Shown: piece after piece, positions 1 to 64,000 of the stretch | Layout of the letters: each line of letters begins with the position of its first letter | Position numbering within the stretch: position 1 is the stretch's first letter | DNA from: Bradyrhizobium sp. ISRA464 | GTDB lineage: Bacteria > Pseudomonadota > Alphaproteobacteria > Rhizobiales > Xanthobacteraceae | Length of the DNA: 64,000 nucleotides | Direction of reading: 5' to 3' | NCBI RefSeq assembly: GCF_029910095.1 | Contig: NZ_CP094526.1 | Span: 7,564,001 to 7,628,000 of the forward strand | Program-made: the position numbers and the translations under genes | The notes under the pieces: generated by a model | What the model saw: the letters and a program-made list of their open reading frames with translations, nothing else | The model's database searches: none | Told to the model about the DNA's origin: nothing

Positions 1-4
1 CGGG

Positions 5-520
5 TTAAGCTCTCCTGGTCGTCTCAAACAGGAACCATGTGCGACGTTCCGCTTCGTCGATCCAGTTTTCGATCAGGCTGGCTGTGGCGACCTCGCCATG
101 CTCGTCGCAGACATTGTGGGCCTGACGCATGCGCTGGGTGAGCGCCAAATTGTCTTCCTTCAGCTCGGCCAGCATGTCTTCGGGTGTGACGAAATCCGCA
201 TCATTGTCCCCGATATGCTTCACCCTGGCGATGTGGCCGATCGAGCGGATTGTTGTGCCGCCGATCTTGCGGGCTCTTTCGGCGATTTCGTCCGTCATCG
301 CGAAGATCTGCTCGGCCTGCTCGTCGAGAAGGAGGTGATAATCCCGGAAATGCGGGCCTGATATGTGCCAATGGAAGTTCTTGGTCTTGACGTAAAGCGC
401 GAACACGTCTGCCAGAAGCGCCGTGAGGGCGGCCGAAATATCCTTGGTGGCATTGGAGCCGAGATTGGTCGGCGTGTCGAGCGGTGCCTCGCGGCGCTTT
501 CTCGCATCTTCTAGACTCAT
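5..520 (-). CDS. dps: Dps-family DNA-binding ferritin-like protein
   Basis: Predicted cytoplasmic 12-mer that binds DNA and oxidises Fe(II) with peroxide, protecting DNA in stationary phase or oxidative stress. The 171-residue length is normal for Dps. The ferroxidase signature is visible as NFHWHISGPHF followed by DYHLLLDEQAEQI. By alignment to the E. coli protein, H50, H62, D66, D77 and E81 match the iron ligands. The N-terminal stretch (DARKRREAPLD) is basic and could contact DNA. The gene reads leftward and ends almost at the window edge, after a complete stop codon. It stands apart from the GMC genes by about 215 bp in which I see no other gene. Confidence 0.93.
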   Translation of the reverse strand: MSLEDARKRREAPLDTPTNLGSNATKDISAALTALLADVFALYVKTKNFHWHISGPHFRDYHLLLDEQAEQIFAMTDEIAERARKIGGTTIRSIGHIARVKHIGDNDADFVTPEDMLAELKEDNLALTQRMRQAHNVCDEHGEVATASLIENWIDEAERRTWFLFETTRRA

Positions 521-735
521 TTTGATCCCTTTCTTGTTGATGCAGTCTTGCTGTTAGCCGGGGAATGGCTCTGAACAAGCAGGTTTGCGAAACCGTGCCC
601 TGGTGGCAGTGGGTCACGATCACGAGCACTCCACCCGACTATCCTTCCGACAAGAGCTCAGATGCCTTCCGCGCCGCTCCCCCCGACCGGCATTGGCGGG
701 AGACCGCGGCCATCGCTGTCGCCGGCCGGAACTCC

Positions 736-2325
736 CTAGGTCCGCTTCAAATCCTCGACCAGCATCGCCGTGGCGTGGCGCGCAAGCGCTTGGGTCGGGG
801 CGTTGGTGTTGCCGCTGGTGATGTTCGGCATGATCGAGGCGTCGATCACCCGGAGGCCGTCGACCCCGCGGACCCTGAGCCTTGCATCGACCACCGCTCG
901 CGCGTCCCGGCCCATCCGGCACGTGCCGACCGGGTGCCACATGGTCGTCACCACACGCTTCACCCATTGGCTGATCTCGGCGTCTGACTGGATATGCGGG
1001 CCGGGATCCATCTCTTCCTCGATCACCGACGCCAATGACTCTTGTGCCATAACCTTGCGGACCGCGCGCACCGATTCCACCGCGGCCCTCAAGTCTTCCT
1101 CCTCGCCCATGAAGTTCGGGTTGATGAGGGGCATTGACGTCGGTTCGCTGTCGGCCAGCCGCACCCAGCCGCGGCTCTTGGGCTGAAGCACCACCGTTTC
1201 GAAGGTGACGCCCGAGCGGTCGCCTGCCGGGCCGAGTTGTTCGTTCAAAACGACCGGAGAGTGATAGCATTGGATCGTGGGGTCGGCGGTGAAGTCGGAT
1301 GGATTCCAGTGGCTAACTGTCTCGATGCCATTGCCCGCCGCGGGGCCATCCTTGGTGATGAGGTAACGCAAGCCCGCCTTCACGGTGCCGAGGCCGTGCG
1401 CGGCAGCCTGGTAACCGAGATCGCCCTTTACGTAGGCGCGGACCGGCACCATCGGATGGTCATGGAGATTCTCGCCCACCTCCTGAGAATCCACGATCAC
1501 CGCGATGCCATGCTGGCGAAGCTGCTCTGCTGGGCCGATGCCCGAGTGCATGAGGATTTTCGGGCTATGGACGGCGCCGGCAGACAGCACAACTTCGCCA
1601 GCCATGATCATCTCGTTGTCCATGAGCTCGACGCCAACGGCCCGCTTGTTCTCGACGAGGATCCGAACGACGGTCTTGCCGGTGAGCAGCGTCACGCGGC
1701 CGGAGGCGAGGTGCGGACGCAGGTAAGCGTCGACCGCGCTGCACCGCCGCGAATCTCCGACCGTCGATTGCACCGGCGACACGCCGATCTGGCTCTCGCC
1801 GTTATAGTCCGGATTGTACGGGACGCCATATTCCTGGAAGGCCTTCAGGCAACACTGATTCAGCTTGTTGATGCCCTTGGGCAACTGGACCGCCAGACCA
1901 CCATTGATACCGTGATATGCGTCGTGGAAGGTGTCGTTGCGTTCCTGCGCCATGAAGACGGGAAGCAGGTCTTCGTACGACCATTTTCCGGTATCGCCGA
2001 CAGCGTCCTGCCACGCGGCGTAGTCGCGTATCTGACCGCGGACGTAGCACATCGCGTTGATCGACGAGCCACCGCCGAGCACCTTGCCTGAGCGATATGC
2101 TCGCTTAGTGCCGTGCTGAGGAATCGTCTCGTATTTCCAGACATGCCGGTCGTGAACCAGTATATTAGCGAAGCCGGCGGGAATGTGGATGAATGGATCG
2201 CGATCCATGTCGCCCGCTTCGATCAGCGCGATCGACGCATCGGTGTGTTCGGCGAGATAACTCGCAACGACGCAGCCGGCCGCCCCCGCGCCAACAATGA
2301 CAATATCATATGCTTCCTGGGACAT
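736..2325 (-). CDS. GMC-family flavin oxidoreductase (choline dehydrogenase-like), copy A
   Basis: FAD-dependent alcohol or choline dehydrogenase-like enzyme of 529 residues. The N-terminus has the dinucleotide fold VGAGAAGCVVASYLAEH and an acidic residue ending the second strand (LIEAGD). The GMC signature follows as SGKVLGGGSSINAM. The C-terminal active site shows HPVGTCRMG and the Asn-bearing PNITSGNTNAPT, the expected His/Asn pair. There is no signal peptide, so it is probably cytoplasmic. It lies 33 bp downstream of, and in the same direction as, a very similar copy B, so the two form a tandem duplication and probably one operon. The substrate cannot be told from sequence; choline, a glycol or an aliphatic alcohol are all possible. 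Confidence 0.92.
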   Translation of the reverse strand: MSQEAYDIVIVGAGAAGCVVASYLAEHTDASIALIEAGDMDRDPFIHIPAGFANILVHDRHVWKYETIPQHGTKRAYRSGKVLGGGSSINAMCYVRGQIRDYAAWQDAVGDTGKWSYEDLLPVFMAQERNDTFHDAYHGINGGLAVQLPKGINKLNQCCLKAFQEYGVPYNPDYNGESQIGVSPVQSTVGDSRRCSAVDAYLRPHLASGRVTLLTGKTVVRILVENKRAVGVELMDNEMIMAGEVVLSAGAVHSPKILMHSGIGPAEQLRQHGIAVIVDSQEVGENLHDHPMVPVRAYVKGDLGYQAAAHGLGTVKAGLRYLITKDGPAAGNGIETVSHWNPSDFTADPTIQCYHSPVVLNEQLGPAGDRSGVTFETVVLQPKSRGWVRLADSEPTSMPLINPNFMGEEEDLRAAVESVRAVRKVMAQESLASVIEEEMDPGPHIQSDAEISQWVKRVVTTMWHPVGTCRMGRDARAVVDARLRVRGVDGLRVIDASIMPNITSGNTNAPTQALARHATAMLVEDLKRT

Positions 2326-2358
2326 CAGTGTCTGTCTCTATCGAACTATTTGTATCGT

Positions 2359-4008
2359 TCAACCAACAACCGGAGCTGGCGCAGATGAGTGCGCACTCAC
2401 CGTTTTGCGCGAGAGCTCGGTAGGTCCGTTCAGATCCTCGACCATCATCGCCGTGGCGTGGCGCGCGAGCGCCTGGGTCGGGGCGTTGGTATTGCCGCTG
2501 GTGATGTTCGGCATGATAGAGGCGTCGATCACCCGGAGGCCGTTGACCCCGCGGACCCTGAGCCTCGCGTCAACTACCGCTTGCGCATCCTGGCCCATCC
2601 GGCAGGTGCCGACCGGGTGAAACATCGTCGTCACGGCGCGCTTCACCCATTCGCCGATCTCTGCGTCCGATTCGATATGCGGGCCGGGATCTATTTCTTC
2701 CTCGATCACCGGCGCCAACGACTCCTGCGCCATAACCTTGCGGACCGCGCGCACTGATTCCACCGCGGCTCTCAAGTCTTCGTCCTCGCCCATGAAGTTC
2801 GGGTTGATGAGCGGCATCGACGTCGGGTTGCCGTCGGTCAACCGTACCCAGCCACGGCTCTTGGGCTGAAGCACCACGAGTTCGAAAGTGACGCCGGAGC
2901 GGTTCCCAGTCGGGCTGACTCCGCCGGTCGCGATGATAGGCACGTGATAACATTGGATCGTGGGGTCGGCGGAGAAGTCGGACGGATTCCAGTGGGAAAC
3001 CGTCTCGATACCGTTGCCCGCAGCGGGGCCGTCCTTGGTCACAAAGTAGCGCAGGCCCGCCTTGACGCTGCCGAGGCCGTGCGCGGCAGCCTGGTAGCCC
3101 AGATCGCCCTTCACGTAGGCGCGGACCGGCACGATCGCGTGGTCGTGGAGATTTTCGCCCACCTCCGGAGATTCGACGATCACCGCGATGCCGTGCTGGC
3201 GAAGCTGCTCGGCCGGACCGATACCCGAGTGCATGAGGATCGTCGGGCTATTGACGGACCCGGCCGACAGCACAACCTCGCCGGCCATGATCATCTCGCT
3301 ATCCACGAGTTCGACGCCGACAGCCCGCTTGTTCTCGATGAGAACGCGGATGACAGTCTTGCCCGTGATAAGGGCCACTCGGCCGGACTCCAGATGCGGA
3401 CGCAGATACGCGTCGACCGCGCTGCACCGCCGCTGATGTCCGACTGTTGACTGCACCGGCGAGACGCCGATTTGGCTCTCGCCGTTATAGTCGGGATTAT
3501 AGGGAAGCCCATACTCCTGGAAGGCTTTAAGGCAGTATTGATTCAGCTCGTTGATGCCCTTGGGCTGCTGCACCGCCAGGCCGCCGCCGATGCCGTGATA
3601 TTTGTCGTGGAAAGCATCGTTGTGTTCCTGCGCCTTAAAGACGGGAAGCAGGTCTTCATAAGACCATTTGCCGGTGTCACCGACCGCGTCCTGCCACGCC
3701 GCGTAGTCGCGTCTTTGACCGCGGACGTAGGCCATCGCGTTGATCGAGGAGCCGCCGCCGAGTACCTTGCCTGAGCGATATGCTCGCTTGGTGCCGTGCT
3801 GGGGCACCGTCTCGTATTTCCAGACATGCCGGTCGTGGGCCAGTATTTTGGCGAAGCCTGCGGGAATGTGGATGAGCGGATCGGTATCCGTGTCGCCCGC
3901 TTCGATCAGCGCGATCGACGCATCGGTGTGTTCGGCGAGATAACTCGCAACGACGCAGCCGGCCGCGCCAGCGCCGACAATCACAATGTCGTACCCCTCT
4001 GGAGACAT
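2359..4008 (-). CDS. GMC-family flavin oxidoreductase, copy B (first gene of the tandem pair)
   Basis: Close paralogue of the downstream GMC gene, sharing the FAD fold (VGAGAAGCVVASYLAEH), the GMC signature (GKVLGGGSSINAM) and the His/Asn active site (FHPVGTCRMG, NITSGNTNAPT). I start it at the Met of MSPEGYD because the paralogue starts at the equivalent MSQEAYD; the frame is open 24 bp further upstream. The C-terminus carries about 20 extra residues (NGPTELSRKTVSAHSS) that read into the spacer before copy A, so the original stop may have been lost. A copy of the recurring upstream element (4108-4295) sits about 100 bp before the start and is the likely promoter for both GMC genes. Confidence 0.92.
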   Translation of the reverse strand: MSPEGYDIVIVGAGAAGCVVASYLAEHTDASIALIEAGDTDTDPLIHIPAGFAKILAHDRHVWKYETVPQHGTKRAYRSGKVLGGGSSINAMAYVRGQRRDYAAWQDAVGDTGKWSYEDLLPVFKAQEHNDAFHDKYHGIGGGLAVQQPKGINELNQYCLKAFQEYGLPYNPDYNGESQIGVSPVQSTVGHQRRCSAVDAYLRPHLESGRVALITGKTVIRVLIENKRAVGVELVDSEMIMAGEVVLSAGSVNSPTILMHSGIGPAEQLRQHGIAVIVESPEVGENLHDHAIVPVRAYVKGDLGYQAAAHGLGSVKAGLRYFVTKDGPAAGNGIETVSHWNPSDFSADPTIQCYHVPIIATGGVSPTGNRSGVTFELVVLQPKSRGWVRLTDGNPTSMPLINPNFMGEDEDLRAAVESVRAVRKVMAQESLAPVIEEEIDPGPHIESDAEIGEWVKRAVTTMFHPVGTCRMGQDAQAVVDARLRVRGVNGLRVIDASIMPNITSGNTNAPTQALARHATAMMVEDLNGPTELSRKTVSAHSSAPAPVVG

Positions 4009-4107
4009 CAGCTTCTTTCTCTTCCGCATCATTTATCGTTCAATCAACGCTCGTAGCCGACGGAACGCCATCGCGGCGCCTGATCTAGAGATCATTGGAC
4101 CCTTGCT

Positions 4108-4295
4108 TTTGGAGAGTGAACTTGCCACGTCGGCGAGGGAAATCACCTCTCGCCATGGAGTCGATAGAAGATCGTTATCGTCGCTCGCCGCGCCGCATGA
4201 TGCCGTATCGAGGAATGCCACTAGCCGCCACATCGCACCTCGAAACCGAGGTTTTATTTTCTTCAATTGCCTGAGACGAGATGGCGATCAACGAA
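4108..4295 (-). promoter_or_regulatory. Recurring upstream element, copy R1 (before the GMC pair)
   Basis: Read on the minus strand, the core is ATAACGATCTTCTATC followed by GACTCCATGGCGAGAGG and TGATTTCC. The same arrangement occurs in R2 (6907-7088), R3 and R4, and in more diverged form in R5-R7. R1 and R2 also share the distal block around TCGCACCTCGAAACCG and CTGAGACGAGATGGCG, so about 185 bp is duplicated between them. In each copy the core points toward the following gene. I infer a promoter or operator; the binding factor is unknown. Confidence 0.6.
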
Positions 4296-4335
4296 GCTCC
4301 ATACGTCCAGGAGCATTGCTTCGCTGATTCCTTCG

Positions 4336-4848
4336 CTATCGTTCACGAGATTCAATGGCCCCCCTCTTAAGCCAGTGATCGACGGAAATCCGTCCTGGTC
4401 CCCACGCCATGATACCGAGCGCCATTGCAGCCCAGGTAAGATGGATCGGCCAGCCGTCGGGCACGGTGAGCTCTACGATCAGTGTCATGAACAACAGCCC
4501 GAGTGCGGCGAAGCGGGTGCCGAAGCCGAGCACCAGCGCCATCGGAAACATGACCTCGCCGCAGCCGGAGAGGAATGCCATCACCGTCGGCACCGGAAAA
4601 TGATAGGGGCCGCCCGGCAAATGCAACATGAACTCGCCAGTGAATAACGTCACCGCGGTGTCGCTGAGCTTGAAAAAACTAGCCCATTTCAGGATGCCGG
4701 ACTTCCAGAACGGCGCCGCCAGCGCTGCGCGCATCACGAACTGCACGAAGGACGGCAACGCGATTGCCTGAACCTGGCGCTCGGCCTTGTCGACGCGGAG
4801 ACCGAGCCGGAGGAAACCGGCGCTGATATGCCGATCAATGACCAACAT
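4336..4848 (-). CDS. DoxX-family membrane protein of the bufferin operon
   Basis: Small integral membrane protein of the DoxX family with about four hydrophobic segments (PSFVQFVMRAALAAPFW, VPTVMAFLSGCGEVMFPMAL, RFAALGLLFMTLIVELTV, HLTWAAMALGIMAW). I start at ATG 4848, preceded by CCGGAG, which gives a 14-bp overlap with the end of bufC; an upstream TTG at 4863 is possible. DoxX proteins often close bufferin-type operons and may exchange electrons with quinones, but a catalytic role is not shown for this one. Translation is likely coupled to bufC. Confidence 0.85.
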   Translation of the reverse strand: MLVIDRHISAGFLRLGLRVDKAERQVQAIALPSFVQFVMRAALAAPFWKSGILKWASFFKLSDTAVTLFTGEFMLHLPGGPYHFPVPTVMAFLSGCGEVMFPMALVLGFGTRFAALGLLFMTLIVELTVPDGWPIHLTWAAMALGIMAWGPGRISVDHWLKRGAIESRER

Positions 4849-5629
4849 GTTTCTCCGGAGCAACTGAAACGAAAGCGCCCGCCTGGATCAGGCCGGCGAT
4901 GTTGGCGGCAAGGTCGAAAGACGCCGAAGATCGCAGTGCCGATGCAGCGGCCTCGCCGAGCGGGCGTCCGGCCGTTAGGCTCGTCAGGAACGCCGCGGCA
5001 TCGTCGGGCAGATGCCGGACGACAACGTCGGTATCGGGGCGCGTGATCAGCGCATCTTCGGGTACGCTCGCATTAATCTGACCTGACGTGCCCTCGCCGC
5101 GATTGGCGGCAAATATTGTGACCGCCGAGAAGGACGAGCGCATGATCCGCGTGGCCGGATGCGCGACGAATACCGCCTCCACCAGCCGTTCGGGCGGGAT
5201 CGCCGCCAGTGCGTCAACCGCGAGCGGCTCGGCGTCTGCCGCGTGATAGGCATCAAGCCAGGCGCGCTCGATCCGCGCGACGTCGGCGAGCCACGGCATG
5301 GCCTGTGCGTACTCGTAACTTTCGATCAGAGCCGGAAAGTCGCGGCCGTAGTCAAGCAGCAGCGGCGAAGTCGGCGGCGTGGCACGGACATGTTGACGCG
5401 CCATGGCGCGGAAGAATTCGACTCCGGTAATCCGCTGGACCGCGGGGAAGATTGCGGCCAGCGCATCAATCAAGCTGACCGTCACGTTGTTGCGATAGAC
5501 GTTGTAGCGCCTGACTGCGCCCTTCCCCGCGGGACCACTGACAATCGTGGGCGTCGGGCGCCGAGGATTCACCAACGCCGATGCGAAGGCCGCCGCATAG
5601 CACAACGATTCCTGCTCAAGTGACTGCAT
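4835..5629 (-). CDS. bufC: DUF2063 protein, partner of the MNIO enzyme (BufC-like)
   Basis: 264-residue cytoplasmic protein of the DUF2063 family, the usual partner of DUF692/MNIO enzymes in RiPP operons, where it is thought to recognise or present the precursor. The N-terminal DUF2063 region shows [20 protein letters not shown] and [15 protein letters not shown], both typical. The start overlaps the end of bufB by 14 bp, and its end overlaps the DoxX gene by 14 bp, so the three are translationally coupled. Family and gene order are clear. Its exact role rests on characterised relatives in Caulobacter-type bufferin and methanobactin systems. Confidence 0.88.
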
Positions 5630-6527
5630 GACGGACGTCTCGCTGATGGCGGTCGAGGATCGATTGCGCCGCCGCCGCTTCCGCCCTCAGATTCGGCCAA
5701 TCCGGAATCTTGCTGTCCCATTCGATCAGGGTCGGAATCGGGCCGCAGCCCGCGATGATGGTCTCGTACAGCTTCCATACGGCGTCGGCGACCGGCCCGT
5801 CATGGCTGTCGATCAGGAGCGGCGCGCCCTCGTCATCGGCCTGCTCGGCATGACCGGCGAGATGAATCTCTCCGACAGCCGAGAGCGGGAAGTCGGCGAG
5901 ATAGTCGCGGGCGGCGAAGCCGTGATTGGTGGCGGACACGAGCACGTTGTTGATGTCGAGCAGAAGACCGCACCCGGTGCGGCGCGAGACGGCGCGGATG
6001 AAGTCCGTCTCGCTCATGGTCGACTGGCGAAAAGCAACATAAGTCGACGGGTTTTCCAGCAGCAGCGGCCGGCGGATCGCCTCCTGTATCTCGTCGATAT
6101 GATCGCAAACCCGCGCGAGCGTCGCTCCCGTATAGGGCAAGGGCAGCAGGTCGTTATAGAACGTGGTCTCGTGTGTTGACCAGGCGAGATGTTCCGAGAT
6201 CAGCGCGGGCTCGTAGCGCTCGACCAGATGGCGGAAGCGCGCAAGATGCGTCTTGTCGAGCGGCTGCGGACCGCCGATCGACATGCAGACGCCGTGCAGC
6301 GATATAGGATGGTCGCGGCGCATGGCCTCTAGCACGCGATGCGGCGCGCCGCCGGCGCCCATATAATTCTCCGCGTGAACCTCGAAGAAGCCGCTCCATA
6401 CGCCTTCCGCAAGAATCACGGCGAAATGCTCATGCTTGAAGCTGGTCCCGGCAAGCCCGTCAACTGAAAACGCGGGAAAGCGAAGAGGCATGTCGTCCAC
6501 CGCGGTTGGGGCGATCGCCGCGTTCAT
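5616..6527 (-). CDS. bufB: DUF692 multinuclear non-heme iron oxidative enzyme (MNIO, BufB-like)
   Basis: 303-residue TIM-barrel enzyme of the DUF692/MNIO family, the class that contains MbnB and BufB and modifies cysteines in ribosomal peptides with iron and O2. Likely metal-binding segments are [51 protein letters not shown] and IDSHDGPV, which together supply the expected His, Asp and Glu ligands. It follows the bufA precursor by 47 bp and overlaps bufC by 14 bp. By homology it should convert Cys residues of BufA to thiooxazole-type heterocycles before export; that chemistry is established for relatives, not for this protein. Confidence 0.92.
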
Positions 6528-6573
6528 GCCGTCTCTCCGCCTTCCTGATTACTCGTCGCCCCGGCTGCGCGGT

Positions 6574-6873
6574 CTAGACCGGCTTAAGCGAGCCAGTCTT
6601 GCCGTTCGGCAGCTGAATGCTGGTGCAGGTGCCACCCCGTACGAACTTCCACGCGTTGCTCTGGAAGTCGACGGTCGAAGTGCCCTGGCACGTCGTTCCG
6701 GGACCCGCGGCGCAATCGTTTTGGCCCTTCAGCGCAACGCCGAAGCACTTCTCCTTCTTGGCGGCGATCGCAGCATCGGTTTCCGCCTTGCTCAGGGGAG
6801 CGGCGGCGGCGACGGTCGCGAGCGCGGTCGACACGGCGCCAGCGAGCACGAGTGAACTGATCATCGTCTTCAT
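6574..6873 (-). CDS. bufA: DUF2282 bufferin precursor peptide (BufA-like)
   Basis: 99-residue predicted periplasmic RiPP precursor. An N-terminal signal peptide ([15 protein letters not shown] to the VAAAAP cleavage region) precedes a mature part with four cysteines at 43, 54, 62 and 83, in the contexts [25 protein letters not shown] and GGTCTS. The [15 protein letters not shown] region is the DUF2282 hallmark. I start at ATG 6873, which has GGAGAG just upstream; a GTG at 6885 inside that site is less likely. It is the first gene of the operon, with element R2 about 35-60 bp upstream. Characterised bufferins bind copper through MNIO-made thiooxazoles, so copper buffering is the best guess. 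Confidence 0.92.
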
Positions 6874-6906
6874 TAATCTCTCCACAGGGGGGGTTTAATC
6901 GCGCCC

Positions 6907-7088
6907 GGAGAGTGGCCTTGCAAGGCCTGCTACGGAAATCACCTCTCGCCATAGAGTTGATAGACGATCGTTATTGTCGATCGAAGCGCGGCGTGATGCC
7001 ATAGCGAGGAAGGTCACCAGCCGCATCGCACCTCGAAACCGCCGTTTTGTTTTCTTCATTGTCTGAGACGAGATGGCGGATCAGCGAA
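6907..7088 (-). promoter_or_regulatory. Recurring upstream element, copy R2 (before bufA)
   Basis: Minus-strand core ATAACGATCGTCTATC, then AACTCTATGGCGAGAGG and TGATTTCC, ending about 60 bp before the bufA start. The distal half matches R1 nearly base for base around CGCACCTCGAAACCG and CTGAGACGAGATGGCG. Its placement directly before a monocistronic leader of the buf operon makes it the probable promoter region. The ATG inside GGCGAGAGG opens a short frame that is probably incidental. Confidence 0.6.
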
Positions 7089-8093
7089 TTTCCACGTGCC
7101 TCGATCCAGATTTCGCCGAGAAGCTGCAGGTCGCGCGCGAGCTGCGTCGGCAGGCATAACGAAAAGTGCTGGCAGTGAACGATTCTAAGCGTTTGACGCC
7201 GTGTTGGTGGCCGCGTTCATCCTTGCGGGCCGCGTGTCCACCCGGGCCGCCGTCGCCTAGCTGATCCGAACCCCGCACATACCCGCGATGATCGCGGCCG
7301 AGATAACGACGCTTATTGCGACACCCGCGCCCCAAAGACTATTTGCGGCGCGTTGATTGACGCCATGCGCGATCAGCACCACCCGCAAGCCAGACGCAAG
7401 GTGGCTCAGCACAAAAAATACTCCGAGCGCGTAGTGAGGCAAGAGGCGGATATTCCATGCGTCATGAATGAGCCCGGCCGGGGCTCCGATCGCGAAATTC
7501 CAATCGGTCGGTATACCGAGAAAGCTTCGAGCGTAGATGAATACCGAGTTCATATGCCCGAGGATGTACAGCGAGAGGTAGGCCCCCGAGCCGACCTGAA
7601 ATGTCCGATGGAAATCCTGCGGGGCGGCACTCCAACGCCATGCCAGAAACAGACCAGTGCCGATCTGGAAAAGCATGGCCGCGACCAACAGCGGTTCACC
7701 TACGCCAGACCGGTAGACTGCGCGGCCGATCCTCATGACGGCCGCATGCGCGTCGGGGCCGATCAACCCAAACAAGTGATTGGCTAGATGGAACGCCACG
7801 TATAGGTACAAGACCGCCGCCGTCGTTCCGTGGACAATGCGCCAGCGCCCCACAGCCGGCCGCGCTGCAGCCGCGGGATTGCCGGCGGTCTGTGACCAAA
7901 TCGCGATTGCGAGCCAAAGCACGCACCACACGAGTTCGTCTGGGATGGGGCTATGAATCAGGACCTGAACGACGCCAAGAAAGACAAAGAGCGTTGGGGT
8001 CGTCACGCCGGCATAGGCGAGCCGCCGCGCCGCTGGATCGGCGTCGGGCCGCCAAGCGAGCGCGAGCGCGAGAAACGGCACGACGAACGCTAG

Positions 8094-9534
8094 GAGCCCG
8101 TCCAGATAGCGCTGGTATCGGGCTTGTTGATGAACGATAGCTTGCTCAAGCGGCTCTTGCGAGCTTTGTGAGGTTGTGGGTGGTGCAGATCAACGCCCAC
8201 TCGGCCGTCACTTTCTCGATGCCACGCAGCAGGAACTGCCTGAACCCGCGCGCCTGCTTGATCTGCCCGAACACCGGTTCGACGATTTGCTTCCTGAGCC
8301 GGTAGCGGCTTCGCCAGCCGGCGCGCTTGAGCTTGGCCCGCATGGCTTTGGTGAGCGCTCCGGTCATGGTTCGCTTGCCTTCGGCGGCATGCTTGGCGCG
8401 CCCGATCGCGACGTAAGCGCTGATGTGGCGATCGGCGAGGGTTTGCAGGTTGGCCTCGCTCAGATAGCCGCTATCGGCCGAGGCTTCCTTCGGCGTGACG
8501 CCGAGATTGGCCTCAATGCCGTCAATCAGCCCTACGAGTTGGCCATGATCGCTCATGCGCGCAGTGAGCCCGTGCGCAACGATGATCTGGGCCGTTCCAT
8601 CGACAGCGGCCTGGGCATTGTAGCCTTGGATGTACCCGTCCTTGGTCTTCAGGATGCGGCTGTCCGGATCCGTGAAGTTGCGCTGCGCTTTGCCCTCGGG
8701 CTCCGCTTTCGGCGGTGCCGGCGTCTTGCCGTTCTTTTTCCGCCCTTCCGCAATGCGCTTCTTTTCCACCTCGGCCCGGCGCCGCAGTTCCTCCTCGGCG
8801 GCGGCTTTGGCTTCCGCCTCGAGCTCGGCCTTGGCCTCGCGGATCTTGGCCAGGCGCTTCTCCTTGTCGGCCACCCAGTCCGGCAGCTCATCGCCGCGCT
8901 TGTTGCCGTAGAGCCGGTCCTCCTCGGCATCCGCCGCCTCGGCCGCTTCAAGCCAGCGATCGACCTCGGCTTGAAGCTCTGCTTCTCGCTTCTTCATGCG
9001 CTCGTAGCTCATGGCCTTGTGCTTCGATGCGTTCGCCTTGATCTTGGTGCCATCAAGCGCCACGTGCCCGAGCTTCACCAACCCAGCCTTCTCAGCAAGC
9101 TTCAACACCTGAACAAACAGACCCGCCAAGGCCTCAAGGTGCCGCTTGCGGAATTCCGAGATCGTGCGGAAGTCCGGCGGGTCGCCCGCCACAATCATCA
9201 TAAAGTCCGCCCGATCCACGGCCGCCTTGGCGATCCGGCGCGACGAGTAGATGCCGCTCGCATAACCGTGCAGAAGTAGCGCCGTCATCATCCGCGGATC
9301 AAACGGCGGCTGTCCAAGCCCGCTCCGGTAGCTGGCGGTGATCGCAGATAGGTCGAGGCTCTCTCGCACCAGCGACACAATCAGCCGCGACAGGTGGTCC
9401 TTCGCCACATAATCCTGCACGCTCGGCGGCAGAAGCTGCGCCTCATCGATCTTCCAGGGGCGAAAATCCTTGCTCATGCGCACGCAAAGAATCAGACTCG
9501 CACCCTCTTGACCAGCGACTACTCAGACAGCCTC
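8094..9534 (-). mobile_element. IS1182-family insertion sequence, copy 1
   Basis: 1441-bp element with imperfect terminal inverted repeats beginning GGAGSCYGTC, flanked on both sides by CTAG (8090-8093 and 9535-9538). This indicates a 4-bp palindromic target duplication. Its transposase is identical in protein sequence to copy 2 at 45589-47029, which has the opposite orientation. Removing the element restores the interrupted membrane-protein frame, so the boundaries are well supported. Confidence 0.92.
8146..9477 (-). CDS. IS1182-family DDE transposase (copy 1)
   Basis: 443-residue transposase with the N-terminal DUF772-type domain (RLIVSLVRESLDLSA, DPRMMTALLLHGYASGIYSSRRI), the catalytic core beginning GHVALDGTKIKANAS, a central charged coiled-coil insertion rich in Glu, Ala and Lys (about 180-250), and a C-terminal DDE portion (ADSGYLSEANL, YRLRKQIVEPVFGQIKQ). 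I start at ATG 9477 (MSKDFRPW); a GTG two codons upstream is in frame. No disruption is visible, so the element may be active. A long opposite-strand frame within it is a shadow. Confidence 0.93.
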   Translation of the reverse strand: MSKDFRPWKIDEAQLLPPSVQDYVAKDHLSRLIVSLVRESLDLSAITASYRSGLGQPPFDPRMMTALLLHGYASGIYSSRRIAKAAVDRADFMMIVAGDPPDFRTISEFRKRHLEALAGLFVQVLKLAEKAGLVKLGHVALDGTKIKANASKHKAMSYERMKKREAELQAEVDRWLEAAEAADAEEDRLYGNKRGDELPDWVADKEKRLAKIREAKAELEAEAKAAAEEELRRRAEVEKKRIAEGRKKNGKTPAPPKAEPEGKAQRNFTDPDSRILKTKDGYIQGYNAQAAVDGTAQIIVAHGLTARMSDHGQLVGLIDGIEANLGVTPKEASADSGYLSEANLQTLADRHISAYVAIGRAKHAAEGKRTMTGALTKAMRAKLKRAGWRSRYRLRKQIVEPVFGQIKQARGFRQFLLRGIEKVTAEWALICTTHNLTKLARAA

Positions 9535-9723
9535 CTAGGGCCAGGATCAAGGCAGCGGCGACAATTGCGAGAGTCGACGGTATTGCGCCCTGCGTGCCAA
9601 CGACGGCATGAAAGGCGCGGAGTAGAAAAGGATACCAAATGGCCGCCGCCGCGGGAGCCAGCGCCGAATAGTCGAAGCGTGGCCCAATCAAGGCGCGTCG
9701 GCCCCCCGGCCGAGCAAACGCAT

Positions 9724-10098
9724 TCATCTAAAACCCCTAAGTATCAGCCGCACCATCAGGACTGACGTCGTGAGCAGGACAGCCGCCGCGAGGACCCAGT
9801 AGTACCAGGCGCTGAGCGCCGCGAATTTGAAAGCAAACGGCGCGATGACAAAGACCGCCCCGACGGCTCGATCGACCCAAAGGTGCAGCCAGTAGGGAAT
9901 GACGTGGACGAGACCGGTGGGATGGACGGTCAGGGCAGCCAAGAGCAGCGCGGCCACACCGGCGATAACCGTAAGCTCGACTGCAACGAGTCCGCTTTGG
10001 CCGAGCTTCAGCACGAACGGAGCTGCGATCAAGACGATCGCGACAGGATAATCGGTCAGCTTGGCGTGGATAGACTTAGTGATGAAGCGAAACGACAT
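9724..10098 (-). CDS. Small four-helix membrane protein, unknown function
   Basis: 124-residue protein with four hydrophobic segments (YPVAIVLIAAPFVLKLG, LTVIAGVAALLLAALTV, GAVFVIAPFAFKFAAL, WYYWVLAAAVLLTTSVLMV). The repeat of an IAPF-type motif in helices 1 and 3 suggests an internal duplication, as in SPW-repeat membrane proteins. I start at MSFRFITKS because GAGGAG lies 8 bp upstream; the open frame extends 35 codons further without support. Its stop overlaps the start of the IS-interrupted membrane gene (ATGA), so the two were translationally coupled. Confidence 0.7.
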   Translation of the reverse strand: MSFRFITKSIHAKLTDYPVAIVLIAAPFVLKLGQSGLVAVELTVIAGVAALLLAALTVHPTGLVHVIPYWLHLWVDRAVGAVFVIAPFAFKFAALSAWYYWVLAAAVLLTTSVLMVRLILRGFR

Positions 10099-10117
10099 CG
10101 GAGACTCCTCTGCTGGG

Positions 10118-10300
10118 TTACTCGAGGGAGTCTTTGCGACGTGGAAAGTGCATCCACCCAAGAGGGCGATGTCGCAATCCTGTGATGGCAAGCACTCCGT
10201 CACGGGCCAGCCCGGTTAGGCGAGCGGTAAGGTACGCCGGCACGCCAACCATTAGAAATGCCTGGTCGTTATCGATTCCATTCCACTCGTCCGGCGCCAT
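10118..10300 (-). CDS. Short hypothetical ORF
   Basis: 60-residue frame (MAPDEWNGIDNDQAFLMVG to PRRKDSLE) lying 20 bp upstream of the 124-residue membrane gene and in the same direction. The composition looks like a folded soluble protein, not a shadow frame, and no overlapping gene competes for the region. I do not recognise the family and see no strong ribosome-binding site. It may be a remnant. Confidence 0.35.
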   Translation of the reverse strand: MAPDEWNGIDNDQAFLMVGVPAYLTARLTGLARDGVLAITGLRHRPLGWMHFPRRKDSLE

Positions 10301-10416
10301 GGAAGCGGGTTGGTCAACGCGTCGACCACGAGTGTCCGAGAGCGGTGCTTCAGTATCCGGTTATTGAGGAAGCCTTGGTAAGACAGCATGGTTAGAGCCG
10401 GAGGCATTCCACGATT

Positions 10417-11307
10417 TCACGCAGTCCGAGCGACGAGCGACCAGTCGCGAAGGCGGGCGACCTTGACGAAAGCGTCCAGCGCCGGCGAGTAGTGACGCCC
10501 CTGCACCGCCAATAGCCGCACCTCCCGCGAAATCGGGTCGCCTTCGAGCGGAATGGTCTTGAGCGTCGGAAGGCGCGGCATGTGCTCGGGCGCGAGTATC
10601 ACGCCGAAGCCAGCGGCGGCCATGTGCTGCAGGTGCAAGTCGTGACCGCTGCAGTGGCCGAGGTTAGGTGGTTCCTCGAGGAAATACGACTGCTGGATCT
10701 TAGGGGCGACGTCGCATTCGACGCGCTCCAGCAACACGGTCTCACGCAGGTCGTCAATGCTGATCGAGGGACGGTTTGCGAGCTGGTGTGTCGCCGCGAG
10801 AACTACGACGTAGCGCTCCTCAAACAGCGACCAGTCGTCGATGCGGGCGGGCACGTCCTGCACGTCCCCGACCATTGCGGCGTTGATCTCGCCTTCAAGC
10901 AGGAGATCGACGAGCTTCTCCGCCGCGCCCTCGCGCAGCTCAACGTGAAGTCCAGGGATGGAGTCTGCGATCTCCGCGATCGGATCAAGGACGAGCGATG
11001 CCGAGATGGAAGGGGCAAGACCAATCTTCAGTGGCGCAACATCCTTGCGTTGGAACTCCTGGGCTCTGCGATGCACTGCCTCTGCCGAGGCCACTGTGCG
11101 CTCCAGCATCGGAAGTACTTCCTTTCCGAGGTCAGTAAGTTGGGTCAGCTGGCGCTCGCGGTAGATCAACTGACCACCGAGTTCCTGTTCGAGCTTCTGC
11201 ACCCCCTTGGTCAGCGCGGGTTGCGTGACATTACATTGTTCGGCTGCGCGGGTGAAGTTGAGCGTAGATGCGACAGCGAGGAAATAGCGAACCTGATGAA
11301 GCTCCAT
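10417..11307 (-). CDS. LysR-family transcriptional regulator
   Basis: 296-residue LysR regulator. The N-terminal winged helix-turn-helix is clear (MELHQVRYFLAVASTLNFT, AAEQCNVTQPALTKGVQKLE), followed by the linker helix and a periplasmic-binding-like effector domain (LKIGLAPSISASLVLDP to the end). I start at MELHQ with GGAGA 8 bp upstream. It is a paralogue of the LysR gene at 28034. Both share the unusual HDLHLQH/RDVHLQH and LxPEHMPRLP segments, so they probably sense related effectors. Here it lies upstream of the small membrane-protein genes, which it may control. Confidence 0.9.
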   Translation of the reverse strand: MELHQVRYFLAVASTLNFTRAAEQCNVTQPALTKGVQKLEQELGGQLIYRERQLTQLTDLGKEVLPMLERTVASAEAVHRRAQEFQRKDVAPLKIGLAPSISASLVLDPIAEIADSIPGLHVELREGAAEKLVDLLLEGEINAAMVGDVQDVPARIDDWSLFEERYVVVLAATHQLANRPSISIDDLRETVLLERVECDVAPKIQQSYFLEEPPNLGHCSGHDLHLQHMAAAGFGVILAPEHMPRLPTLKTIPLEGDPISREVRLLAVQGRHYSPALDAFVKVARLRDWSLVARTA

Positions 11308-11320
11308 GGGTTGTTCTCCA

Positions 11321-11869
11321 TCAAGTTGCTGCGAGCCCGGCGAGATTGACGAACCGATGCTTGTCGCGGCCATCATGCAGCGCGCGACACACTTGGATCG
11401 TGAGGTTGGCGGGCTCAACCAAGACGCTGGGCCAAAATGGGGTCATCAAGTCCTGCTTGCTGGCCAGTTCACCGCGGCGTTCAAGCAGGACAGTCAGGAT
11501 CTCCAAGGCACGACTTCCGAACGGCCCGGGCTTCTCGCCTTGGAGCAAAAGAAACAGCGTCAGAAGCAGGCGGAACGGTCCGGATGAAACTTCAGTTGGT
11601 CCAACAAAGAAGGTCTGGTCCGTATCGGGAGTCTGAGAGACACAATTTGCGTCAAATCCGGACTCGGGATGCTCCAAGCTACCAATTGATGCGCGCATGA
11701 TAAACTCGCTATAAAAGGCGGCTTTCCAAGGAGAGCCTCGTTGGTGCATTTTGATGGCTTGGAGCGCAGCGTCGATTGCGCGGAGGTACTGTAAGGTCCG
11801 CTTGTCGCTGTCTGTGCTAAGCGATCGCTTAGTGGTGAGGACATAGACTTCGCGCCTCGAATCCATCAA
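11321..11869 (-). pseudogene. Decayed OmpR/CadC-type winged-helix regulator
   Basis: The C-terminal 90 residues resemble the winged-helix output domain common to large rhizobial regulators: GPFRLL, then GSRALEILTVLLERRGELA, SKQDLM, and VEPANLTIQVCRAL. The expected ALRRALGDGR segment is shortened to CRALHDGRD and the frame ends before the last strand (VNLAGLAAT), so the domain is damaged. The N-terminal half is not recognisable. The gene runs parallel to the LysR gene and is probably a relic. A perfect 16-bp palindrome (11817-11832) lies in its 5' end. Confidence 0.5.
11817..11832. promoter_or_regulatory. Perfect palindrome CTAAGCGATCGCTTAG
   Basis: A 16-bp perfect inverted repeat about 150 bp downstream of the FixJ-like response regulator, inside the 5' part of the decayed winged-helix gene. 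An almost identical site, with one changed symmetric pair, occurs at 12717-12734 between the two divergent response-regulator genes. Recurrence of a long palindrome at two places around one regulator suggests an operator. Confidence 0.5.
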
Positions 11870-11980
11870 CTGGATGGGCAGCGGTCAAGGAGCGCTCACC
11901 GATGCGGCAAAATGCAGTGGATGCAATTTGCGACCAGATGGCGTCCCCGCGCGAAACAGTTCGGGGTACGCCTTTTCGGT

Positions 11981-12616
11981 TCAGAAATTCTGCGGCTGCT
12001 GTAGTCTTATATTGAGGCGGTCCGCCATCCGGCTCAACTCGGGAAGCGAACGCGCCTTCATCTTCCGCATCAGGTTGGTGCGATGCACCTTCACTGTGGA
12101 TTCGGCGACACCGATATCGTTGGCAATTTGCTTGTTCAGGCGACCGGCCACGACATGGAGCATGATGTCACGCTCGCGAGAGCTGAGCATGTCGAAACGC
12201 TTCTTGAGCGCAGCCAATGCGCTATCACTCTCTCGACGGGCACGATCGCGAGCGAGGCCGGCCTGGACGGCATCAAGCAGATCCTGATCACGGAATGGCT
12301 TCGTCAGGAACTCTATCGCACCGCCCTTCATCGCCTGCACGGTCATCGGCACGTCGGCGTGCGCTGTGATGAAGATGATCGGCACTTGTCTGTTTGCGGC
12401 GACAAGGTCGCGCTGAAGCTCAAGACCGCTTTTCCCCGGCATTCTCACGTCGAGCACCAGGCAAGTGGGGCCCTCCGGCGGATCGGCGTTGAGAAAATCG
12501 GGAACAGACGGAAATTGCTGGGCAGGTAAGCCGACGGTGCGCAACAGCCGGACGACCGAGTCGCGAAACTCGGGATCGTCATCGATAACCAAGACACTGG
12601 GACTTGCCTCACCCAT
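11981..12616 (-). CDS. FixJ/NarL-type two-component response regulator
   Basis: 211-residue response regulator. The receiver domain (about 7-120) has the acidic pair IDDDPE, the phospho-acceptor in LVLDVRMPGKSG and the switch Lys in FLTKPF. The C-terminal LuxR-type HTH shows LSSRERDIMLHVVAGRLNKQIA and VAESTVKVHRTNLMRKM. It belongs to the FixJ/TodT/StyR group. It is divergent from the single-domain receiver at 12830 and near the giant hybrid kinase, which are its likely partners. The palindromes at 12697-12734 lie 80-120 bp upstream of its start. Confidence 0.93.
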   Translation of the reverse strand: MGEASPSVLVIDDDPEFRDSVVRLLRTVGLPAQQFPSVPDFLNADPPEGPTCLVLDVRMPGKSGLELQRDLVAANRQVPIIFITAHADVPMTVQAMKGGAIEFLTKPFRDQDLLDAVQAGLARDRARRESDSALAALKKRFDMLSSRERDIMLHVVAGRLNKQIANDIGVAESTVKVHRTNLMRKMKARSLPELSRMADRLNIRLQQPQNF

Positions 12617-12696
12617 TCTCAGTCCTGCGGGGGGAAGCGCACTTTCCTATTCCGTCATTCTACGCAAAATCAGTCGGCATGAACAGGCTTCTTTCG

Positions 12697-12734
12697 CCTA
12701 AGCGTATAGCCGAAAACCTAAGCCATCGCTTAGG
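12697..12734. promoter_or_regulatory. CTAAGC half-site and palindrome in the divergent response-regulator promoter
   Basis: CCTAAGCG at 12697-12704 is followed by CCTAAGCCATCGCTTAGG at 12717-12734, a palindrome with a single mismatched pair near its centre. The block sits between two divergently transcribed response-regulator genes. It matches the 16-bp palindrome at 11817. I infer binding by the FixJ-like regulator encoded next to it, or by the partner of the hybrid kinase. Confidence 0.5.
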
Positions 12735-12829
12735 GGCACGGTCATTGCATTATTGGCGAAGTTCCCGGACACTAGAAATTTCATGCAGGCGCGAAATATG
12801 CCGGCAGTGTGATGGAGCGACAAAGGTGC

Positions 12830-13234
12830 ATGGAACCAGAAATGCTGAACCGAACATTGATAGCCATCGTCGACGACGATCGGTTCTATCGTGAGTCAAT
12901 GCGAAAGCTCGTAGGATTAATGGGCTACAATGTCGAGGCGTTTCCGTCAGCAGCCGATTTCCTGGCGTCGCGCTCTTTACGAGAAACTACCTGCTTGATC
13001 GCCGACGTTCACATGCCCGGAATGACTGGAGTCGAGCTGCACAGGCATTTGGTCGATGCTGGGTACGCGATTCCGACGATCCTCATTACCGCCTATCCCG
13101 ACAAGGTCGTCAGGGATCAGGCTCTAGCGGAGGGGATTGTTTGTTACCTCGACAAGCCGGTGGACGATGACTATCTCGAGCAGTGCCTGCGTTCGGCCCT
13201 GCAGCCGGGCAAGCCGATTGAAGACAATTCATGA
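12830..13234 (+). CDS. Single-domain response regulator (receiver only)
   Basis: Receiver domain without an output domain, about 134 residues: VDDDRFYRESM, phospho-acceptor in LIADVHMPGMTG, switch region ILITAYPDKV and CYLDKPVDD. The start is taken at ATG 12830 (MEPEMLNRT) with AAAGG upstream; ATG 12842 is possible. Its 3' end overlaps the 3' end of the giant hybrid kinase by 6 bp on the opposite strand. A lone receiver beside a histidine kinase usually acts as a phospho-sink or relay partner. Confidence 0.88.
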   Translation: MEPEMLNRTLIAIVDDDRFYRESMRKLVGLMGYNVEAFPSAADFLASRSLRETTCLIADVHMPGMTGVELHRHLVDAGYAIPTILITAYPDKVVRDQALAEGIVCYLDKPVDDDYLEQCLRSALQPGKPIEDNS

Positions 13235-16200
13235 GTCATTGTCCGCCGGCAGGGTGAACTGAAATACGGCGCCGCGAGGTTCGTTCGTTTCCGCCCACAA
13301 CTTGCCGCCATGAGCGTGTACGATAGAGCGGCATATCGACAACCCCATCCCTGTTCCACTTGACTTCGTGGTGTAAAAGGCCTCGAAGATCCGATCGAGA
13401 TGTTGCGCTTCAATGCCGGGCCCCGAATCGCGTATGGTTACGAGGGCGCCTGTCCGGTCCTGCTCCGTGCTGATCAACAGCTCTCTTGCTCCCTCTTCAA
13501 CCGAGCTCATTGCTTCAGCGGCATTGAGAATCAGATTCAGCAAGACCTGTTGCACCTGAATGCGATCCCCTAGAACTGGAAGCAATCCATCCGCAAGTCG
13601 GGTCCGGACCGAAACCTCATTCCTGTGGGTCACGCTTTGTGCCAATACGAGCACTTCGTTGATCGCCGCGTTGAGATCAAAGCGCTCCTTTCGCGGTGGC
13701 GCTTTCTTGATGTGATCACGTATCCGTCCGACGATGTCCCTGGCCCGGTCCGCGTCCCTGACAACACAACCGAGCGCTTCCTTCGCCTCATCCAGATTTG
13801 GCGGCTTCATTTCCAAAAAGCGAATCCCAGCACGGGCGTTGTTGCGAGCGGTAGCGATCGGATGCAGAATTTCGTGTGAGAGTGAAGCGGCCAATTCTCC
13901 CATCATGCTCACGCGGTTCATGTGGGCGAACTCCAATTCGAGCTGGCGCAGCTTTTCACGTTCGTCGTGTGCCCGCTTCCGTTCCGTCACATCGACGGTC
14001 GTGGTGATAACCTCGGCCAGTGTGCCTCCGGGAGAAAACACATGATAGCTGGTTCCTTCGACCCATTTTATTGTTCCGTCAGGTAGCAGAAGTCTAAACT
14101 CCGCCACGAAATCTCTTTTCTGGTGCACGGCCTCCTGAACCGCTCGCCACACTCTGTCGCGGTCCTCTGGGTGAATGCGCTGCCACATACTCTCTCGACT
14201 TGGAAGGCCGTGCAACGGATCAAACGCCCAGATCCTGTAACTCTCGTCCGACCAATAGAGGTATTGCATCGTTTTCGCGTTATATATCCAATTGCCGGTC
14301 CGAGTGAGTCTTTGGGCTTGACCAAGTGCTTCTTCGACGCGCTTGCGCTCTGTCAAATCGAGCACGAATGCAAGGCCCTCGTCGCCTCCTTCCTTGAACA
14401 GCGCGGCGCCAATAAGCACGGGAACGCGGCTACCGTCTTTCCGGATGTACTCCTTCTCGAAGGGCTGAACTATTCCGGTAGAGTTCAGTTCTGCCAAGGT
14501 CAACCTGTCGCGCTCGCGCCATTCGGGCGGAGACAGCTCAGTCCAGCGCACGCGGCCCGAAACGAAGTCTTCACGGCTATACCCTAAGATGCGTAGAAAC
14601 GCATCATTGGCTTCAAGGACTCGACCTTCGCGGTCAGCAATTAAGATCCCAATGATGTTGGCGTCGACCAAACGCCGAATCTTCGCTTCGCGATCTGCGA
14701 CCTCGCGATAAAGCCGCGAGTTTTCGAGCGAGATCGCCGCCTGCGACGCAAGCACCTTCAACACTGCGACGCGGTCAGGTGTGAACACGTGAGCCGCCAG
14801 GTTGTTTTCGAGGTAAAGTACACCGGCCAGGCTACTCTGTTTGAGCAACGGCAAGCAGAGAATTGAACGAGCCCCGTGCTGATGAATGTACTTATCGGCA
14901 GAAAACGGATTCGCGGCCGCAGCATCCTGGAGAAGAACGGTCTCTTTCGTTCGGATCACGTAATGGAGGATAGACTCGGGGAGATCTGCAGAGGTTGCAG
15001 TTGCATGTCGCTGGCCGACGGTCACTGTATTGTTGCCGGTAATAACTTCCGCTTCAATCTGGTACCCATCATTTACGGCTAGGATCAACAGACCTCTCGC
15101 GGCACCCGCATGCTCAATCGATGTGCGCATCAAGGTATCGATCAGTCTTTCCAGAACAATCTCGCCCGACACGACTTGCGAGACTTTGATAACAGTAGCT
15201 AGATCCAGTTGCTCGACCGGTGCGCCGATCGTATGCGTGGGGCCGGCAATCGGCCTCTCCTCCCTGAGGTGCGGATAGAACTCGTCGAGTTGGCGTACCT
15301 TGCCGAAGGCTCCCCAACGGATATATGCGTGCCGCGCGTGCTGCAGATAGGCATGCGCGATCTTCTTGAACCCGCGTGCGGCATAAAAGCGTGCGGCGAC
15401 CTCGTTGGCGAGCGCCTCGTTGTGGACAAAGCCATGCGCGTGTGCCGAATGGATAGCCTGCTCGTAAAGATGTTCGGCATCGAGCGCGCGGCCTTCGATC
15501 CGGGCGATCTCCGCCGCGACGAGTGCGGCACGGTTCTCGAAGTTGTCCGGACAAGCCTGCGCCCAGACCTCGAGCTGTCGGTGGTGGGCGGTCAGTGCAT
15601 CGACATGCTGCTGGCTGGCCGCCGCGGATTCGCAGGATGCCGCTCGGGAGAGTGCGCTGTAGAAGTGATACTCTGCCGTTTCGAACATTGACGGCGATGT
15701 CCACAGTAGCCGTTGCGCCCGCGACGAGGCCTCAATAGCCGACGCATAGTCGCCGGCAAAGAAGCGCGCCTGCAGCTTGCGGACCCAGTACCAGCCCGCG
15801 GCCAGCGTCAGATCTGGGTTCCTGCAGAAACGGGCTTCCAGTAGGAGTTCGTCAAACTGCTCATCGTCAAAGCGACCGAAAATCGGCGTCAAACCGCGGA
15901 GTGTCCGGATCAGCGCAAGCTGGCCGACGATCGAGTCGATCAAAAGACCGAACCGCATCTTCTGCGCAAACGCGAGGCCACGCTCGGCCTCACCTTGAAC
16001 CTCATCGAGTGAATCCCCCGCTGCAAGAAGGTTGGTGTTCAGGTGACTGCAGCAGTACGCCGCAAAAGTGAGGTCACCGATCTGGTTTGCCGTCTCAAAC
16101 GCACGCCGCAGCAGATCACGACCTTCCCGGACATGTCTCGTCCAAGGCGTGACTAAACTTCCAAAGTTCAGGTAGATCCTGGCCTGAAAGCGCTTTAGCC

Positions 16201-19102
16201 CGCGCTGTTCGACCAGTTCATAGCCTAGACGGCAGAATAGAAGTCCCGCCTGGTAGTCGCCGAATTTCGGTCCAGCAAGCCTACCAAGCACCGCATAGGC
16301 GTAGCACGAGCCGTCACAATTGCCGCCCTCGAGACTGAGATTGACTGCTCGACCGATGACCAGGGAAGCGAGGTTCGCATCCGTATGCCAGGCTGGCGGC
16401 CCGAGCTTCGTCAGGACATCGAGGGTCGCGAGCGATGCGGCATTTCTCATCAAAGGCAGATCAATGAGGCTTTCTATCGTGCGGGAGCCGAGTTGGGACC
16501 AGATCCGCTCATATTCGCGCCGGGCCTCGTCTTCCGTCGGGTGCGGCGACCACTCGATGCCTTGATGGCGGAGATAGTCGAGACCGACTGCGATCGCGCG
16601 GCTACCCTGATCCAGGGTCGTGTAGAGATCCACCTGCAGACACGTTACGCGGGCTCGTTCGATCGTCGTTGTGGCACGGGCCGACAGCAACGCCAGGCGC
16701 TGCTCGGCTTCCGCCAGTGCGCCCGTGAGGAACTCACATTCGGCCCGGTGCAGTTCCAGCTCAAAGATCAGGTGGTGCCGGCGTTCCCAAGAGTCCGCTG
16801 GCAGGAGTGCCGCGCCGGAGAGCAGATAGTTCAGCGCTGAAGCATAGGCTGTCGAGGTCTTGGCACGCCTACCTGCAATTAGATTCAACTCTGCGACCCG
16901 CTCAAGCTCGTCAAGTGACGTGACGAGATGCGAGCCGCGGTTGAGCTGATTGACGATTTCGAAGATCGCCTCTTCCAGCTTCGCTGCAGGGGTCTGCGCT
17001 GCGAGTAGCATCCCTATTCGAAGATGGGCTTCAGCACGCGATTCCTCCGGGATCAACGAGTAGGCGGCTTCCTGGACATGGTCGTGGAGAAACTTGTAGG
17101 AGTCCTGCGAACGAAAGATCAGCCCTGCTCGCACCGCTTCCCAAAGCTGGCCGTGCATCTCCTCCTCGGAGACCTGGTAAGCGATCCGCAACATGGTGAA
17201 CCCTGCGACGTTGCCCAGGCAGGCGAGCTTCTGCAACGCGTTCCGGGTTTCGGCGGACAGGCGGTTCAACTTCCCCACCATAAGGTCCAGCACATTGTCG
17301 GTGTAGCCTTTGGCGCGGATGCGATTCAGGTCCCAGCACCATCGCGCCTCACCATAATCGAAAGTGAGCAATGCTTCGTCGGCGAGCGCAGAAATGAACT
17401 GAATAGCGAAAAGGGGATTGCCGGTTGTCTTCTCGTGGATCAGCTGTGCCAGCGGCGCGATTCTCTCTGGTTCGCTGTGAACAGAATCCGCGATTAGTTG
17501 TCCCAAGTCTTCACAGGTCAGGGGTGTCAATAGGATGTCTTGCAATATCGCTCCAGCTAGGCGCATAGCTTTGAGCTTGCGCATCAGCGGGTGGATGGGA
17601 TCGACTTCGTTGTCGCGGTAAGCGCCAATCAACAGCAGGTTCTGCACACCCGGCCGGGTCAACAGATCCTCGAGCAAATCGAGCGTTGCTGCATCCAGCC
17701 ATTGGAGATCGTCGAGGAACAGGGCGAGCGGATGTTCCGGCCGCGCGAACACACTGATAAATCGCCGGAACACCAGCTGAAAGCGGCCCTGCGCATCCTT
17801 TGGCGGCAGCTCGGGGACCGGCGGCTGTTCGCCGATGATGTGTTTCATTTCCGGGACGAGATCAACAATGAGCCGACCGTTCGGTTCGAGCGCCTCGAGC
17901 AGCGCCTCCCGCCATTGCCGCAGCTCCGATTCGGTCTTGCTCAAAAGCGGTCGGATCAGGCTCTGAAAAGCCTGCGCAAGAGTGGCGTAGGGGATATCGC
18001 GCTTGTACTGGTCAAACTTGCCCGATGCAAAAAGACCGCGGGGCGGAACAAGTGGCTTATGAAGCTCGTTGACAACCGCGGACTTCCCGATGCCGGCGTA
18101 TCCGGAAACCAGCACCAACTCCGGCCTGCCGCCGGCGACGATACGGTCGAAAGAGGCAAGCAGGGTATCGATCTCGGCTGCCCGACCATACAGTTTCTCG
18201 GGGATCAGCAGCCGGTCCGGAGTGTCGTGTTCCCCGGGCGGGAATTCGTCGATATCGCCTCGGATATCCCATTCAGCAAGGCAGCGCCGTAGATCCCTCT
18301 CGGCGCCTACAGCCGTCTGGTAACGCTCCTCTGCGGTCTTGGCGAGCAGCTTCATGATGATCGCAGAGACGGAGCCTGGGAGGCTTTTTAATTGCTCGCT
18401 GGGCGGCGCCGGTGCTCTTGCAATATGGCAGTGCACCCATTCCATCGGATCGGCCGCCGTGAAGGGCAGAACGCCGGTGAGCATCTGATATAGCGTGACG
18501 CCGAGAGCGTAGAGATCGCTGCGGGCATCGACCGAGCGGTTCATCCGCCCGGTTTGTTCGGGTGCCATGTAGGCAAGCGTACCGGCGATGGTCTCGGGCG
18601 GCTCGGGCGCCTGCCGCTCGCGGGACAGGCGCGATGCGATGCCAAACCCGGTGAGCCGCACCTGTCCATCCGCGCGGTTCACCACAATATTAGCTGGCTT
18701 GATGTCTTTGTGGATGAGCCCGCACTGGTGAAGCTTGCCCAGAGCCGCGGTAACAGCGATGGCGAGGCGCAAGAAGCGCCCTATTTCCATGGGCCCACCG
18801 AGCAAGCGGTCGAGCGGCTCGCCGCCCATATCATCGAGCATGAGCACGGTCCGACCCGCGTCGCGCATAAGGGCGAGCGGCCGCGCCGCCCATGCCCTAT
18901 CGAGCTCATCTTTCAGCTCGTATTCGTGCGTGAGACGATCGAGCGTTGAGGGCGACGGGTGGTCGGCGGCGGGGACGACAAGCAGCACGGAGCGCCGGTT
19001 GCCATTGTCGTCCAGCCACCAGCCACGGCTGAACACGCACTCGCGGTCCTCCCACAATATCTGAGAGCTACCGTAGGTGACGTTCAGCGACTCCTGCACC
19101 AT
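13229..19102 (-). CDS. Ser/Thr kinase-AAA ATPase-GAF-PAS-histidine kinase hybrid sensor
   Basis: 1957-residue signalling protein. Order: protein-kinase domain (about 10-280; HKDIKPANIVV near 132), AAA-type ATPase (Walker A GYAGIGKSAVVNEL near 340, Walker B LALFLDDLQWLD near 464), a long helical TPR-like region (about 600-1230), GAF (about 1300-1465), two PAS domains (about 1477-1704), then HisKA (SLSHEILHPIA near 1741) and HATPase (LNLILNAAEAM, GTGMGLSICRSIV). It has no transmembrane segment, so it is cytoplasmic. The kinase DFG triplet reads GFG (RLTGFGIASR), so the metal-binding Asp is missing and Ser/Thr kinase activity is doubtful. The histidine kinase end looks intact. Nearby response regulators are probable targets. 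Confidence 0.93.
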   Translation of the reverse strand: MVQESLNVTYGSSQILWEDRECVFSRGWWLDDNGNRRSVLLVVPAADHPSPSTLDRLTHEYELKDELDRAWAARPLALMRDAGRTVLMLDDMGGEPLDRLLGGPMEIGRFLRLAIAVTAALGKLHQCGLIHKDIKPANIVVNRADGQVRLTGFGIASRLSRERQAPEPPETIAGTLAYMAPEQTGRMNRSVDARSDLYALGVTLYQMLTGVLPFTAADPMEWVHCHIARAPAPPSEQLKSLPGSVSAIIMKLLAKTAEERYQTAVGAERDLRRCLAEWDIRGDIDEFPPGEHDTPDRLLIPEKLYGRAAEIDTLLASFDRIVAGGRPELVLVSGYAGIGKSAVVNELHKPLVPPRGLFASGKFDQYKRDIPYATLAQAFQSLIRPLLSKTESELRQWREALLEALEPNGRLIVDLVPEMKHIIGEQPPVPELPPKDAQGRFQLVFRRFISVFARPEHPLALFLDDLQWLDAATLDLLEDLLTRPGVQNLLLIGAYRDNEVDPIHPLMRKLKAMRLAGAILQDILLTPLTCEDLGQLIADSVHSEPERIAPLAQLIHEKTTGNPLFAIQFISALADEALLTFDYGEARWCWDLNRIRAKGYTDNVLDLMVGKLNRLSAETRNALQKLACLGNVAGFTMLRIAYQVSEEEMHGQLWEAVRAGLIFRSQDSYKFLHDHVQEAAYSLIPEESRAEAHLRIGMLLAAQTPAAKLEEAIFEIVNQLNRGSHLVTSLDELERVAELNLIAGRRAKTSTAYASALNYLLSGAALLPADSWERRHHLIFELELHRAECEFLTGALAEAEQRLALLSARATTTIERARVTCLQVDLYTTLDQGSRAIAVGLDYLRHQGIEWSPHPTEDEARREYERIWSQLGSRTIESLIDLPLMRNAASLATLDVLTKLGPPAWHTDANLASLVIGRAVNLSLEGGNCDGSCYAYAVLGRLAGPKFGDYQAGLLFCRLGYELVEQRGLKRFQARIYLNFGSLVTPWTRHVREGRDLLRRAFETANQIGDLTFAAYCCSHLNTNLLAAGDSLDEVQGEAERGLAFAQKMRFGLLIDSIVGQLALIRTLRGLTPIFGRFDDEQFDELLLEARFCRNPDLTLAAGWYWVRKLQARFFAGDYASAIEASSRAQRLLWTSPSMFETAEYHFYSALSRAASCESAAASQQHVDALTAHHRQLEVWAQACPDNFENRAALVAAEIARIEGRALDAEHLYEQAIHSAHAHGFVHNEALANEVAARFYAARGFKKIAHAYLQHARHAYIRWGAFGKVRQLDEFYPHLREERPIAGPTHTIGAPVEQLDLATVIKVSQVVSGEIVLERLIDTLMRTSIEHAGAARGLLILAVNDGYQIEAEVITGNNTVTVGQRHATATSADLPESILHYVIRTKETVLLQDAAAANPFSADKYIHQHGARSILCLPLLKQSSLAGVLYLENNLAAHVFTPDRVAVLKVLASQAAISLENSRLYREVADREAKIRRLVDANIIGILIADREGRVLEANDAFLRILGYSREDFVSGRVRWTELSPPEWRERDRLTLAELNSTGIVQPFEKEYIRKDGSRVPVLIGAALFKEGGDEGLAFVLDLTERKRVEEALGQAQRLTRTGNWIYNAKTMQYLYWSDESYRIWAFDPLHGLPSRESMWQRIHPEDRDRVWRAVQEAVHQKRDFVAEFRLLLPDGTIKWVEGTSYHVFSPGGTLAEVITTTVDVTERKRAHDEREKLRQLELEFAHMNRVSMMGELAASLSHEILHPIATARNNARAGIRFLEMKPPNLDEAKEALGCVVRDADRARDIVGRIRDHIKKAPPRKERFDLNAAINEVLVLAQSVTHRNEVSVRTRLADGLLPVLGDRIQVQQVLLNLILNAAEAMSSVEEGARELLISTEQDRTGALVTIRDSGPGIEAQHLDRIFEAFYTTKSSGTGMGLSICRSIVHAHGGKLWAETNEPRGAVFQFTLPADNDS

Positions 19103-19296
19103 CTGTCAGACTCCGGCGCCGGGCGTCGGCTTGAAGTCCGCTGATGAAGCTCTTCGCCACACGCGCGGCCTTACTCCAGCCTAGAGAAATCGTACTCCAT
19201 CACCCGGGAAATGCCAGTCGCCCTCCGTCTTGCCGGGTGCCCCGGACCGGATCCTCTTTCGCTTAGCAGCAATTTGGGGCGATTTGCGGCTTTACT

Positions 19297-19372
19297 CGCT
19301 ACGGCGGCCGGCGCTCGACGCGAAGTTCCGATAACGGTCCGCTATCAATTCCATCGCTAGAGCTGATCTAGG
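19297..19372 (+). promoter_or_regulatory. Recurring upstream element, diverged copy R7
   Basis: Plus-strand ATAACGGTCCGCTATC followed by AATTCCATCGCTAGAGC and TGATCT aligns without gaps to the R2 core, matching at about three quarters of positions. The upstream CTCGCTACGGC also matches R1-R3. It points rightward, toward the small Cys-rich ORF at 19671, about 300 bp away, and away from the hybrid kinase. Confidence 0.4.
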
Positions 19373-19670
19373 CAAATCGACAACCCTTCCACGGCCTCGA
19401 ACGAGAGCCGGCCGAAGAGGTGTGGCACGCGTTCAGCGCGAAGGGTGAGAGCCTGATTGCGGAGCCGGCCGGCATGGCTTGTGATCGAGGCTTCCGCCCG
19501 AGAAAAGCAGGTGCAGGATCGCAGCGGGCGAACGCTCGGACTCGTCCGAGCCTTCGTATCATCGTCTGCCCCCTTGCGGATGCCGAAGCTCAACCTGCGC
19601 ACAATTGAGCCGTTGATGACAGTCCCCTTCGCCTTAGTAAATCCGAAATTGACACAGGCAGGAGACGGCA

Positions 19671-20093
19671 ATGCCCTGCCTTTTGCAGAGTCACGGGCCT
19701 GACAAGGCCATACGATGCGCGCTCTGTGAAGGCAAGTTTGGTCTCGTCCGGCATTATTCGTGGCCAACGTCGCTTTGCTCCAGGAAGTGTGTCGTCAACG
19801 CGCACCGCCAATGGGACCACAATTGGATGGACAGGTTCCAAATAGCTTTCGCGCCAGTCGTCCGAAAACCGTGCGACGGCACGACGCTTCAGGTCTCACA
19901 AGAAGGCAAGGAATATTTGAAGACAGCGCAGACTTTGCGTCGCGTTGCCAAAGCCTCGACGGGCCAGTCGATGGCGGTCCAGCTTACGTCTTTTGCCGAC
20001 GACAACGAGCGGCGAGCCGAGAAGGCTTCGCTCGAGGGTGCGAGGCATTGGCGATCCGCCGCTCGCACTGAATACGAGGCATACATGAGCTGA
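19671..20093 (+). CDS. Small Cys-rich hypothetical protein
   Basis: 140-residue frame with a good ribosome-binding site (AGGAG, 7 bp before ATG). The first 55 residues contain CALCEGKFGLVRHYSW and SLCSRKCV, a CxxC plus CxxxC pattern that could bind zinc, and resemble small uncharacterised proteins I associate with Bradyrhizobium. The second half (TLRRVAKASTGQSMAV onward) does not look like that family and may be read-through into non-coding DNA after a lost stop. Function unknown. Confidence 0.5.
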   Translation: MPCLLQSHGPDKAIRCALCEGKFGLVRHYSWPTSLCSRKCVVNAHRQWDHNWMDRFQIAFAPVVRKPCDGTTLQVSQEGKEYLKTAQTLRRVAKASTGQSMAVQLTSFADDNERRAEKASLEGARHWRSAARTEYEAYMS

Positions 20094-20463
20094 TGGGCGG
20101 CTTCCCTCAGCATGCATCGGGCCGATCAGAGATCGACCATCAACTCGAGACGACTTCTTCGGATTAACTGGTGCAGCGTCGGCTGGGTCCGGCGGCATTC
20201 CGCGGCCTTTCGTCTCCGTCATGCTAAAGCGGCTACTAGCTGAAACTGCAGTCGACCGCGTCCGCTGTGACTGGGTGTGGCCGTCACTGGAAGGGCCGCG
20301 TCGACGGCCCCTCCGGCTGCATCCGAATCCGTCACTCGCCTTTTCTAATCCAAGGCTTATGTGGCGCAACTACAGCCGTATCCCGAACAACCCACGTACA
20401 ATAGACGTTAGATCGACGGAAATGTAGGTCTCCTCGCAACGACTCGCGTTCTGGGGTCTGCTC
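20094..20463. other. Intergenic stretch with no supported gene
   Basis: Several short frames occur on both strands, but none has a convincing start, family resemblance or length. I see no repeat or strong hairpin. Confidence 0.4.
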
Positions 20464-20763
20464 ATGAGGAGAATCACTATTCTCATCGCTTCCGCTCTGA
20501 TCAATGCATCCACAATTCCCGGGCTTGCGACGGAGTCCGGGTTAAACAAGGATGCTAACGCCGCTCGCGCGGTTTCGGCGACTGTACACAGCAAGCCCGA
20601 TAGTGCGGCCGACAACGAGAAGACTTGTCGCGCCCTCGCCGCCCATGAGTCCGTGATGCGGCGGGACGCTGCCGGTCGCGTCGACGGCGCGCGGGTGTTA
20701 ACTGCGCTCGATTCCGTGATTGACGCTTTCAAAGGCCTGTTGGCGACGAAATGCGGCAGCTGA
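20464..20763 (+). CDS. Small predicted secreted protein, unknown
   Basis: 99-residue protein with a plausible signal peptide (MRRITILIASALINAS to GLATES). The mature part is helical and charged with two cysteines (KTCRAL and ATKCGS), one near each end, which could form a disulfide. A GAGGAG-like stretch overlaps the start (CATGAGGAGAATC). It has no recognisable family. Neighbours on both sides are non-coding or on the other strand, so it appears monocistronic. Confidence 0.5.
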   Translation: MRRITILIASALINASTIPGLATESGLNKDANAARAVSATVHSKPDSAADNEKTCRALAAHESVMRRDAAGRVDGARVLTALDSVIDAFKGLLATKCGS

Positions 20764-21253
20764 CGTCACTATTCCCTGACAATGCGCGGGGTCGGAAGAT
20801 GATCATCTTCCCATTCATAATCACCCGGGTGTGGCTTCAGATCGTAACCACGAAAGGCGTCACCGCTCCGATACCCTGGTCGTCCGGTCGCGGACAGCTC
20901 CGACGCTAACGGCCTCGCTGGTTTCCGTCGGCCACCACGAAGAAGATTTCCGTGGATTGCCGCGGCGCGTCGGTGGGCGACCTCGTTAGGACGCGTGATC
21001 ATGCGATCCGCGTCGTTCCGACTGGCGGCTGATCTTGTCGATCTTTGAAGAATGCCCAGACGTCGGGGAACACAAAGCCCGCATACGCATCGCCTCTCTT
21101 GGCCCGCAGCTCGCGACGGGTCTTCCGGAGGTGGTCAGCCGAGCGAGCCCCGAAAGATGCGCGGCGTCGGCGACGCCGAGACACGCGTTCCGCACTCCTC
21201 AAACTCGACGGAGATAGTGTTCAGTCTTCGTCGCGCATCAATATCACTGCATC
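20764..21253. other. Gap downstream of the RND operon
   Basis: Contains a 77-codon leftward frame (20769-21002) ending DYEWEDDHLPTPRIVRE, which has protein-like composition at its C-terminus but no family match or clear start. The rest (21003-21253) carries only short overlapping frames. No terminator with a clear T-tract was seen after the RND gene. Confidence 0.3.
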
Positions 21254-24200
21254 TCACCCAGCCGCCGCCGCGGTCGCATGGGTCGGCTTGCCCTCGTTCT
21301 TGCCTTCCGCGAGGTTCCGCACCACCATGTAGAAGATCGGCGTGAAGATCAGGCCGAACAGGGTGACGCCGATCATGCCGAAGAACACGGCGACGCCGAC
21401 CGCCTGGCGCATCTCCGAGCCGGAACCGGCCGACACCACCAGCGGCAGTACGCCGAGGATGAAGGCGAACGACGTCATCAGGATCGGCCGCAGCCGGAGC
21501 CGGCAGGCCTCGATTACCGCGTCGAGCCGCGGCCTGCCCTCCAGCTCGATATCGCGCGCGAACTCGACGATCAGGATCGCATTCTTGGCGGCAAGTCCGA
21601 CCAGCACCACGAAGCCGATCTGGGTCAGGATGTTGATGTCCTGGCCCATCAGGCGCACCCCGACCGTGGCCGCCAACAGGCACATCGGCACGATCAGGAT
21701 CACCGCGAACGGCAGCGTCCAGCTGCCATACTGCGCCGCCAGCACCAGATAGACGAACAGCACGCAGATCGGGAATACATAGAGGCCAGCATTGCCACCA
21801 GTCACCTGTTGATAGGACAGATCGGTCCATTCAAGGGAAAAGCCGCTCGGCAATGTTTTATCGGCTAATTGTTTGATAGAGCTGAGCGCCGTCGCCGAAC
21901 TCACGCCCGGCGCCGGTTCACCCTGTACCTCGGACGCCGAGTAGAGATTGTAGCGCGCCACACGATCGGGTCCCGAGACGTCCTTGAAGTCGACGACGCT
22001 GCCGAGCATCACCATGTCGCCGGCCGCGTTGCGGGTCCGCAACCGCGCGAGATCGGAGGCCTCCTTGCGGAACGGGAGATCGGCCTGCGCGGTGACGTGA
22101 TAGGTGCGTCCGAACAGGTTAAAGTCGTTGACATAGGTCGAGCCGAAATAAGTCTGGATCGTGTCGTTGATGCGGGCAATCGGCACTCCGAGCTTTTGCG
22201 CCTTGACGCGATCGATATCGACGAACAGCTGCGGCGTATTCGCCGTGAAAGGCGAGAACACAGAAGTCAGGTTTGGCGACTTCCGCGCGGCGGCGACGAA
22301 CTCGTCGGTCACGGCTGCGAGCAGCCCGGGACCGCGGCCTTGTCGATCCTGGATGCGGATGGCGAAACCGCCGCCGGTCCCGATGCCCGGCACCGCTGGC
22401 GGTGGAATCACGATGATGAATGCGCCCTGGATCGCCGATAGGCGCTTGCGTAGATCGGCCGTGATCGCGTTGGCCGTCAGTCCCTTCTTTTGCCGTGCTT
22501 CCGGCTCGTCGAAGACCGGGAACAACGCCGCGGCATTACCGGCCTGGGTGCGCGTCGCACCGGAAAAGCCGCTGAACGCTCCAACGCGGACGATGCCTGG
22601 TGTATCCAACGCAATCCGCTCGATTTGGCGCACCACCGCTGCGGTCCGCGCGAGAGACGCCGCCCCCGGCAATTGCACCGAGATGATAAGGTAGCCGCGG
22701 TCCTGCGCTGGGATGAAGCCCTGCGGCGTGGTGGCGAGCAACCATCCGGCGCTGCCGATCAGCGCGAGGTAAATTGCGATCATCACCACTGTGTGCCGTA
22801 TCACGAACGCAGCGGCGGCCGCGTAGCCGCGTGCCAAGTAGTCGAAGATGCGGTTGAACAAGGCCGTGAAGCTCTCCCAGCCCCGCGCCAGGATGCTCCA
22901 GCGCGTCGCCGGGCGCTTCTCCTCGTGCGGCACCAGGATCTGCGAGGCCAACGCCGGCGACAGTGTCAACGAGCAGAAGCAGGAGATCGCGGTCGCAACC
23001 GCAATCGTGACCGCGAATTGCTGGAAGAATTGGCCAGAGATACCGCCCAAGAAGGCCGTCGGCACGAACACCGCGCTGAGAACCAGCGCGATCGAGACTA
23101 GAGCGCCACCAACTTCTTCCATGGTCTTAAGCGCCGCGTCACGGCGGCTCAAGCCATGTTCGAGATGGCGCTCGACATTTTCGACCACCACGATGGCGTC
23201 GTCAACCACGATGCCGACCGCGAGCACGAGGCCGAACAGTGTGAGGTTGTTGATGCCGAAGCCGAGCGCCGCCATTGCCGCAAAGGTGCCGACCAGCGAC
23301 ACCGGGATCGCGATGATTGGGATGATCGCAGGTCTCCACCCCTGCAAAAAGACCAGAACTACGATGACGACTAGCGCCATGGCCTCGTAGACCGTCTTAA
23401 TCAGTTCATGGACCGATTGGGCGATAAATTCGGTGGGGTTGTAGCCGATATTGTAGTCGAGCCCCTTCGGAAAACTCTCTTTCAGCTTCGCCATGGTGGT
23501 GGAGATCGCCTTCGCCGTGGCAAGCGCGTTCGATCCGGGCCGTTGCGTCACCACCATGGCAACTGCCGACTTTCGGAGTATGCGGCTGCTGGTAGCGTAG
23601 GACAACGCACCGAGTTCGACCCGGGCGACGTCGCGCAGCCGGACGGTACGGCCGTCGGAGCCGGCCTTCACCACGATGTCCTCGAACTGCCTGATATCTT
23701 TGAGGCGGCCAGTGAAGACGAGGTTCGGCTGGAACGCGCGATCGGCGATCGGCGGCTCCGCGATCTGTCCGCCGGCGATCTGCAGGTTCTGGGCGCGGAT
23801 CGCAGCCAGCACCTCACCCGATGTAAGACCAACATCAGCTATTCGGTCGGGATCGAGCCACAGCCGCATCGAGTAGTCGCGGGCGCCGAACATCTGGATG
23901 TCACCGACGCCATCGAGCCGCAACAGTTGGTCGCGCACCTGCAACAACGCATAATTCGAGATATAAAGCTGATCGAACGTATCGTCGGGCGACAGCACGA
24001 ACACAGCCATCAGGATATCGGGCGAGTTCTTGCGGGTGACGACGCCATTGCGCTGCACCTCTTCGGGCAGCCGCGGCTGCGCGATCGCGACGCGGTTCTG
24101 CACCAGCACCTGGGCCTTGTCGAGGTCGGTGCCGAGCTTGAAGGTGACGGTGATGGTCAGCTGGCCGTTCGAGGTCGCCTGGCTGTAGAGATACAGCATG

Positions 24201-24427
24201 TCCTCGACGCCGTTGATCTCCTGCTCGATCGGCGCTGCGACAGTGTCGGACACGGTCTGCGCCGAGGCGCCCGGATACTGCGTCGTGACGGTGACGGTCG
24301 GCGGCACGACCTGCGGATATTCCGAGACCGGCAGCGTCTGATAGGCGATCGCGCCGACAATCAGCAGTACGATCGACAGCACCATCGCGAGGATGGGCTG
24401 GTTGATGGAGAGCCGTCCGAGATTCAT
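21254..24427 (-). CDS. RND-family (HAE1) multidrug efflux inner-membrane transporter
   Basis: 1057-residue AcrB/MexF-like proton-driven pump. Features include the first helix (QPILAMVLSIVLLIVGA), the porter-domain motif VTVTTQYPGASAQTV, the paired acidic residues of helix 4 in GIVVDDAIVVVENVERHLE (near 406), and the second set of helices ending FGLIFTPIFYMVVRNL. Length and domain order are complete. Its start overlaps the end of the membrane-fusion gene by 4 bp, so they are co-translated. No outer-membrane TolC-type gene follows, so an exporter channel must come from elsewhere. Drugs, solvents or toxic organics are plausible substrates. Confidence 0.95.
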   Translation of the reverse strand: MNLGRLSINQPILAMVLSIVLLIVGAIAYQTLPVSEYPQVVPPTVTVTTQYPGASAQTVSDTVAAPIEQEINGVEDMLYLYSQATSNGQLTITVTFKLGTDLDKAQVLVQNRVAIAQPRLPEEVQRNGVVTRKNSPDILMAVFVLSPDDTFDQLYISNYALLQVRDQLLRLDGVGDIQMFGARDYSMRLWLDPDRIADVGLTSGEVLAAIRAQNLQIAGGQIAEPPIADRAFQPNLVFTGRLKDIRQFEDIVVKAGSDGRTVRLRDVARVELGALSYATSSRILRKSAVAMVVTQRPGSNALATAKAISTTMAKLKESFPKGLDYNIGYNPTEFIAQSVHELIKTVYEAMALVVIVVLVFLQGWRPAIIPIIAIPVSLVGTFAAMAALGFGINNLTLFGLVLAVGIVVDDAIVVVENVERHLEHGLSRRDAALKTMEEVGGALVSIALVLSAVFVPTAFLGGISGQFFQQFAVTIAVATAISCFCSLTLSPALASQILVPHEEKRPATRWSILARGWESFTALFNRIFDYLARGYAAAAAFVIRHTVVMIAIYLALIGSAGWLLATTPQGFIPAQDRGYLIISVQLPGAASLARTAAVVRQIERIALDTPGIVRVGAFSGFSGATRTQAGNAAALFPVFDEPEARQKKGLTANAITADLRKRLSAIQGAFIIVIPPPAVPGIGTGGGFAIRIQDRQGRGPGLLAAVTDEFVAAARKSPNLTSVFSPFTANTPQLFVDIDRVKAQKLGVPIARINDTIQTYFGSTYVNDFNLFGRTYHVTAQADLPFRKEASDLARLRTRNAAGDMVMLGSVVDFKDVSGPDRVARYNLYSASEVQGEPAPGVSSATALSSIKQLADKTLPSGFSLEWTDLSYQQVTGGNAGLYVFPICVLFVYLVLAAQYGSWTLPFAVILIVPMCLLAATVGVRLMGQDINILTQIGFVVLVGLAAKNAILIVEFARDIELEGRPRLDAVIEACRLRLRPILMTSFAFILGVLPLVVSAGSGSEMRQAVGVAVFFGMIGVTLFGLIFTPIFYMVVRNLAEGKNEGKPTHATAAAAG

Positions 24428-25683
24428 GGCTTCGCACCTGCCGCCGGCTTGGCATCTGCCGCGGGCTTGTCGCCTTGCGGGGCTTTGGCCATCTGCGGCG
24501 TCACCTTGGCGCCGACGCGGGCGCGTTGCAGCCCGTCGACGATGACATGGTCCTCCGCCTTGAGGCCTTCGCGGATCACGCGCAGGCCTTCATCGAGCGG
24601 ACCAAGCGTGACCGGCCGCGCTTCCACCGTGTTGTCGTCCTTGACCACGAACACGATCTTGCGCGACTGGTCGGTGGCGATGGCGGTGTCCGGGATCAGC
24701 AGCGCCTCATACGGCGAGGAGCCGATGATGCGGACGCGGCCGAACTGGCCGGGCAGGATCGACAGGTCATGATTCGGGATCACCGCGCGGCTGCGCAGCG
24801 TCGCGGTTGAGACGTCGAGGCGGTTGTCGAGGAAGTCCATCTTGCCTTCATGCGAGGGCTTGGTCTCGCCGGTCAGCGTCACCTGCACCGGGTTCGGCGT
24901 TTCGCGCGAGCTCGGCCGCTTGCCTTCGAACCACAGCTTGCTGTTGCGCTGGTAGGTCGCCTCGTCGACGTCGAAATAGATGTAGATCGGATCGAGCGAC
25001 ACGATCGAGGTGAGCAGCGTCGCGCCGCCCTCGCTGCCCTGCACGAGATTGCCCGGCGTGACCAGATGCCGGCTGACGCGGCCGGTGATCGGCGCCAGCA
25101 CGTGGCTGAATTCGACGTTGAGCTGCGCCGCCTTCAGCACACCCTCGGCCTGCGTCTCGGCCGCATGAGCCGCCTGCAAAGCCTGACGGCGCTGATCGAC
25201 GACCTGTTCGGAAACTGCGCTGGTCTGGACCAGGGTCAAACCACGGTCGAGTTCACGCTTGGCAAGCTCTGCCTTGGCCTGCGCGTCGTCGAGTTGGCCT
25301 TGGGCCTGCAGCGCCACCGCCTCGAACGGGCGCGGATCGATGACATAGAGCAGATCGCCGGCATGGACGATCGCACCGTCCTTGAACGCGACGCTATTAA
25401 TGTAGCCACCCACGCGGGCGCGGACCTGGACCTCCTCGATCGCCTCGAAGCGGCCGGTGAACTCGTCCCAGTCGGTAACTGTACGCTCGACCGGTTGTGC
25501 GACTGTCACCGGCGGCGGCGGAGGCGCGGCCGCCTGCGATCGCGCCTTCTCATCACAGCCAGCGAGCGCCAGCGCGAACAGCATACCGATCGGTGCGCGG
25601 CCACATCGTCGAAGGCAACGAAACGAACCGCGATCGAGCGGGGTCGCCGAAGCCGGATGCTCCGTTCTGTCAGTCGTACTCAC
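24424..25683 (-). CDS. RND membrane-fusion (periplasmic adaptor) lipoprotein
   Basis: 419-residue AcrA/MexE-like adaptor. A lipobox (LALALAGC) near residue 43 follows a long basic N-terminus, so it is probably lipid-anchored. The lipoyl half-motifs (VRARVGGYINSVAFKDG and SHVLAPITGRVSRHLV) flank a coiled-coil hairpin rich in Ala, Gln and Glu; beta-barrel and membrane-proximal domains follow. The C-terminus ends in a low-complexity Ala/Lys/Pro tail (KPAADAKPAAGAKP). First gene of the RND operon, overlapping the pump gene by 4 bp. Element R3 lies about 430 bp upstream. Confidence 0.94.
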   Translation of the reverse strand: MSTTDRTEHPASATPLDRGSFRCLRRCGRAPIGMLFALALAGCDEKARSQAAAPPPPPVTVAQPVERTVTDWDEFTGRFEAIEEVQVRARVGGYINSVAFKDGAIVHAGDLLYVIDPRPFEAVALQAQGQLDDAQAKAELAKRELDRGLTLVQTSAVSEQVVDQRRQALQAAHAAETQAEGVLKAAQLNVEFSHVLAPITGRVSRHLVTPGNLVQGSEGGATLLTSIVSLDPIYIYFDVDEATYQRNSKLWFEGKRPSSRETPNPVQVTLTGETKPSHEGKMDFLDNRLDVSTATLRSRAVIPNHDLSILPGQFGRVRIIGSSPYEALLIPDTAIATDQSRKIVFVVKDDNTVEARPVTLGPLDEGLRVIREGLKAEDHVIVDGLQRARVGAKVTPQMAKAPQGDKPAADAKPAAGAKP

Positions 25684-25820
25684 TTCCGTCTCTCCAAGGA
25701 CTTAAAACGTTGCAATTGAAGTGGACAGGTCGTACTGCTAGCTGGTCTCGATACAGGCAGCAGCATTCGCACCGCCGTTCCCGATGCCGACCTCGAACTT
25801 GATTTCAGTGACGCTGCCGC

Positions 25821-26033
25821 TCACTCGCGCAAATCGCTGAGCCCAACCGGCTTCGTCGTGGAATCGAACGCTTGCCGAAGCGCTTCTACTGCCATGCAGC
25901 TTCCACTATCCGCGACGATGATTTCTACTACTCCAGTCGACTCTCCCGGACGCGGCACACGGTTCTTCGCAAAGATCGCAACCTCGCCACCATCCATGGC
26001 GCGACAATTTCGATTACGTCCTTGCTTTGCCAT
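25821..26033 (-). CDS. Hypothetical short ORF between R3 and the RND operon
   Basis: 70-residue frame from MAKQGRNRNCRAMDGG to GLSDLRE. It is the only leftward frame of reasonable composition between R3 and the adaptor gene, and would be the first gene after R3. The frame stays open upstream into R3 (to 26159), but that part is arginine-rich and looks non-coding. No family recognised; could be a remnant. Confidence 0.25.
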   Translation of the reverse strand: MAKQGRNRNCRAMDGGEVAIFAKNRVPRPGESTGVVEIIVADSGSCMAVEALRQAFDSTTKPVGLSDLRE

Positions 26034-26112
26034 GTCGCCCCCCGGCCTTTCAATCTTCCATCGTGTTCCACGTGTCGATGGCGGAACGGAACGTTTCGGC
26101 ACGACGATGCTT

Positions 26113-26247
26113 TGGAGAATGACGTTGCAGCGCCGGCAAAGGAAATCACCTCTCGCCATGGAGTCGATAAACGATCGTTATTGCCGTGCGGCATGATGCG
26201 GTAGCGAGGAATGCCACCCGCCGCCCGGCACCTGAAGCGGACGTTTT
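26113..26247 (-). promoter_or_regulatory. Recurring upstream element, copy R3
   Basis: Minus-strand core ATAACGATCGTTTATC, then GACTCCATGGCGAGAGG and TGATTTCC. Here the inner AACGATCGTT is a perfect 10-bp palindrome. Distal matches to R1 and R2 (TACCGCATCATGCCGC, and a weaker GCACCTG block) are kept. The nearest confident gene downstream is the RND adaptor at 25683, so the target may have been lost or may be the small ORF at 25821-26033. Confidence 0.55.
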
Positions 26248-26554
26248 CCCGCAGAGACTTCTAAGTCGAGTTCAGCCGATAAATCAGCAATCGATGCCGT
26301 CGTGGCTTGCACAACTGGTGCCGTCGGATTGTGGGTTAATCCTGACATGCATGAACAACTCGAACGCATTTTCACAACCTAGCGCCTCTTCCACGAATTG
26401 ATCCTTCTGCACGCCGAACAACTCGACAATCATTCGCGAGCCGACCACACCACACCGTCATATTGGGCCCATGTCTAGCCGACGTTCGCCTTCAAGAGCC
26501 GGCGTGCTGCGTCCGTCCGTGCTGAAAGTCAATTGGCAGCGACAATCATCAAAG

Positions 26555-26760
26555 GCGCGACCGCCGCGAATGCTGGGTTGGGGTATCGTCGTCTCAAGCC
26601 TCAATAGTGCGAGGGTTGAGTTGGAAAGCGGCGCGCTGGTTCGCATTCCGTCCGACTGGAACTTCGGCTCGAGCGGAATACCTGAACCCAGCTACACGCG
26701 CTCGAGATTTCCTCATGGAGGCGTTTCGACGCCGACTTCATGGAGCATTCGAGCATTACT
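26555..26760 (+). pseudogene. LysR regulator C-terminal remnant
   Basis: In the frame open from 26471 to 26917, the segment GWGIVVSSLNSARVELESGALVRIPSDW matches the end of the effector domain of GcvA-like LysR proteins. No helix-turn-helix or first effector subdomain exists upstream, and the text after DWNFGSS degrades, with a frame change. It is therefore a fragment and not a gene. It lies upstream of osmC in the same direction. Confidence 0.4.
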
Positions 26761-26958
26761 GCCGCTTATGGATATGATAGCTTTACCCGAATGGTCGCCA
26801 AACTTATTACTAAGCGCGCTGGCCGGGGCGTGCGGCGCTCAGATTTCGTACGAATTCCGATATCGCCGCGGATGGCGCACTAATGGCAGAGTTGGATACC
26901 GCCTCGATGGCAGCTAGCGACGCCGCTTCGGATGACCAACACGATAGAAGGACGTTCT

Positions 26959-27468
26959 ATGACACCACCGGACAAGGTCTCCAAGCTCCGAGAAGTTTTC
27001 GTCGCGAGCGACCCCACCAATCATGGCGCGCTGGTTGGCCATGTCGATGCCTCTCAGTTTCCTATCGGCGGTCCAGATGGAATCGGCCACGTATCTCCCG
27101 GTCCCAATCCTTACGACCTTCTTAGCGCATCTCTTGCCGCATGCACCGCTATGACTGTTCGTTTTCACGCCCGGCGCCGAAAATTTCCGCTAGAACGGGT
27201 AGAAGTGGGCGTCAGCTTCCACCACGGCGCCCAAGGCGAAAGAGATTCGTTCGAGCGTACCCTCGTGCTGGAGGGAGAACTCGATATGCAACAGCGCGCA
27301 TTCTTGATGGAGGCCGCAAACCTCTGCCCCGTTGGCGCAATTCTCGGCATCAGTGCGGATATTCACACACGTCCGGACGCTACTACTTCCGGGCACAACA
27401 CAAGCACTCAGGCCAGCTATCAGGATGATCTGGCTGAACTCCAAATCCCGAATATCAATCCGGATTGA
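26959..27468 (+). CDS. OsmC/Ohr-family protein
   Basis: About 169-residue OsmC-superfamily protein. The family's two redox cysteines are present in SLAACTAMTVRFHA and AANLCPVGAIL, with the preceding GPNPYDLLSASL motif typical of the OsmC branch. Such proteins reduce organic hydroperoxides or related electrophiles in the cytoplasm. I start at ATG 26959 (MTPPDKVSKL), preceded by GAAGGACG; an in-frame ATG at 26932 is an alternative. The C-terminal tail (SYQDDLAELQIPNINPD) is slightly longer than usual. Stands alone on its strand. Confidence 0.9.
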   Translation: MTPPDKVSKLREVFVASDPTNHGALVGHVDASQFPIGGPDGIGHVSPGPNPYDLLSASLAACTAMTVRFHARRRKFPLERVEVGVSFHHGAQGERDSFERTLVLEGELDMQQRAFLMEAANLCPVGAILGISADIHTRPDATTSGHNTSTQASYQDDLAELQIPNINPD

Positions 27469-27885
27469 GTGTCTCGCGTGCCGTCGATCACTGCACCGGG
27501 GCGCCGTAGCCTATCACGGCCTCAAGTTCCGCAGACCCGCGGCTCTGAATGCTCCATGAATTGGAATCATCGTCTAAGCGGGTCCACGTTCCGCTTCTAA
27601 GGCTCTCAAGATCGCCGTCCCGCGAGCGAATGAATGGCTTATCGTTCCCCAGCCTCGCCGGCCGTAGCGGGAAGATCGCTCGCGCGTTCGCCTGCGGCGG
27701 ACACTGACAATGCCAGCTCAGTACGTAATAAGCCCAGAAGGGATCGCGAGTACGCCGGTATCAGCGGCGACTCGACAAACCCGACACTGGAGACAACCGG
27801 GCTCTTTCCCTTCCTTAGCCAGATTTGCCCACGCCTGGCGCACTGATCCTCGGTGCCGGCCAGCTCCGGATTCCAGAAGGCGTGT

Positions 27886-27907
27886 CCGCGCGTCCGGAGA
27901 CGCGCGG
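27886..27907. repeat. 9-bp inverted repeat with 4-base loop
   Basis: CCGCGCGTC and GACGCGCGG flank CGGA, giving a perfect GC-rich stem. No T-run follows. Confidence 0.45.
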
Positions 27908-27960
27908 CGCGGGTTTCATCGCGCCGGCACCAGTGGCAACGTGTGCGACACAGCGCCGCT

Positions 27961-27999
27961 GCGCGCCGCGTGATGCTGCATTGCGATCACGCGGCGCGC
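27961..27999. repeat. 14-bp perfect inverted repeat upstream of LysR gene
   Basis: Arms GCGCGCCGCGTGAT and ATCACGCGGCGCGC surround an 11-base loop (GCTGCATTGCG). The stem ends 34 bp before the LysR ATG at 28034, so it lies in the promoter or leader. It could be an operator for the LysR product or an RNA hairpin that limits translation. Confidence 0.5.
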
Positions 28000-28033
28000 A
28001 GTAGTCCCGGAAATGGTTAATGGTGAACACTCA

Positions 28034-28981
28034 ATGGAGCTCCACCAGGTTCGGTACTGTCTAGCTTTTGCAAGCACGCTGAACTTCACGCGTGCTGCGG
28101 AGATGTGTAACGCCACGCAACCGGAACTGACCAAAGGCGTGCATGGGCTCAAGCAGGAGTTCGGGGGGCGGCTAATCCACCGCGAGCGTCAACACACCCA
28201 TCTCCCTGACTTGGGGAAGGCGGTGCTGCCGATGCTTGAGCGGGCACTAGCATCGGCGGTTCGGCACCTCGCTCGTAAGTTTCGGCAAAAGCCGGCGGCT
28301 CCACTAGCTATCGGCCTCGCCCCATCCATTTCCGCTTCGCTCGTTCTTGAGCCCATCGCTGAAATTCACAGATTCGTGTCTGGCCTCCAGGTCGAGCCTC
28401 GAGAAGAGACGCCAAGCCTTCTTGTTGAGCTTCTGTTAGAGGGCGACATAGGTGTCGCCCTAGTTGGTGATCTCGACGATAATCCAGAACGTATCGACGA
28501 TCGGGCTCGGTTTGCGGAGCGCTATGTCGCCGTTCTTGTCGCGTCGCATCAATTTGCAGATGTCGCAGAGATCGCAATTGAATCGTTCTGCGGATCCATT
28601 GTTCTGGATCGCTTCAATTACGACGTGGCTCCGAAATTTCAACATCTCTTGTTTCCTGATGCCCCGTTTCGTCACAATAATCGCAACGGTCGAGACGTGC
28701 ATCTGCAGCATTTGGCTGGCGCGGGGTTCGGAATAGTCCTCGATCCCGAGCACATGCCCCGGCTACCCTCCTTAAAGGCGCTTCCGATCGAGGGGGATGC
28801 GGTATGGCGAGAGGTCCGGCTTCTTGCCGTGCAGGAGCGCCGCCACTCACCGGCGTTTGACGCCTCAATAAAGGTTGCGCGGCTGCGCGATTGGTCTCTT
28901 CACACGGGATCGCCGCTCCGAACCGAGCATCAAAGCCATCTCCAAGCGACTGGTATGTCCTGCACACGAGCCTCGAATTGA
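28034..28981 (+). CDS. LysR-family regulator, paralogue of the one at 10417
   Basis: 315-residue LysR regulator with helix-turn-helix (STLNFTRAAEMCNATQPELT) and effector domain (LAIGLAPSISASLVLEPIA). Colinear with the 10417 paralogue throughout; the C-terminus is about 20 residues longer (GSPLRTEHQSHLQATG) where it runs into the next gene. In the HTH, Ala after TQP is replaced by Glu and one residue is missing near ALASAVRHL, so function should be checked. The stop overlaps the start of the peroxiredoxin-like gene by one base (TGATG), so LysR and its probable target are co-translated. Confidence 0.87.
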   Translation: MELHQVRYCLAFASTLNFTRAAEMCNATQPELTKGVHGLKQEFGGRLIHRERQHTHLPDLGKAVLPMLERALASAVRHLARKFRQKPAAPLAIGLAPSISASLVLEPIAEIHRFVSGLQVEPREETPSLLVELLLEGDIGVALVGDLDDNPERIDDRARFAERYVAVLVASHQFADVAEIAIESFCGSIVLDRFNYDVAPKFQHLLFPDAPFRHNNRNGRDVHLQHLAGAGFGIVLDPEHMPRLPSLKALPIEGDAVWREVRLLAVQERRHSPAFDASIKVARLRDWSLHTGSPLRTEHQSHLQATGMSCTRASN

Positions 28982-29694
28982 TGTCCGATCATTTAACCAA
29001 AACCCTCGATGAGGTGCGCAACGATCTTTTGGCCGGGCTCAGTGACGCCGACTGGGAAGCGTACATCCATCTCGTAGATTGGCTTCGCAAGACTGATGTC
29101 GCGTCGCGCGCATTGCGGATTGGCGATGCGGCGCCAGATTTTCTATTGCCCGATGTGCATGGGCGACTTCGCTCGTCCGAACGCCTTCGCGGTGAAGGGC
29201 CGCTTGTAGTTAGCTTCTACCGGGGTGGGTGGTGTCCATTCTGTAACGCAGAGCTTCGCGCTCTTCAGGCGGTCAAGGCCGAATTTGATAGTCTAAAGGC
29301 GAACGTTGTCGTGCTGTCTCCCGAGACCCGTGATCTGCCGAGGCTGCTGAAGCGGCAGTTGAACCTTGACCTGACGATGCTCGCGGACGTCGACCATGGC
29401 GTGGCAACATCTTACGGCGTCCTATTCCGCGTTCCTGAGGAAACCAAGGCGCACTACGCGAGGCTTGGTTACGACTTCGGACACCGCCATGGATCGACCG
29501 AGTGGATGCTGCCAATCCCGGCGACTTTCGTGATCGACCAAGCCGGCGTCGTCAGAGGTGCCTTCGTCGAGCCCGATTTTACGATCCGCCAAGAACCGTC
29601 CGACATCCTCAACAATGTTCGCAAACTTGCAGGGTCTGACGCTAAGGATGCTTCCGGCAAATATCTTGGCCAAAAGGTCGAACTCCCACTCTAG
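28981..29694 (+). CDS. AhpC/TSA-type peroxiredoxin-like protein
   Basis: 237-residue thioredoxin-fold protein with an N-terminal helical extension (DEVRNDLLAGLSDADWEAYI) followed by the redoxin domain: GDAAPDFLLPDVHG, the CxxC in GGWCPFCNAELRALQ, and the cis-Pro region LPIPATFVIDQAG. It likely reduces peroxides or disulfides in the cytoplasm. It overlaps the LysR stop by one base. A clear paralogue lies at 63295-63957, and a shorter relative at 50288. The frame opens further upstream inside the LysR gene, but the ATG at 28981 fits the coupled overlap best. Confidence 0.9.
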   Translation: MSDHLTKTLDEVRNDLLAGLSDADWEAYIHLVDWLRKTDVASRALRIGDAAPDFLLPDVHGRLRSSERLRGEGPLVVSFYRGGWCPFCNAELRALQAVKAEFDSLKANVVVLSPETRDLPRLLKRQLNLDLTMLADVDHGVATSYGVLFRVPEETKAHYARLGYDFGHRHGSTEWMLPIPATFVIDQAGVVRGAFVEPDFTIRQEPSDILNNVRKLAGSDAKDASGKYLGQKVELPL

Positions 29695-29707
29695 AATGAG
29701 AGCTGCC

Positions 29708-30320
29708 ATGCACCGTTTTCCACGCACTGTCTTTTTCGCTGCTCGGCTCCATACCTTCGGACGCGGAGGCGGCGTACTCGCCAACTACGGTGCGATCAGC
29801 CTATCGGTTCCGGTCGTGCAGGCCATGGTATGGCCGATCGCGCTGACATCGGAGGTATCGAAGCGGTTTACCGACCAGTTCGGACACGAACCTGCCGCCG
29901 CCTTGGCCGCTAGACGATGTGCTTCCGTCAAGGGATGGACCACCCGCATCACCGGCCGCACGATGGGCGATCATATGAAGAGACCGCGAGCGAGTGGCAG
30001 ATCAGCCGCGAGGCGCAGGTCGCGACGGCGCTCAAGAGCCTCCAGCGCGACGTTACCGGTGGAATGGCGGATGCTTTGACGATCTGGCCATCAGGCTGCC
30101 GGAACTCGAGCGTGACTCGAATCCGCGGCCGACACGTGGACGGAGAAGCTTGCCTCGCCATAATCGACGGAGCAGCCCGCTGCTGGATCGCGAACGAGGC
30201 TGGCCTCGCCCGACTGCTCGCGAATACGCCCTATCTGCGCTTGGTCGATCACGAGATAGCGGCGGTCGACCATCATATATTGAGGGACCGCTATGGCCCG
30301 GTCGTACGCTCCAGCTCACT
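29708..30320 (+). pseudogene. Acetyl-CoA acetyltransferase (thiolase) remnant
   Basis: Pieces of a thiolase are scattered over three frames. First VVQAMVWPIAL and TDQFGHEPAAALAAR, then TMGDHM, then after a shift EETASEWQISREAQ, then CFDDLAIRLPELERDSNPR in another frame, DTWTEKLAS in a third, and finally WIANEAGLARLLANTPYLRLVDHEIAAVD. These blocks are in the same order as in intact acetyl-CoA acetyltransferases. The N-terminus with the catalytic Cys and the C-terminal His/Cys region are missing. It is long dead. The recurring element R6 begins about 35 bp after it. Confidence 0.75.
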
Positions 30321-30356
30321 GTTGCGTTTGACGCGCTTTGACTTTCGGACGCCACC

Positions 30357-30410
30357 CAATGGCATCGATTCCATAGCCACAGGTCATTGGACCATCGAGT
30401 CTCGCGGCCG
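30357..30410 (+). promoter_or_regulatory. Recurring upstream element, copy R6 (before quinone oxidoreductase)
   Basis: Plus-strand GCATCGATTCCATAGCC followed by AGGTCATTGGACCAT and GAGTCTCGC. It is nearly identical to R5 before msrB, and aligns without gaps to the central part of R1-R4 (ATCGAYTCCATRGC, AGGTSATT). It ends about 65 bp before the start codon at 30474. Confidence 0.55.
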
Positions 30411-30473
30411 TATTTCTGCTCGTGTGCAAAGGAACTCGAAAGATGACCACATTCACACACAAGGAGGTGGAGG

Positions 30474-31391
30474 ATGAAGGCAATCGTCGTAGCGAACCAG
30501 GCTGCGGGAACCGCCGGGATGAGGCTCGTCGAGAGGCCCGAGCCGCAGGCAGCAATCAACGACGTCGTCGTTCAAATTCATGCGTCCGGATTCGTTGGGA
30601 CTGAGCTGACGTGGCCATCGACGTGGACAGATCGCCTCGATCGTGACCGAACACCGTCGATTCCCGGGCACGAGCTGGCCGGAGTGGTTACCGCTCTTGG
30701 CTATGGCACGACGGGGCTGTCGGTGGGACAGCGGGTGTTCGGCCTCGCCGACTGGCATCGCGACGGGTCCCTGGCGGAGTATGTGGCCGTCGAGGCGCGC
30801 AATCTAGCGCCGCTGCCCGGCGACGTCGACTTCACCGTGGGCGCGAGCCTGCCGATCTCGGGCCTGACCGCGTGGCAAGGGCTCTTCCAGCACGGCCGCC
30901 TTCGGACAGGCCAGAGCGTCCTCGCGCACGGCGCGGCCGGCGCAGTTGGGTCGATGGTGACGCAACTCGCACTAGAGGCCGGCGCCTACGTCATAGGCAC
31001 GGGACGCGCCGCCGACCGTCACAAGGCGCTCGACTTCGGCGCGAACGAGTTCGTCGACCTCGACAACGACACACTGGAAGACGTCGGCGGCGTCGATCTG
31101 GTGTTCGATGTCATCGGCGGCGATATCCAGAAGCGGTCCTCGGGCCTGATCCGAGCCGGAGGAACCCTAGTGTCGATCGTCGGGCCAACCGAGGCACGGC
31201 CCAGCGACGGCTTGGCGATCGACTTCGTCGTCGAGTCCGATCGTGCCCAACTGGGTGAGATCGTCCAGCGGGTGCGAGACGGACGGCTGCGGACGAACAT
31301 CGGCAACATCGCGCCCCTCGACGAGGCCGTCGCTGCCTTCAATCCGACCAAGCGGGTCAGCGGGAAGACGATCATTCGCGTACGTCCCTGA
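30474..31391 (+). CDS. NADP-dependent quinone oxidoreductase (MDR superfamily), copy 1
   Basis: 305-residue zinc-free medium-chain reductase. The N-terminal GroES-like domain carries DVVVQIHASGFV and PGHELAGVV; the Rossmann part has VLAHGAAGAVGSMVTQLALEAGA and the terminal SGKTIIRVRP. It probably reduces quinones or alpha,beta-unsaturated carbonyls with NADPH. An AAGGAGGTGGAGG stretch precedes the ATG, a very strong ribosome-binding site. It is a close paralogue of the gene at 48248-49165. Compared with that copy, the second half of its substrate loop reads FVGTELTWPS instead of FTWDELTWPS. Preceded by R6. Confidence 0.92.
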   Translation: MKAIVVANQAAGTAGMRLVERPEPQAAINDVVVQIHASGFVGTELTWPSTWTDRLDRDRTPSIPGHELAGVVTALGYGTTGLSVGQRVFGLADWHRDGSLAEYVAVEARNLAPLPGDVDFTVGASLPISGLTAWQGLFQHGRLRTGQSVLAHGAAGAVGSMVTQLALEAGAYVIGTGRAADRHKALDFGANEFVDLDNDTLEDVGGVDLVFDVIGGDIQKRSSGLIRAGGTLVSIVGPTEARPSDGLAIDFVVESDRAQLGEIVQRVRDGRLRTNIGNIAPLDEAVAAFNPTKRVSGKTIIRVRP

Positions 31392-31587
31392 ACGACGCGC
31401 GCTGTCATCAATCCAGCGGCCGGTTGCGTCGTATCAGACGCCAAACAACCAGGGAATTACCAATGGCCCCTGGCCCGAGATGTCGAAAGGCCTCTATCGC
31501 TGCAGAATTTCAGCAGGGAGGGCGAAAGAACTCTCGTACCTCAACCTATCAGTTCACCCATAGGAATCACCGACTAGCGGAATCACC

Positions 31588-32223
31588 ATGGCCAACGGAA
31601 TCGCCACGACCAACGCCATCATCGAATGTATCCTGAGCCGCACCGCAACCAAATACTACGACCCTGCCGCCACCTTAAGCGACGACCAGATCCGCGAGCT
31701 GGTGCGAATCGGCACCACCGCGCCGACATCCTTCCACTTGCAGAACTGGCGCTTCATCGCCATACGCACGCCTGAGGCCAAGGCTCGGCTAAGTCCGATC
31801 GCCTGGAATCAGCCCGCGATCACCGAAGCAGCCGTTACCTTTATCATCTGCGGCCAGTTGGCCGATTCCAGCGTAGTACCGGAGCGCCTCGCACCGGTGG
31901 TGGAAGCGGGCATCATGCCGGCAAAGATGGTGCCGGAATGGGAAATCCCCGCACGCGGTCTGTACAAGGATTACCCGCAGCGCCAGCGCGACGAGGCATT
32001 ACGCACCGGCACCTTTGGTGCGGCTGCCATGATCTATGTGGCCCGCTCATGGGGTTTGGGTTCGACGCCGATGATCGGTTTCGATGACGAAGCGGTTCAC
32101 CGCGAGTTCGGGCTGGCCGAGGACGAAGTGCCGGTCATGCTGTTGTCAATTGGGGCGGAGCGTCCGGGAAACTGGCCGCAGAAGCCGCGCCGTCCGGTGG
32201 CCGATGTGCTAGATCTCGTTTAA
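31588..32223 (+). CDS. Nitroreductase-family FMN oxidoreductase, copy 1
   Basis: 211-residue NfsA/NfnB-type flavoprotein that would reduce nitro compounds, quinones or similar electrophiles with NAD(P)H. The FMN-binding start SRTATKYYDPAATLSDDQI and the TTAPTSFHLQNWRFIA motif are clear, as is the late GSTPMIGFDDEAV and PVMLLSIG. It is followed after 34 bp by the AhpD-like gene. The same pair recurs at 37975-39297 with high identity. The start at ATG 31588 (MANGIATTNAII) is favoured over later Met codons but lacks a strong Shine-Dalgarno site. Confidence 0.92.
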   Translation: MANGIATTNAIIECILSRTATKYYDPAATLSDDQIRELVRIGTTAPTSFHLQNWRFIAIRTPEAKARLSPIAWNQPAITEAAVTFIICGQLADSSVVPERLAPVVEAGIMPAKMVPEWEIPARGLYKDYPQRQRDEALRTGTFGAAAMIYVARSWGLGSTPMIGFDDEAVHREFGLAEDEVPVMLLSIGAERPGNWPQKPRRPVADVLDLV

Positions 32224-32257
32224 TTATTAGTAAAGCGAATAGCTTACGGAGATTGTA

Positions 32258-32803
32258 ATGCCAAGGATTGCGGCCCTAAAGCCGGACCAGGTGCCAGCCG
32301 ATTCGAAACCGACCCTCGATATGTTCACCAAGAATTTCGGGTTCACGCCGAATATGATGGCGACCTTCGCGGCGAGCCCGATCGCGTTCAATTCATGGGC
32401 CACCCTGCTCGGCTCCTTGAGCAAGGCGCTCGACGTGAAGACGCGTGACAGCATCGGCCTCGCTGTCTCCGAAGTGAATGGGTGCAACTACTGCCTGACG
32501 GTTCACAGTTTTGCGGCCGAGCATATGGCCAAGCTACCGGCGAATGAAATCATTCTCGCTCGCAAGGGTCATGCCAGTGATCCGAAGCGGGACGCCGCTC
32601 TCCAGTTTGCGCGCAAAGTCATCGAGACCCGCGGCAAGGTCGGTGACGCCGATATGAAGGCCGTCCGCGATGCCGGCTACACGGATGCGAACGTAATCGA
32701 GATTGTTGCGCTCGTGGCCATGTACTGCCTGACGAACTTCTTTAACAACGTGTCCGATCCCGAGCAGGATTTTCCCGCCGTTACGCCGGCTGGCTCGATC
32801 TGA
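32258..32803 (+). CDS. Carboxymuconolactone decarboxylase/AhpD-like peroxidase, copy 1
   Basis: 181-residue all-helical protein of the CMD/AhpD superfamily. The catalytic CxxC is intact in EVNGCNYCLTVHSF, with the conserved His two residues beyond the Leu-Thr. Residues NFGFTPNMMATFAASPIAF are typical of the peroxidase-related subgroup. It probably reduces alkyl hydroperoxides in the cytoplasm. GGAG precedes the ATG. It is paired with the upstream nitroreductase and is paralogous to the gene at 38752-39297. Confidence 0.92.
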   Translation: MPRIAALKPDQVPADSKPTLDMFTKNFGFTPNMMATFAASPIAFNSWATLLGSLSKALDVKTRDSIGLAVSEVNGCNYCLTVHSFAAEHMAKLPANEIILARKGHASDPKRDAALQFARKVIETRGKVGDADMKAVRDAGYTDANVIEIVALVAMYCLTNFFNNVSDPEQDFPAVTPAGSI

Positions 32804-32983
32804 ACTTTATCCGGTCGCATCGACCATCTGTGGGGGGCCCGGAGCCTTTATGTGATGCGAGCATAACGCTAGAGCCCGGATGCACCCAGGAAGGATTAAT
32901 GCGTCCTGGCTTTTGGTATGTCCCTGGTCGAAACTGTCAAAACGATCGGCGTTGAAGCTGACCGATATCTTCACGGGTGAAGC

Positions 32984-33694
32984 ATGAACAAGTCACAGAA
33001 GGTCATTGTCGTAACCGGTGCGTCACAAGGAATCGGCGCTACGGTGGTAAAGGCATTCAGAAAGCTCGATTACCGCATTGTCGCAACCTCACGTTCGATC
33101 AAGGTGTCGGACGACGTGAACATCCTGAGCGTCGCCGGCGACATCGGTGACCCAAAGACCGCCCAACGAGTCATTTCCGAAGGCGTCGCACGATTTGGCC
33201 GGATCGACACGCTGGTGAACAACGCCGGCATCTACATCGGAAAGCCGTTCACCGAACACACTGCCGAAGACTACGCTGCCGTGATGAATGTGAATATGGC
33301 GGGCTTCTACCATATCACGCAACTCGCGCTCGCCGAGATGGTAAAGCGTTCGAGCGGTCACGTGGTGAGCGTCACAGCCAGCATAGACCAAGTGGCAATC
33401 AGTGGGGTCTACTCGGTGTTGGCAGCTATGACGAAGGGGGGCGTCAACGCCGCCACGAAGTCACTGGCGATCGAGTACGCGAAGAAAGGCATCCGTGTTA
33501 ACGCCGTCGCTCCCGGAAACATAAAGACACCGATGCACGCGCCTGAAATTCACGAGGCGCTGGGAGCTTTCAAACCTATTGGACGCATAGGTGAAGCGAC
33601 CGATATCGCCGACGCCATTCTCTTTCTCGACTCTGCACCGTTCATCACCGGCGAGATCCTGCACGTCGACGGCGGGCAAAGTGCAGGCCACTAA
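32984..33694 (+). CDS. Short-chain dehydrogenase/reductase with atypical active site
   Basis: 236-residue SDR. The Gly-rich nucleotide motif (VTGASQGIGATVV) and NNAG (TLVNNAGIYIG) are normal, and the C-terminus ends LHVDGGQSAGH. The catalytic YxxxK is not present: the Lys of MTKGGVNAATKSLA is there, but the residue four before it is Ala (LAAMTK). The nearest Tyr is at VYSV. This pattern defines a subfamily with an altered catalytic Tyr, so activity on carbonyls is uncertain. It lies alone between the AhpD-like gene and a GST remnant. Confidence 0.9.
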   Translation: MNKSQKVIVVTGASQGIGATVVKAFRKLDYRIVATSRSIKVSDDVNILSVAGDIGDPKTAQRVISEGVARFGRIDTLVNNAGIYIGKPFTEHTAEDYAAVMNVNMAGFYHITQLALAEMVKRSSGHVVSVTASIDQVAISGVYSVLAAMTKGGVNAATKSLAIEYAKKGIRVNAVAPGNIKTPMHAPEIHEALGAFKPIGRIGEATDIADAILFLDSAPFITGEILHVDGGQSAGH

Positions 33695-33731
33695 GCTGCG
33701 CCATCACTGATCGTGAATCAGGAGTAAGGGA

Positions 33732-33928
33732 TTGTCTGATCATCCAATTTTCATGCGCTGGCGGGCGCAGTTCCCCGATCGGCTGCAGGGTGCGCAACCT
33801 GATCGCCTTTTACGAGGCGGGCGAGCTCGTCGGCTTCTACAGCTTTTCTTCATGTGCAGGCGTGACTTGACCGCGGCCTCGCGCGTTCGGCGGTGCAGCG
33901 CGGACTCAAAGTGACGACTCTGATCGAG
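33732..33928 (+). pseudogene. Glutathione S-transferase remnant with large internal deletion
   Basis: The first codons (MSDHPIFMRWRAQFPDRLQ) resemble the start of YghU-like glutathione S-transferases. They are joined directly to C-terminal GST text in other frames: VRNLIAFYEAGELVGF and then ARSAVQRGLKVT. More than 150 residues, including the whole glutathione site, are missing. The fragment ends just before azoR. Confidence 0.6.
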
Positions 33929-33939
33929 GAGAGTAAATT

Positions 33940-34584
33940 ATGAAAACAATCCTCCATATTGATTGCAGCCCGCGCGCGGAATCGCACAGCCGGCAGCTTT
34001 CGGCGGCGATCGTAGAGAAGCTCCTTGAGGTCGCGCCCGACGCGAGCATCTGTCGGCGGGATTTTGGCGCTGCCCCGCTGCCGCATGCCGCTTCTGACTA
34101 CGCCAGTACGCTATCGTCGCCGGCCGCACTGGCCGCCCCGCTGAAGGGGTCGCTGGACCTTTCTGAGATGCTCATCCAGGAAGTCGAGACGGCCGACGCG
34201 ATCATTATCGGAACACCCATGCACAACCTCACCGTTCCGTCGGTCCTCAAGGCGTGGATTGACCAAATCCTGCGCGCCGGCCGCACCTTTAAGTCGACGC
34301 CGGCCGGGAAGGTGGGAATGCTCCGTGATCGTCCGGTGTTCATCGGCATCGCTTCCGGTGGAGTCTTCGCGGGCGACCGGGCCAACCAGCCCGATTTTCT
34401 CACGCCGTATCTTGCAGCTGTGCTGGGCTCCATTGGCCTGAGAACCCTGCAATTTCTGCCCATGCAGGCCACCGCGTTTCTCGATGGCTACAACGCCATA
34501 TCCGCGAGGAAGAAAGCGCTCGCGACGATCGACTTGGCGGTCATGCGGGAAGTTCCATGTCCCGCGACTGTCGAACGAGAATAA
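33940..34584 (+). CDS. azoR: FMN-dependent NADH-azoreductase
   Basis: 214-residue flavodoxin-fold enzyme of the AzoR family. It shows the FMN phosphate loop (HIDCSPRAESHSRQLS), the loop TPMHNLTVPSVLKAWIDQI and GRTFKSTPAGKVGML. It reduces azo compounds and, in general, quinones by two electrons in the cytoplasm, fitting the surrounding electrophile-detoxifying genes. GAGGAG lies upstream of the ATG at a normal distance. No break in the frame. Downstream DNA is a degraded NmrA-like gene. Confidence 0.92.
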   Translation: MKTILHIDCSPRAESHSRQLSAAIVEKLLEVAPDASICRRDFGAAPLPHAASDYASTLSSPAALAAPLKGSLDLSEMLIQEVETADAIIIGTPMHNLTVPSVLKAWIDQILRAGRTFKSTPAGKVGMLRDRPVFIGIASGGVFAGDRANQPDFLTPYLAAVLGSIGLRTLQFLPMQATAFLDGYNAISARKKALATIDLAVMREVPCPATVERE

Positions 34585-34589
34585 ACCAC

Positions 34590-35170
34590 GAAGGTCGTCG
34601 TGATCGGCGGCACCCGTCTGATCGGCTCGAAAACAGTCGCCATTCTGTACCGCGGCGGCCACGAAGCGGCCGCGGTGTCGCGCAAAGCTGTTGTCTACAC
34701 CGTCACCGGAGAAGGGGCTCGAGGGAGCCATGGCCGGCCCGCAGGTCGTGATCGACGCCGTCGTTTGACGCAAAGCGGTCTTCGAAGCCTCCGGACGCAA
34801 ACCTTCTCGCGGCGGATGCCCCGGCGGGCGTTAGCCACCATGTTGTTCTATCCATCGTCGGGACCAATCAGGTGCCGGCCAAGCTTATTACCGCGCCAAA
34901 GTCGCGCAAGAGAATTGGTCGAGGCTTCCGGTATCCCCTACACGACATTCGCGCGACCCAGTTCCGGGAATTCCTCGGCGCCATTGCCGACGCAAGTACT
35001 GATGAACACGTTGACCGACTGCCGCCCGGCCTGCTTCAGCGTATCGCGGACGACGATGTCGCCGCCATCGTCAACGAAATGGCCCTCGGTAGTCCGCGAA
35101 ACGGATCATCGAGGTCGCCGGAACGAGCGACGTTCAGGGGCGGTCGCTATTTGGAGGCTGTGGGCGACAA
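34590..35170 (+). pseudogene. NmrA/SDR-a-type NAD(P)-binding protein, frameshifted remnant
   Basis: The start VVIGGTRLIGSKTVAILYRGGHEA is a clear Rossmann motif of NmrA-like reductases, but later parts occur in different frames: ELVEASGIPYTTF in the first frame, then TQFREFLGAIADASTDEHV and IADDDVAAIVNEMALGSPRNG in the next. At least two frameshifts separate them, so no intact product is possible. The remnant lies between azoR and the CMD-like gene at 35194. Confidence 0.75.
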
Positions 35171-35193
35171 TAGACTTTCGAGGCAAGAGGCCA

Positions 35194-35646
35194 ATGACCA
35201 AACGTCTGGAATATAACCAGATCGCTCCGAACGGCGCCAGGGCCCTCGGCGCTGTGTATTGCTATATCATGCAGAGCGAGCTGCCGACCGAACTGGTGGA
35301 GCTCGTCTATCTGCGCGTTTCGCAGATCAACAACTGCGGTTATGGGCTCGATGTGCACACGCGCGATCTCACGAAGACGGGCGTGCCGATCGGGAAGCTC
35401 ACCCAGGTTCAGACTTGGGAGGAAGGCGGCGACCTCTTCAGCGAGACCGAGCGCGCTGCCCTGGCCTGGGCCGAAACGGTGACGCGTGTGACGCAAACCG
35501 GCGTGCCGGACGACGCCTACCAGGCGGCACGCGCGGCCTTCGGCGAGAAGGAGCTGGTCGATCTCACGATCGCGATTAGCCTCATGAATGCCTACGACCG
35601 CATGGCGATTTGCTTCCGCAACACGCCCCACGCGGCCAAAGAATAA
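35194..35646 (+). CDS. CMD/AhpD-like protein lacking the second active-site cysteine
   Basis: 150-residue carboxymuconolactone decarboxylase-family protein (MTKRLEYNQIAPNG to PHAAKE). The usual CxxC of this subgroup is CGYG here (INNCGYGLDVHTRD), so the resolving pair is incomplete, while the following His is kept. Either peroxidase activity is lost or another Cys substitutes; the only other Cys are in YCYIMQ and ICFRN. AGAGG precedes ATG 35194. The frame stays open upstream through the NmrA remnant, but this Met matches the family start. Confidence 0.85.
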   Translation: MTKRLEYNQIAPNGARALGAVYCYIMQSELPTELVELVYLRVSQINNCGYGLDVHTRDLTKTGVPIGKLTQVQTWEEGGDLFSETERAALAWAETVTRVTQTGVPDDAYQAARAAFGEKELVDLTIAISLMNAYDRMAICFRNTPHAAKE

Positions 35647-35784
35647 GCAAAGCGCCCCCGCCGTGGCGCTCACATCTCGAGGGACTACTTCCTCTCATGA
35701 CAATTTTGTTGCTGGCGCCACCGGCCACTGTCGCAAAACTCCCGAGTTTTGCACGTATTTGATTCGCAGACTTTTGCACCGCCC

Positions 35785-36490
35785 GAAAAGTCAGGATTTC
35801 CGCGCCATTCAACCGCGTGACCGTGGAGGAGGACGCTTCATACTCAAAAGCTCCATCACATCACGCCGATCATCTGCGGATGAGACAGCAACTTGCAGCC
35901 ATTTCCCGTCGGGGTATGTTCGGGCTTCATCGTAGAGCGTGACCAGCTGCGAGCGCCAGCCATAGCGCCGCGCCTCAAACTTCTCTCGCTCTGCTGCTCC
36001 CAAGACCACCTCGACCGAAAACAGCCTGTATCCCGGCAAGAAAGTACACAATGCCTTGGACTTCTTGTAACGCAAGGACCAACCGCGCTTCTTGCCACGA
36101 TATAGCCAATCCGGCGCGAAAACACCGGGGTAGTATGCCTCGATCCAGTTCCGCAGCTCCGCCCAATGCCCGAACGCCTTCGGCCCGATCCAGTCGCGGA
36201 CAGTGTGGTCATCGGGCGGTGCTGATTTGTCGGTGATCCTCTCGCCGATTTGCGGGGACTGTTCCATGACGCTTTCCTTTTACTCCGCAACTTTATCACG
36301 TAGTCTTCGAAAGACTTGGCGGCTTGCACCTTGATCTTGCGCACGGTGTTGTCGCAAGTTTTCTTGGGTTTTGAATCGGTGTTGCGCCTGATATTTCTTT
36401 CGTCCTCGGCCCAGTATTTGAGCCGTAGGCGGATTTCCCGTCAAAGCAGAAAGTCAGAGCGCGGATGCGTGGGCACGGAATCTGGAGCCT
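35785..36490. repeat. Duplicated DUF3788 segment, unit 1
   Basis: Homologous to 54015-54735 over the DUF3788 gene and both flanks. Shared flank words include GTCAGGATTTCCGCG/CTCAGGATTTCCGCG, ATTCAACCGCGTGACCGTGG, AACTTTATCA and GAATCGGTGTTGCGCC. The upstream flank (36268-36490) contains no gene I can support. Unit boundaries are approximate and I see no terminal inverted repeats. Confidence 0.65.
35809..36267 (-). CDS. DUF3788 family protein, copy 1
   Basis: 152-residue cytoplasmic protein with the DUF3788 pattern: WAELRNWIEAYYPG, KKRGWSLRYKKSKALCTFLP, then VVLGAAEREKFE and a C-terminal YPDGKWLQVAVSSADDRRDVMELLSMKR. Function is unknown; the fold is thought to bind small ligands in related families. 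AAGGAAAG precedes the ATG. A very similar copy is at 54041-54496. Both are orphan genes in the same orientation with duplicated flanks. Confidence 0.85.
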   Translation of the reverse strand: MEQSPQIGERITDKSAPPDDHTVRDWIGPKAFGHWAELRNWIEAYYPGVFAPDWLYRGKKRGWSLRYKKSKALCTFLPGYRLFSVEVVLGAAEREKFEARRYGWRSQLVTLYDEARTYPDGKWLQVAVSSADDRRDVMELLSMKRPPPRSRG

Positions 36491-36742
36491 CGGCGCTTGG
36501 AGGACAGCGGTAGGGCCGCTAAATCGAGCGACAAACATTGCGAGATATCAGGTGCAACCTGTCATTCTCAGCAATGCGCGCCAGGGAAACGACGGAAGAT
36601 TCGGGTATGACAGCCAGGGAGAAAGGGACGTGTTACGTTCTGATCAACCCAAGTGATCCCGCACCTCTTGATGCAGGTCCGTCCTCAGGACTCATAGGGC
36701 GGATCTCCATCCTACGAGATCCCGGCAAGGTAGCGAGATCTT

Positions 36743-37699
36743 ATGTCCCAAGTCGATTGGCTAAGTCATCTTCTGCAAATGATCACCATCACCGGCCAGC
36801 TCGAGGTCCGTTGCGCCTACGGTGCACCGTGGCGGGTGGCTTGGCCGCGATCCGCGGCGAATGAAATTCCCTACCACGTCGTGCTAAAGGGCCGGGCCAT
36901 CATCGAGGATCCGGCGACGCGGACGACCAGGGAATTGATAGGCGGAGATATCGTGCTACTGCCTCACGGATCGGCGCACGTGCTGCACGATGGCAGCGGG
37001 CATACGCCGGGACCCACTTACAATAGCCAGCGTTCGGCCGGATGGATGCTCAGCGCAAATGATGGCCAGGGTGACCGCCTGGACATGTTGTGCGGGCGAT
37101 TTTTCATCGGGCCGCCCCATGATCGGCTGGTCCGCAACTACCTGCCCACCGATCTGGTGGTGCGGGCCATGGACGGCGATGATGAAGAGAGCGTCGGGTC
37201 CGCCGCGAATCGCCTTGCCAATCTTGTCGGGCTGATGCGAATGGAGTCCGCTGGCGACAAGCCGGGCAGCAACGCCATGCTGAACGCGCTTTCCTCGGCG
37301 CTATTCACACTGACACTGCGCGCAGCAAGCGAATCCGAGCAAGCTCCCGAAGGATTGTTGGCGGTGGCCGGAAATCCACGACTAGCCCCGGCCATTTCAG
37401 CCATGTTGGGCGATCCGACCCGGCCCTGGAATCTACCCGATCTTGCTGACTTGTGCGGCATGTCACGCGCCACCTTCATGCGGCACTTTCAGGACAAGCT
37501 GGGCCGCTCAGCCGCGGATCTGTTAGTCGATATCCGGATGAGCCTGGCCGCCAACGAGTTGAAGAAGCCGGCGATCACCACCGAGGCTGTTGCCGAGGCG
37601 GTCGGCTATCAATCTGTATCAGCATTCCGGCGCGTGTTCGCCGACAAGATGGGGATGACGCCGGGAGAATGGCGCCGTCTAGCGCGCGAGAGCGTGTAA
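36743..37699 (+). CDS. RclR-like AraC-family regulator with N-terminal cupin
   Basis: 318-residue AraC regulator with a cupin sensor (about 1-130; GGDIVLLPHGSAHVLH) and a C-terminal double HTH (LADLCGMSRATFMRHFQDK, AVAEAVGYQSVSAFRRVFADK). Alignment with E. coli RclR, the HOCl-responsive activator, places C24 (LEVRCAYGAPW) at RclR Cys21 and C117 (DMLCGRF) at Cys89, the two cysteines needed for reactive-chlorine sensing. It is followed in the same direction by the nitroreductase/AhpD-like pair, its probable target. Family assignment is firm; the signal is inferred. Confidence 0.9.
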   Translation: MSQVDWLSHLLQMITITGQLEVRCAYGAPWRVAWPRSAANEIPYHVVLKGRAIIEDPATRTTRELIGGDIVLLPHGSAHVLHDGSGHTPGPTYNSQRSAGWMLSANDGQGDRLDMLCGRFFIGPPHDRLVRNYLPTDLVVRAMDGDDEESVGSAANRLANLVGLMRMESAGDKPGSNAMLNALSSALFTLTLRAASESEQAPEGLLAVAGNPRLAPAISAMLGDPTRPWNLPDLADLCGMSRATFMRHFQDKLGRSAADLLVDIRMSLAANELKKPAITTEAVAEAVGYQSVSAFRRVFADKMGMTPGEWRRLARESV

Positions 37700-37974
37700 A
37701 TGCGCCTCGCGTTCGGTTCGGACCGGACGAGAGGCTAGGCGCGCAGCACGCAGTTCTTCGCGTGATCGATGCGCGAGCCGCCCCTCTATACCTGCAGCAC
37801 GTAAAGCTCGATATCGAAGAGACGATTTGGCCTGCGCCACGCCGTTGAGGAACGGATCAACTACCCGCGCTGGTTTGATCCCTTTGGGCACTAAGTTGAG
37901 CCAATCGCGTCTCGAAATCAGCATCGCGAGGCCTAAAGTCGAGGTCATCGATCAGCTGATGAAGGAGCCACACC

Positions 37975-38718
37975 ATGAGCCATATCGCTATCCCTGCCAC
38001 CGAACCTGCAACCGGCGTCGCCGCTGCAATCTGCACGCGGGCCAAGAAGAGCAGAAACACTCTCGCGCACCAACCTTCCCATTCACCCAAAGCACCGACG
38101 ATGACGAACGCCGTCATCGAATGTATTTTGAGCCGCAGCGCCGCCAAATACTACGACCCTGCCGCCACATTGAGCGACGAGCAGATCCGTGAACTGGTGC
38201 GTATCGGCACCACCGCGCCGACATCCTTCCACTTGCAGAACTGGCGCTTCATCGCCGTACGCACGCCTGAAGCCAAGGCTCGGCTGCGTCCGATCGCCTG
38301 GAATCAGCCCGCGATCACTGAAGCGGCCGTTACCTTCATCATTATCGGCCAGTTAGCCGATTCCAGCACAATACCAGAGCGCCTGGCGCCGGTGGTGGAA
38401 GCCGGCATCATGCCGGCGCGCATGGTGCCGGAGTGGGAAATCCCGGCGCGCGGATTGTATTTCGATCAGCCGCAGCGCCAGCGCGACGAGGCAATACGCT
38501 CTGCCACCTTCGGGACGGCCGCAATCATCTATGCCGCTCGTTCGCTTGGCTTGGGTTCGACGCCGATGATCGGTTTCGATGCCGAAGCGGTGCACCGCGA
38601 GTTCGGACTGGCCGAGGACGAAGTGCCGGTGATGCTGTTGTCTGTGGGGCCGGAGCGCCCGGGGAACTGGCCGCAGAAGCCGCGCCTGCCCGTCGCGGAC
38701 GTGCTGCACTTCGCATAA
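37975..38718 (+). CDS. Nitroreductase-family protein, copy 2, with fused foreign N-terminus
   Basis: The nitroreductase body begins at ATG 38101 (MTNAVIECILSR) and matches copy 1 to the end. The frame continues upstream without a stop to ATG 37975, which has an excellent site (AAGGAG, 7 bp spacing), whereas 38101 has none. The extra 42 residues begin MSHIAIPATEPATGVAAAI, which is the N-terminus of a different CMD/AhpD-like protein. It appears that a truncated CMD gene was joined in frame, giving a 247-residue chimera. The FMN motifs (TTAPTSFHLQNWRF, PVMLLSVG) are intact. Confidence 0.87.
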   Translation: MSHIAIPATEPATGVAAAICTRAKKSRNTLAHQPSHSPKAPTMTNAVIECILSRSAAKYYDPAATLSDEQIRELVRIGTTAPTSFHLQNWRFIAVRTPEAKARLRPIAWNQPAITEAAVTFIIIGQLADSSTIPERLAPVVEAGIMPARMVPEWEIPARGLYFDQPQRQRDEAIRSATFGTAAIIYAARSLGLGSTPMIGFDAEAVHREFGLAEDEVPVMLLSVGPERPGNWPQKPRLPVADVLHFA

Positions 38719-39405
38719 TTTTCAACGAACTCAGTAACGATGGAGACTACAATGCCAAAATGTGCGCCTCTGAAGCCGGAGCAGGTGCCGGCCGAGTCGA
38801 AGCAAACCCTCGAGACGTTCACCAAGAACATCGGGTTCACCCCAAATATGATGGCGACGTTCGCGCACAGCCCGATCGCGTTCAACGCGTGGGCCTCGCT
38901 GCTCGGCTCGTTGAGCAAGGCGCTCGACGTGAAGACGCGCGACAGCATCGGCCTCGCTGTCTCTGAGGTGAACGGCTGCAACTACTGCCTGAGCGTTCAC
39001 AGCTTCACGGCCGAGCGTATGGCCAAGTTGCCGGCTAACGAGATCATCCTCGCCCGAAAGGGCCACGCCAGCGATCTGAAGCGCGATGCCGCGGTCCAGT
39101 TCGCCCGCAAAGTCATCGAGAGCCGGGGGCACGTGACTGACGCTGATCTGAAAGCCGTCCGCGATGCTGGCTACACGGATGCGAACGTCATGGAGATCGT
39201 GGCGCTCGTGGCGATGTACTCGCTGACGAACTTCTTTAACAACGTGTTCGATCCCGAGAAGGACTTTCCAGCCGTTGCGCCGGCCGGCTCGATCTGAACT
39301 CTATCCGGTCGCATCAACCATCTATGTGATGCGAGCGTAACGCCAGAGCCCGGGTGCACTCAAGAAACATTCTTGGGAACGCGTCCGGGCTTTTGGTATG
39401 CGCCG
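38045..39405 (+). repeat. Duplicated nitroreductase/AhpD-like block, unit 2
   Basis: Second copy of the block at 31518-32925, beginning in the leader (AACACTCTCGCGCACC against AAGAACTCTCGTACC) and ending after CTTTTGGTATG. This unit follows the RclR-like regulator. Gene order, spacing and the 3' tail are conserved. Confidence 0.75.
38752..39297 (+). CDS. CMD/AhpD-like peroxidase, copy 2
   Basis: 181-residue paralogue of the 32258 gene with the intact CxxC (EVNGCNYCLSVHSF) and the NIGFTPNMMATFAHSPIAF segment. I start at ATG 38752 (MPKCAPLKPEQ), with GGAG 7 bp upstream; an in-frame ATG at 38740 overlaps that site. It would act with the adjacent nitroreductase in an RclR-type response. An additional Cys at position 4 is absent from copy 1. 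Confidence 0.9.
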   Translation: MPKCAPLKPEQVPAESKQTLETFTKNIGFTPNMMATFAHSPIAFNAWASLLGSLSKALDVKTRDSIGLAVSEVNGCNYCLSVHSFTAERMAKLPANEIILARKGHASDLKRDAAVQFARKVIESRGHVTDADLKAVRDAGYTDANVMEIVALVAMYSLTNFFNNVFDPEKDFPAVAPAGSI

Positions 39406-39691
39406 ACGAGTTTTGCACCAAAGCCAATGGTGACAACATGCCGATTGTCATCATGACGGCCGGCCTGACACTTACTGAGGAACACAATATCGGTGCCAGG
39501 CTGAGAAGATTTGGGCCGGGCCCGCTTGTGGGAGCGCGATTGTAGATCATCATGACACTGTGGCGCATGGCCTCGTCTCTTTATAGTGCACATCAGCCTC
39601 TTTGTGGCTTCGCACTGCGGCTTTGAACATCCACGTCGAGGACGAGATCATTCTGATCGACCGCCCGCCAAAGCCACTGCTTCTTGCCGAG
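39298..39691. other. Intergenic stretch before R5
   Basis: Holds the 3' tail of the duplicated block (to about 39405), including a small CAAGAA/TTCTTG hairpin near 39361-39375. The rest has only short frames (for example 39354-39545) that I cannot assign. Confidence 0.35.
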
Positions 39692-39750
39692 CGTGCGGCA
39701 CCGATGGCATCGATTCCATAGCCAAAGGTCATTGGACCATGGAGTTTCGC
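39692..39750 (+). promoter_or_regulatory. Recurring upstream element, copy R5 (before msrB)
   Basis: Plus-strand GCATCGATTCCATAGCC followed by AGGTCATTGGACCAT and GAGTTTCGC, nearly identical to R6. The upstream GCGGCACCGATG also recalls the GCCGCACGGC of R3 and R4. It ends about 40 bp before the msrB start codon, a typical promoter distance. Confidence 0.55.
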
Positions 39751-39787
39751 ATGTCCTATTTTGATTGGCTGCAAAGGAGATCGGAGG

Positions 39788-40237
39788 ATGAAGACATACA
39801 ACAAAAATCCCGAGGCAGTGCTCCGGCTAACGCCAGAACAGTACTGGGTCACGCAGCAAGACGGCACAGAGCAACCGTTTCAGAACGAATACTGGGACAA
39901 CAAAGAACCGGGTCTCTACGTCGATGTGGTGTCGGGCGAGCCACTATTCGCGTCTGTCGATAAATTCGACAGCGGCACCGGTTGGCCGAGCTTCAGAAGG
40001 CCCTTGGAAGCGGCGAACGTCGTTGAGAAAGTCGACCGGTCCCACGGGACGATCCGCACCGAGGTTCGCTCCAAGCACGGCGACAGTCATCTAGGCCATC
40101 TGTTTCCTAGTGGGCCTCGGGATATGGGAGGACTGCGTTACTGCATAAACTCCGCGTCTCTGCGCTTCATTCATCGTGATCAGCTTGAGAGCTTTGGATA
40201 TGGCGAATACCTCAAGCTTTTCAATCAGGAAGCCTAG
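39788..40237 (+). CDS. msrB: Peptide-methionine (R)-S-oxide reductase MsrB
   Basis: 149-residue MsrB that repairs oxidised methionine in proteins. The substrate site [15 protein letters not shown] and catalytic Cys in [14 protein letters not shown] are intact, with [13 protein letters not shown] between them. The two zinc-binding CxxC pairs of some MsrBs are absent, as in the zinc-free class. AAAGGAG and GGAGG precede ATG 39788. No signal peptide, so it is cytoplasmic. A decayed msrA starts 3 bp after the stop, so this was an msrBA operon. Confidence 0.94.
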
Positions 40238-40239
40238 CG

Positions 40240-40500
40240 ATGGCTACAAAACCGACGGTGTGGGACAGAAGCTGATGGGGAGCCGTCCAGACGTCATGTC
40301 GACCAGAGCCGGCTATTCCAGTGGCGACCGGTCGAATGCGGCATACCGCAGAACCCACGCCGAGGTAATCGAGATCATCTTCAACGCCTACCAGACGCCC
40401 TATCGGGATCTGCTCGGGTTTTTCTTCCGGATCCATGATCCGACAACGCTCAACCGCCAGGAGAACTGCGCTGGATCGTGAAGAAGACGGTATGGCAACT
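40240..40500 (+). pseudogene. msrA: msrA remnant, truncated by an IS1182-family element
   Basis: Begins ATGGCTACAAAACC right after msrB and soon shifts frame. Recognisable MsrA text is STRAGYSSGDRSNAAYR, THAEVIEIIFNA, PYRDLLGFFFRIHDPTTLNRQ. The catalytic GCFWG region is deleted and the sequence ends before the IS1182 insertion at 40503. No matching C-terminus is found after the IS. Only MsrB activity remains from this locus. Confidence 0.8.
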
Positions 40501-40502
40501 AG

Positions 40503-41942
40503 GAGCCTGTCTGAGTAGTGACTGGTCAAGAGGGTGCGAGTCTGATTCCTTACATAGCGATGAGCAAGGAATTTCGCCCCTGGAAGATCGATGAGGCCCA
40601 GCTTCTGCCGCCGCGCGTGCAGGATTATGTGCCGCAAGATCACGTTTCGCGGTTGATCGTGTCGCTGGTCAGGGAAAGCCTTGATCTATCGGCGCTCCTC
40701 GGCAGCTACCGGAGTGGGCTGGGTCAGCCGCCGTTTGATCCGCGGATGATGACGGCGCTGCTTCTGCACGGCTATGCGAGCGGCATCTACTCGTCGCGGC
40801 GGATCGCCAAGGCGACGGTGGAGCGGGCGGATTTCATGATGATCGTGGCCGGCGACCCGCCGGACTTCCGCACGATCTCGGAGTTCCGGCGGCGGCACCT
40901 TAAGGCGCTGGCCGACCTGTTTGTGCAGGTGCTGAAGCTCGCCGAGAAGGCCGGGTTGGTGAAGCTCGGGCACGTTGCGCTCGACGGCACCAAGATCAAG
41001 GCGAACGCGTCCAAGCACAAGGCGATGAGCTACGATCGCATGAAGAAGCGGGAAGCGGAGCTTGAAGCGGAGGTCGATCGCTGGCTCAAGGCCGCCGAGG
41101 CCGCCGATGCGGAGGAGGACCAGCGCTACGGCGACCAGCGCGGCGACGAAATGCCCGATTGGGTGGCCGACAAGCAGAAGCGGCTTGAGAAGATACGCGA
41201 GGCCAAGGCCGCGCTGGAGGCCGAAGCCAAGGCTGCAGCCGAGGCGGAGAGCAAGGCGCGGGCCGAGGCCGAGGAGCGTCGCGTCGCCGAAGGCCGCAAG
41301 AAGAGCGGCAAGACGCCGACGAAAACCGAGCCCGACGGCAAGGCGCAACGCAATTTCACCGACCCGGAGAGCCGCATCCTGAAGACCAAGGACGGTTACA
41401 TCCAGGGCTACAACGCCCAGGCCGCGGTCGATGGTGCCCATCAGATCATCGTGGCGCAGACGCTGACCGGTTCCTCCAGCGATCAGGCGCAACTGGCGCC
41501 GTTGCTCGACGGGATCAGGGCCAATTTGGGGACCAATCCCGACGAAGTGTCGGCCGACGCCGGCTACTGCTCCGCCGCCAATCTTCGCACGATCAAGCGG
41601 CGGCGCATCGAGGGCTACATCGCCACCGGGAGGCAGAAGCACGGCACCCCGTCCGCCACTGCGAAAACGGCTTCAAGAGCCGGATCGCTGATCGCCAGGA
41701 TGAGCACCAAGCTCAAGCGCGCCGGCTACCGAAGTCGCTACCGCTTGCGTAAGCAGATCGTCGAACCCGTCTTCGGACAGATCAAACAGGCAAGAGGGTT
41801 CAGGCAATTCCTGCTGCGCGGCATCGACAAAGTGAAGGCCGAATGGGCCCTGATCTGCACCGCTCACAACCTCGTCAAGCTGGCGAGGGTCGCATGAGCC
41901 GCTATCATTAGCCCGCCTTCCCGGAGCTAACTGGACAGGCTC
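40503..41942 (+). mobile_element. IS1182-family insertion sequence, copy 3 (diverged)
   Basis: 1440-bp element bounded by GGAGCCTGTC and GACAGGCTCC, a perfect 10-bp inverted repeat, and flanked on both sides by CTAG (40499-40502 and 41943-41946). Its transposase is clearly diverged from copies 1 and 2, so it represents a separate arrival. It sits next to the msrA remnant. Confidence 0.92.
40560..41897 (+). CDS. IS1182-family DDE transposase (copy 3)
   Basis: 445 residues from MSKEFRPWKIDEA. Same layout as copy 1: N-terminal helical DNA-binding region, GHVALDGTKIKANASKHK, an Ala/Glu/Lys-rich coiled-coil insert, then SADAGYCSAANLRTI and LRKQIVEPVFGQIKQARGF. The region around QKHGTPSATAKTASRAGS differs from copies 1 and 2. 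The frame is intact. An upstream extension of 14 codons to 40518 lies in the terminal repeat and is unlikely to be used. Confidence 0.92.
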   Translation: MSKEFRPWKIDEAQLLPPRVQDYVPQDHVSRLIVSLVRESLDLSALLGSYRSGLGQPPFDPRMMTALLLHGYASGIYSSRRIAKATVERADFMMIVAGDPPDFRTISEFRRRHLKALADLFVQVLKLAEKAGLVKLGHVALDGTKIKANASKHKAMSYDRMKKREAELEAEVDRWLKAAEAADAEEDQRYGDQRGDEMPDWVADKQKRLEKIREAKAALEAEAKAAAEAESKARAEAEERRVAEGRKKSGKTPTKTEPDGKAQRNFTDPESRILKTKDGYIQGYNAQAAVDGAHQIIVAQTLTGSSSDQAQLAPLLDGIRANLGTNPDEVSADAGYCSAANLRTIKRRRIEGYIATGRQKHGTPSATAKTASRAGSLIARMSTKLKRAGYRSRYRLRKQIVEPVFGQIKQARGFRQFLLRGIDKVKAEWALICTAHNLVKLARVA

Positions 41943-42115
41943 CTAGGTAACTGAAGATAGTTATCGCGTATTCGCCAGCGACCTGCAGAACTACGATCCA
42001 AATTGACAGGCAGCCCCTACTCGGCCCCCGATCTATAAGGCGACGACCGCTCCGATCGAACGGTTCGAGCCCGTATTACATCGGGTCGAACTCATAGCAT
42101 GGAAAGGAGCGACAA

Positions 42116-42397
42116 ATGACAGTCGCAACATGGAACGGATCGGTGATCGCGGAATCGGAGAAGACCATTGTCGTCGAAGGTAACCACTACTTCCCGCCTG
42201 ATTCCGTCAATACGCAACATCTTAGGCCAAGCACGACGACTAGCCGGTGTCCATGGAAGGGCCTTGCAAATTACCGTTCGCTAATCGTCGATGGCAAAAT
42301 TAATGAAGACGCAGCATGGTATTACCCCAATCCCTCCGATGCGGCAGCGGCCATCAAAGGCTACATCGCATTCTGGAAAGGGGTAGATGTTAGGTAA
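42116..42397 (+). CDS. DUF427 family protein
   Basis: 93-residue protein with the DUF427 signature: TVVVEGNHYFP-like start (IVVEGNHYFPPDSV), then TSRCPWKGLANY and AAWYYPNPSDAAAAIKGYIAFW. Members are small cytoplasmic beta-rich proteins of unknown role, often near oxidoreductases. GAAAGGAG precedes the ATG at a good distance. It is monocistronic and convergent with the frameshifted egtD. Confidence 0.92.
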   Translation: MTVATWNGSVIAESEKTIVVEGNHYFPPDSVNTQHLRPSTTTSRCPWKGLANYRSLIVDGKINEDAAWYYPNPSDAAAAIKGYIAFWKGVDVR

Positions 42398-42478
42398 TCG
42401 ACTAACCGCCGTCAGCGCCCGACTTTCCGCCGAAATGTATTCGGCCAGCACATGAATGGGGGCAATTAGATCGGCCTT

Positions 42479-43431
42479 TCAGTAGCGAATGAGCCCGAAC
42501 AGGCCGAATAGCCCGCCTGCATCTTGCCAAGCCTCGGCGACCCTCCATCCTCCAGAGCGGGCAAGCCGCTCGAAGCTTTCCGCAGTATATTTTCGAGAGC
42601 TCTCAGTGTGGATGGTTTCCGACGTTCTGAAGTGGAACGTGTGCCCGCAGAGTGTAACGCGCTGATCGCATAAGCTGACCAGGTGCATCTCTACGGCTTG
42701 CTCGATCTCGTTCCAGCGCGCCACGTGCTTGAACTGCTCTAAACGGAAGTCGCCGCCCAGTTCGGTGTTGATCCGCTCTAGGAGGTTGAGGTTAAAAGCG
42801 GCCGTCACACCCGCGCTGTCGTCGTAAGCACGCAGAAGCGTATCTACGCTTTTTTGAAGATCGACACCGATGATGGCGCGTCCGTCGTCGCCTAGGTGTC
42901 GTCCCATCTGTCTAAGCAAGGTCTTCGCCTCGATCGTGTTCAAGTTCCCCATCGTCGAGCCCGGGAAAAATCCAGTCCTGCCGCCGCCGGAGCCCTCAAA
43001 CGGAAGCTCAAATACATCCAGGAAATCGCGCTCGATGGGGCGAACCCAGAGCGATGGGAAGCGCGAAGCGATCCTCTTCGAAGTTTCTGCAAGGAAGGCG
43101 TCGGCGATGTCGATCGGCACGTAGCCTTGCGGGTTACGCAGCCCTGCAAGCACAAGCTCAGTCTTAACGCCGGCTCCCGCACCATACTCGACGAGAATCG
43201 TGCCAGACTCTACAAAATCGGCGATGTCACTCTGCCGCTCTCGCAAGATCGACGTTTCGGCTCGAGTCAGGTAATACTCATCCTGCCTCGTTATTCTTCA
43301 AAAAGTGCGGATCCTCGCTCGTCGTACAACCAACGGCTCGGTAGTGTCTTCACATCAGCGGATAATCCGCCGACGACGTCTCGGGCAAATGCATTTTCAA
43401 CAGCGTCGATGCTGTTATTTACGTGAAGCAT
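42479..43431 (-). pseudogene. egtD: EgtD-type histidine N-alpha-methyltransferase, single frameshift
   Basis: Would trimethylate histidine to hercynine, the first step to the antioxidant ergothioneine. From ATG 43431 the frame reads AFARDVVGGLSADVKTLPSRW and LYDERGSALFEE, then stops. One added base near 43292 (GAAGAATAACG to GAAGAAATAACG) restores EEITRQDEYYLTRAETSIL and joins the long downstream frame, with the SAM motif VEYGAGAGVKTEL and FFPGSTMGNLN. The break is in a short A-run, so it may be a recent mutation or a base-calling error. No other egt gene is nearby. Confidence 0.85.
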
Positions 43432-43525
43432 AGTTTCCGCTCTCGGTGACACGGCGGATGACGGGCCGCGGTAAACTTGCGGCCGATATCATCACCGTGA
43501 ATTCTTGCCTGGCGCAGCGCGTATG

Positions 43526-43933
43526 TTATTTGACGGGCGTGGTCAGCGCTTTGTCATTGGTGTCGAGGACGAAGACAGCGAGCAGCTTTGCTGGCTCTGT
43601 CTTGCTCGCGTTGCGGCTGATCGAATGGAGCGCGCCCGGCGGTTCCGACCAGCTCTCGCCTGCCCGATAGATGCGCGTCTCGCCGTCATTCACCTTCGAT
43701 TCGATCGCGCCCGAGATCACGTAGGCGTAGATGAAAGCCGACTTCGCGTGGGTGTGGGACGGAGAGGCCGCGCCCGGCGCGTAATCGACTTCCACGGCGA
43801 TCAGCGACTTGCCAGGAATATTGGGAATCGACGCCTCGAAGTTCTTCGTGACGGTTTGCGCTTCGCTATTTTGGGCGGCCATCGAGAAGGCGAAGGCGGC
43901 GCAGGTAGCGGCGATAATGGTTCGGATCTTCAC
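43526..43933 (-). CDS. Secreted cupin-domain protein
   Basis: About 135-residue periplasmic cupin. The start is probably GTG 43933, which has AAGGAG 7 bp upstream and begins the signal peptide (KIRTIIAATCAAFAFSMAAQ); an ATG 42 bp upstream lacks a site. The metal-binding motif is visible as SHTHAKSAFIYAYVISG with YRAGESWSEPPGALH. Small secreted cupins of this type are commonly annotated as quercetinase-like or of unknown function. It is in the same direction as, and downstream of, the MFS gene. Confidence 0.85.
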   Translation of the reverse strand: MKIRTIIAATCAAFAFSMAAQNSEAQTVTKNFEASIPNIPGKSLIAVEVDYAPGAASPSHTHAKSAFIYAYVISGAIESKVNDGETRIYRAGESWSEPPGALHSISRNASKTEPAKLLAVFVLDTNDKALTTPVK

Positions 43934-44023
43934 GGGCTTTCTCCTTCTGCCTATAGGTTGGTCTTCGTTCTTCATTGTTTCCTCTCGGCCTTGCCGGCCT
44001 GCTGATTACGGACACCGAACGGG

Positions 44024-45460
44024 TCAGTCTCGCGGGATGAAATCGACGTGGGGCCCCGGCTCGATAATGAACACCGCGAGCGTGGCCAGAACGCAGGCGA
44101 CCGCGGCGGCAGCCATCGCCATGTGGAATCCCGAGAACAGCTGAGGACCGTCCTGCTGCAGGACGCCGCCGAGCAGAGCAATGGCGAAGAGCGACCCGGC
44201 GCGCGAGACAGCGCTGTTGATGCCAGACGCGGTTCCGGCGCGATCGGACTCGACGGAGGTGAGGACGAGGGTCGTCAGGGGCGCAATCGCCAGGCCCATG
44301 CCCAGCGCCAGCAACAGGGTGCTGGGGAAGATGTCCGCCCAATAGGTCGCGTTCGGACCAACACGGAGCGCCATGGTGCATCCCGAGGCCGCGACGGCGC
44401 CGCCGGCAAACAATGGCAAGCGCCGACCAAACCGGCGGCAGAGCATGCCGGCGAGCGGCGAGACGACCGTAATCAGCACTTGCAGGGGAATAAAGGCCAG
44501 GCCCGCCACCAGCATCGGCAGGTGCGCGCCCCGGATCATCACGAACGGGATTAAGGTTAGCATGACCGTGAACGACCCGTAGAGGAGCGCGGTGAACAGG
44601 TTCGCGCCGACGACCGACCGCGAGGCGAAGAGGGACGGGGGCAGCATGGCGTTGTCGCCTAATCGCCGTTGGGTCACGATGGTGCCGACTAAGCCGCCCA
44701 GACCGACGATCAGGGTGACGAGCACCCAAAGGTTCGGACCGGAACCGTTAGTCAGGCTGGTCAGCCCCGCGCCCAGCCCGCCGAGCCCGACTGTCGACAG
44801 GACCGCACCACGGACGTCGACACCGGCGTGACCGGCCGGCGAGTCCTTGGGTATCCACACGGCGCCGACGGCCAGCGCGCTGGCGACAAAGGGCAGGAGC
44901 ATCAGAAAGGTCGTCCGCCAAGAACCGTGATCGAGGATCGCGCCGGCGATCGCGGGCGCGACCCCGCTGGCGATCGCGGCGGCGGCGGACCAGATGCCGA
45001 CCGCACGGGCTTTCTTGTCGGCGGAAAAGGCTCGCCCAAGCACGGAAAGGCTGTTGGGCAGTATCACGGCTTCGCCCAAGCCCTGCAGGAAGCGGCCGAC
45101 GATGAGCGACGCCAAGCTCGGCGCGAAACCAATCGCGGCCGCGCCCAGGCCGTAGAGACCGATCCCCGCGAGGAAGATCCGCTTCCGTCCGAACCGGTCA
45201 CCTAGAGCGCCGGCGACTAAGGTCAGGGCCGCGAGCGGCAGGAGCTCGGCGTTCATCACCCACTGCAGGTCGAGCGGCGACAGGTGCATGTCCCGGCCAA
45301 TCGCCGCGAGCGCGACTGTGACGACAGCGCTGCTGACGAACACGAGGCAGCCGCCCAGGCTTGACGCGGCGAGCACCTTGGTTCTGCCCTGCGCGCCGAT
45401 GGCCCTAGGCTCGGAGAGCGCCAAGCCGCGGTCGGTCAGGATCAGGGACGCGCTGCTCAC
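44024..45460 (-). CDS. MFS drug transporter, DHA2 type (14 helices)
   Basis: 478-residue proton antiporter. The motif-A loop between helices 2 and 3 is GALGDRFGRKRIF, and motif C-like text (GIWSAAAAIASGVAPAIAGAIL) is in helix 5. The start is GTG 45460, whose GTGA overlaps the stop of an upstream truncated gene, probably a TetR regulator. Substrates are unknown; family members export drugs, dyes or toxic aromatics. An IS cluster begins 130 bp upstream, so its original promoter and regulator have been cut off. Confidence 0.92.
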   Translation of the reverse strand: MSSASLILTDRGLALSEPRAIGAQGRTKVLAASSLGGCLVFVSSAVVTVALAAIGRDMHLSPLDLQWVMNAELLPLAALTLVAGALGDRFGRKRIFLAGIGLYGLGAAAIGFAPSLASLIVGRFLQGLGEAVILPNSLSVLGRAFSADKKARAVGIWSAAAAIASGVAPAIAGAILDHGSWRTTFLMLLPFVASALAVGAVWIPKDSPAGHAGVDVRGAVLSTVGLGGLGAGLTSLTNGSGPNLWVLVTLIVGLGGLVGTIVTQRRLGDNAMLPPSLFASRSVVGANLFTALLYGSFTVMLTLIPFVMIRGAHLPMLVAGLAFIPLQVLITVVSPLAGMLCRRFGRRLPLFAGGAVAASGCTMALRVGPNATYWADIFPSTLLLALGMGLAIAPLTTLVLTSVESDRAGTASGINSAVSRAGSLFAIALLGGVLQQDGPQLFSGFHMAMAAAAVACVLATLAVFIIEPGPHVDFIPRD

Positions 45461-45584
45461 GACCTAATCCCTCGGATCACGTCGCGCGATTCGCGGCGCG
45501 CGAGCTCATCGGCCAACAGCCTGACGCCGAGCCGCCGCGTCCGTTCGCGGATCACTCCTCGCAACATCAACTCAATCTCAAGCC
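45457..45584 (-). pseudogene. Probable TetR-type regulator C-terminal remnant, cut by IS1182
   Basis: Text LGLEIELMLRGVIRERTRR and LLADELARRESRDVIRG ends in a stop that overlaps the MFS start. Across the IS1182/IS630 cluster, the DNA at 48153 onward continues the same frame as DRFDRRCLCN, giving CLCNLGLEIE, which resembles the C-terminal domain of TetR regulators. The helix-turn-helix is not found, so only a fragment remains. Confidence 0.35.
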
Positions 45585-45588
45585 CTAG

Positions 45589-47029
45589 GAGGCTGTCTGA
45601 GTAGTCGCTGGTCAAGAGGGTGCGAGTCTGATTCTTTGCGTGCGCATGAGCAAGGATTTTCGCCCCTGGAAGATCGATGAGGCGCAGCTTCTGCCGCCGA
45701 GCGTGCAGGATTATGTGGCGAAGGACCACCTGTCGCGGCTGATTGTGTCGCTGGTGCGAGAGAGCCTCGACCTATCTGCGATCACCGCCAGCTACCGGAG
45801 CGGGCTTGGACAGCCGCCGTTTGATCCGCGGATGATGACGGCGCTACTTCTGCACGGTTATGCGAGCGGCATCTACTCGTCGCGCCGGATCGCCAAGGCG
45901 GCCGTGGATCGGGCGGACTTTATGATGATTGTGGCGGGCGACCCGCCGGACTTCCGCACGATCTCGGAATTCCGCAAGCGGCACCTTGAGGCCTTGGCGG
46001 GTCTGTTTGTTCAGGTGTTGAAGCTTGCTGAGAAGGCTGGGTTGGTGAAGCTCGGGCACGTGGCGCTTGATGGCACCAAGATCAAGGCGAACGCATCGAA
46101 GCACAAGGCCATGAGCTACGAGCGCATGAAGAAGCGAGAAGCAGAGCTTCAAGCCGAGGTCGATCGCTGGCTTGAAGCGGCCGAGGCGGCGGATGCCGAG
46201 GAGGACCGGCTCTACGGCAACAAGCGCGGCGATGAGCTGCCGGACTGGGTGGCCGACAAGGAGAAGCGCCTGGCCAAGATCCGCGAGGCCAAGGCCGAGC
46301 TCGAGGCGGAAGCCAAAGCCGCCGCCGAGGAGGAACTGCGGCGCCGGGCCGAGGTGGAAAAGAAGCGCATTGCGGAAGGGCGGAAAAAGAACGGCAAGAC
46401 GCCGGCACCGCCGAAAGCGGAGCCCGAGGGCAAAGCGCAGCGCAACTTCACGGATCCGGACAGCCGCATCCTGAAGACCAAGGACGGGTACATCCAAGGC
46501 TACAATGCCCAGGCCGCTGTCGATGGAACGGCCCAGATCATCGTTGCGCACGGGCTCACTGCGCGCATGAGCGATCATGGCCAACTCGTAGGGCTGATTG
46601 ACGGCATTGAGGCCAATCTCGGCGTCACGCCGAAGGAAGCCTCGGCCGATAGCGGCTATCTGAGCGAGGCCAACCTGCAAACCCTCGCCGATCGCCACAT
46701 CAGCGCTTACGTCGCGATCGGGCGCGCCAAGCATGCCGCCGAAGGCAAGCGAACCATGACCGGAGCGCTCACCAAAGCCATGCGGGCCAAGCTCAAGCGC
46801 GCCGGCTGGCGAAGCCGCTACCGGCTCAGGAAGCAAATCGTCGAACCGGTGTTCGGGCAGATCAAGCAGGCGCGCGGGTTCAGGCAGTTCCTGCTGCGTG
46901 GCATCGAGAAAGTGACGGCCGAGTGGGCGTTGATCTGCACCACCCACAACCTCACAAAGCTCGCAAGAGCCGCTTGAGCAAGCTATCGTTCATCAACAAG
47001 CCCGATACCAGCGCTATCTGGACGGGCTC
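45589..47029 (+). mobile_element. IS1182-family insertion sequence, copy 2
   Basis: 1441 bp, same length and transposase protein as copy 1 but in the opposite orientation. It is flanked by CTAG at 45585-45588; at the right side CTAG begins at 47030 and has itself been split by an IS630 insertion at its TA. Confidence 0.92.
45646..46977 (+). CDS. IS1182-family DDE transposase (copy 2)
   Basis: 443 residues, identical in sequence to the copy 1 transposase at 8146-9477. Domain layout is the same: helical N-terminus, GHVALDGTKIKANAS, charged coiled-coil insert and C-terminal DDE part with VEPVFGQIKQARG. The frame is intact. Identity between the two copies indicates recent transposition or gene conversion. 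Confidence 0.93.
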   Translation: MSKDFRPWKIDEAQLLPPSVQDYVAKDHLSRLIVSLVRESLDLSAITASYRSGLGQPPFDPRMMTALLLHGYASGIYSSRRIAKAAVDRADFMMIVAGDPPDFRTISEFRKRHLEALAGLFVQVLKLAEKAGLVKLGHVALDGTKIKANASKHKAMSYERMKKREAELQAEVDRWLEAAEAADAEEDRLYGNKRGDELPDWVADKEKRLAKIREAKAELEAEAKAAAEEELRRRAEVEKKRIAEGRKKNGKTPAPPKAEPEGKAQRNFTDPDSRILKTKDGYIQGYNAQAAVDGTAQIIVAHGLTARMSDHGQLVGLIDGIEANLGVTPKEASADSGYLSEANLQTLADRHISAYVAIGRAKHAAEGKRTMTGALTKAMRAKLKRAGWRSRYRLRKQIVEPVFGQIKQARGFRQFLLRGIEKVTAEWALICTTHNLTKLARAA

Positions 47030-47032
47030 CTA

Positions 47033-48150
47033 GTACCCACTTTTCTTGGATCGTGAGTCGTGATTCAAGATATGGATGATACCCGAAGCAAGAGAAGTCC
47101 ACCTTTCGAGGAAAGATCGCAAGGTGCTTGAGGCGTGCTGTCGCTCACCGATGACGTTGCTGCGCGATTTGAAGCGGGCGCGGATAGTTCTGTTGGCGGC
47201 GGACGGGCGCAGCACCCGATCGATCGCCAAGGAAGTTGGGGTCCAGCCGCGGATTGTCAGCCTTTGGCGGCATCGTTATGCCGACCAAGGCCTTGAAGGG
47301 CTGCAAGACAAGCCGCGCCCGGGCAAGCAGCCGATCTATACGAAGGCCACGGACAAGCGGATTCTGAAGCTGCTGGACCAGCCGCCCCCGCAAGGGTTCG
47401 CACGCTGGACCGGGCCCCTGCTGGCCGAGGCGCTGGGCGATGTTGACGTCCAATATGTCTGGCGGTTTCTGCGCAGCCACAAGATCGACCTCGCGGCTCG
47501 CAAGTCCTGGTGCGAGAGCAACGACCCGAACTTCACGGCCAAAGCCGCCGATGTTGTCGGCCTCTATGTCGCCCCGCCCGCGAAGGCCATTGTGCTGTGC
47601 GTGGACGAGAAGCCCTCGATCCAGGCTTTGGAGCGAGCGCAGGGTTATCTGAAACTGCCCAATGGCCGCGCCTTGACCGGCCAGAGCCACGACTACAAGC
47701 GGCATGGCACCACAACATTGTTTGCGGCACTCGAAGTCGCCACCGGGAAGATCATCGCGACGCATTCAAAACGGCGGCGCCGCGTCGAGTTTCTCGGCTT
47801 CATGACCAGCGTCACCGCGGCCTTTCCGGGCCGGAAGCTTCACGTCATCCTCGACAATCTCAACATCCACAAGAAGAACGAGGACTGGCTCAAGGCCCAT
47901 CCCAATGTGCAATTCCATTTCACGCCGACGAGTGCGTCCTGGCTCAATCAGGTCGAGGTGTGGTTTTCGATCCTGCAGGGGCAGTCGCTCAGCGGCACCT
48001 CCTTCACAAGCCTCAAGCAGCTTCAGGATCACATCGATGCCTACGTCACCGCATACAACGGCAGAGCCGAGCCCTTCGTCTGGACCAAGAAAAAGGTCCG
48101 TCAACGCCGATTCAAAGGCCGCCGTATCACCCAGCTCTGATTCCGGGTAC
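47033..48150 (+). mobile_element. IS630-family insertion sequence nested in the IS1182 target duplication
   Basis: About 1118 bp, ends GTACCC and GGGTAC, flanked by TA on each side (47031-47032 and 48151-48152), as expected for IS630. The TA used is the centre of the CTAG duplication at the right end of IS1182 copy 2; the final G of that CTAG is now at 48153. So IS630 arrived after IS1182. Confidence 0.85.
47076..48140 (+). CDS. IS630-family transposase
   Basis: 354-residue transposase with an N-terminal helix-turn-helix region (RSTRSIAKEVGVQPRIVSLW) and a DDE domain. Catalytic positions are visible as VLCVDEKPSIQA, VILDNLNIHKKNEDWL and SWLNQVEVWFSIL. The frame starts at ATG 47076, close to the left end, and ends 10 bp before the right terminal repeat. 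Intact, so potentially active. Confidence 0.93.
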   Translation: MIPEAREVHLSRKDRKVLEACCRSPMTLLRDLKRARIVLLAADGRSTRSIAKEVGVQPRIVSLWRHRYADQGLEGLQDKPRPGKQPIYTKATDKRILKLLDQPPPQGFARWTGPLLAEALGDVDVQYVWRFLRSHKIDLAARKSWCESNDPNFTAKAADVVGLYVAPPAKAIVLCVDEKPSIQALERAQGYLKLPNGRALTGQSHDYKRHGTTTLFAALEVATGKIIATHSKRRRRVEFLGFMTSVTAAFPGRKLHVILDNLNIHKKNEDWLKAHPNVQFHFTPTSASWLNQVEVWFSILQGQSLSGTSFTSLKQLQDHIDAYVTAYNGRAEPFVWTKKKVRQRRFKGRRITQL

Positions 48151-48247
48151 TAGATTGCAAAGGCAGCGACGGTCGAAACGATCGCCACAATTCAAAAGGC
48201 CGACGATGATCCGCGAGGCGCGTAGAAGCGCTCGTCGACCCGAGTAC

Positions 48248-49165
48248 TCACGGACGAACGCGGATGATCGTCTTGCCGCTGATCCGTTTGGTCGGATTGA
48301 AAGCGGCTACGGCATCGTCGAGGGTCGCGATGTTGCCGATGTTCGCCCGCAGTCGTCCGTCCCGCACTCGCTGGACAATCTCACCCAATTGGGCGCGATC
48401 GGACACGAGAACAAAGTCGATCGCCAAGCCGTCGGCGGGCCGCGCCTCGGTCGGGCCGGCGATGGTCACCAGCGTTCCTCCGGTTCGAATCAGGCCTGCG
48501 GACCGCTTCGCGATGTCGCCGCCGAAGACATCGAAAACCAGATCGACTTGGCCGACGTCTTCTAGGGCGTCGTTCTCGAGGGCCACGAACTCCTGTGCGC
48601 CGAAGTCGAGCGCCGCCTGACGGTGGGCGGCGCGTCCGGTGCCGATGACGTAGGCGCCGGCCTCACGTGCGAGTTGGGTCACCATCGACCCAACTGCGCC
48701 AGCCGCGCCGTGCACGAGGATGCTCTGCCCCGCCTGAAGGCGACCGTGCAGGAATAATCCTTGCCACGCGGTCAGGCCCGGCATCGCCACGCTCGCACCC
48801 ACCGTGAAGTCGACGTCGCCCGGCAGCGGCGCGAGGTTGCGTGCCTCGACGGCCACATACTCCGCCAGCGTGCCGCCGCGATACGAGTCCGTGAGGCCAA
48901 ACACCCGCTGTCCCACCGACAACCCCCTCGTGCCATAGCCAAGGGCGGTGACCACTCCGGCCAGCTCTTGCCCGGGAATCACCGGCGCCCGATCACGGCC
49001 GAAGCGATCAGTCCAAGTCGAGGGCCACGTCAGCTCATCCCAGGTGAATCCCGACGCATGAACCTGAACGACGACGTCGTTTATCGCTGCGTGCGGCTCG
49101 GGCTGGTCCACCAGCTTCATCCCCGCCGTTCCAGCGGCCTGGTCCGCTACCACAATCGCCTTCAT
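48248..49165 (-). CDS. NADP-dependent quinone oxidoreductase (MDR superfamily), copy 2
   Basis: 305-residue paralogue of the gene at 30474, with DVVVQVHASGFTWDELTWPS, PGQELAGVV, the Rossmann VHGAAGAVGSMVTQLAREAGA and the same SGKTIIRVRP terminus. I start at ATG 49165 (MKAIVVADQAAG), with GAGGAGACA upstream; the frame is open to 49471 but that part is not homologous to anything. It lies between the IS cluster and a cytochrome P460 gene, all leftward. No copy of the recurring element is seen before it. Confidence 0.92.
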   Translation of the reverse strand: MKAIVVADQAAGTAGMKLVDQPEPHAAINDVVVQVHASGFTWDELTWPSTWTDRFGRDRAPVIPGQELAGVVTALGYGTRGLSVGQRVFGLTDSYRGGTLAEYVAVEARNLAPLPGDVDFTVGASVAMPGLTAWQGLFLHGRLQAGQSILVHGAAGAVGSMVTQLAREAGAYVIGTGRAAHRQAALDFGAQEFVALENDALEDVGQVDLVFDVFGGDIAKRSAGLIRTGGTLVTIAGPTEARPADGLAIDFVLVSDRAQLGEIVQRVRDGRLRANIGNIATLDDAVAAFNPTKRISGKTIIRVRP

Positions 49166-49286
49166 GTAAATTGTCTCCTCGATTGTTTGCCTGTTTGCTG
49201 GACATGTTCCGGCGATAGGAGCCCCTTCGACATCTCTTGCCAGGGGCACCCCTGTGCTGGGAAACCGGTAGCGTTCGCTGAAGATT

Positions 49287-49922
49287 TCACTTGTCCAGCA
49301 GCGGATAGAATTGGGTCCAGACGTCGTCTTTCTTAGCGCTCGCCATGTGGCAGAACGCGCATTCGGACTTTGGCTGCAGCTTGGCTGTCGGCGCCTTCGG
49401 CTCGTGATGATTGAAGTTGTAGTAACCCCAGCCTCCGGTGTCGGCGTAGCGCTTGCTATCCTTGACCGCAACGTCGGCGCCGTTCAGCTCTCCCGGGAAG
49501 AAGCCTCGCCCGGAGGCCTCGGTGCGCGACCCATCCGGGTTCTCGGCTGGGAGTGTCAGCTGTAGTTCCTTGAAGAAGATCGTTCCCTCCGGAAACTCAC
49601 CTGTCTTCTTGTAGAGCTCGTACGAGCCCGGCTCGATGTAGACGTTGTGAAATTCGGGAAAATTGGCCTTCCCGCCGTTGAGCGCATTCGGAGTGAGCGG
49701 TGAGCCGACGAACACCCACTCATTGAAATTCTTCGGCAGGATCAAGTCGCCCGATGCGGTATATTCGGGGAGATAGCGCTTCCTCGTCGGTGCGCCGCCG
49801 TTATTGGATTCGGACTGCGCGAATACAGCCGTTATAGCAACTGCGCTGAAAACCGCTCCGGCGATCAGTAGGGTAAGGCGCCTACCTTTTTTCTCCATGA
49901 CCATACTTTTCTTCCTACGCAA
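49287..49922 (-). CDS. Cytochrome P460-family secreted heme protein, copy A
   Basis: 211-residue periplasmic c-type heme protein. A basic start and hydrophobic segment (LTLLIAGAVFSAVAITAVFA) act as signal peptide. The mature domain has P460-family text (YKKTGEFPEGTIFFKELQ, GWGYYNFNHHEPKAP) and one heme site, CAFCH, near the C-terminus. P460 proteins oxidise hydroxylamine or act as heme sensors, and some relatives have a plain c-heme; which applies here is unclear. It is divergent from the peroxiredoxin gene at 50288, and element R4 lies between, pointing toward the peroxiredoxin. A second P460 gene is at 58413. Confidence 0.88.
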   Translation of the reverse strand: MRRKKSMVMEKKGRRLTLLIAGAVFSAVAITAVFAQSESNNGGAPTRKRYLPEYTASGDLILPKNFNEWVFVGSPLTPNALNGGKANFPEFHNVYIEPGSYELYKKTGEFPEGTIFFKELQLTLPAENPDGSRTEASGRGFFPGELNGADVAVKDSKRYADTGGWGYYNFNHHEPKAPTAKLQPKSECAFCHMASAKKDDVWTQFYPLLDK

Positions 49923-50110
49923 TTGAGTAATATTCGTCCCTGGTTGCCCTGGGCGTTACTCGATGATGAAATCTGCGACAGTGGCACCCATTGATCGCAG
50001 CGCAGGCCGAAATTTTCCAATAGCCGGCATATATAGTTTCCATAGCAGCGGGGAATATTGCTGCGACGGTCCTCTCTGCCATTCGCAAATCAAGGCAAGG
50101 TGCGCAGGCC

Positions 50111-50190
50111 GCGACGGCACCACGCCGCACGGCGAGGCAATAACGATCGTCTATCGACTCTATGGCGAGAGGTGATTTCCCTCGCCGTGG
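50111..50190 (+). promoter_or_regulatory. Recurring upstream element, copy R4 (before peroxiredoxin)
   Basis: Plus-strand ATAACGATCGTCTATC, then GACTCTATGGCGAGAGG and TGATTTCC, preceded by GCCGCACGGCGAGGC. Orientation is opposite to R1-R3, as is the gene that follows, so direction relative to the gene is kept. It ends about 100 bp before the start at 50288. It lies in the divergent spacer with the P460 gene. Confidence 0.58.
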
Positions 50191-50287
50191 GTTCGACCGC
50201 CATGGTGTGAGCCCGCATTTCTGTCGGAAGCGGTGAAGGATTATTCTGCGCTCTAAGCGCCAGACATTTCACACAAGGAGCGCGATT

Positions 50288-50767
50288 GTGGTGCTGCAAA
50301 ATAACGATGTCTTCCCCTCGCTGACTTTTGCTCGCACCGGTGGCGGCGAAATCCATTTGCCTGGCGATCTGGCCGGTGGATTCGGTGTGATCCTGTTCCA
50401 CCGCGGTTCCTGGTGTCCGTACTGCAACGCCCAGCTTGCCGCTTTTGCGCGAGCGGCGGACAAATTCGCCGAGGAGGGCATCAAGGTCGTCTCAGTATCG
50501 GTAGACGATCGGGAAAAGTCGGAGGCGCTCGTCGAACAGCATAAGCTCGGTTTCTCGGTCGCCTACGGCGCCGACGCACGAGCGGTTTCCGCGGTCACCG
50601 GCGCCTTCGTCAATGACAATCCCGTCTGTCTCCAGGCAACAGGCTTCGTCCTCAATCCCGAAGGCCGGATCGTGACAGCCGTCTATTCGACCCGCGCGAT
50701 TGGCCGTCTGATGCCCGACGATGTGCTGAGTTTTGTCCGCCACCTCAGATCTTCGGCAAAGAACTGA
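50288..50767 (+). CDS. Peroxiredoxin-like thioredoxin-fold protein
   Basis: 159-residue redoxin. The active site is CxxC in HRGSWCPYCNAQLAAFARA, with TGFVLNPEGRIVTAVY in the cis-Pro region. It lacks the N-terminal extension of the peroxiredoxins at 28981 and 63295. AAGGAG precedes a GTG start (consecutive GTG codons, either of which could be used). Probably a cytoplasmic peroxide or disulfide reductase. Followed after 33 bp by an MFS pump in the same direction; R4 upstream is the likely promoter of both. Confidence 0.9.
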   Translation: MVLQNNDVFPSLTFARTGGGEIHLPGDLAGGFGVILFHRGSWCPYCNAQLAAFARAADKFAEEGIKVVSVSVDDREKSEALVEQHKLGFSVAYGADARAVSAVTGAFVNDNPVCLQATGFVLNPEGRIVTAVYSTRAIGRLMPDDVLSFVRHLRSSAKN

Positions 50768-50800
50768 GGAACAGCGGCAAATTAGCAGGGAGGTCGATGA

Positions 50801-52264
50801 ATGGCGCAGTCGTTTGTAGAGCCGTGCGGCAGAGGCGTTATCGATGCAGAACCCTGCCCGCGAGAGTTCGGGCGGGAAACGTCGCCTCGGTGCCGGCGGA
50901 TGGTGCTCACGGCCTGTGTGCTCGCATCCTCGATGGCGTTCATCGACGCGACCGCGCTGCCCGTCGTGTTGCCGAGATTGCGCGCTGATTTCGGTGCGGA
51001 CCTCGCCTCCGTTCAATGGGTTCTCAACGGGTACATGCTGGCGCTCGCCTCGCTGACATTGATCGGCGGCGCGCTCGCGGATGTTTATGGCAAAGCGCGC
51101 ATGCTCGCGCTCGGTTGCGTCCTGTTCGGTCTGGCGTCCGCGGCTTGCGCGCTAGCGCCTTCACCCGCCTGGCTGATCGCTGCTCGCGTCGCGCAGGGAG
51201 TGGCCGCAGCGATCGTCACCCCTGCCAGCCTCGCCCTGATCGGAGCCACCTATCCGCGCTCGGAGCGGAGCCGGGCGATCGGCATATGGGCGGCGGCGTC
51301 GGCGCTGACCACCGCGGGAGGTCCCGTCCTGGGCGGCTGGCTGACCGAGACCTTCGGCTGGCCATCGGTGTTCTGGATCAACCCGCCGATCGCGATCGTA
51401 GCAGTAGGAGTTCTGCTGCTCTTTGCGCCCCAAGATGGCCTCATCCAGCGCAGGTTCGACGTGATCGGCGCCGCGATCCTGGCTTCGTCGCTCGGGGCGC
51501 TCGCCTGGGCGCTCAGCCAGGTCGGCCCGGGTGAAGCTCGGGCAGCGGCGGATGCGCCGGCCCAAAAGGGCATGATGCTGGCGATCGTCGCCGGGCTCGG
51601 CATTGTCGGGCTCGCCCTCTATGCGTTCTGGGAGCGCGCAAGCGAACACCCGATGACCCCACCCCGCCTGGTGGAGAACCGCGCCTTCCTCGGGCTGAAC
51701 GTCGCTACATTGATGATCTATGGGGCGGTTTCGATCATGTTCTTTCTGCTGCCCTTTGACCTCGTCGACCGCCGCGGCTTGCTGGCCACCGATGCCGGCT
51801 TGGCATTCCTGCCCTTCGCGCTCGCTGTCGGACTCCTGTCGGGCGTGTTCGGCGGGTTGGCGGACAAGATTGGTGCGCGGGCCATGCTCATCGCGGGGCC
51901 TGCAAGTGCGGCGCTTGCTTATATCTGGATGGCGCTCGGTCAGAAGGAATCCTTGATGCTTGGCGTGATCGGGCCCATGTCGCTGCTTGGCCTGTCCTTT
52001 GCCGTGCTCGTGGCGCCGCTCACCGCGTCCGTCCTGTCGAGCGTTGACCAGATGGATGAGGGGCTCGCTTCAGGCATCAACAATGCGGCGAGCCGGATTG
52101 CGCAGCTTGCCGGCGTGGCGCTGGCGGCCGGTATCGCGTCCTTCGAGTCCGGCTACGAGGTCGGTCTCGCCGTAGCCGCCGTGACCTCGATCGGCGGCGC
52201 CTTTACAGCTGCAATAACCCCGACTCCGGCCGCGGCGAAAGCGGGCGGCTCGGGAGGGGCTTAG
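50801..52264 (+). CDS. MFS drug transporter, DHA2 type
   Basis: 487-residue, 14-helix exporter. The motif between helices 2 and 3 is GALADVYGKARML, and helix 5 carries the antiporter-type AASALTTAGGPVLGGWL. The first 35 residues (MAQSFVEPCGRGVID onward) are soluble and Cys-containing, longer than usual; an internal Met (MVLTACVLASSMAFIDA) could be the real start, but GGGAGG lies correctly before ATG 50801. Likely co-transcribed with the peroxiredoxin, suggesting export of a toxic oxidised or aromatic compound. Confidence 0.92.
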   Translation: MAQSFVEPCGRGVIDAEPCPREFGRETSPRCRRMVLTACVLASSMAFIDATALPVVLPRLRADFGADLASVQWVLNGYMLALASLTLIGGALADVYGKARMLALGCVLFGLASAACALAPSPAWLIAARVAQGVAAAIVTPASLALIGATYPRSERSRAIGIWAAASALTTAGGPVLGGWLTETFGWPSVFWINPPIAIVAVGVLLLFAPQDGLIQRRFDVIGAAILASSLGALAWALSQVGPGEARAAADAPAQKGMMLAIVAGLGIVGLALYAFWERASEHPMTPPRLVENRAFLGLNVATLMIYGAVSIMFFLLPFDLVDRRGLLATDAGLAFLPFALAVGLLSGVFGGLADKIGARAMLIAGPASAALAYIWMALGQKESLMLGVIGPMSLLGLSFAVLVAPLTASVLSSVDQMDEGLASGINNAASRIAQLAGVALAAGIASFESGYEVGLAVAAVTSIGGAFTAAITPTPAAAKAGGSGGA

Positions 52265-52269
52265 AAAGT

Positions 52270-52392
52270 ATGGAATTCAACCAGATTCGATATTTCCTAG
52301 ACCTCGCTGACAGCCTTAACGTCACCGAAGCGGTGATGTGGAGCGGAATGTCCCAGCCCACGCTCACCCGCGCGATACAGCGGCTCGAATAA
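52270..52392 (+). pseudogene. LysR-family regulator N-terminal remnant
   Basis: 40 codons (MEFNQIRYFLDLADSLNVT, then SQPTLTRAIQRLE) encode a LysR helix-turn-helix, then a stop codon. KLARGML a little downstream is the expected linker in another frame. The rest of the gene is missing. It begins 6 bp after the MFS stop, so a LysR gene once followed the pump. Confidence 0.7.
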
Positions 52393-52796
52393 GAGGGAGC
52401 ACTATCCCGACTGGAGAAGTTGGCGCGCGGCATGCTGAGGAGCTTTCGCGTCAAGTACGATTTCTGGTCCGATACCCCGGAATTCAACGAGCCGGTGGAG
52501 GAACTGAGGAGCTTGAGTCCTGCGTTTTGGCGCCGGTAGAGGATCACTGCATCCGCATGAGATCGTGCGGCGAGAAGGTGATGAGACATTCCAAGCTCGG
52601 AACGATCAGGGCGATCTATGCGACATTCCAGGCTAACGACGACCCGCGCCTGACGCTCGTCGTCCATGCCCCGCCGGATCGATACACGGCGAAGTGGACG
52701 GGCGTCGAATTCCACGGGGACGCGAATGGACCCGCGCCAGGCTTTATGAAGTGCGTCCCCGTGAATAGCGTCGGCATGAACAATGCCGCTCGAATA
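52393..52796. other. Degraded stretch between LysR and methyltransferase remnants
   Basis: A rightward frame with protein-like text (MRHSKLGTIRAIYATFQAN, DDPRLTLVVHAPPDRYTAKW) runs through it but has no start of its own and no family I recognise. It is probably another gene fragment. Confidence 0.3.
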
Positions 52797-52799
52797 CGC

Positions 52800-53584
52800 T
52801 TATACTCTCGTCCAGGCGCAATACTGCTGCGCGAACGTGATCTGGCTTCGCGCCGCGGTGACGGCTTCGCGCATGCGGTCTTCCAGCGTATTCAGATCTT
52901 TCGAGGCGCGGCAATAGGCTACGCAATGTGAGCGTCGCCCACGCGCAGAGCGGCGAGGCGGACCCGCCTCCGGTCGGCGTTTCGGAAAAGATCGCGGGCA
53001 GATCGAGGCCGGCGTTGCTGAAATGTTCGATGAAGCGGGCGCCTGCATCTGGATGGGACATCCCCGTAGCGAAGCCGGCAACAATCCAGCTCCAGACTTC
53101 GTGCCAGAGGGGGACACGGGGAAGCGAATTGATATCGCCGAAGCACTGCACTTCATTAAAAGCCACGCCCCCTCCCGGGCGCGCGTAAGACGCCGCCAAG
53201 CGGATAAATTCGGCTGGTTCGCTTTGATGAACCAGCACGTAACGGGCGACAACCATATCGATCGAGCGTGGGGCGAGATTGGCACGCGAACTTTCGAGGA
53301 ATTCAATATTCGTGTAACCAGCGTCGTCGGCGCGATCGCGCGCTGTGATCAAAATGTCGGGGTTGCGATCGAGACCAATTGACCGATCCGATCGGCCCCA
53401 CCATGTCCGCCGCGAGCATGGCCACGTCTCCAGTTCCGCAACCAAGATCAAGCACGCGCATGCCCGGCGATAGACCTGCATCGCGCAACAGCCGGTGAGT
53501 GATCGGACGAATAATGGCTGACTGCAGTTGAAGTCGATTCTCTTCTTGTCGGGTATGTCCCAATACGTACCTTACGTCCTGCAT
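52800..53584 (-). pseudogene. SAM-dependent methyltransferase, two frameshifts
   Basis: Starts with MQDVRYVLGHTRQEENRLQ and the SAM motif RVLDLGCGTGDVAMLAAD. An extra A near 53375 (GTCAATTGG for GTCATTGG) shifts the frame, after which SIGLDRNPDILITARDRADD and EFIRLAASYARPGGGVAFNE continue. A second shift near 52890 leads to LNTLEDRMREAVTAARSQI and the stop. All parts of a class I methyltransferase are in order, so decay is recent. Original substrate unknown. Confidence 0.8.
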
Positions 53585-53654
53585 ATTAATCTCGTTGTAT
53601 TCGCGCCCCGGGTCCGACCTAGTGTTTCAATGACCGAGCACCAGATCCGGAAAG

Positions 53655-53886
53655 GACAAGATATGGTGATGCGGTTTCAAAAACTCATATTGGCGCTTGA
53701 GGTCGGGCAGCTCATTCATCTGATCGAAGGCAGCCAGCTTCCTCGGCTGGCCGCGCTCACGCTCGAACATCTTCTGATCGAGACACAGGTTGTAGACCAG
53801 CCGCCAGCAGCCAACCGTCCGCCGAAACAGCTTTCCTGCGTCATGTCGGGATAGATCCTGAACCTACAGACCCTGCGCACCAGCAT
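53655..53886 (-). pseudogene. TnpB/IS605 OrfB N-terminal fragment
   Basis: Reads MLVRRVCRFRIYPDMTQES, then after one frameshift VGCWRLVYNLCLDQKMFERE and LAAFDQMNELPDLKRQYEFL, the standard N-terminus of IS200/IS605-family OrfB (TnpB) proteins. It breaks off after about 75 residues. No RuvC nuclease domain, guide-RNA end or TnpA gene remains nearby. Confidence 0.75.
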
Positions 53887-54014
53887 GTGTTCGTGGGTGG
53901 GAAACGAATTCCAGTGCAGGATCATCCATCGCAAAACCCAGCCGCAAAACTCTGACTATCGCTGCCGATTTTTGCGACAGAGTTTTCATTGAAAATTCAG
54001 CGCTGCCGACTTTG

Positions 54015-54735
54015 TCGGGAACTCAGGATTTCCGCGACATTCAACCGCGTGACCGTGGCGGGCGCTTCATGGTCAAAAGCTCCGTCACCTCATGCCGATC
54101 AGCTGCTGATGAGATTGCCACTGTCAGAAATCTCCCGTCAGGATATGTTTTGGCTTCATCGTAGAGCTTGACCAACTGCGAGCGCCAGGCATAACGCCGC
54201 TCCTCAAACTTCTCTCGTTCAGCTCCCCCCAAGACCACCACGACTGAAAGCCGTCTGTATTCGGGCAGGAAGGTGCAGAACGCCTTGGTCTTCTTGTAGC
54301 GCAGGGACCAACCGCGCTTCTTGCCGCCATAGAGCCACTCCGGCGCGAAAACGCCGGGGTAGTATACCTCGATCCAGTTCCGCAGCTCGGCCCAATGCTC
54401 GGACGCCTTCGGCCCGATCCAGTTGCGGACGGTGTGGTCATCAGGCGGCGATGATTTGTCGGTGATCCTGTCGCCGATCTGGGGGGACTGTTCCATACCG
54501 CTGTCCTTCCACCACAACTTTATCAAGTACGTTTCGGAAGACTTGGCGCCCGCACCTTCATCTTGCGCGACAGATATGTCGCCATATTCCCGAGGTTTGA
54601 ATCGGTGTTGCGCCTGATATTTCTTCCGTGCTCAGCCCGGCATTGGGGCGTAGGCGAGTTGCCCGTCAAGACAGAAAACCGGGACGCGGATTCGCGGACA
54701 CGGAACTTGGACTTCCGACACGTTCTTGGAGGACA
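54015..54735. repeat. Duplicated DUF3788 segment, unit 2
   Basis: Second copy of the 35785-36490 segment, including the DUF3788 gene and the upstream flank to TTGGAGGACAG. The flank at 54497-54735 holds no gene I can support. Confidence 0.65.
54041..54496 (-). CDS. DUF3788 family protein, copy 2
   Basis: 151-residue paralogue of the gene at 35809, identical in layout (WAELRNWIEVYYPG, KKRGWSLRYKKTKAFCTFLP, YPDGRFLTVAISSAADRHEV). I start at MEQSPQIGD as in copy 1, with GAAGGACAG upstream; ten further in-frame codons upstream are not conserved. Function unknown. It sits between a TnpB fragment and an IS-interrupted MFS gene. Confidence 0.85.
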   Translation of the reverse strand: MEQSPQIGDRITDKSSPPDDHTVRNWIGPKASEHWAELRNWIEVYYPGVFAPEWLYGGKKRGWSLRYKKTKAFCTFLPEYRRLSVVVVLGGAEREKFEERRYAWRSQLVKLYDEAKTYPDGRFLTVAISSAADRHEVTELLTMKRPPRSRG

Positions 54736-55450
54736 GGCCTAGGTCTTGCCGTCAATCACGCGCTGGACTTGATCGGCGTTCCGCGCGCCAATGCGATCGC
54801 CGACCAGCTCCACCGAATGCAGGCAGGACGCACCGAAAGTATTCAGACGCCTCAACTCCATCTGAACCGACGAGCGCTGCTGGTAGTGGCTCCCATCAGA
54901 GCGAAGGCCATTCCGGCGACCAGACAAAAGACCGCGCCATGATCTCCGCCCAAGCCGAAGATCAGTGAGACCAAGGCGGAACCAAGTGACCATCCGACGT
55001 AGCGAGCCGCGGCATTCATCCCACTCGCAGCCCCGCTACGCCCTATGGGTCCAGCCGTCATCATCGCAGTGTTGTTCGAGGTCTGGAAAAGACCAAAGCC
55101 AATACCGCAAAGGGCGAGGCGCCAAACGACATCCCACTTCGCCGGAGTTGTCGGCAAGAAGACCATCAGAAGCAAACCGGCCGCCAACAACGCCAAACCA
55201 ATGCTGCAAATCACCGAGGCAGGGTAGCGCATTGTCAAGCGGCCGGCGATTGGAGCCGTGATGGCAGTCATGAACGGCCAGGGCGTCAAGAGAAAGCCTG
55301 TTTCCACGGCCGAAAGATGCATCCCCGCCTCAAATAGAAACGGCAAGGAGACGTAAGCCAGGATTTGTGCGGCATAAGAGCAGACAGATGTCCAGACCGA
55401 TAGGGTAAACAGAGGTATACGGAAAAGATCGAACGGCAACATTGGCCTAG

Positions 55451-56873
55451 CATTACAGTTGTAATTTTTGCTTGAGATGCGCTTTGCGCGCGTTGGCTTG
55501 ATGAGCCCTGCGCCAGGATGACCATGCGAGGATGTGGGCATGCGGGATGCGCCGCTGGGCGAGCTTCATGGCGATGCGGCGGATTTCCTGGATCGACCAG
55601 CGGATCAAGAACGATGCTTCGGTCGGGGCCGCGGTCGCGTTTTTTTAAGCAATGCTCCGGTGTTGGCCCGATGACGGATGACGGCCATCGTGGCGAAGGC
55701 AAGCATGACCAGTGAGACATGGCGATGCCAGCCATGCCAGGAGCGGGTTTCGTTGTGATCAAGACCGAGCTCGTTCTTGGCGGTTTCGAAGCTGTCTTCG
55801 ATGGCCCAGCGATGGCCTTCCACGGATACCAGCTTCTGCATGGACGTGCCCTTGGGGCACCATGTGGAGAAGAAGGCTAAGCTGTTGTCGGCAATATTGC
55901 GGCGGATCAGAAGACCTCGGGTCCATTCCCCGGCAAGGTCGTCGTTGTATTCGCCGGCGTCGAGATCGGCCAGCTCAAGATAGGCCCAGTCGTGCCAGCG
56001 CGGACCTTTGGTTCCTTCGCCGGACGGCAGGCGGCGCCAGGCCTTCTTGGGAAGGCTCTGCGCGATCGTAGAGGCAGTGCCGGCGACAGGCTGCTGCTTG
56101 CCCCAGGAATAGAACACGTGATTGGAAGCAACCCCCAGAACATAGCCTTTGCCCGCCTTGCGCAGCAGGGTTTCGATCGCTCCCGTGCCATACACGCTGT
56201 CCGCTGCTATGAACGAGAACGGCACCTTTGCGGCGATCGCGCGAGCGATCATTTGATGCGCGATCCGGGGCTTCGTCGCAAAGCTCACATCGCTCGGGAC
56301 ATGTGCGGCCTTCAGGCGAGCGGGTTCGTCCGTCCATTCCTTTGGCAGGTAGAGCGCCCGATCGATGAAGGCATGGCCATGCCGCGACACATAGGAGGCA
56401 AACACTCCGATCTGGCAATTGGTGATCTTGCCCGCCGAGCCAGTGTACTGGCGCGCGACCCCACACGAGGCCTTGCCCTGTTTCAAAAAGCCGGTCTCAT
56501 CGATGACCAGAACCGCGTCCTCGTCACCCAGCGTTTCCAGCGCGTACTCACGTACAATATCGCGCAGCGCGTCGGCATCCCACTGCCCCCGACCCAGAAT
56601 CGCCTGCTGGCGCCACGGGCCTGGATCGCCAGCCGCTTCCGCCCGCATCCAACCCGTCTTGCGCGGCTCGTTGCCCAACAGTCCGTCGAGAAATTGCCCC
56701 GCCGAGGCCGCGACCCGCTCTTGCGTAAACAGCGGACGGATGCGTTGCTTGGCATCTCGCAACGACGAAGCCCACAGCGTCAGCGTATCCTCAACCGACG
56801 CGCCACCAATCATCAGATCCCGAATCATGGTCGCCCATAGATTCAGAACCTTCAGGAAGATGCAACTGTAATG
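55451..56873 (-). mobile_element. IS701-family insertion sequence
   Basis: 1423 bp with perfect 11-bp terminal inverted repeats CATTACAGTTG and CAACTGTAATG, flanked by CTAG (55447-55450 and 56874-56877). A 4-bp CTAG-type duplication is typical of IS701. The ends are confirmed by the restored MFS frame. Confidence 0.93.
55605..56828 (-). CDS. IS701-family transposase
   Basis: 407-residue DDE transposase. Catalytic regions are VLVIDETGFLKQGKASCGVARQY, FIAADSVYGTG and HRWAIEDSFETAKNELGLDH with the terminal Glu. The C-terminus is basic (KKTRPRPRPKHRS). The frame is intact and fills most of the element, so it may be active. Confidence 0.93.
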   Translation of the reverse strand: MIRDLMIGGASVEDTLTLWASSLRDAKQRIRPLFTQERVAASAGQFLDGLLGNEPRKTGWMRAEAAGDPGPWRQQAILGRGQWDADALRDIVREYALETLGDEDAVLVIDETGFLKQGKASCGVARQYTGSAGKITNCQIGVFASYVSRHGHAFIDRALYLPKEWTDEPARLKAAHVPSDVSFATKPRIAHQMIARAIAAKVPFSFIAADSVYGTGAIETLLRKAGKGYVLGVASNHVFYSWGKQQPVAGTASTIAQSLPKKAWRRLPSGEGTKGPRWHDWAYLELADLDAGEYNDDLAGEWTRGLLIRRNIADNSLAFFSTWCPKGTSMQKLVSVEGHRWAIEDSFETAKNELGLDHNETRSWHGWHRHVSLVMLAFATMAVIRHRANTGALLKKTRPRPRPKHRS

Positions 56874-57700
56874 CTAGGGTGCCGGAGCTGTTGTCGAACG
56901 AAGAGGCCAAAGCAGAAAAGACCTGCGAGGATCTCTCCCATCGCAATGCGCCCATCGCCAATACCCAGCGTACCGACACCGACGACAAAAAGCCCCAACG
57001 CTAACGCATTGAGAGCCGTCCCGATCAGATCGAGAGGGCGAGCAACCCGAACGTCTGATGGTGCAGCGGCAATAAATAGCGGTACCGCGAGGCCGAATGG
57101 CACATTCACCAGAAACAACCAGGGCCATTTTGCCACGGCAAGTATTGTCGCCGCGATGGTAGGCCCTACTGCTCCGGGTATCGCCACCGCCAATGCGACC
57201 AACGCGAGACCCTTACTGACCATGCGATGCGGATAGATCACGCGTACAAATGCAACGCCGGCCACAGAAACCCCGGCCGCTCCGACACCCTGAATCAAGC
57301 GCGCGCTCACCAGCATCGGCAATGTTGGAGCGAAAGCGCAACCCAACGACGCGAGGACGAAAATAGCTAGACCAGCGGCATAAACACGTTTCAGACCGAA
57401 TGATTCGACCAGACTTGCAACGGGCAACAAGCAGACCGTTGCCGAAAGCTGATAGGCATTCACAACCCAAACGGTCGCCGCGTCACTACTTGCGAATGAA
57501 CGCGAGATATCTGGCAAGGCGATATTCACGATCGCGCTTCCGAGGGAACTTAGACCAAGTCCAAGCAAGACGCAGAGCATTGCCCAGCGGCGCTGAGACG
57601 CCGTTAAACGTTCGACGCCGCTCATCAGGATGCAATCTCCGGCGCGATGACAACAACAATCTTGAAGGCTTCGGGCCGTGTCGCGCGCCGCCCCCGCCTC

Positions 57701-58247
57701 TCAAGAGTAGTCACCGCCGCTCTGCTGACTGAGGTTACCGAGATAGTCGCGCTTCCCGAACTTCGCTCCGAGGTGCCGAAGGATCGCGTGCGCAATCGAG
57801 ATGTGGAAGAAGAAGTCGGGCAGCATCAGGTGCCGGATGTAGTCGTCGCCGCCGAACCACCCGCGCACAATAGGCGGAGTCAGCTCGTATGTGTGCGACC
57901 GCGCGCCGGCAATCTCGTCCGGCTGCACGTTTTGCAAGAAGCCGCGGGTCTCGAGGAGCCGTCCCTTCAATGCCGGGTACATCATGGGGGGTGTTGTGGG
58001 GTGCTGGCGCGTCGCGCTGCATCAGCTTCGCCATGTGCGCGCCGACCTTGTTGCAGCTTACGGAAAACTGTTCTCCGAAAGTCAGCATGTCGGACGCGAG
58101 CCGCTCGCCAAGGATCCTTCCAGGCTCAAATCCTCTGGTCCGCTCGAGCACCTGGGCGTGGTCGAGATAGTCGTCCATCACGTTCAGTCCGTGCACCATG
58201 ACGGGGACCGTGATGTCATAGACCGAGAAGGACACGCTGAACTCCAC
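57701..58247 (-). pseudogene. DUF1993 (DinB-like) protein, frameshift in a C-run
   Basis: The 5' frame (VYDITVPVMVHGLNVMDDYLD to RDAPAPHNTP) and the 3' frame (MMYPALKGRLLETRGFLQNV to NLSQQSGGDYS) are consecutive parts of a DUF1993 protein. They are separated by one extra base in a run of six G on the plus strand (57986-57991). Without it the product is about 182 residues, normal for the family. DUF1993 proteins are four-helix DinB-like proteins of unknown role. The break may be real or a homopolymer sequencing error. Confidence 0.8.
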
Positions 58248-58412
58248 GCGCTCGTTTGTACCCTGAACGTCGGCCGGACCCGAAAGGCCGATAGCCGAAA
58301 CGAATGGTCACAACAGGCTCTTCAATCTTCCAGCTTGCCGCACCAGCTTGCGGGATTCGACATTACCTCCGCGAAACTGCGGCAACAGGAGAGCGTCCAG
58401 GCATACGGTCTC

Positions 58413-58988
58413 CTAGTGACGCAGGACGGGATATCCATTCACATAAATCCAGTCCGTGGCCTGGGCAGGCACGTGGCACCCCTGGCAATCGGAATGGTAG
58501 TCCGTCGAGGTGGTCTTGAGCGGCTTGTCCGCGTCGAACCACGACCATCCCCACCCGTCGCCCCACAGCGGGTTTCCGGGGTGCGTTCCTTTGCTGTCTC
58601 TCACCATGACGAACCAGCCCTTGAGCTTGTCGGCGTGGCTGACCGTGCCGGTGGTCATCTCGTTCGTCGAGGTCGCGAAGACCTCTTTCACCAGAACGGC
58701 ACCATCTGGGAAGTGCCCCGTCTTCCGGTAGGCGTCGATCGCCCCCGGGGATGCGTAGACGGCGTGGATTTCCTTCGAGCCCTGGCCGCTGTCGGCGGCA
58801 ATCGCCCAGTCGCCGAGCGCTTGGTAGAGGGTTCGGTAGTCCGCCGGCACCCGCAGCTGCCCGGCGGCGTCCACGACATTCGCGGCCGGGCCGGCGGGAG
58901 CCGCTTTGCTGATCTGCGCGAGCGCCACTACGGTGCCGGCGACCAGCGAGACGGCTACAGCCAAGCCGACAATCCTCGATAATTTCAT
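58413..58988 (-). CDS. Cytochrome P460-family secreted heme protein, copy B
   Basis: 191-residue periplasmic protein with a signal peptide (MKLSRIVGLAVAVSLVAGT to ALAQ), P460-family core (YRKTGHFPDGAVLVKEVF, WGDGWGWSWFDADKP) and one c-type heme motif CQGCH near the C-terminus. I start at ATG 58988 with AAGGGAG upstream; the frame is open further but overlaps the acetyltransferase remnant. The leader and signal peptide are duplicated at 62705-63095, where the rest of the gene is lost. Likely electron-transfer or nitrogen-oxide chemistry, not proven. Confidence 0.88.
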   Translation of the reverse strand: MKLSRIVGLAVAVSLVAGTVVALAQISKAAPAGPAANVVDAAGQLRVPADYRTLYQALGDWAIAADSGQGSKEIHAVYASPGAIDAYRKTGHFPDGAVLVKEVFATSTNEMTTGTVSHADKLKGWFVMVRDSKGTHPGNPLWGDGWGWSWFDADKPLKTTSTDYHSDCQGCHVPAQATDWIYVNGYPVLRH

Positions 58989-59260
58989 GGGAGTCTCCCT
59001 TGCTGCCCGCGCGGCGACTCGGCGCAACGGCTTCGATAGCTGTCGATGCGGCCGCATGTGCTCGGACGACCCAGCGGACCCGAGAATCGGATGCGGCCGA
59101 CGAAATTTGAAATTCCCTTTGGACATGCATTCGATAGGCGCGGGGTATCGTCGTCCAAAAAGCACTGTGCGCGCCCGACGCCCATCTGTCTGCGATCAGC
59201 CGTCGAGGAGCGCGCTGTATGGGCTGCGTAGGAGCGCACATGAAAGGGCACTTCGCGATC
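58895..59260. repeat. P460 leader duplication, unit 1
   Basis: The signal-peptide coding part of P460 copy B, its 5' spacer and the end of the acetyltransferase remnant match 62705-63095. Strongest word: GAAATTCCCTTTGGACATGC, followed by ATTCGATAGGC. Confidence 0.75.
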
Positions 59261-59402
59261 ACTCTTTTCCCCTCGCGTCGCAACGCTTCGAAGGTGTCCG
59301 TGCCCCTAGCCGGACAGCTTTGCGGTACGCGAGCGCACAGTCGCCGAGGGGCGTTTCAAACCGGCTGATTCCCGGATTATCCTGGATGTCGCTTTCCACC
59401 TT
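59196..59402 (-). pseudogene. YjdJ-type GNAT acetyltransferase remnant, copy 1
   Basis: Reads SDIQDNPGISRFETPLGDCALAY, then jumps to TFEALRREGKRVIAKCPF and, in another frame, YSALLDG followed by a stop. The central beta strand and acetyl-CoA loop (the part that in copy 2 reads YYKVKDGRVVLLHTEV) are deleted. Inactive. Confidence 0.65.
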
Positions 59403-59608
59403 CTGCCTCACTCGCTCATCGGCGGCCGAACCTTGCAGCCCCGCCTGCGAACGTCTGCCGGCTACAGCAAGCAGCGAACCGCGCGTCCCGACGAAAGGCG
59501 ACGGATTGCGGATTCGCGGCGCGATGCGCGAACTTGTCCTTCAGTCGCGCCCGCGCGCCCCACGGCTGCCGGCGGACGGCATCTCGCTGACGCCGGCTAA
59601 ACGAGCCG

Positions 59609-59986
59609 CTACTTCAACATAGCAAGATAAGCAACGAGGTCGGCCCTATCCGTCGCGTCTTTTAGGCCAGGATAAGGCATCCTGTTTCCGGGGACGGCCT
59701 TCTGGGGAGATTCCAGATACGCATTAAGCGACTTGTCGTCCCAGACGACGCCGGAATTCTTCATCGCGTTGCTATATCGGAAGCCGGGAACTGTGCCCGC
59801 CTTCCGACCGACAATCCCTTCCAGCCCCGGACCGACCCGATTGGCGTGATCCGTGGCGTGGCATACCGCACAGGCCGCGAAGACGCTCTTCCCATGCTCC
59901 GCATCCTGCGCGTAGCCGGCGCTCGCGACTAAGCATGCAAGCATGAGCACGGCGTTAAGCGCGCCGACTTGCCGCGCGTTCTTCAT
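59609..59986 (-). CDS. Class I cytochrome c, likely electron acceptor of the GMC dehydrogenase
   Basis: 125-residue exported monoheme cytochrome c. Signal peptide MKNARQVGALNAVLMLACLVASAG, heme site CAVCH, distal Met in GNRMPYPGL, and the class I C-terminal helix RADLVAYLAML. It resembles cytochrome c2/c550. I start at ATG 59986. It follows the FAD subunit gene by 26 bp in the same direction, so it is probably the third component of the dehydrogenase, passing electrons to the respiratory chain. Confidence 0.92.
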   Translation of the reverse strand: MKNARQVGALNAVLMLACLVASAGYAQDAEHGKSVFAACAVCHATDHANRVGPGLEGIVGRKAGTVPGFRYSNAMKNSGVVWDDKSLNAYLESPQKAVPGNRMPYPGLKDATDRADLVAYLAMLK

Positions 59987-60012
59987 TGCTAAACTCCATT
60001 TTGTATGCAGGC

Positions 60013-61773
60013 TTAGAGGTGGCGCGGCCGTTCGATGTAATGGTTGAGGTCGTCGCCGAGCCTGAGCGCGAGCGCCCCCAATGGTCCCGTCGGATTGTAA
60101 CCGGCATTGAAGGGATAGACGGAAGCACCGACGATGAAGAGATTCTCCGCATCCCAATGTTGCAGATGGGGAGAGACAACACTGGTGCCGGGGTCCCTTC
60201 CCATGATCGTACCGCCGGTGACATGGGTGGTCTGATAGACTTGGCTATCATAGGGTCCCTTTCGTGGCGCCGTCGGCGGCGCGATGTCCGCGCCTGTCGC
60301 TTTGGCGATCTCGTCGATCTTCTTCGAGAGATATACAGACATCTTGCGCTCATTCTCGCGAACGTCGAACGTCATGCGCAGAAGCGGTTGTCCATAAGCG
60401 TCGACATAGGTCGGATCAAGATCGACATAATTCTCGCGATGTGGATACCAACCGCCATGGGCGGAGATGGTGAAGCTATGCGCGTACCAGTCGGCATTGG
60501 CCTTCTTCCACGCTGAGCCCCATTTCGGCGTGCCGGGCGGGACGGCGCGGCTCGTAATCGGCCGTCCGTTCGTCACGTTGGCGTAGATGTATCCGCCGCC
60601 AAGGAAGCCGAGATTGCTATGATCGAAATTGTCGCCGTTAAACTCGTCGATCACGGTCTGTGACGCGCCTGAAGCAAGGAACGGGTTGATCCAGCGGTCC
60701 TTGAAGAAGACACGCGTGCCGGACATTGTCTGGTGGCAAAAATTCTTGCCGACGACCCCGTGACCAGTCTTCGGATTGTAAGGCGCCCCAATCCCTGCCA
60801 TCAGCAGAAACTTGGTATTCGACATCGTGAACGAAGAAAGTACGACGACGTCGGCGGGCTGTTCGTACTCCTCGCCGGTTACACGATCGATGTAGCGAAC
60901 GCCTCTCACGCGCTTTGCCTTACGATCATAAAGAATGTCGAGAACATGGGCTTGCAGACGCAGTTCGAAGCTCTTGCGCCTTCTCAGCATCGGATAGAGG
61001 AGGACCTCGGGGCTCGCCTTGGCGTTGGCTTCGCAGATGAAGCGCTCGCAATGGCCGCAGAACTGACATTGACCAAGCTGCATGCCATCGGGGTTGGTGT
61101 AGGCCTTCGGTGAATTTGCCGCCGGCATGGGAAAAGGTTTGTAGCCGAGCTTTTTGACCGCCTCGGTGAAGATCACGCCTGCTTCGGTGATAGACAGAGG
61201 CTTTTGCGGAAACTCGTTCTGCCGCGGCACCTCGAACGGATTTCCGCCCTCCTGCACTTTGCCACGCAGATTTCCTGCCTTACCGGCAATGCCGAACAGC
61301 TTTTCGAACTGATCGTGATAGGACTCCATCTCGGCATAGGTGACGCCCCAATCCTGGATCGCCATTTCAGCTGGAATAGCTTTCTTTCCATATCGGTCCT
61401 CAAGGTGGGTGTGCAAAACGGGATCAGATTCGCTCCAGCGCCAGGTCTGCCCGTTCCAGTGATTTGCCGCGCCGCCCATCCCTTCGCCCGGTTTGAAGGC
61501 CTCGAGGCGCCGTATCGGCAACGCCGTTCCGCTTATGTCATGGCGTAGCGTGTAGGTCTGGACAGACCAATCCTGAAAGAGATCACCATGGACGTGCCAG
61601 CGCAGTTCGTCGCGCTGCGATGGCAGGCTTGTTGCGGCGGTAAGGGTGCGGTCGATTCCACGTTCAAGGACGACGACATCGACACCTCTTGCTGTCAGCT
61701 GGCGTGCAGCCAGCGCCGCCGTAAACCCTCCTCCAACGAAAACGACCGTGCGATTTTTCAAGCGAGTAGCCAT
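60013..61773 (-). CDS. GMC dehydrogenase FAD subunit (gluconate 2-dehydrogenase large-subunit type)
   Basis: 586-residue flavoprotein: FAD fold VVFVGGGFTAALAARQLTARG, GMC-type GEGMGGAANHWNGQTW, and C-terminal TTHVTGGTIMG with YNPTGPLGALALRL. A Cys cluster (CQFCGHCERFIC) near residue 235 matches the iron-sulfur segment of FAD glucose or fructose dehydrogenases. No signal peptide of its own; it is expected to be co-exported with the Tat-bearing small subunit encoded 11 bp upstream. Oxidises a sugar, sugar acid or alcohol at the periplasmic face; the substrate is unknown. Confidence 0.93.
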   Translation of the reverse strand: MATRLKNRTVVFVGGGFTAALAARQLTARGVDVVVLERGIDRTLTAATSLPSQRDELRWHVHGDLFQDWSVQTYTLRHDISGTALPIRRLEAFKPGEGMGGAANHWNGQTWRWSESDPVLHTHLEDRYGKKAIPAEMAIQDWGVTYAEMESYHDQFEKLFGIAGKAGNLRGKVQEGGNPFEVPRQNEFPQKPLSITEAGVIFTEAVKKLGYKPFPMPAANSPKAYTNPDGMQLGQCQFCGHCERFICEANAKASPEVLLYPMLRRRKSFELRLQAHVLDILYDRKAKRVRGVRYIDRVTGEEYEQPADVVVLSSFTMSNTKFLLMAGIGAPYNPKTGHGVVGKNFCHQTMSGTRVFFKDRWINPFLASGASQTVIDEFNGDNFDHSNLGFLGGGYIYANVTNGRPITSRAVPPGTPKWGSAWKKANADWYAHSFTISAHGGWYPHRENYVDLDPTYVDAYGQPLLRMTFDVRENERKMSVYLSKKIDEIAKATGADIAPPTAPRKGPYDSQVYQTTHVTGGTIMGRDPGTSVVSPHLQHWDAENLFIVGASVYPFNAGYNPTGPLGALALRLGDDLNHYIERPRHL

Positions 61774-61784
61774 GATCTCTTCCC

Positions 61785-62579
61785 TCAGGCGAAGTCGGCG
61801 ACGGATTTCGGATCGGCCGCACCAGGGAAGGGCTTGCCACGGAAATCAATCATGTTTTGCGCGTGAAGCGCGGGGAGACCTGGATAGCCAATCGCCTTCC
61901 AGAACACCTTGCCGACATTACCGCCGTAGATCGGGTCGGCGAAACAGGCCTCAACGAACAGCGGGTAGACGAGTTTGTTGAACCACAAGCCGAGTGGTAC
62001 GCGCTCGTCCGTCACCTTGCCGCCAGACAGCTCTTGAAGAAATTTGTCCGCACCTCTCTCGTCCATTTCACTGAAACGCTTGCCGTACTGTTTTTGGCAG
62101 GCCGTATCTGCGGCGGCGAGACCTACCTTGAAGAACTGTTCGGGCGTGAGCGGCAACTGATAGCCGAGCTCGGGTGCGCCTTGCAGCCAAGGGCCGCGCA
62201 TATAAAGCCGCGCGCCCTTGCCGAAACCGCCGGCGAGCTGTCGGTCGACATAAACCGCAAGCCCGCAATCGACCCCGTTCGGCGTCAGCGCGTCGGCCGG
62301 ACACATCACGTTGACCATTGCTTCGACGAAACCTGCTTCGTCCGGGCCGAAAGACAGATAACCGGGCATGGGTGACGGCAGCTTGGCAGCGATAGTATTC
62401 GCAGAAGCATCCACCGGCTGGGAGGAGACCAGTTCGGATGCTTCCGCGAGAGCTGCGGTTGCCGCGGTGGTTCCTATCAGAACACCCGGAGCCAGCGAAG
62501 CAGCGCCCGTGGCAGCGGCACCCCCGAGAAAACCTCGACGATTCGGATGGAAGGTTTTGTTGCTCTGATCATTGGTCAT
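61785..62579 (-). CDS. Gluconate 2-dehydrogenase subunit 3-type Tat protein (small subunit)
   Basis: 264-residue protein with a Tat signal (NRRGFLGGAAATGAASLAPG) and a subunit-3 domain (FVEAMVNVMCPADALTPNGV, YMRGPW, TPEQFFKVGLAA, PIYGGNVGKVFWKAIGYPGLPA). It carries the FAD subunit through the Tat system to the periplasm. First gene of the three-gene operon, 11 bp before the FAD subunit. No copy of the recurring upstream element is seen. The DNA upstream contains the truncated P460 copy. Confidence 0.92.
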   Translation of the reverse strand: MTNDQSNKTFHPNRRGFLGGAAATGAASLAPGVLIGTTAATAALAEASELVSSQPVDASANTIAAKLPSPMPGYLSFGPDEAGFVEAMVNVMCPADALTPNGVDCGLAVYVDRQLAGGFGKGARLYMRGPWLQGAPELGYQLPLTPEQFFKVGLAAADTACQKQYGKRFSEMDERGADKFLQELSGGKVTDERVPLGLWFNKLVYPLFVEACFADPIYGGNVGKVFWKAIGYPGLPALHAQNMIDFRGKPFPGAADPKSVADFA

Positions 62580-62704
62580 CGGAGTTGCAGTCCACTTTTT
62601 GATCGTGGCGTACGCGCGAGATCATCCATGTGCGAGGCGTCCCCTGTGTGGCAGAAACGGGGGTCGCATCATCCGGAGCTCAGTCTGCCTGGCGCGTTCG
62701 CTGT

Positions 62705-63095
62705 CGGCCCGGCTAAGCCGCTCCGCTGATCTGCGCGAGCGCAGCCACGGCGGCCGTGACCAGCGAAACCATGACAGCCAAGCCGACAGTCCTCGGTAAT
62801 TTCATAGTGGTCCCCTTTGCTGCCCGCGCGGCTCGGCGCAATAGTCTTGATCCTTGTCGAGGCGACCTCGTGTGCTCGCCCGGCCCAGTGGACCTCAGAA
62901 TCGGACGCAGCTGACGAAATTAGAAATTCCCTTTGGACATGCATTCGATAGGCAGAGGGTATCATCGTCAAAAGCGTTGTGCGCGCGCGTCCCGTCGGTC
63001 CGCGGTCAGCCATCGAGGAGCGCTCCGTACTTGTGGCGCCGGGCCGCGTAGGGAGACATGAGGGGCACTTCGCGATCACTCTTCCCGTCGCAACG
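62705..63095. repeat. P460 leader duplication, unit 2
   Basis: Counterpart of 58895-59260. It covers the truncated P460 start, its spacer and the end of acetyltransferase copy 2. Divergence is moderate, so the event is not recent. Confidence 0.75.
62713..62805 (-). pseudogene. Cytochrome P460 remnant (signal peptide only)
   Basis: MKLPRTVGLAVMVSLVTAAV and ALAQISGAA, then a stop. It matches the signal peptide of P460 copy B. After the stop AGPTANA continues the match briefly, and then homology ends. Confidence 0.7.
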
Positions 63096-63295
63096 CTCCG
63101 AAAAACGCCGTGCGCCAGCCTCGATCCGAACCCTAGGCCGGATAGCTCATGTGGCACCTCTGTGTGGAGCAGGACGACGCGACCGTCTTTGACCTTGTAG
63201 TAGGCGACTGCGAGCGCGCTGTCGTCGAGGGGCATTTCAGACCGGCTCACGGCCGGATTGTCGTGGATGTCGCTTCGAGCTACTGCCTCCCCCAC
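63006..63295 (-). pseudogene. YjdJ-type GNAT acetyltransferase, copy 2, frameshifted near the end
   Basis: From GTG 63295, overlapping the peroxiredoxin stop (TAGTG), the frame encodes SDIHDNPAVSRSEMPLDDSA, YYKVKDGRVVLLHTEV and the acetyl-CoA loop SGLGFGSRLAHGVF, then VIAKCP. A one-base loss after this moves the family C-terminus (YAARRHKYGALLDG) into another frame with a stop at 63006. The core is nearly whole, so partial function is conceivable. Translation would be coupled to the peroxiredoxin gene. Confidence 0.65.
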
Positions 63296-63957
63296 TAAGA
63301 CGTGGAAGCGACCTGGCGCAACGAGGCCAAGATTTGCGCCGGCTCCTCTCGTATCGTGAAGTCGGGTTCGACGAACGCGCTGCGGATGCGGCCTTCTGCG
63401 TCGATCACGTAGGTCGCGGGAATGGGCAGCATCCAGATCGGCGACCCGTGCCGAGCGCCGAAGTCGAAGCCCAGCCCGGAATAATGCACTTTGGTCTCGT
63501 CGGGCACCCGGAACAGCACGCCATACGACAAGGCAACGCCGTAGTCGACATCGGAGAGCACCTTCAGGTCCAAGCCCAGGCTCCGCTTGAGTTGCCGCGG
63601 GAAGTCCCTCGTCTCGGGCGTCACGACTGCGAGGGTCGCGCCGACGCTCTCGAACTCGTCCTTCGCGGCCTGGAGGGCGCACAGCTCAGCGGTGCAGAAC
63701 GGACACCAGCCGCCTCGAAAGAAACTCAGGACCAGGGGTCCGTTGCGGCGCAGCTGTTCGGAGGAGTGGAGACGGCCGTCGGCGTCCGGTAGGAGGAAGT
63801 CCGGCGCGTCGTCTCCGACCTTCAACGCGTGCGATGCTACGTCTGTGTCGCGGAGCCAGCCCACGAGGTGGTTGTATGACTCCCAATCCGCGGCGCTGAA
63901 CGTCGTCAACAGCTCGGCGCGAATCTGGAAGAGTGTCTTGTCGGTCTGGCTTGGCAT
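63295..63957 (-). CDS. AhpC/TSA-type peroxiredoxin-like protein, second long copy
   Basis: 220-residue paralogue of the gene at 28981: helical N-terminal extension (FQIRAELLTTFSAADWESY), GDDAPDFLLPDADG, active-site CxxC in GGWCPFCTAELCALQ, and LPIPATYVIDAEG. An extra Cys follows the motif (ELCAL), absent in the other copy. Likely cytoplasmic hydroperoxide reductase. Its stop overlaps the start of the acetyltransferase copy 2 by one base. Only 43 bp of upstream DNA is in the window, so its promoter cannot be judged. Confidence 0.9.
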   Translation of the reverse strand: MPSQTDKTLFQIRAELLTTFSAADWESYNHLVGWLRDTDVASHALKVGDDAPDFLLPDADGRLHSSEQLRRNGPLVLSFFRGGWCPFCTAELCALQAAKDEFESVGATLAVVTPETRDFPRQLKRSLGLDLKVLSDVDYGVALSYGVLFRVPDETKVHYSGLGFDFGARHGSPIWMLPIPATYVIDAEGRIRSAFVEPDFTIREEPAQILASLRQVASTS

Positions 63958-64000
63958 CGCGGTGCGTCGTCAGGTTGCGGATCGATTGGCTGGAAGCGGT

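Follow-up and report, generated by a model that had tools for sequence, protein, structure and literature searches.

At least nine copies of one DNA element lie in the 64,000-nucleotide stretch of the Bradyrhizobium sp. ISRA464 genome analysed here (the window; NZ_CP094526.1, positions 7,564,001 to 7,628,000), and each copy is very probably the operator–promoter unit of a single family of LysR-type activators that is encoded in the same region. The element consists of two 15-bp LysR-type boxes (T-N11-A) with 7 bp between them, 37 bp in all. In the proposed mechanism, a tetramer of the activator would bind the two boxes from about −72 to −36, the downstream box would abut a weak −35 region, and sigma70 RNA polymerase would be recruited to a −10 element at positions 48–53, with oxidation of a conserved cysteine, Cys198, as the likely trigger. 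The outcome would be a private regulon whose genes act in antioxidant defence, methionine repair, electrophile detoxification, efflux and copper sequestration (bufferin). It would lie almost entirely within a single accessory region and may have grown partly by the copying of promoter regions.

Copies of the element and their targets

That the element is a real repeat is confirmed. All seven copies of the original prediction (R1–R7) were found at the positions it had given, two more (R8 and R9) had been missed, and the nine align without gaps, with 13 of 47 columns invariant. With up to three mismatches, ATAACGATCGTCTATC occurs five times in the window versus 0.26 occurrences expected; CATGGCGAGAGG by itself, with 12 occurrences versus 10.3 expected, is not above chance. 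The window positions were ranked with a matrix of a 31-bp core, which was chosen after inspection of the data and trained on R1–R4 only, and behind these four it placed R7 (19.4), R8 and R9 (16.1 each), R5 (12.8) and R6 (12.3), the best remaining position reaching 4.8, below all of the copies. With 43- and 50-bp matrices, R7, R8 and R9 stay distinct and R5 and R6 sink into the background, so that R5 and R6 owe their membership to the core and to type III sites seen in other genomes. A matrix of all nine copies gives its own members scores of 37.5–48.0, which is circular, and the next position in the window 6.7; in 40 Markov sequences, its best scores averaged 8.4, with a maximum of 19.0.

All nine copies are intergenic, as had been claimed for the first seven, and eight of the nine have a gene start ahead, at 52–557 bp; several of the target-gene names were confirmed by Pfam. 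The type I operator of R1 (4142..4178, minus strand) precedes a GMC oxidoreductase pair (2359–4032 and 736–2325), the start codon lying 106 bp past the 43-nt matrix, and its predicted −10, CACTCT (4113..4118, minus strand), is placed at element positions +48 to +53 by position-wise conservation. R2 (6938..6974, minus strand, type I) lies 61 bp from the start of a bufferin-type operon with DUF2282 (6574–6873), MNIO (5616–6527), DUF2063 (4835–5629) and DoxX (4336–4848) genes, a target that is the sole member of its cluster among 191 target genes. R3 (26145..26181, minus strand, type I) has an RND operon (24424–25584 and 21254–24427) ahead, with 557 bp to the called start, the range across the 16 genes of that cluster being 144–557 bp. 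R4 (50140..50176, plus strand, type I) is followed after 108 bp by a peroxiredoxin gene (50288–50767); a divergent cytochrome P460 gene lies behind it. The type III operators R5 (39696..39732) and R6 (30351..30387), both on the plus strand, precede msrB (39788–40237) by 52 bp and a quinone-oxidoreductase-like gene (30474–31391) by 83 bp. The new copies, both of type II and on the minus strand, are R8 (59112..59148; core match 59106–59136), 120 bp from the start of a cytochrome P460 gene (58413–58988), and R9 (62926..62962; core match 62920–62950), 343 bp from the start of a gluconate 2-dehydrogenase subunit 3-like gene (61785–62579). The target of R7 (19331..19367, plus strand, type I) is uncertain: it has no called gene start ahead, a gene for a 1957-aa protein starts 227 bp behind it, and conservation of the downstream block beside the site was looked for and not found. 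The claim that the element always faces the next gene therefore holds for six of the seven copies for which it was made, R7 being the exception.

Two weak operators are candidates. R10 (10252..10283, minus strand) lies before an SPW-domain gene (9724–10098) and scores 6.7 bits, which from the window alone is not significant; its short pattern occurs 22 times in the window and the compared stretches, with a same-strand gene start 128–180 bp downstream in 20 of the 22. R11 (26767..26797, plus strand) lies before an OsmC gene (26959–27468), and its pattern occurs 12 times, nine of them with an OsmC-like gene (judged by eye) downstream.

The genome scan that the original prediction had proposed gave at least 14 matches in 8.46 Mb, 13 of them within one region of 90 kb (7557588–7647249) and a single one outside this cluster, at 546273, before a membrane-fusion gene; the scoring took in the best 150 of 609 first-look candidates, so this count may lack weak sites. 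The idea that the element had been spread by duplication is borne out for parts of it: R1 and R2, which stand before unrelated genes (GMC oxidoreductase and bufferin), are 81% identical along 118 nt, R5 and R6 have 50 nt in common at 92%, and R8 and R9 lie within a longer duplicated block.

Predicted operator and promoter architecture

Two of 246 sites were left out for lack of full flanks, and removal of 142 with similar flanks from the other 244 gave 102 dissimilar sites. Related sites are not independent of one another. In the profile of the 102 sites, the boxes occupy positions −12..2 and 10..24, with T(−11)..A(1) and T(11)..A(23) conserved in target promoters and the left box degenerate in type III. 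The dyad was exposed when an iterated matrix drifted to a strand-symmetric motif, and the orientation of sites was taken solely from the nine-copy matrix, not from the iterated one; the site model named R2 comprises 74 of the 102 sites, 13 that scored at most 16 and 15 more being left out. A −10-like element follows at a fixed distance beyond the boxes: A49 is present in 77 and T53 in 74 of the 102 sites, and the two occur jointly in 68, with 24 at the next best offset and a median of 4 sites over the offsets; the pair is missing from 34. At R4, the −10 is displaced by one. The box centres are predicted at about −65 and −43, both dyads being upstream of the predicted −35 and the downstream box abutting it. 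Since a pair of dyad boxes is followed by a sigma70-like −10, the element can be read, from its sequence, as an activator operator with its promoter, and the earlier view of a promoter region agrees with this arrangement at sites common to stress genes.

For placement, 18 of the 246 sites were left out because they lie at stretch ends, and 225 of the remaining 228 are intergenic, compared with 6063 of 18186 random positions. Sites face a gene start more often than not: where there is one adjoining gene start, it lies ahead in 86 cases and behind in 20, and for dissimilar sites in 32 and 12 (p = 0.004). The distance from site to start is almost constant within families, at 52–54 bp in five of five msrB cases and 72–85 bp in 19 of 21 of the quinone-oxidoreductase cluster; the clustering of target genes, which took in genes up to 700 bp from a site, gave 20 recurring clusters.

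The proposed regulator and rival readers

The likely reader of the sites, with binding predicted, is LysR-type regulator 1, encoded at 10417..11307 (minus strand), which matches HTH_1 with 69.3 bits and LysR_substrate with 91.9 bits, both above cut-off. A 62–63% identical paralogue (28034..28981, plus strand) lacks Cys198, has weaker Pfam scores and is apparently decaying, and just outside the window (genome positions 7628079–7628951) there is a third, with 89% identity. Across 195 genomes of the genus, regulator and strong sites occur together in 31, the regulator only in one and sites only in two (Fisher 1.7e-32); the regulator is thus found in 31 of 33 genomes with strong sites, and strong sites in 31 of 32 regulator carriers. 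The exceptions are G150 and G161, with strong sites and no regulator at E<=1e-60, and G048, with a 43%-identical regulator and no sites. Of 297 genomes from the order, three have strong sites, and these are the same three in which a regulator with 60% identity or more is found; outside the genus, both occur together in Mesorhizobium hawassense, Rhizobium calliandrae and Devosia nitrariae. As only the best first-look candidates were scored (12 or 31 per genome in the genus, 8 or 20 across the order), weak matches are under-counted across genomes. Among 28 named loci whose regulator is 54% or more identical, seven, including the Caulobacterales MAG L215, lack a site at E<=0.001 in the flanking sequence covered. 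Genes adjoining the regulator also co-occur with the sites, if less than the regulator does, and co-occurrence by itself could therefore reflect a shared island.

A site is present within 300 bp upstream in 57 of 102 distant regulator homologues versus 70 of 1332 other ORFs; counting three exact upstream duplicates once gives 55 of 99, and grouping by upstream family gives 23 of 53. None of 30 other LysR genes of the genome, taken from its 72 LysR matches, has an upstream site at the threshold of 10, and these served as the control because the distant loci gave just seven other LysR genes, likewise with none positive. Since 45 of the 102 homologues are without an upstream site above 10 bits and no island regulator has one within 400 bp, autoregulation is not universal.

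The original prediction had considered the promoter of an ECF sigma factor. In favour of this idea, such sigma factors serve genes of the sort found among the targets. Sigma factor and NrsF genes are also described in Buf1-type bufferin clusters (PMC12452194). However, 17 Sigma70_r2 genes were found in the genome, none closer than ~127 kb to the cluster, the dyad pair reaches well upstream of a sigma70-like −10, forming a 37-bp operator and not two hexamers alone, and the element tracks the LysR gene; it is therefore probably not an ECF promoter, a reading we consider very improbable. Two other regulators are encoded inside the window, an AraC protein (36743–37699) that resembles RclR, below cut-off, and a response regulator (11981–12616), and both are improbable as readers. 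Among the matches listed, the former occurs at 73% identity or more in 12 of 33 site carriers and eight other genomes (p=4e-6), the latter at 84% or more in 13 of 33 and three others (p=4e-9), but each is absent from most site carriers at those identities. At E<=1e-70, the AraC protein is found in 22 of 33 carriers and 48 others; for the response regulator, a threshold of E<=1e-60 gives 149 of 195 genomes. The LysR protein, by comparison, is found in 31 of 33 and one other, and T-N11-A dyads are the LysR motif (PMC5002191).

The box geometry is also that of OxyR sites (PMC8787470), and the upstream region of the chromosomal OxyR-like gene (7718176–7719048) is the top of the 30 LysR controls, at 9.7, just below the threshold of 10. 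Yet an OxyR-like gene (E<=1e-30) is present in all 16 genus genomes tested, our own included, of which four have site matches at E<=0.1 and three strong ones, and the chromosomal OxyR-like protein is a decidedly improbable reader. Long flanks common to some copies and several transposase genes in the region would suit a mobile repeat without regulatory function (a MITE or duplicated debris), but over 102 dissimilar sites the conserved positions fall mainly in the boxes and the −10, and the distances to genes are almost constant, which leaves this explanation hardly any probability. Set aside as a description of this system was PMC13272141, whose text names LsrA and LsrB as LysR-family regulators and mentions HypT for E. 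coli. An earlier description of the operator or the regulator was not found in titles and abstract openings, a scope mostly outside the subscription literature.

Possible oxidant control and comparison with known systems

Returning to the LysR-type activator as the reader, we infer that it binds the sites, activates transcription and senses oxidants. Of the oxidant regulon proposed earlier, it stands that the element is common to stress genes, and oxidant control is plausible in view of the targets and the probable OxyR cysteine. More tentatively, and with considerable doubt, the region may be a self-contained, transferable oxidant regulon, in which a LysR sensor distinct from OxyR moves between genera with a portable operator–promoter cassette that draws unrelated genes, those for the copper-binding bufferin peptides among them, into a single private response by being pasted before them. 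For one LysR family, this yields together a putative operator, the position of its promoter and the recurring target clusters, along with a natural case for watching regulon growth by promoter copying. Our data also suggest that control of bufferin metallophores can be exerted by a LysR regulator, probably in response to oxidants, instead of by a sigma/anti-sigma pair: a bufferin-type operon is among the targets, as in the sigma/NrsF bufferin loci, but in contrast to these, Sigma70_r2 genes are remote and the operator stands before the DUF2282 gene, both here and in Mesorhizobium loci.

The likeness to OxyR lies in the operator, the antioxidant targets and a probable equivalent of Cys199. OxyR motifs are described as two tandem ATAG-N7-CTAT repeats with 7–10 bp between them (PMC8787470), a range that includes the 7-bp interval of the tandem boxes here, and the predicted box centres are close to those of the OxyR boxes at oxyS, −66 and −44 (PMC5002191). 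Of the 44 regulators in the compared stretches, 43 have Cys198, which probably corresponds to OxyR Cys199; it is aligned with that residue in the profile comparison only, the pairwise HMMER alignment placing it one residue before and MAFFT elsewhere. Unlike OxyR, these regulators have a cysteine at 208 in just 14 of 44 cases, the box letters are ATAACGATCGTCTAT / ATGGCGAGAGGTGAT, and the sites are clustered in one region; the regulator is 27% identical to E. coli OxyR, scores 86.7 with the NCBIfam OxyR model, below its cut-off of 329, and coexists with a separate OxyR-like gene elsewhere in the genome. With LysR-type activators it shares the combination of HTH_1 and LysR_substrate domains and T-N11-A dyads at a predicted −35. 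What differs is that numerous copies within a short piece of DNA serve unlike genes here, in place of one divergent target, although a divergent or self-facing site is found in Mesorhizobium relatives.

Copies of the element and their surroundings

The element had originally been predicted to occur seven times, and all seven copies are present: ahead of a GMC pair (R1, 4108–4295), the bufferin operon (R2, 6907–7088), an RND operon (R3, 26113–26247), a peroxiredoxin gene (R4, 50111–50190), msrB (R5, 39692–39750) and a quinone-oxidoreductase-like gene (R6, 30357–30410), and at 19297–19372 (R7). The count was an understatement, as two further minus-strand copies had been overlooked, R8 (59106–59136, at a P460 gene) and R9 (62920–62950). 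A 31-bp core matrix built on R1–R4 alone recovered R7, R8, R9, R5 and R6 with scores of 12.3–19.4, the next score in the window being 4.8; with 43- or 50-bp matrices, R7–R9 were still prominent and R5 and R6 sank into the background. A nine-copy matrix scored its own members, circularly, at 37.5–48.0 and the rest of the window at no more than 6.7. The nine copies align gap-free with 13 invariant columns and form three subtypes (I, R1–R4 and R7; II, R8 and R9; III, R5 and R6). Comparison added two weak candidates, R10 (10252–10283, 5′ of an SPW-domain gene), which would not stand if judged from the window by itself, and R11 (26767–26797, 5′ of an OsmC gene). In the genome-wide scan proposed with the original prediction, a sequence-only covariance model found 14 matches in the 8.46-Mb genome among the best 150 of 609 candidates scored, 13 of them within genome positions 7557588–7647249, which comprise the window and its flanks; the remaining match, at 546273, lies 5′ of another RND-type membrane-fusion gene. 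The uncommon feature of the element is this concentration in a single accessory region.

The position relative to genes was analyzed for 246 sites above 12 bits from the window and 80 stretches of 26 site-carrying genomes, using a simple custom codon-based gene caller that overextended some starts. After exclusion of 18 sites at stretch ends, 225 of 228 were intergenic, as predicted, compared with 6063 of 18186 random positions. A single neighboring gene start lay ahead of 86 sites and behind 20, 114 sites had starts on both sides, and 5 on neither. As dissimilar sites with a single neighboring start still showed 32 ahead and 12 behind (p=0.004), the predicted orientation toward the next gene is a real bias, albeit not the absolute rule that had been claimed. 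Within 700 bp of the sites, 191 target genes formed 43 clusters, 20 of them with at least three members, and site-to-gene distances were near-constant in several larger clusters. Labels, taken from Pfam or NCBIfam or in some cases given by resemblance to these, include quinone-oxidoreductase-like, histidine kinase, cupin, RND membrane fusion, P460, GMC, peroxiredoxin, cytochrome c, MFS, nitroreductase, RidA-like, COX1-like, MsrB and molybdopterin oxidoreductase. The bufferin operon is a single-member cluster, found among the 26 genomes only in the window's own. R7 lies 227 bp upstream of, and is oriented away from, a gene (13229–19102) whose 1957-aa product combines Ser/Thr kinase, AAA, GAF, PAS and histidine kinase domains.

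The proposed spread by duplication is likely for some copies, as flanks are shared: R1 and R2 are 81% identical across 118 nt, with R3 at 66%, and have unrelated genes behind them, and R5 and R6 are 92% identical across 50 nt. Among the 102 dissimilar sites, no more than the operator and the predicted −10 element is shared, so that copying would there be old, or one route among others. Two inverted 1452-base stretches with transposase-like ORFs (8090–9541 and 45582–47033) are 100% complementary, with a third, diverged relative at 40499–41899. An MFS transporter gene (54852–57580) is apparently interrupted by a DDE transposase gene (55605–56828), the C-terminal half of the profile matching 54852–55541 and the N-terminal half 56852–57580. 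A nitroreductase and carboxymuconolactone-decarboxylase-like gene pair is duplicated (31588–32803 and 38101–39297), with two 300-nt blocks 90% and 84% identical.

The proposed reader

The suggested ECF sigma factor promoter found no support, and the sequences most likely represent the operator-promoter of a LysR family that is OxyR-like yet distinct. Three LysR paralogues lie within or beside the window, and regulator 1 (10417–11307, minus strand) is the proposed reader. Among 195 genomes of the genus, 32 have this regulator (E≤1e-60), 33 have sites (E≤1e-4) and 31 have both (Fisher 1.7e-32); relaxing the site threshold to E≤0.1 raises the number of genomes with a site to 46, each of the 13 added genomes contributing one weak match or two. 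A lone strong site (G161:C1:2681483–2681527, in stretch L115; E=1.3e-9) belongs to a genome that lacks the regulator at E≤1e-60 and is possibly a relic or used by a different regulator. Order-wide (297 genomes), strong sites occurred exclusively in the three genomes with a regulator at least 60% identical, and three others had a single weak match. In G417 and G402 this match precedes a 36%-identical LysR gene, by 125 and 259 bp respectively, whereas G367 has no such gene at E≤1e-45. In named genomes, 28 loci encode a regulator at least 54% identical; in 21 of these, those of Mesorhizobium hawassense, Rhizobium calliandrae and Devosia nitrariae among them, a site (E≤0.001) was found in flanks of up to 10 kb per side; the other seven, including the Caulobacterales MAG locus L215, had none at that threshold in these flanks.

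The RclR-like AraC protein (36743–37699) or the response regulator (11981–12616) could also be considered as readers, as both are enriched in site carriers, the former (E≤1e-70) being found in 22 of 33. However, they do worse than the LysR regulator in co-occurrence: the AraC protein is also present in 48 other genomes, and close homologues of the two occur in just 12 and 13 of the 33 carriers, respectively. The AraC protein has a cupin domain and resembles RclR, a reactive-chlorine regulator, with a score of 128.5 that falls short of the family cut-off (400). A chromosomal OxyR-like gene (L322, genome 7718176–7719048) was present in 16 of 16 genus genomes tested, only 4 of which have sites. 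Its upstream region scored 9.7 with the operator matrix, just below threshold, and site preferences of its product and of the LysR regulator may overlap.

The LysR assignment was further addressed with an operator matrix trained on island sites exclusively, which was run over the 300 bp preceding each of 102 regulator homologues (E≤1e-35; 99 distinct sequences), nearly all 32–42% identical. Scores exceeded 10 bits in 57 and 15 bits in 46, compared with 5.3% and 3.9% of 1332 other ORFs of the same loci, and 23 of 53 upstream families were positive. A control set of 30 other LysR genes, drawn from the 72 matches in the window's genome, contained no positive, the OxyR-like gene being the best. 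The regions upstream of 45 homologues were negative in this 300-bp search, including those of the two exceptions in identity, an 88% copy and a 54% homologue. In Mesorhizobium, a site precedes the LysR gene itself by about 67 bp and a DUF2282 (bufferin-type) gene by about 86 bp, and a site is also found ahead of a short-chain dehydrogenase gene divergent from another LysR gene. These upstream sites tie the putative operator to the regulator family outside the island too, albeit with 45 of 102 negative and loci that are mutually related.

Cys198 of the regulator falls on OxyR Cys199 in a profile alignment, with column 208 on Cys208; a HMMER alignment to solved OxyR places it one residue before Cys199, and a MAFFT pair alignment gives yet another placement. 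Cys198 is conserved in 43 of the 44 regulators encoded on the stretches analyzed. The pattern suggests thiol-based oxidant sensing. A cysteine at 208 is found in 14 of 44, mainly in the more diverged group B, and most of group A have tyrosine. The LysR paralogue at 28034–28981 has an open frame, weaker domain scores and no Cys198.

Architecture and comparison with OxyR

With position 0 as the first T of TATCGA, the element consists of a left box (−12..2, ATAACGATCGTCTAT) and a right box (10..24, ATGGCGAGAGGTGAT), both in the form of a T-N11-A dyad, with a 7-bp interval and 37 bp in total, and of a conserved central dyad (AT..AnT..AT). Across the 102 sites with unlike flanks, conservation centers on −14..+28 and on a second element at 48–53, with A49 in 77 and T53 in 74 sites. 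Both occur together in 68, compared with 24 at the runner-up offset and 4 at the median offset. A49 and T53 are spaced like A−11 and T−7 of a −10 element. If 48–53 is the −10 element, transcription would start at about +60, and the box centers would be at about −65 and −43.

This predicted arrangement resembles oxyS, for which PMC5002191 gives OxyR box centers of −66 and −44. OxyR sites are described in PMC8787470 as two ATAG-N7-CTAT repeats 7–10 bp apart, and the boxes are here 7 bp apart; PMC3953959 reports a tetramer on four ATAG elements at 10-bp intervals.
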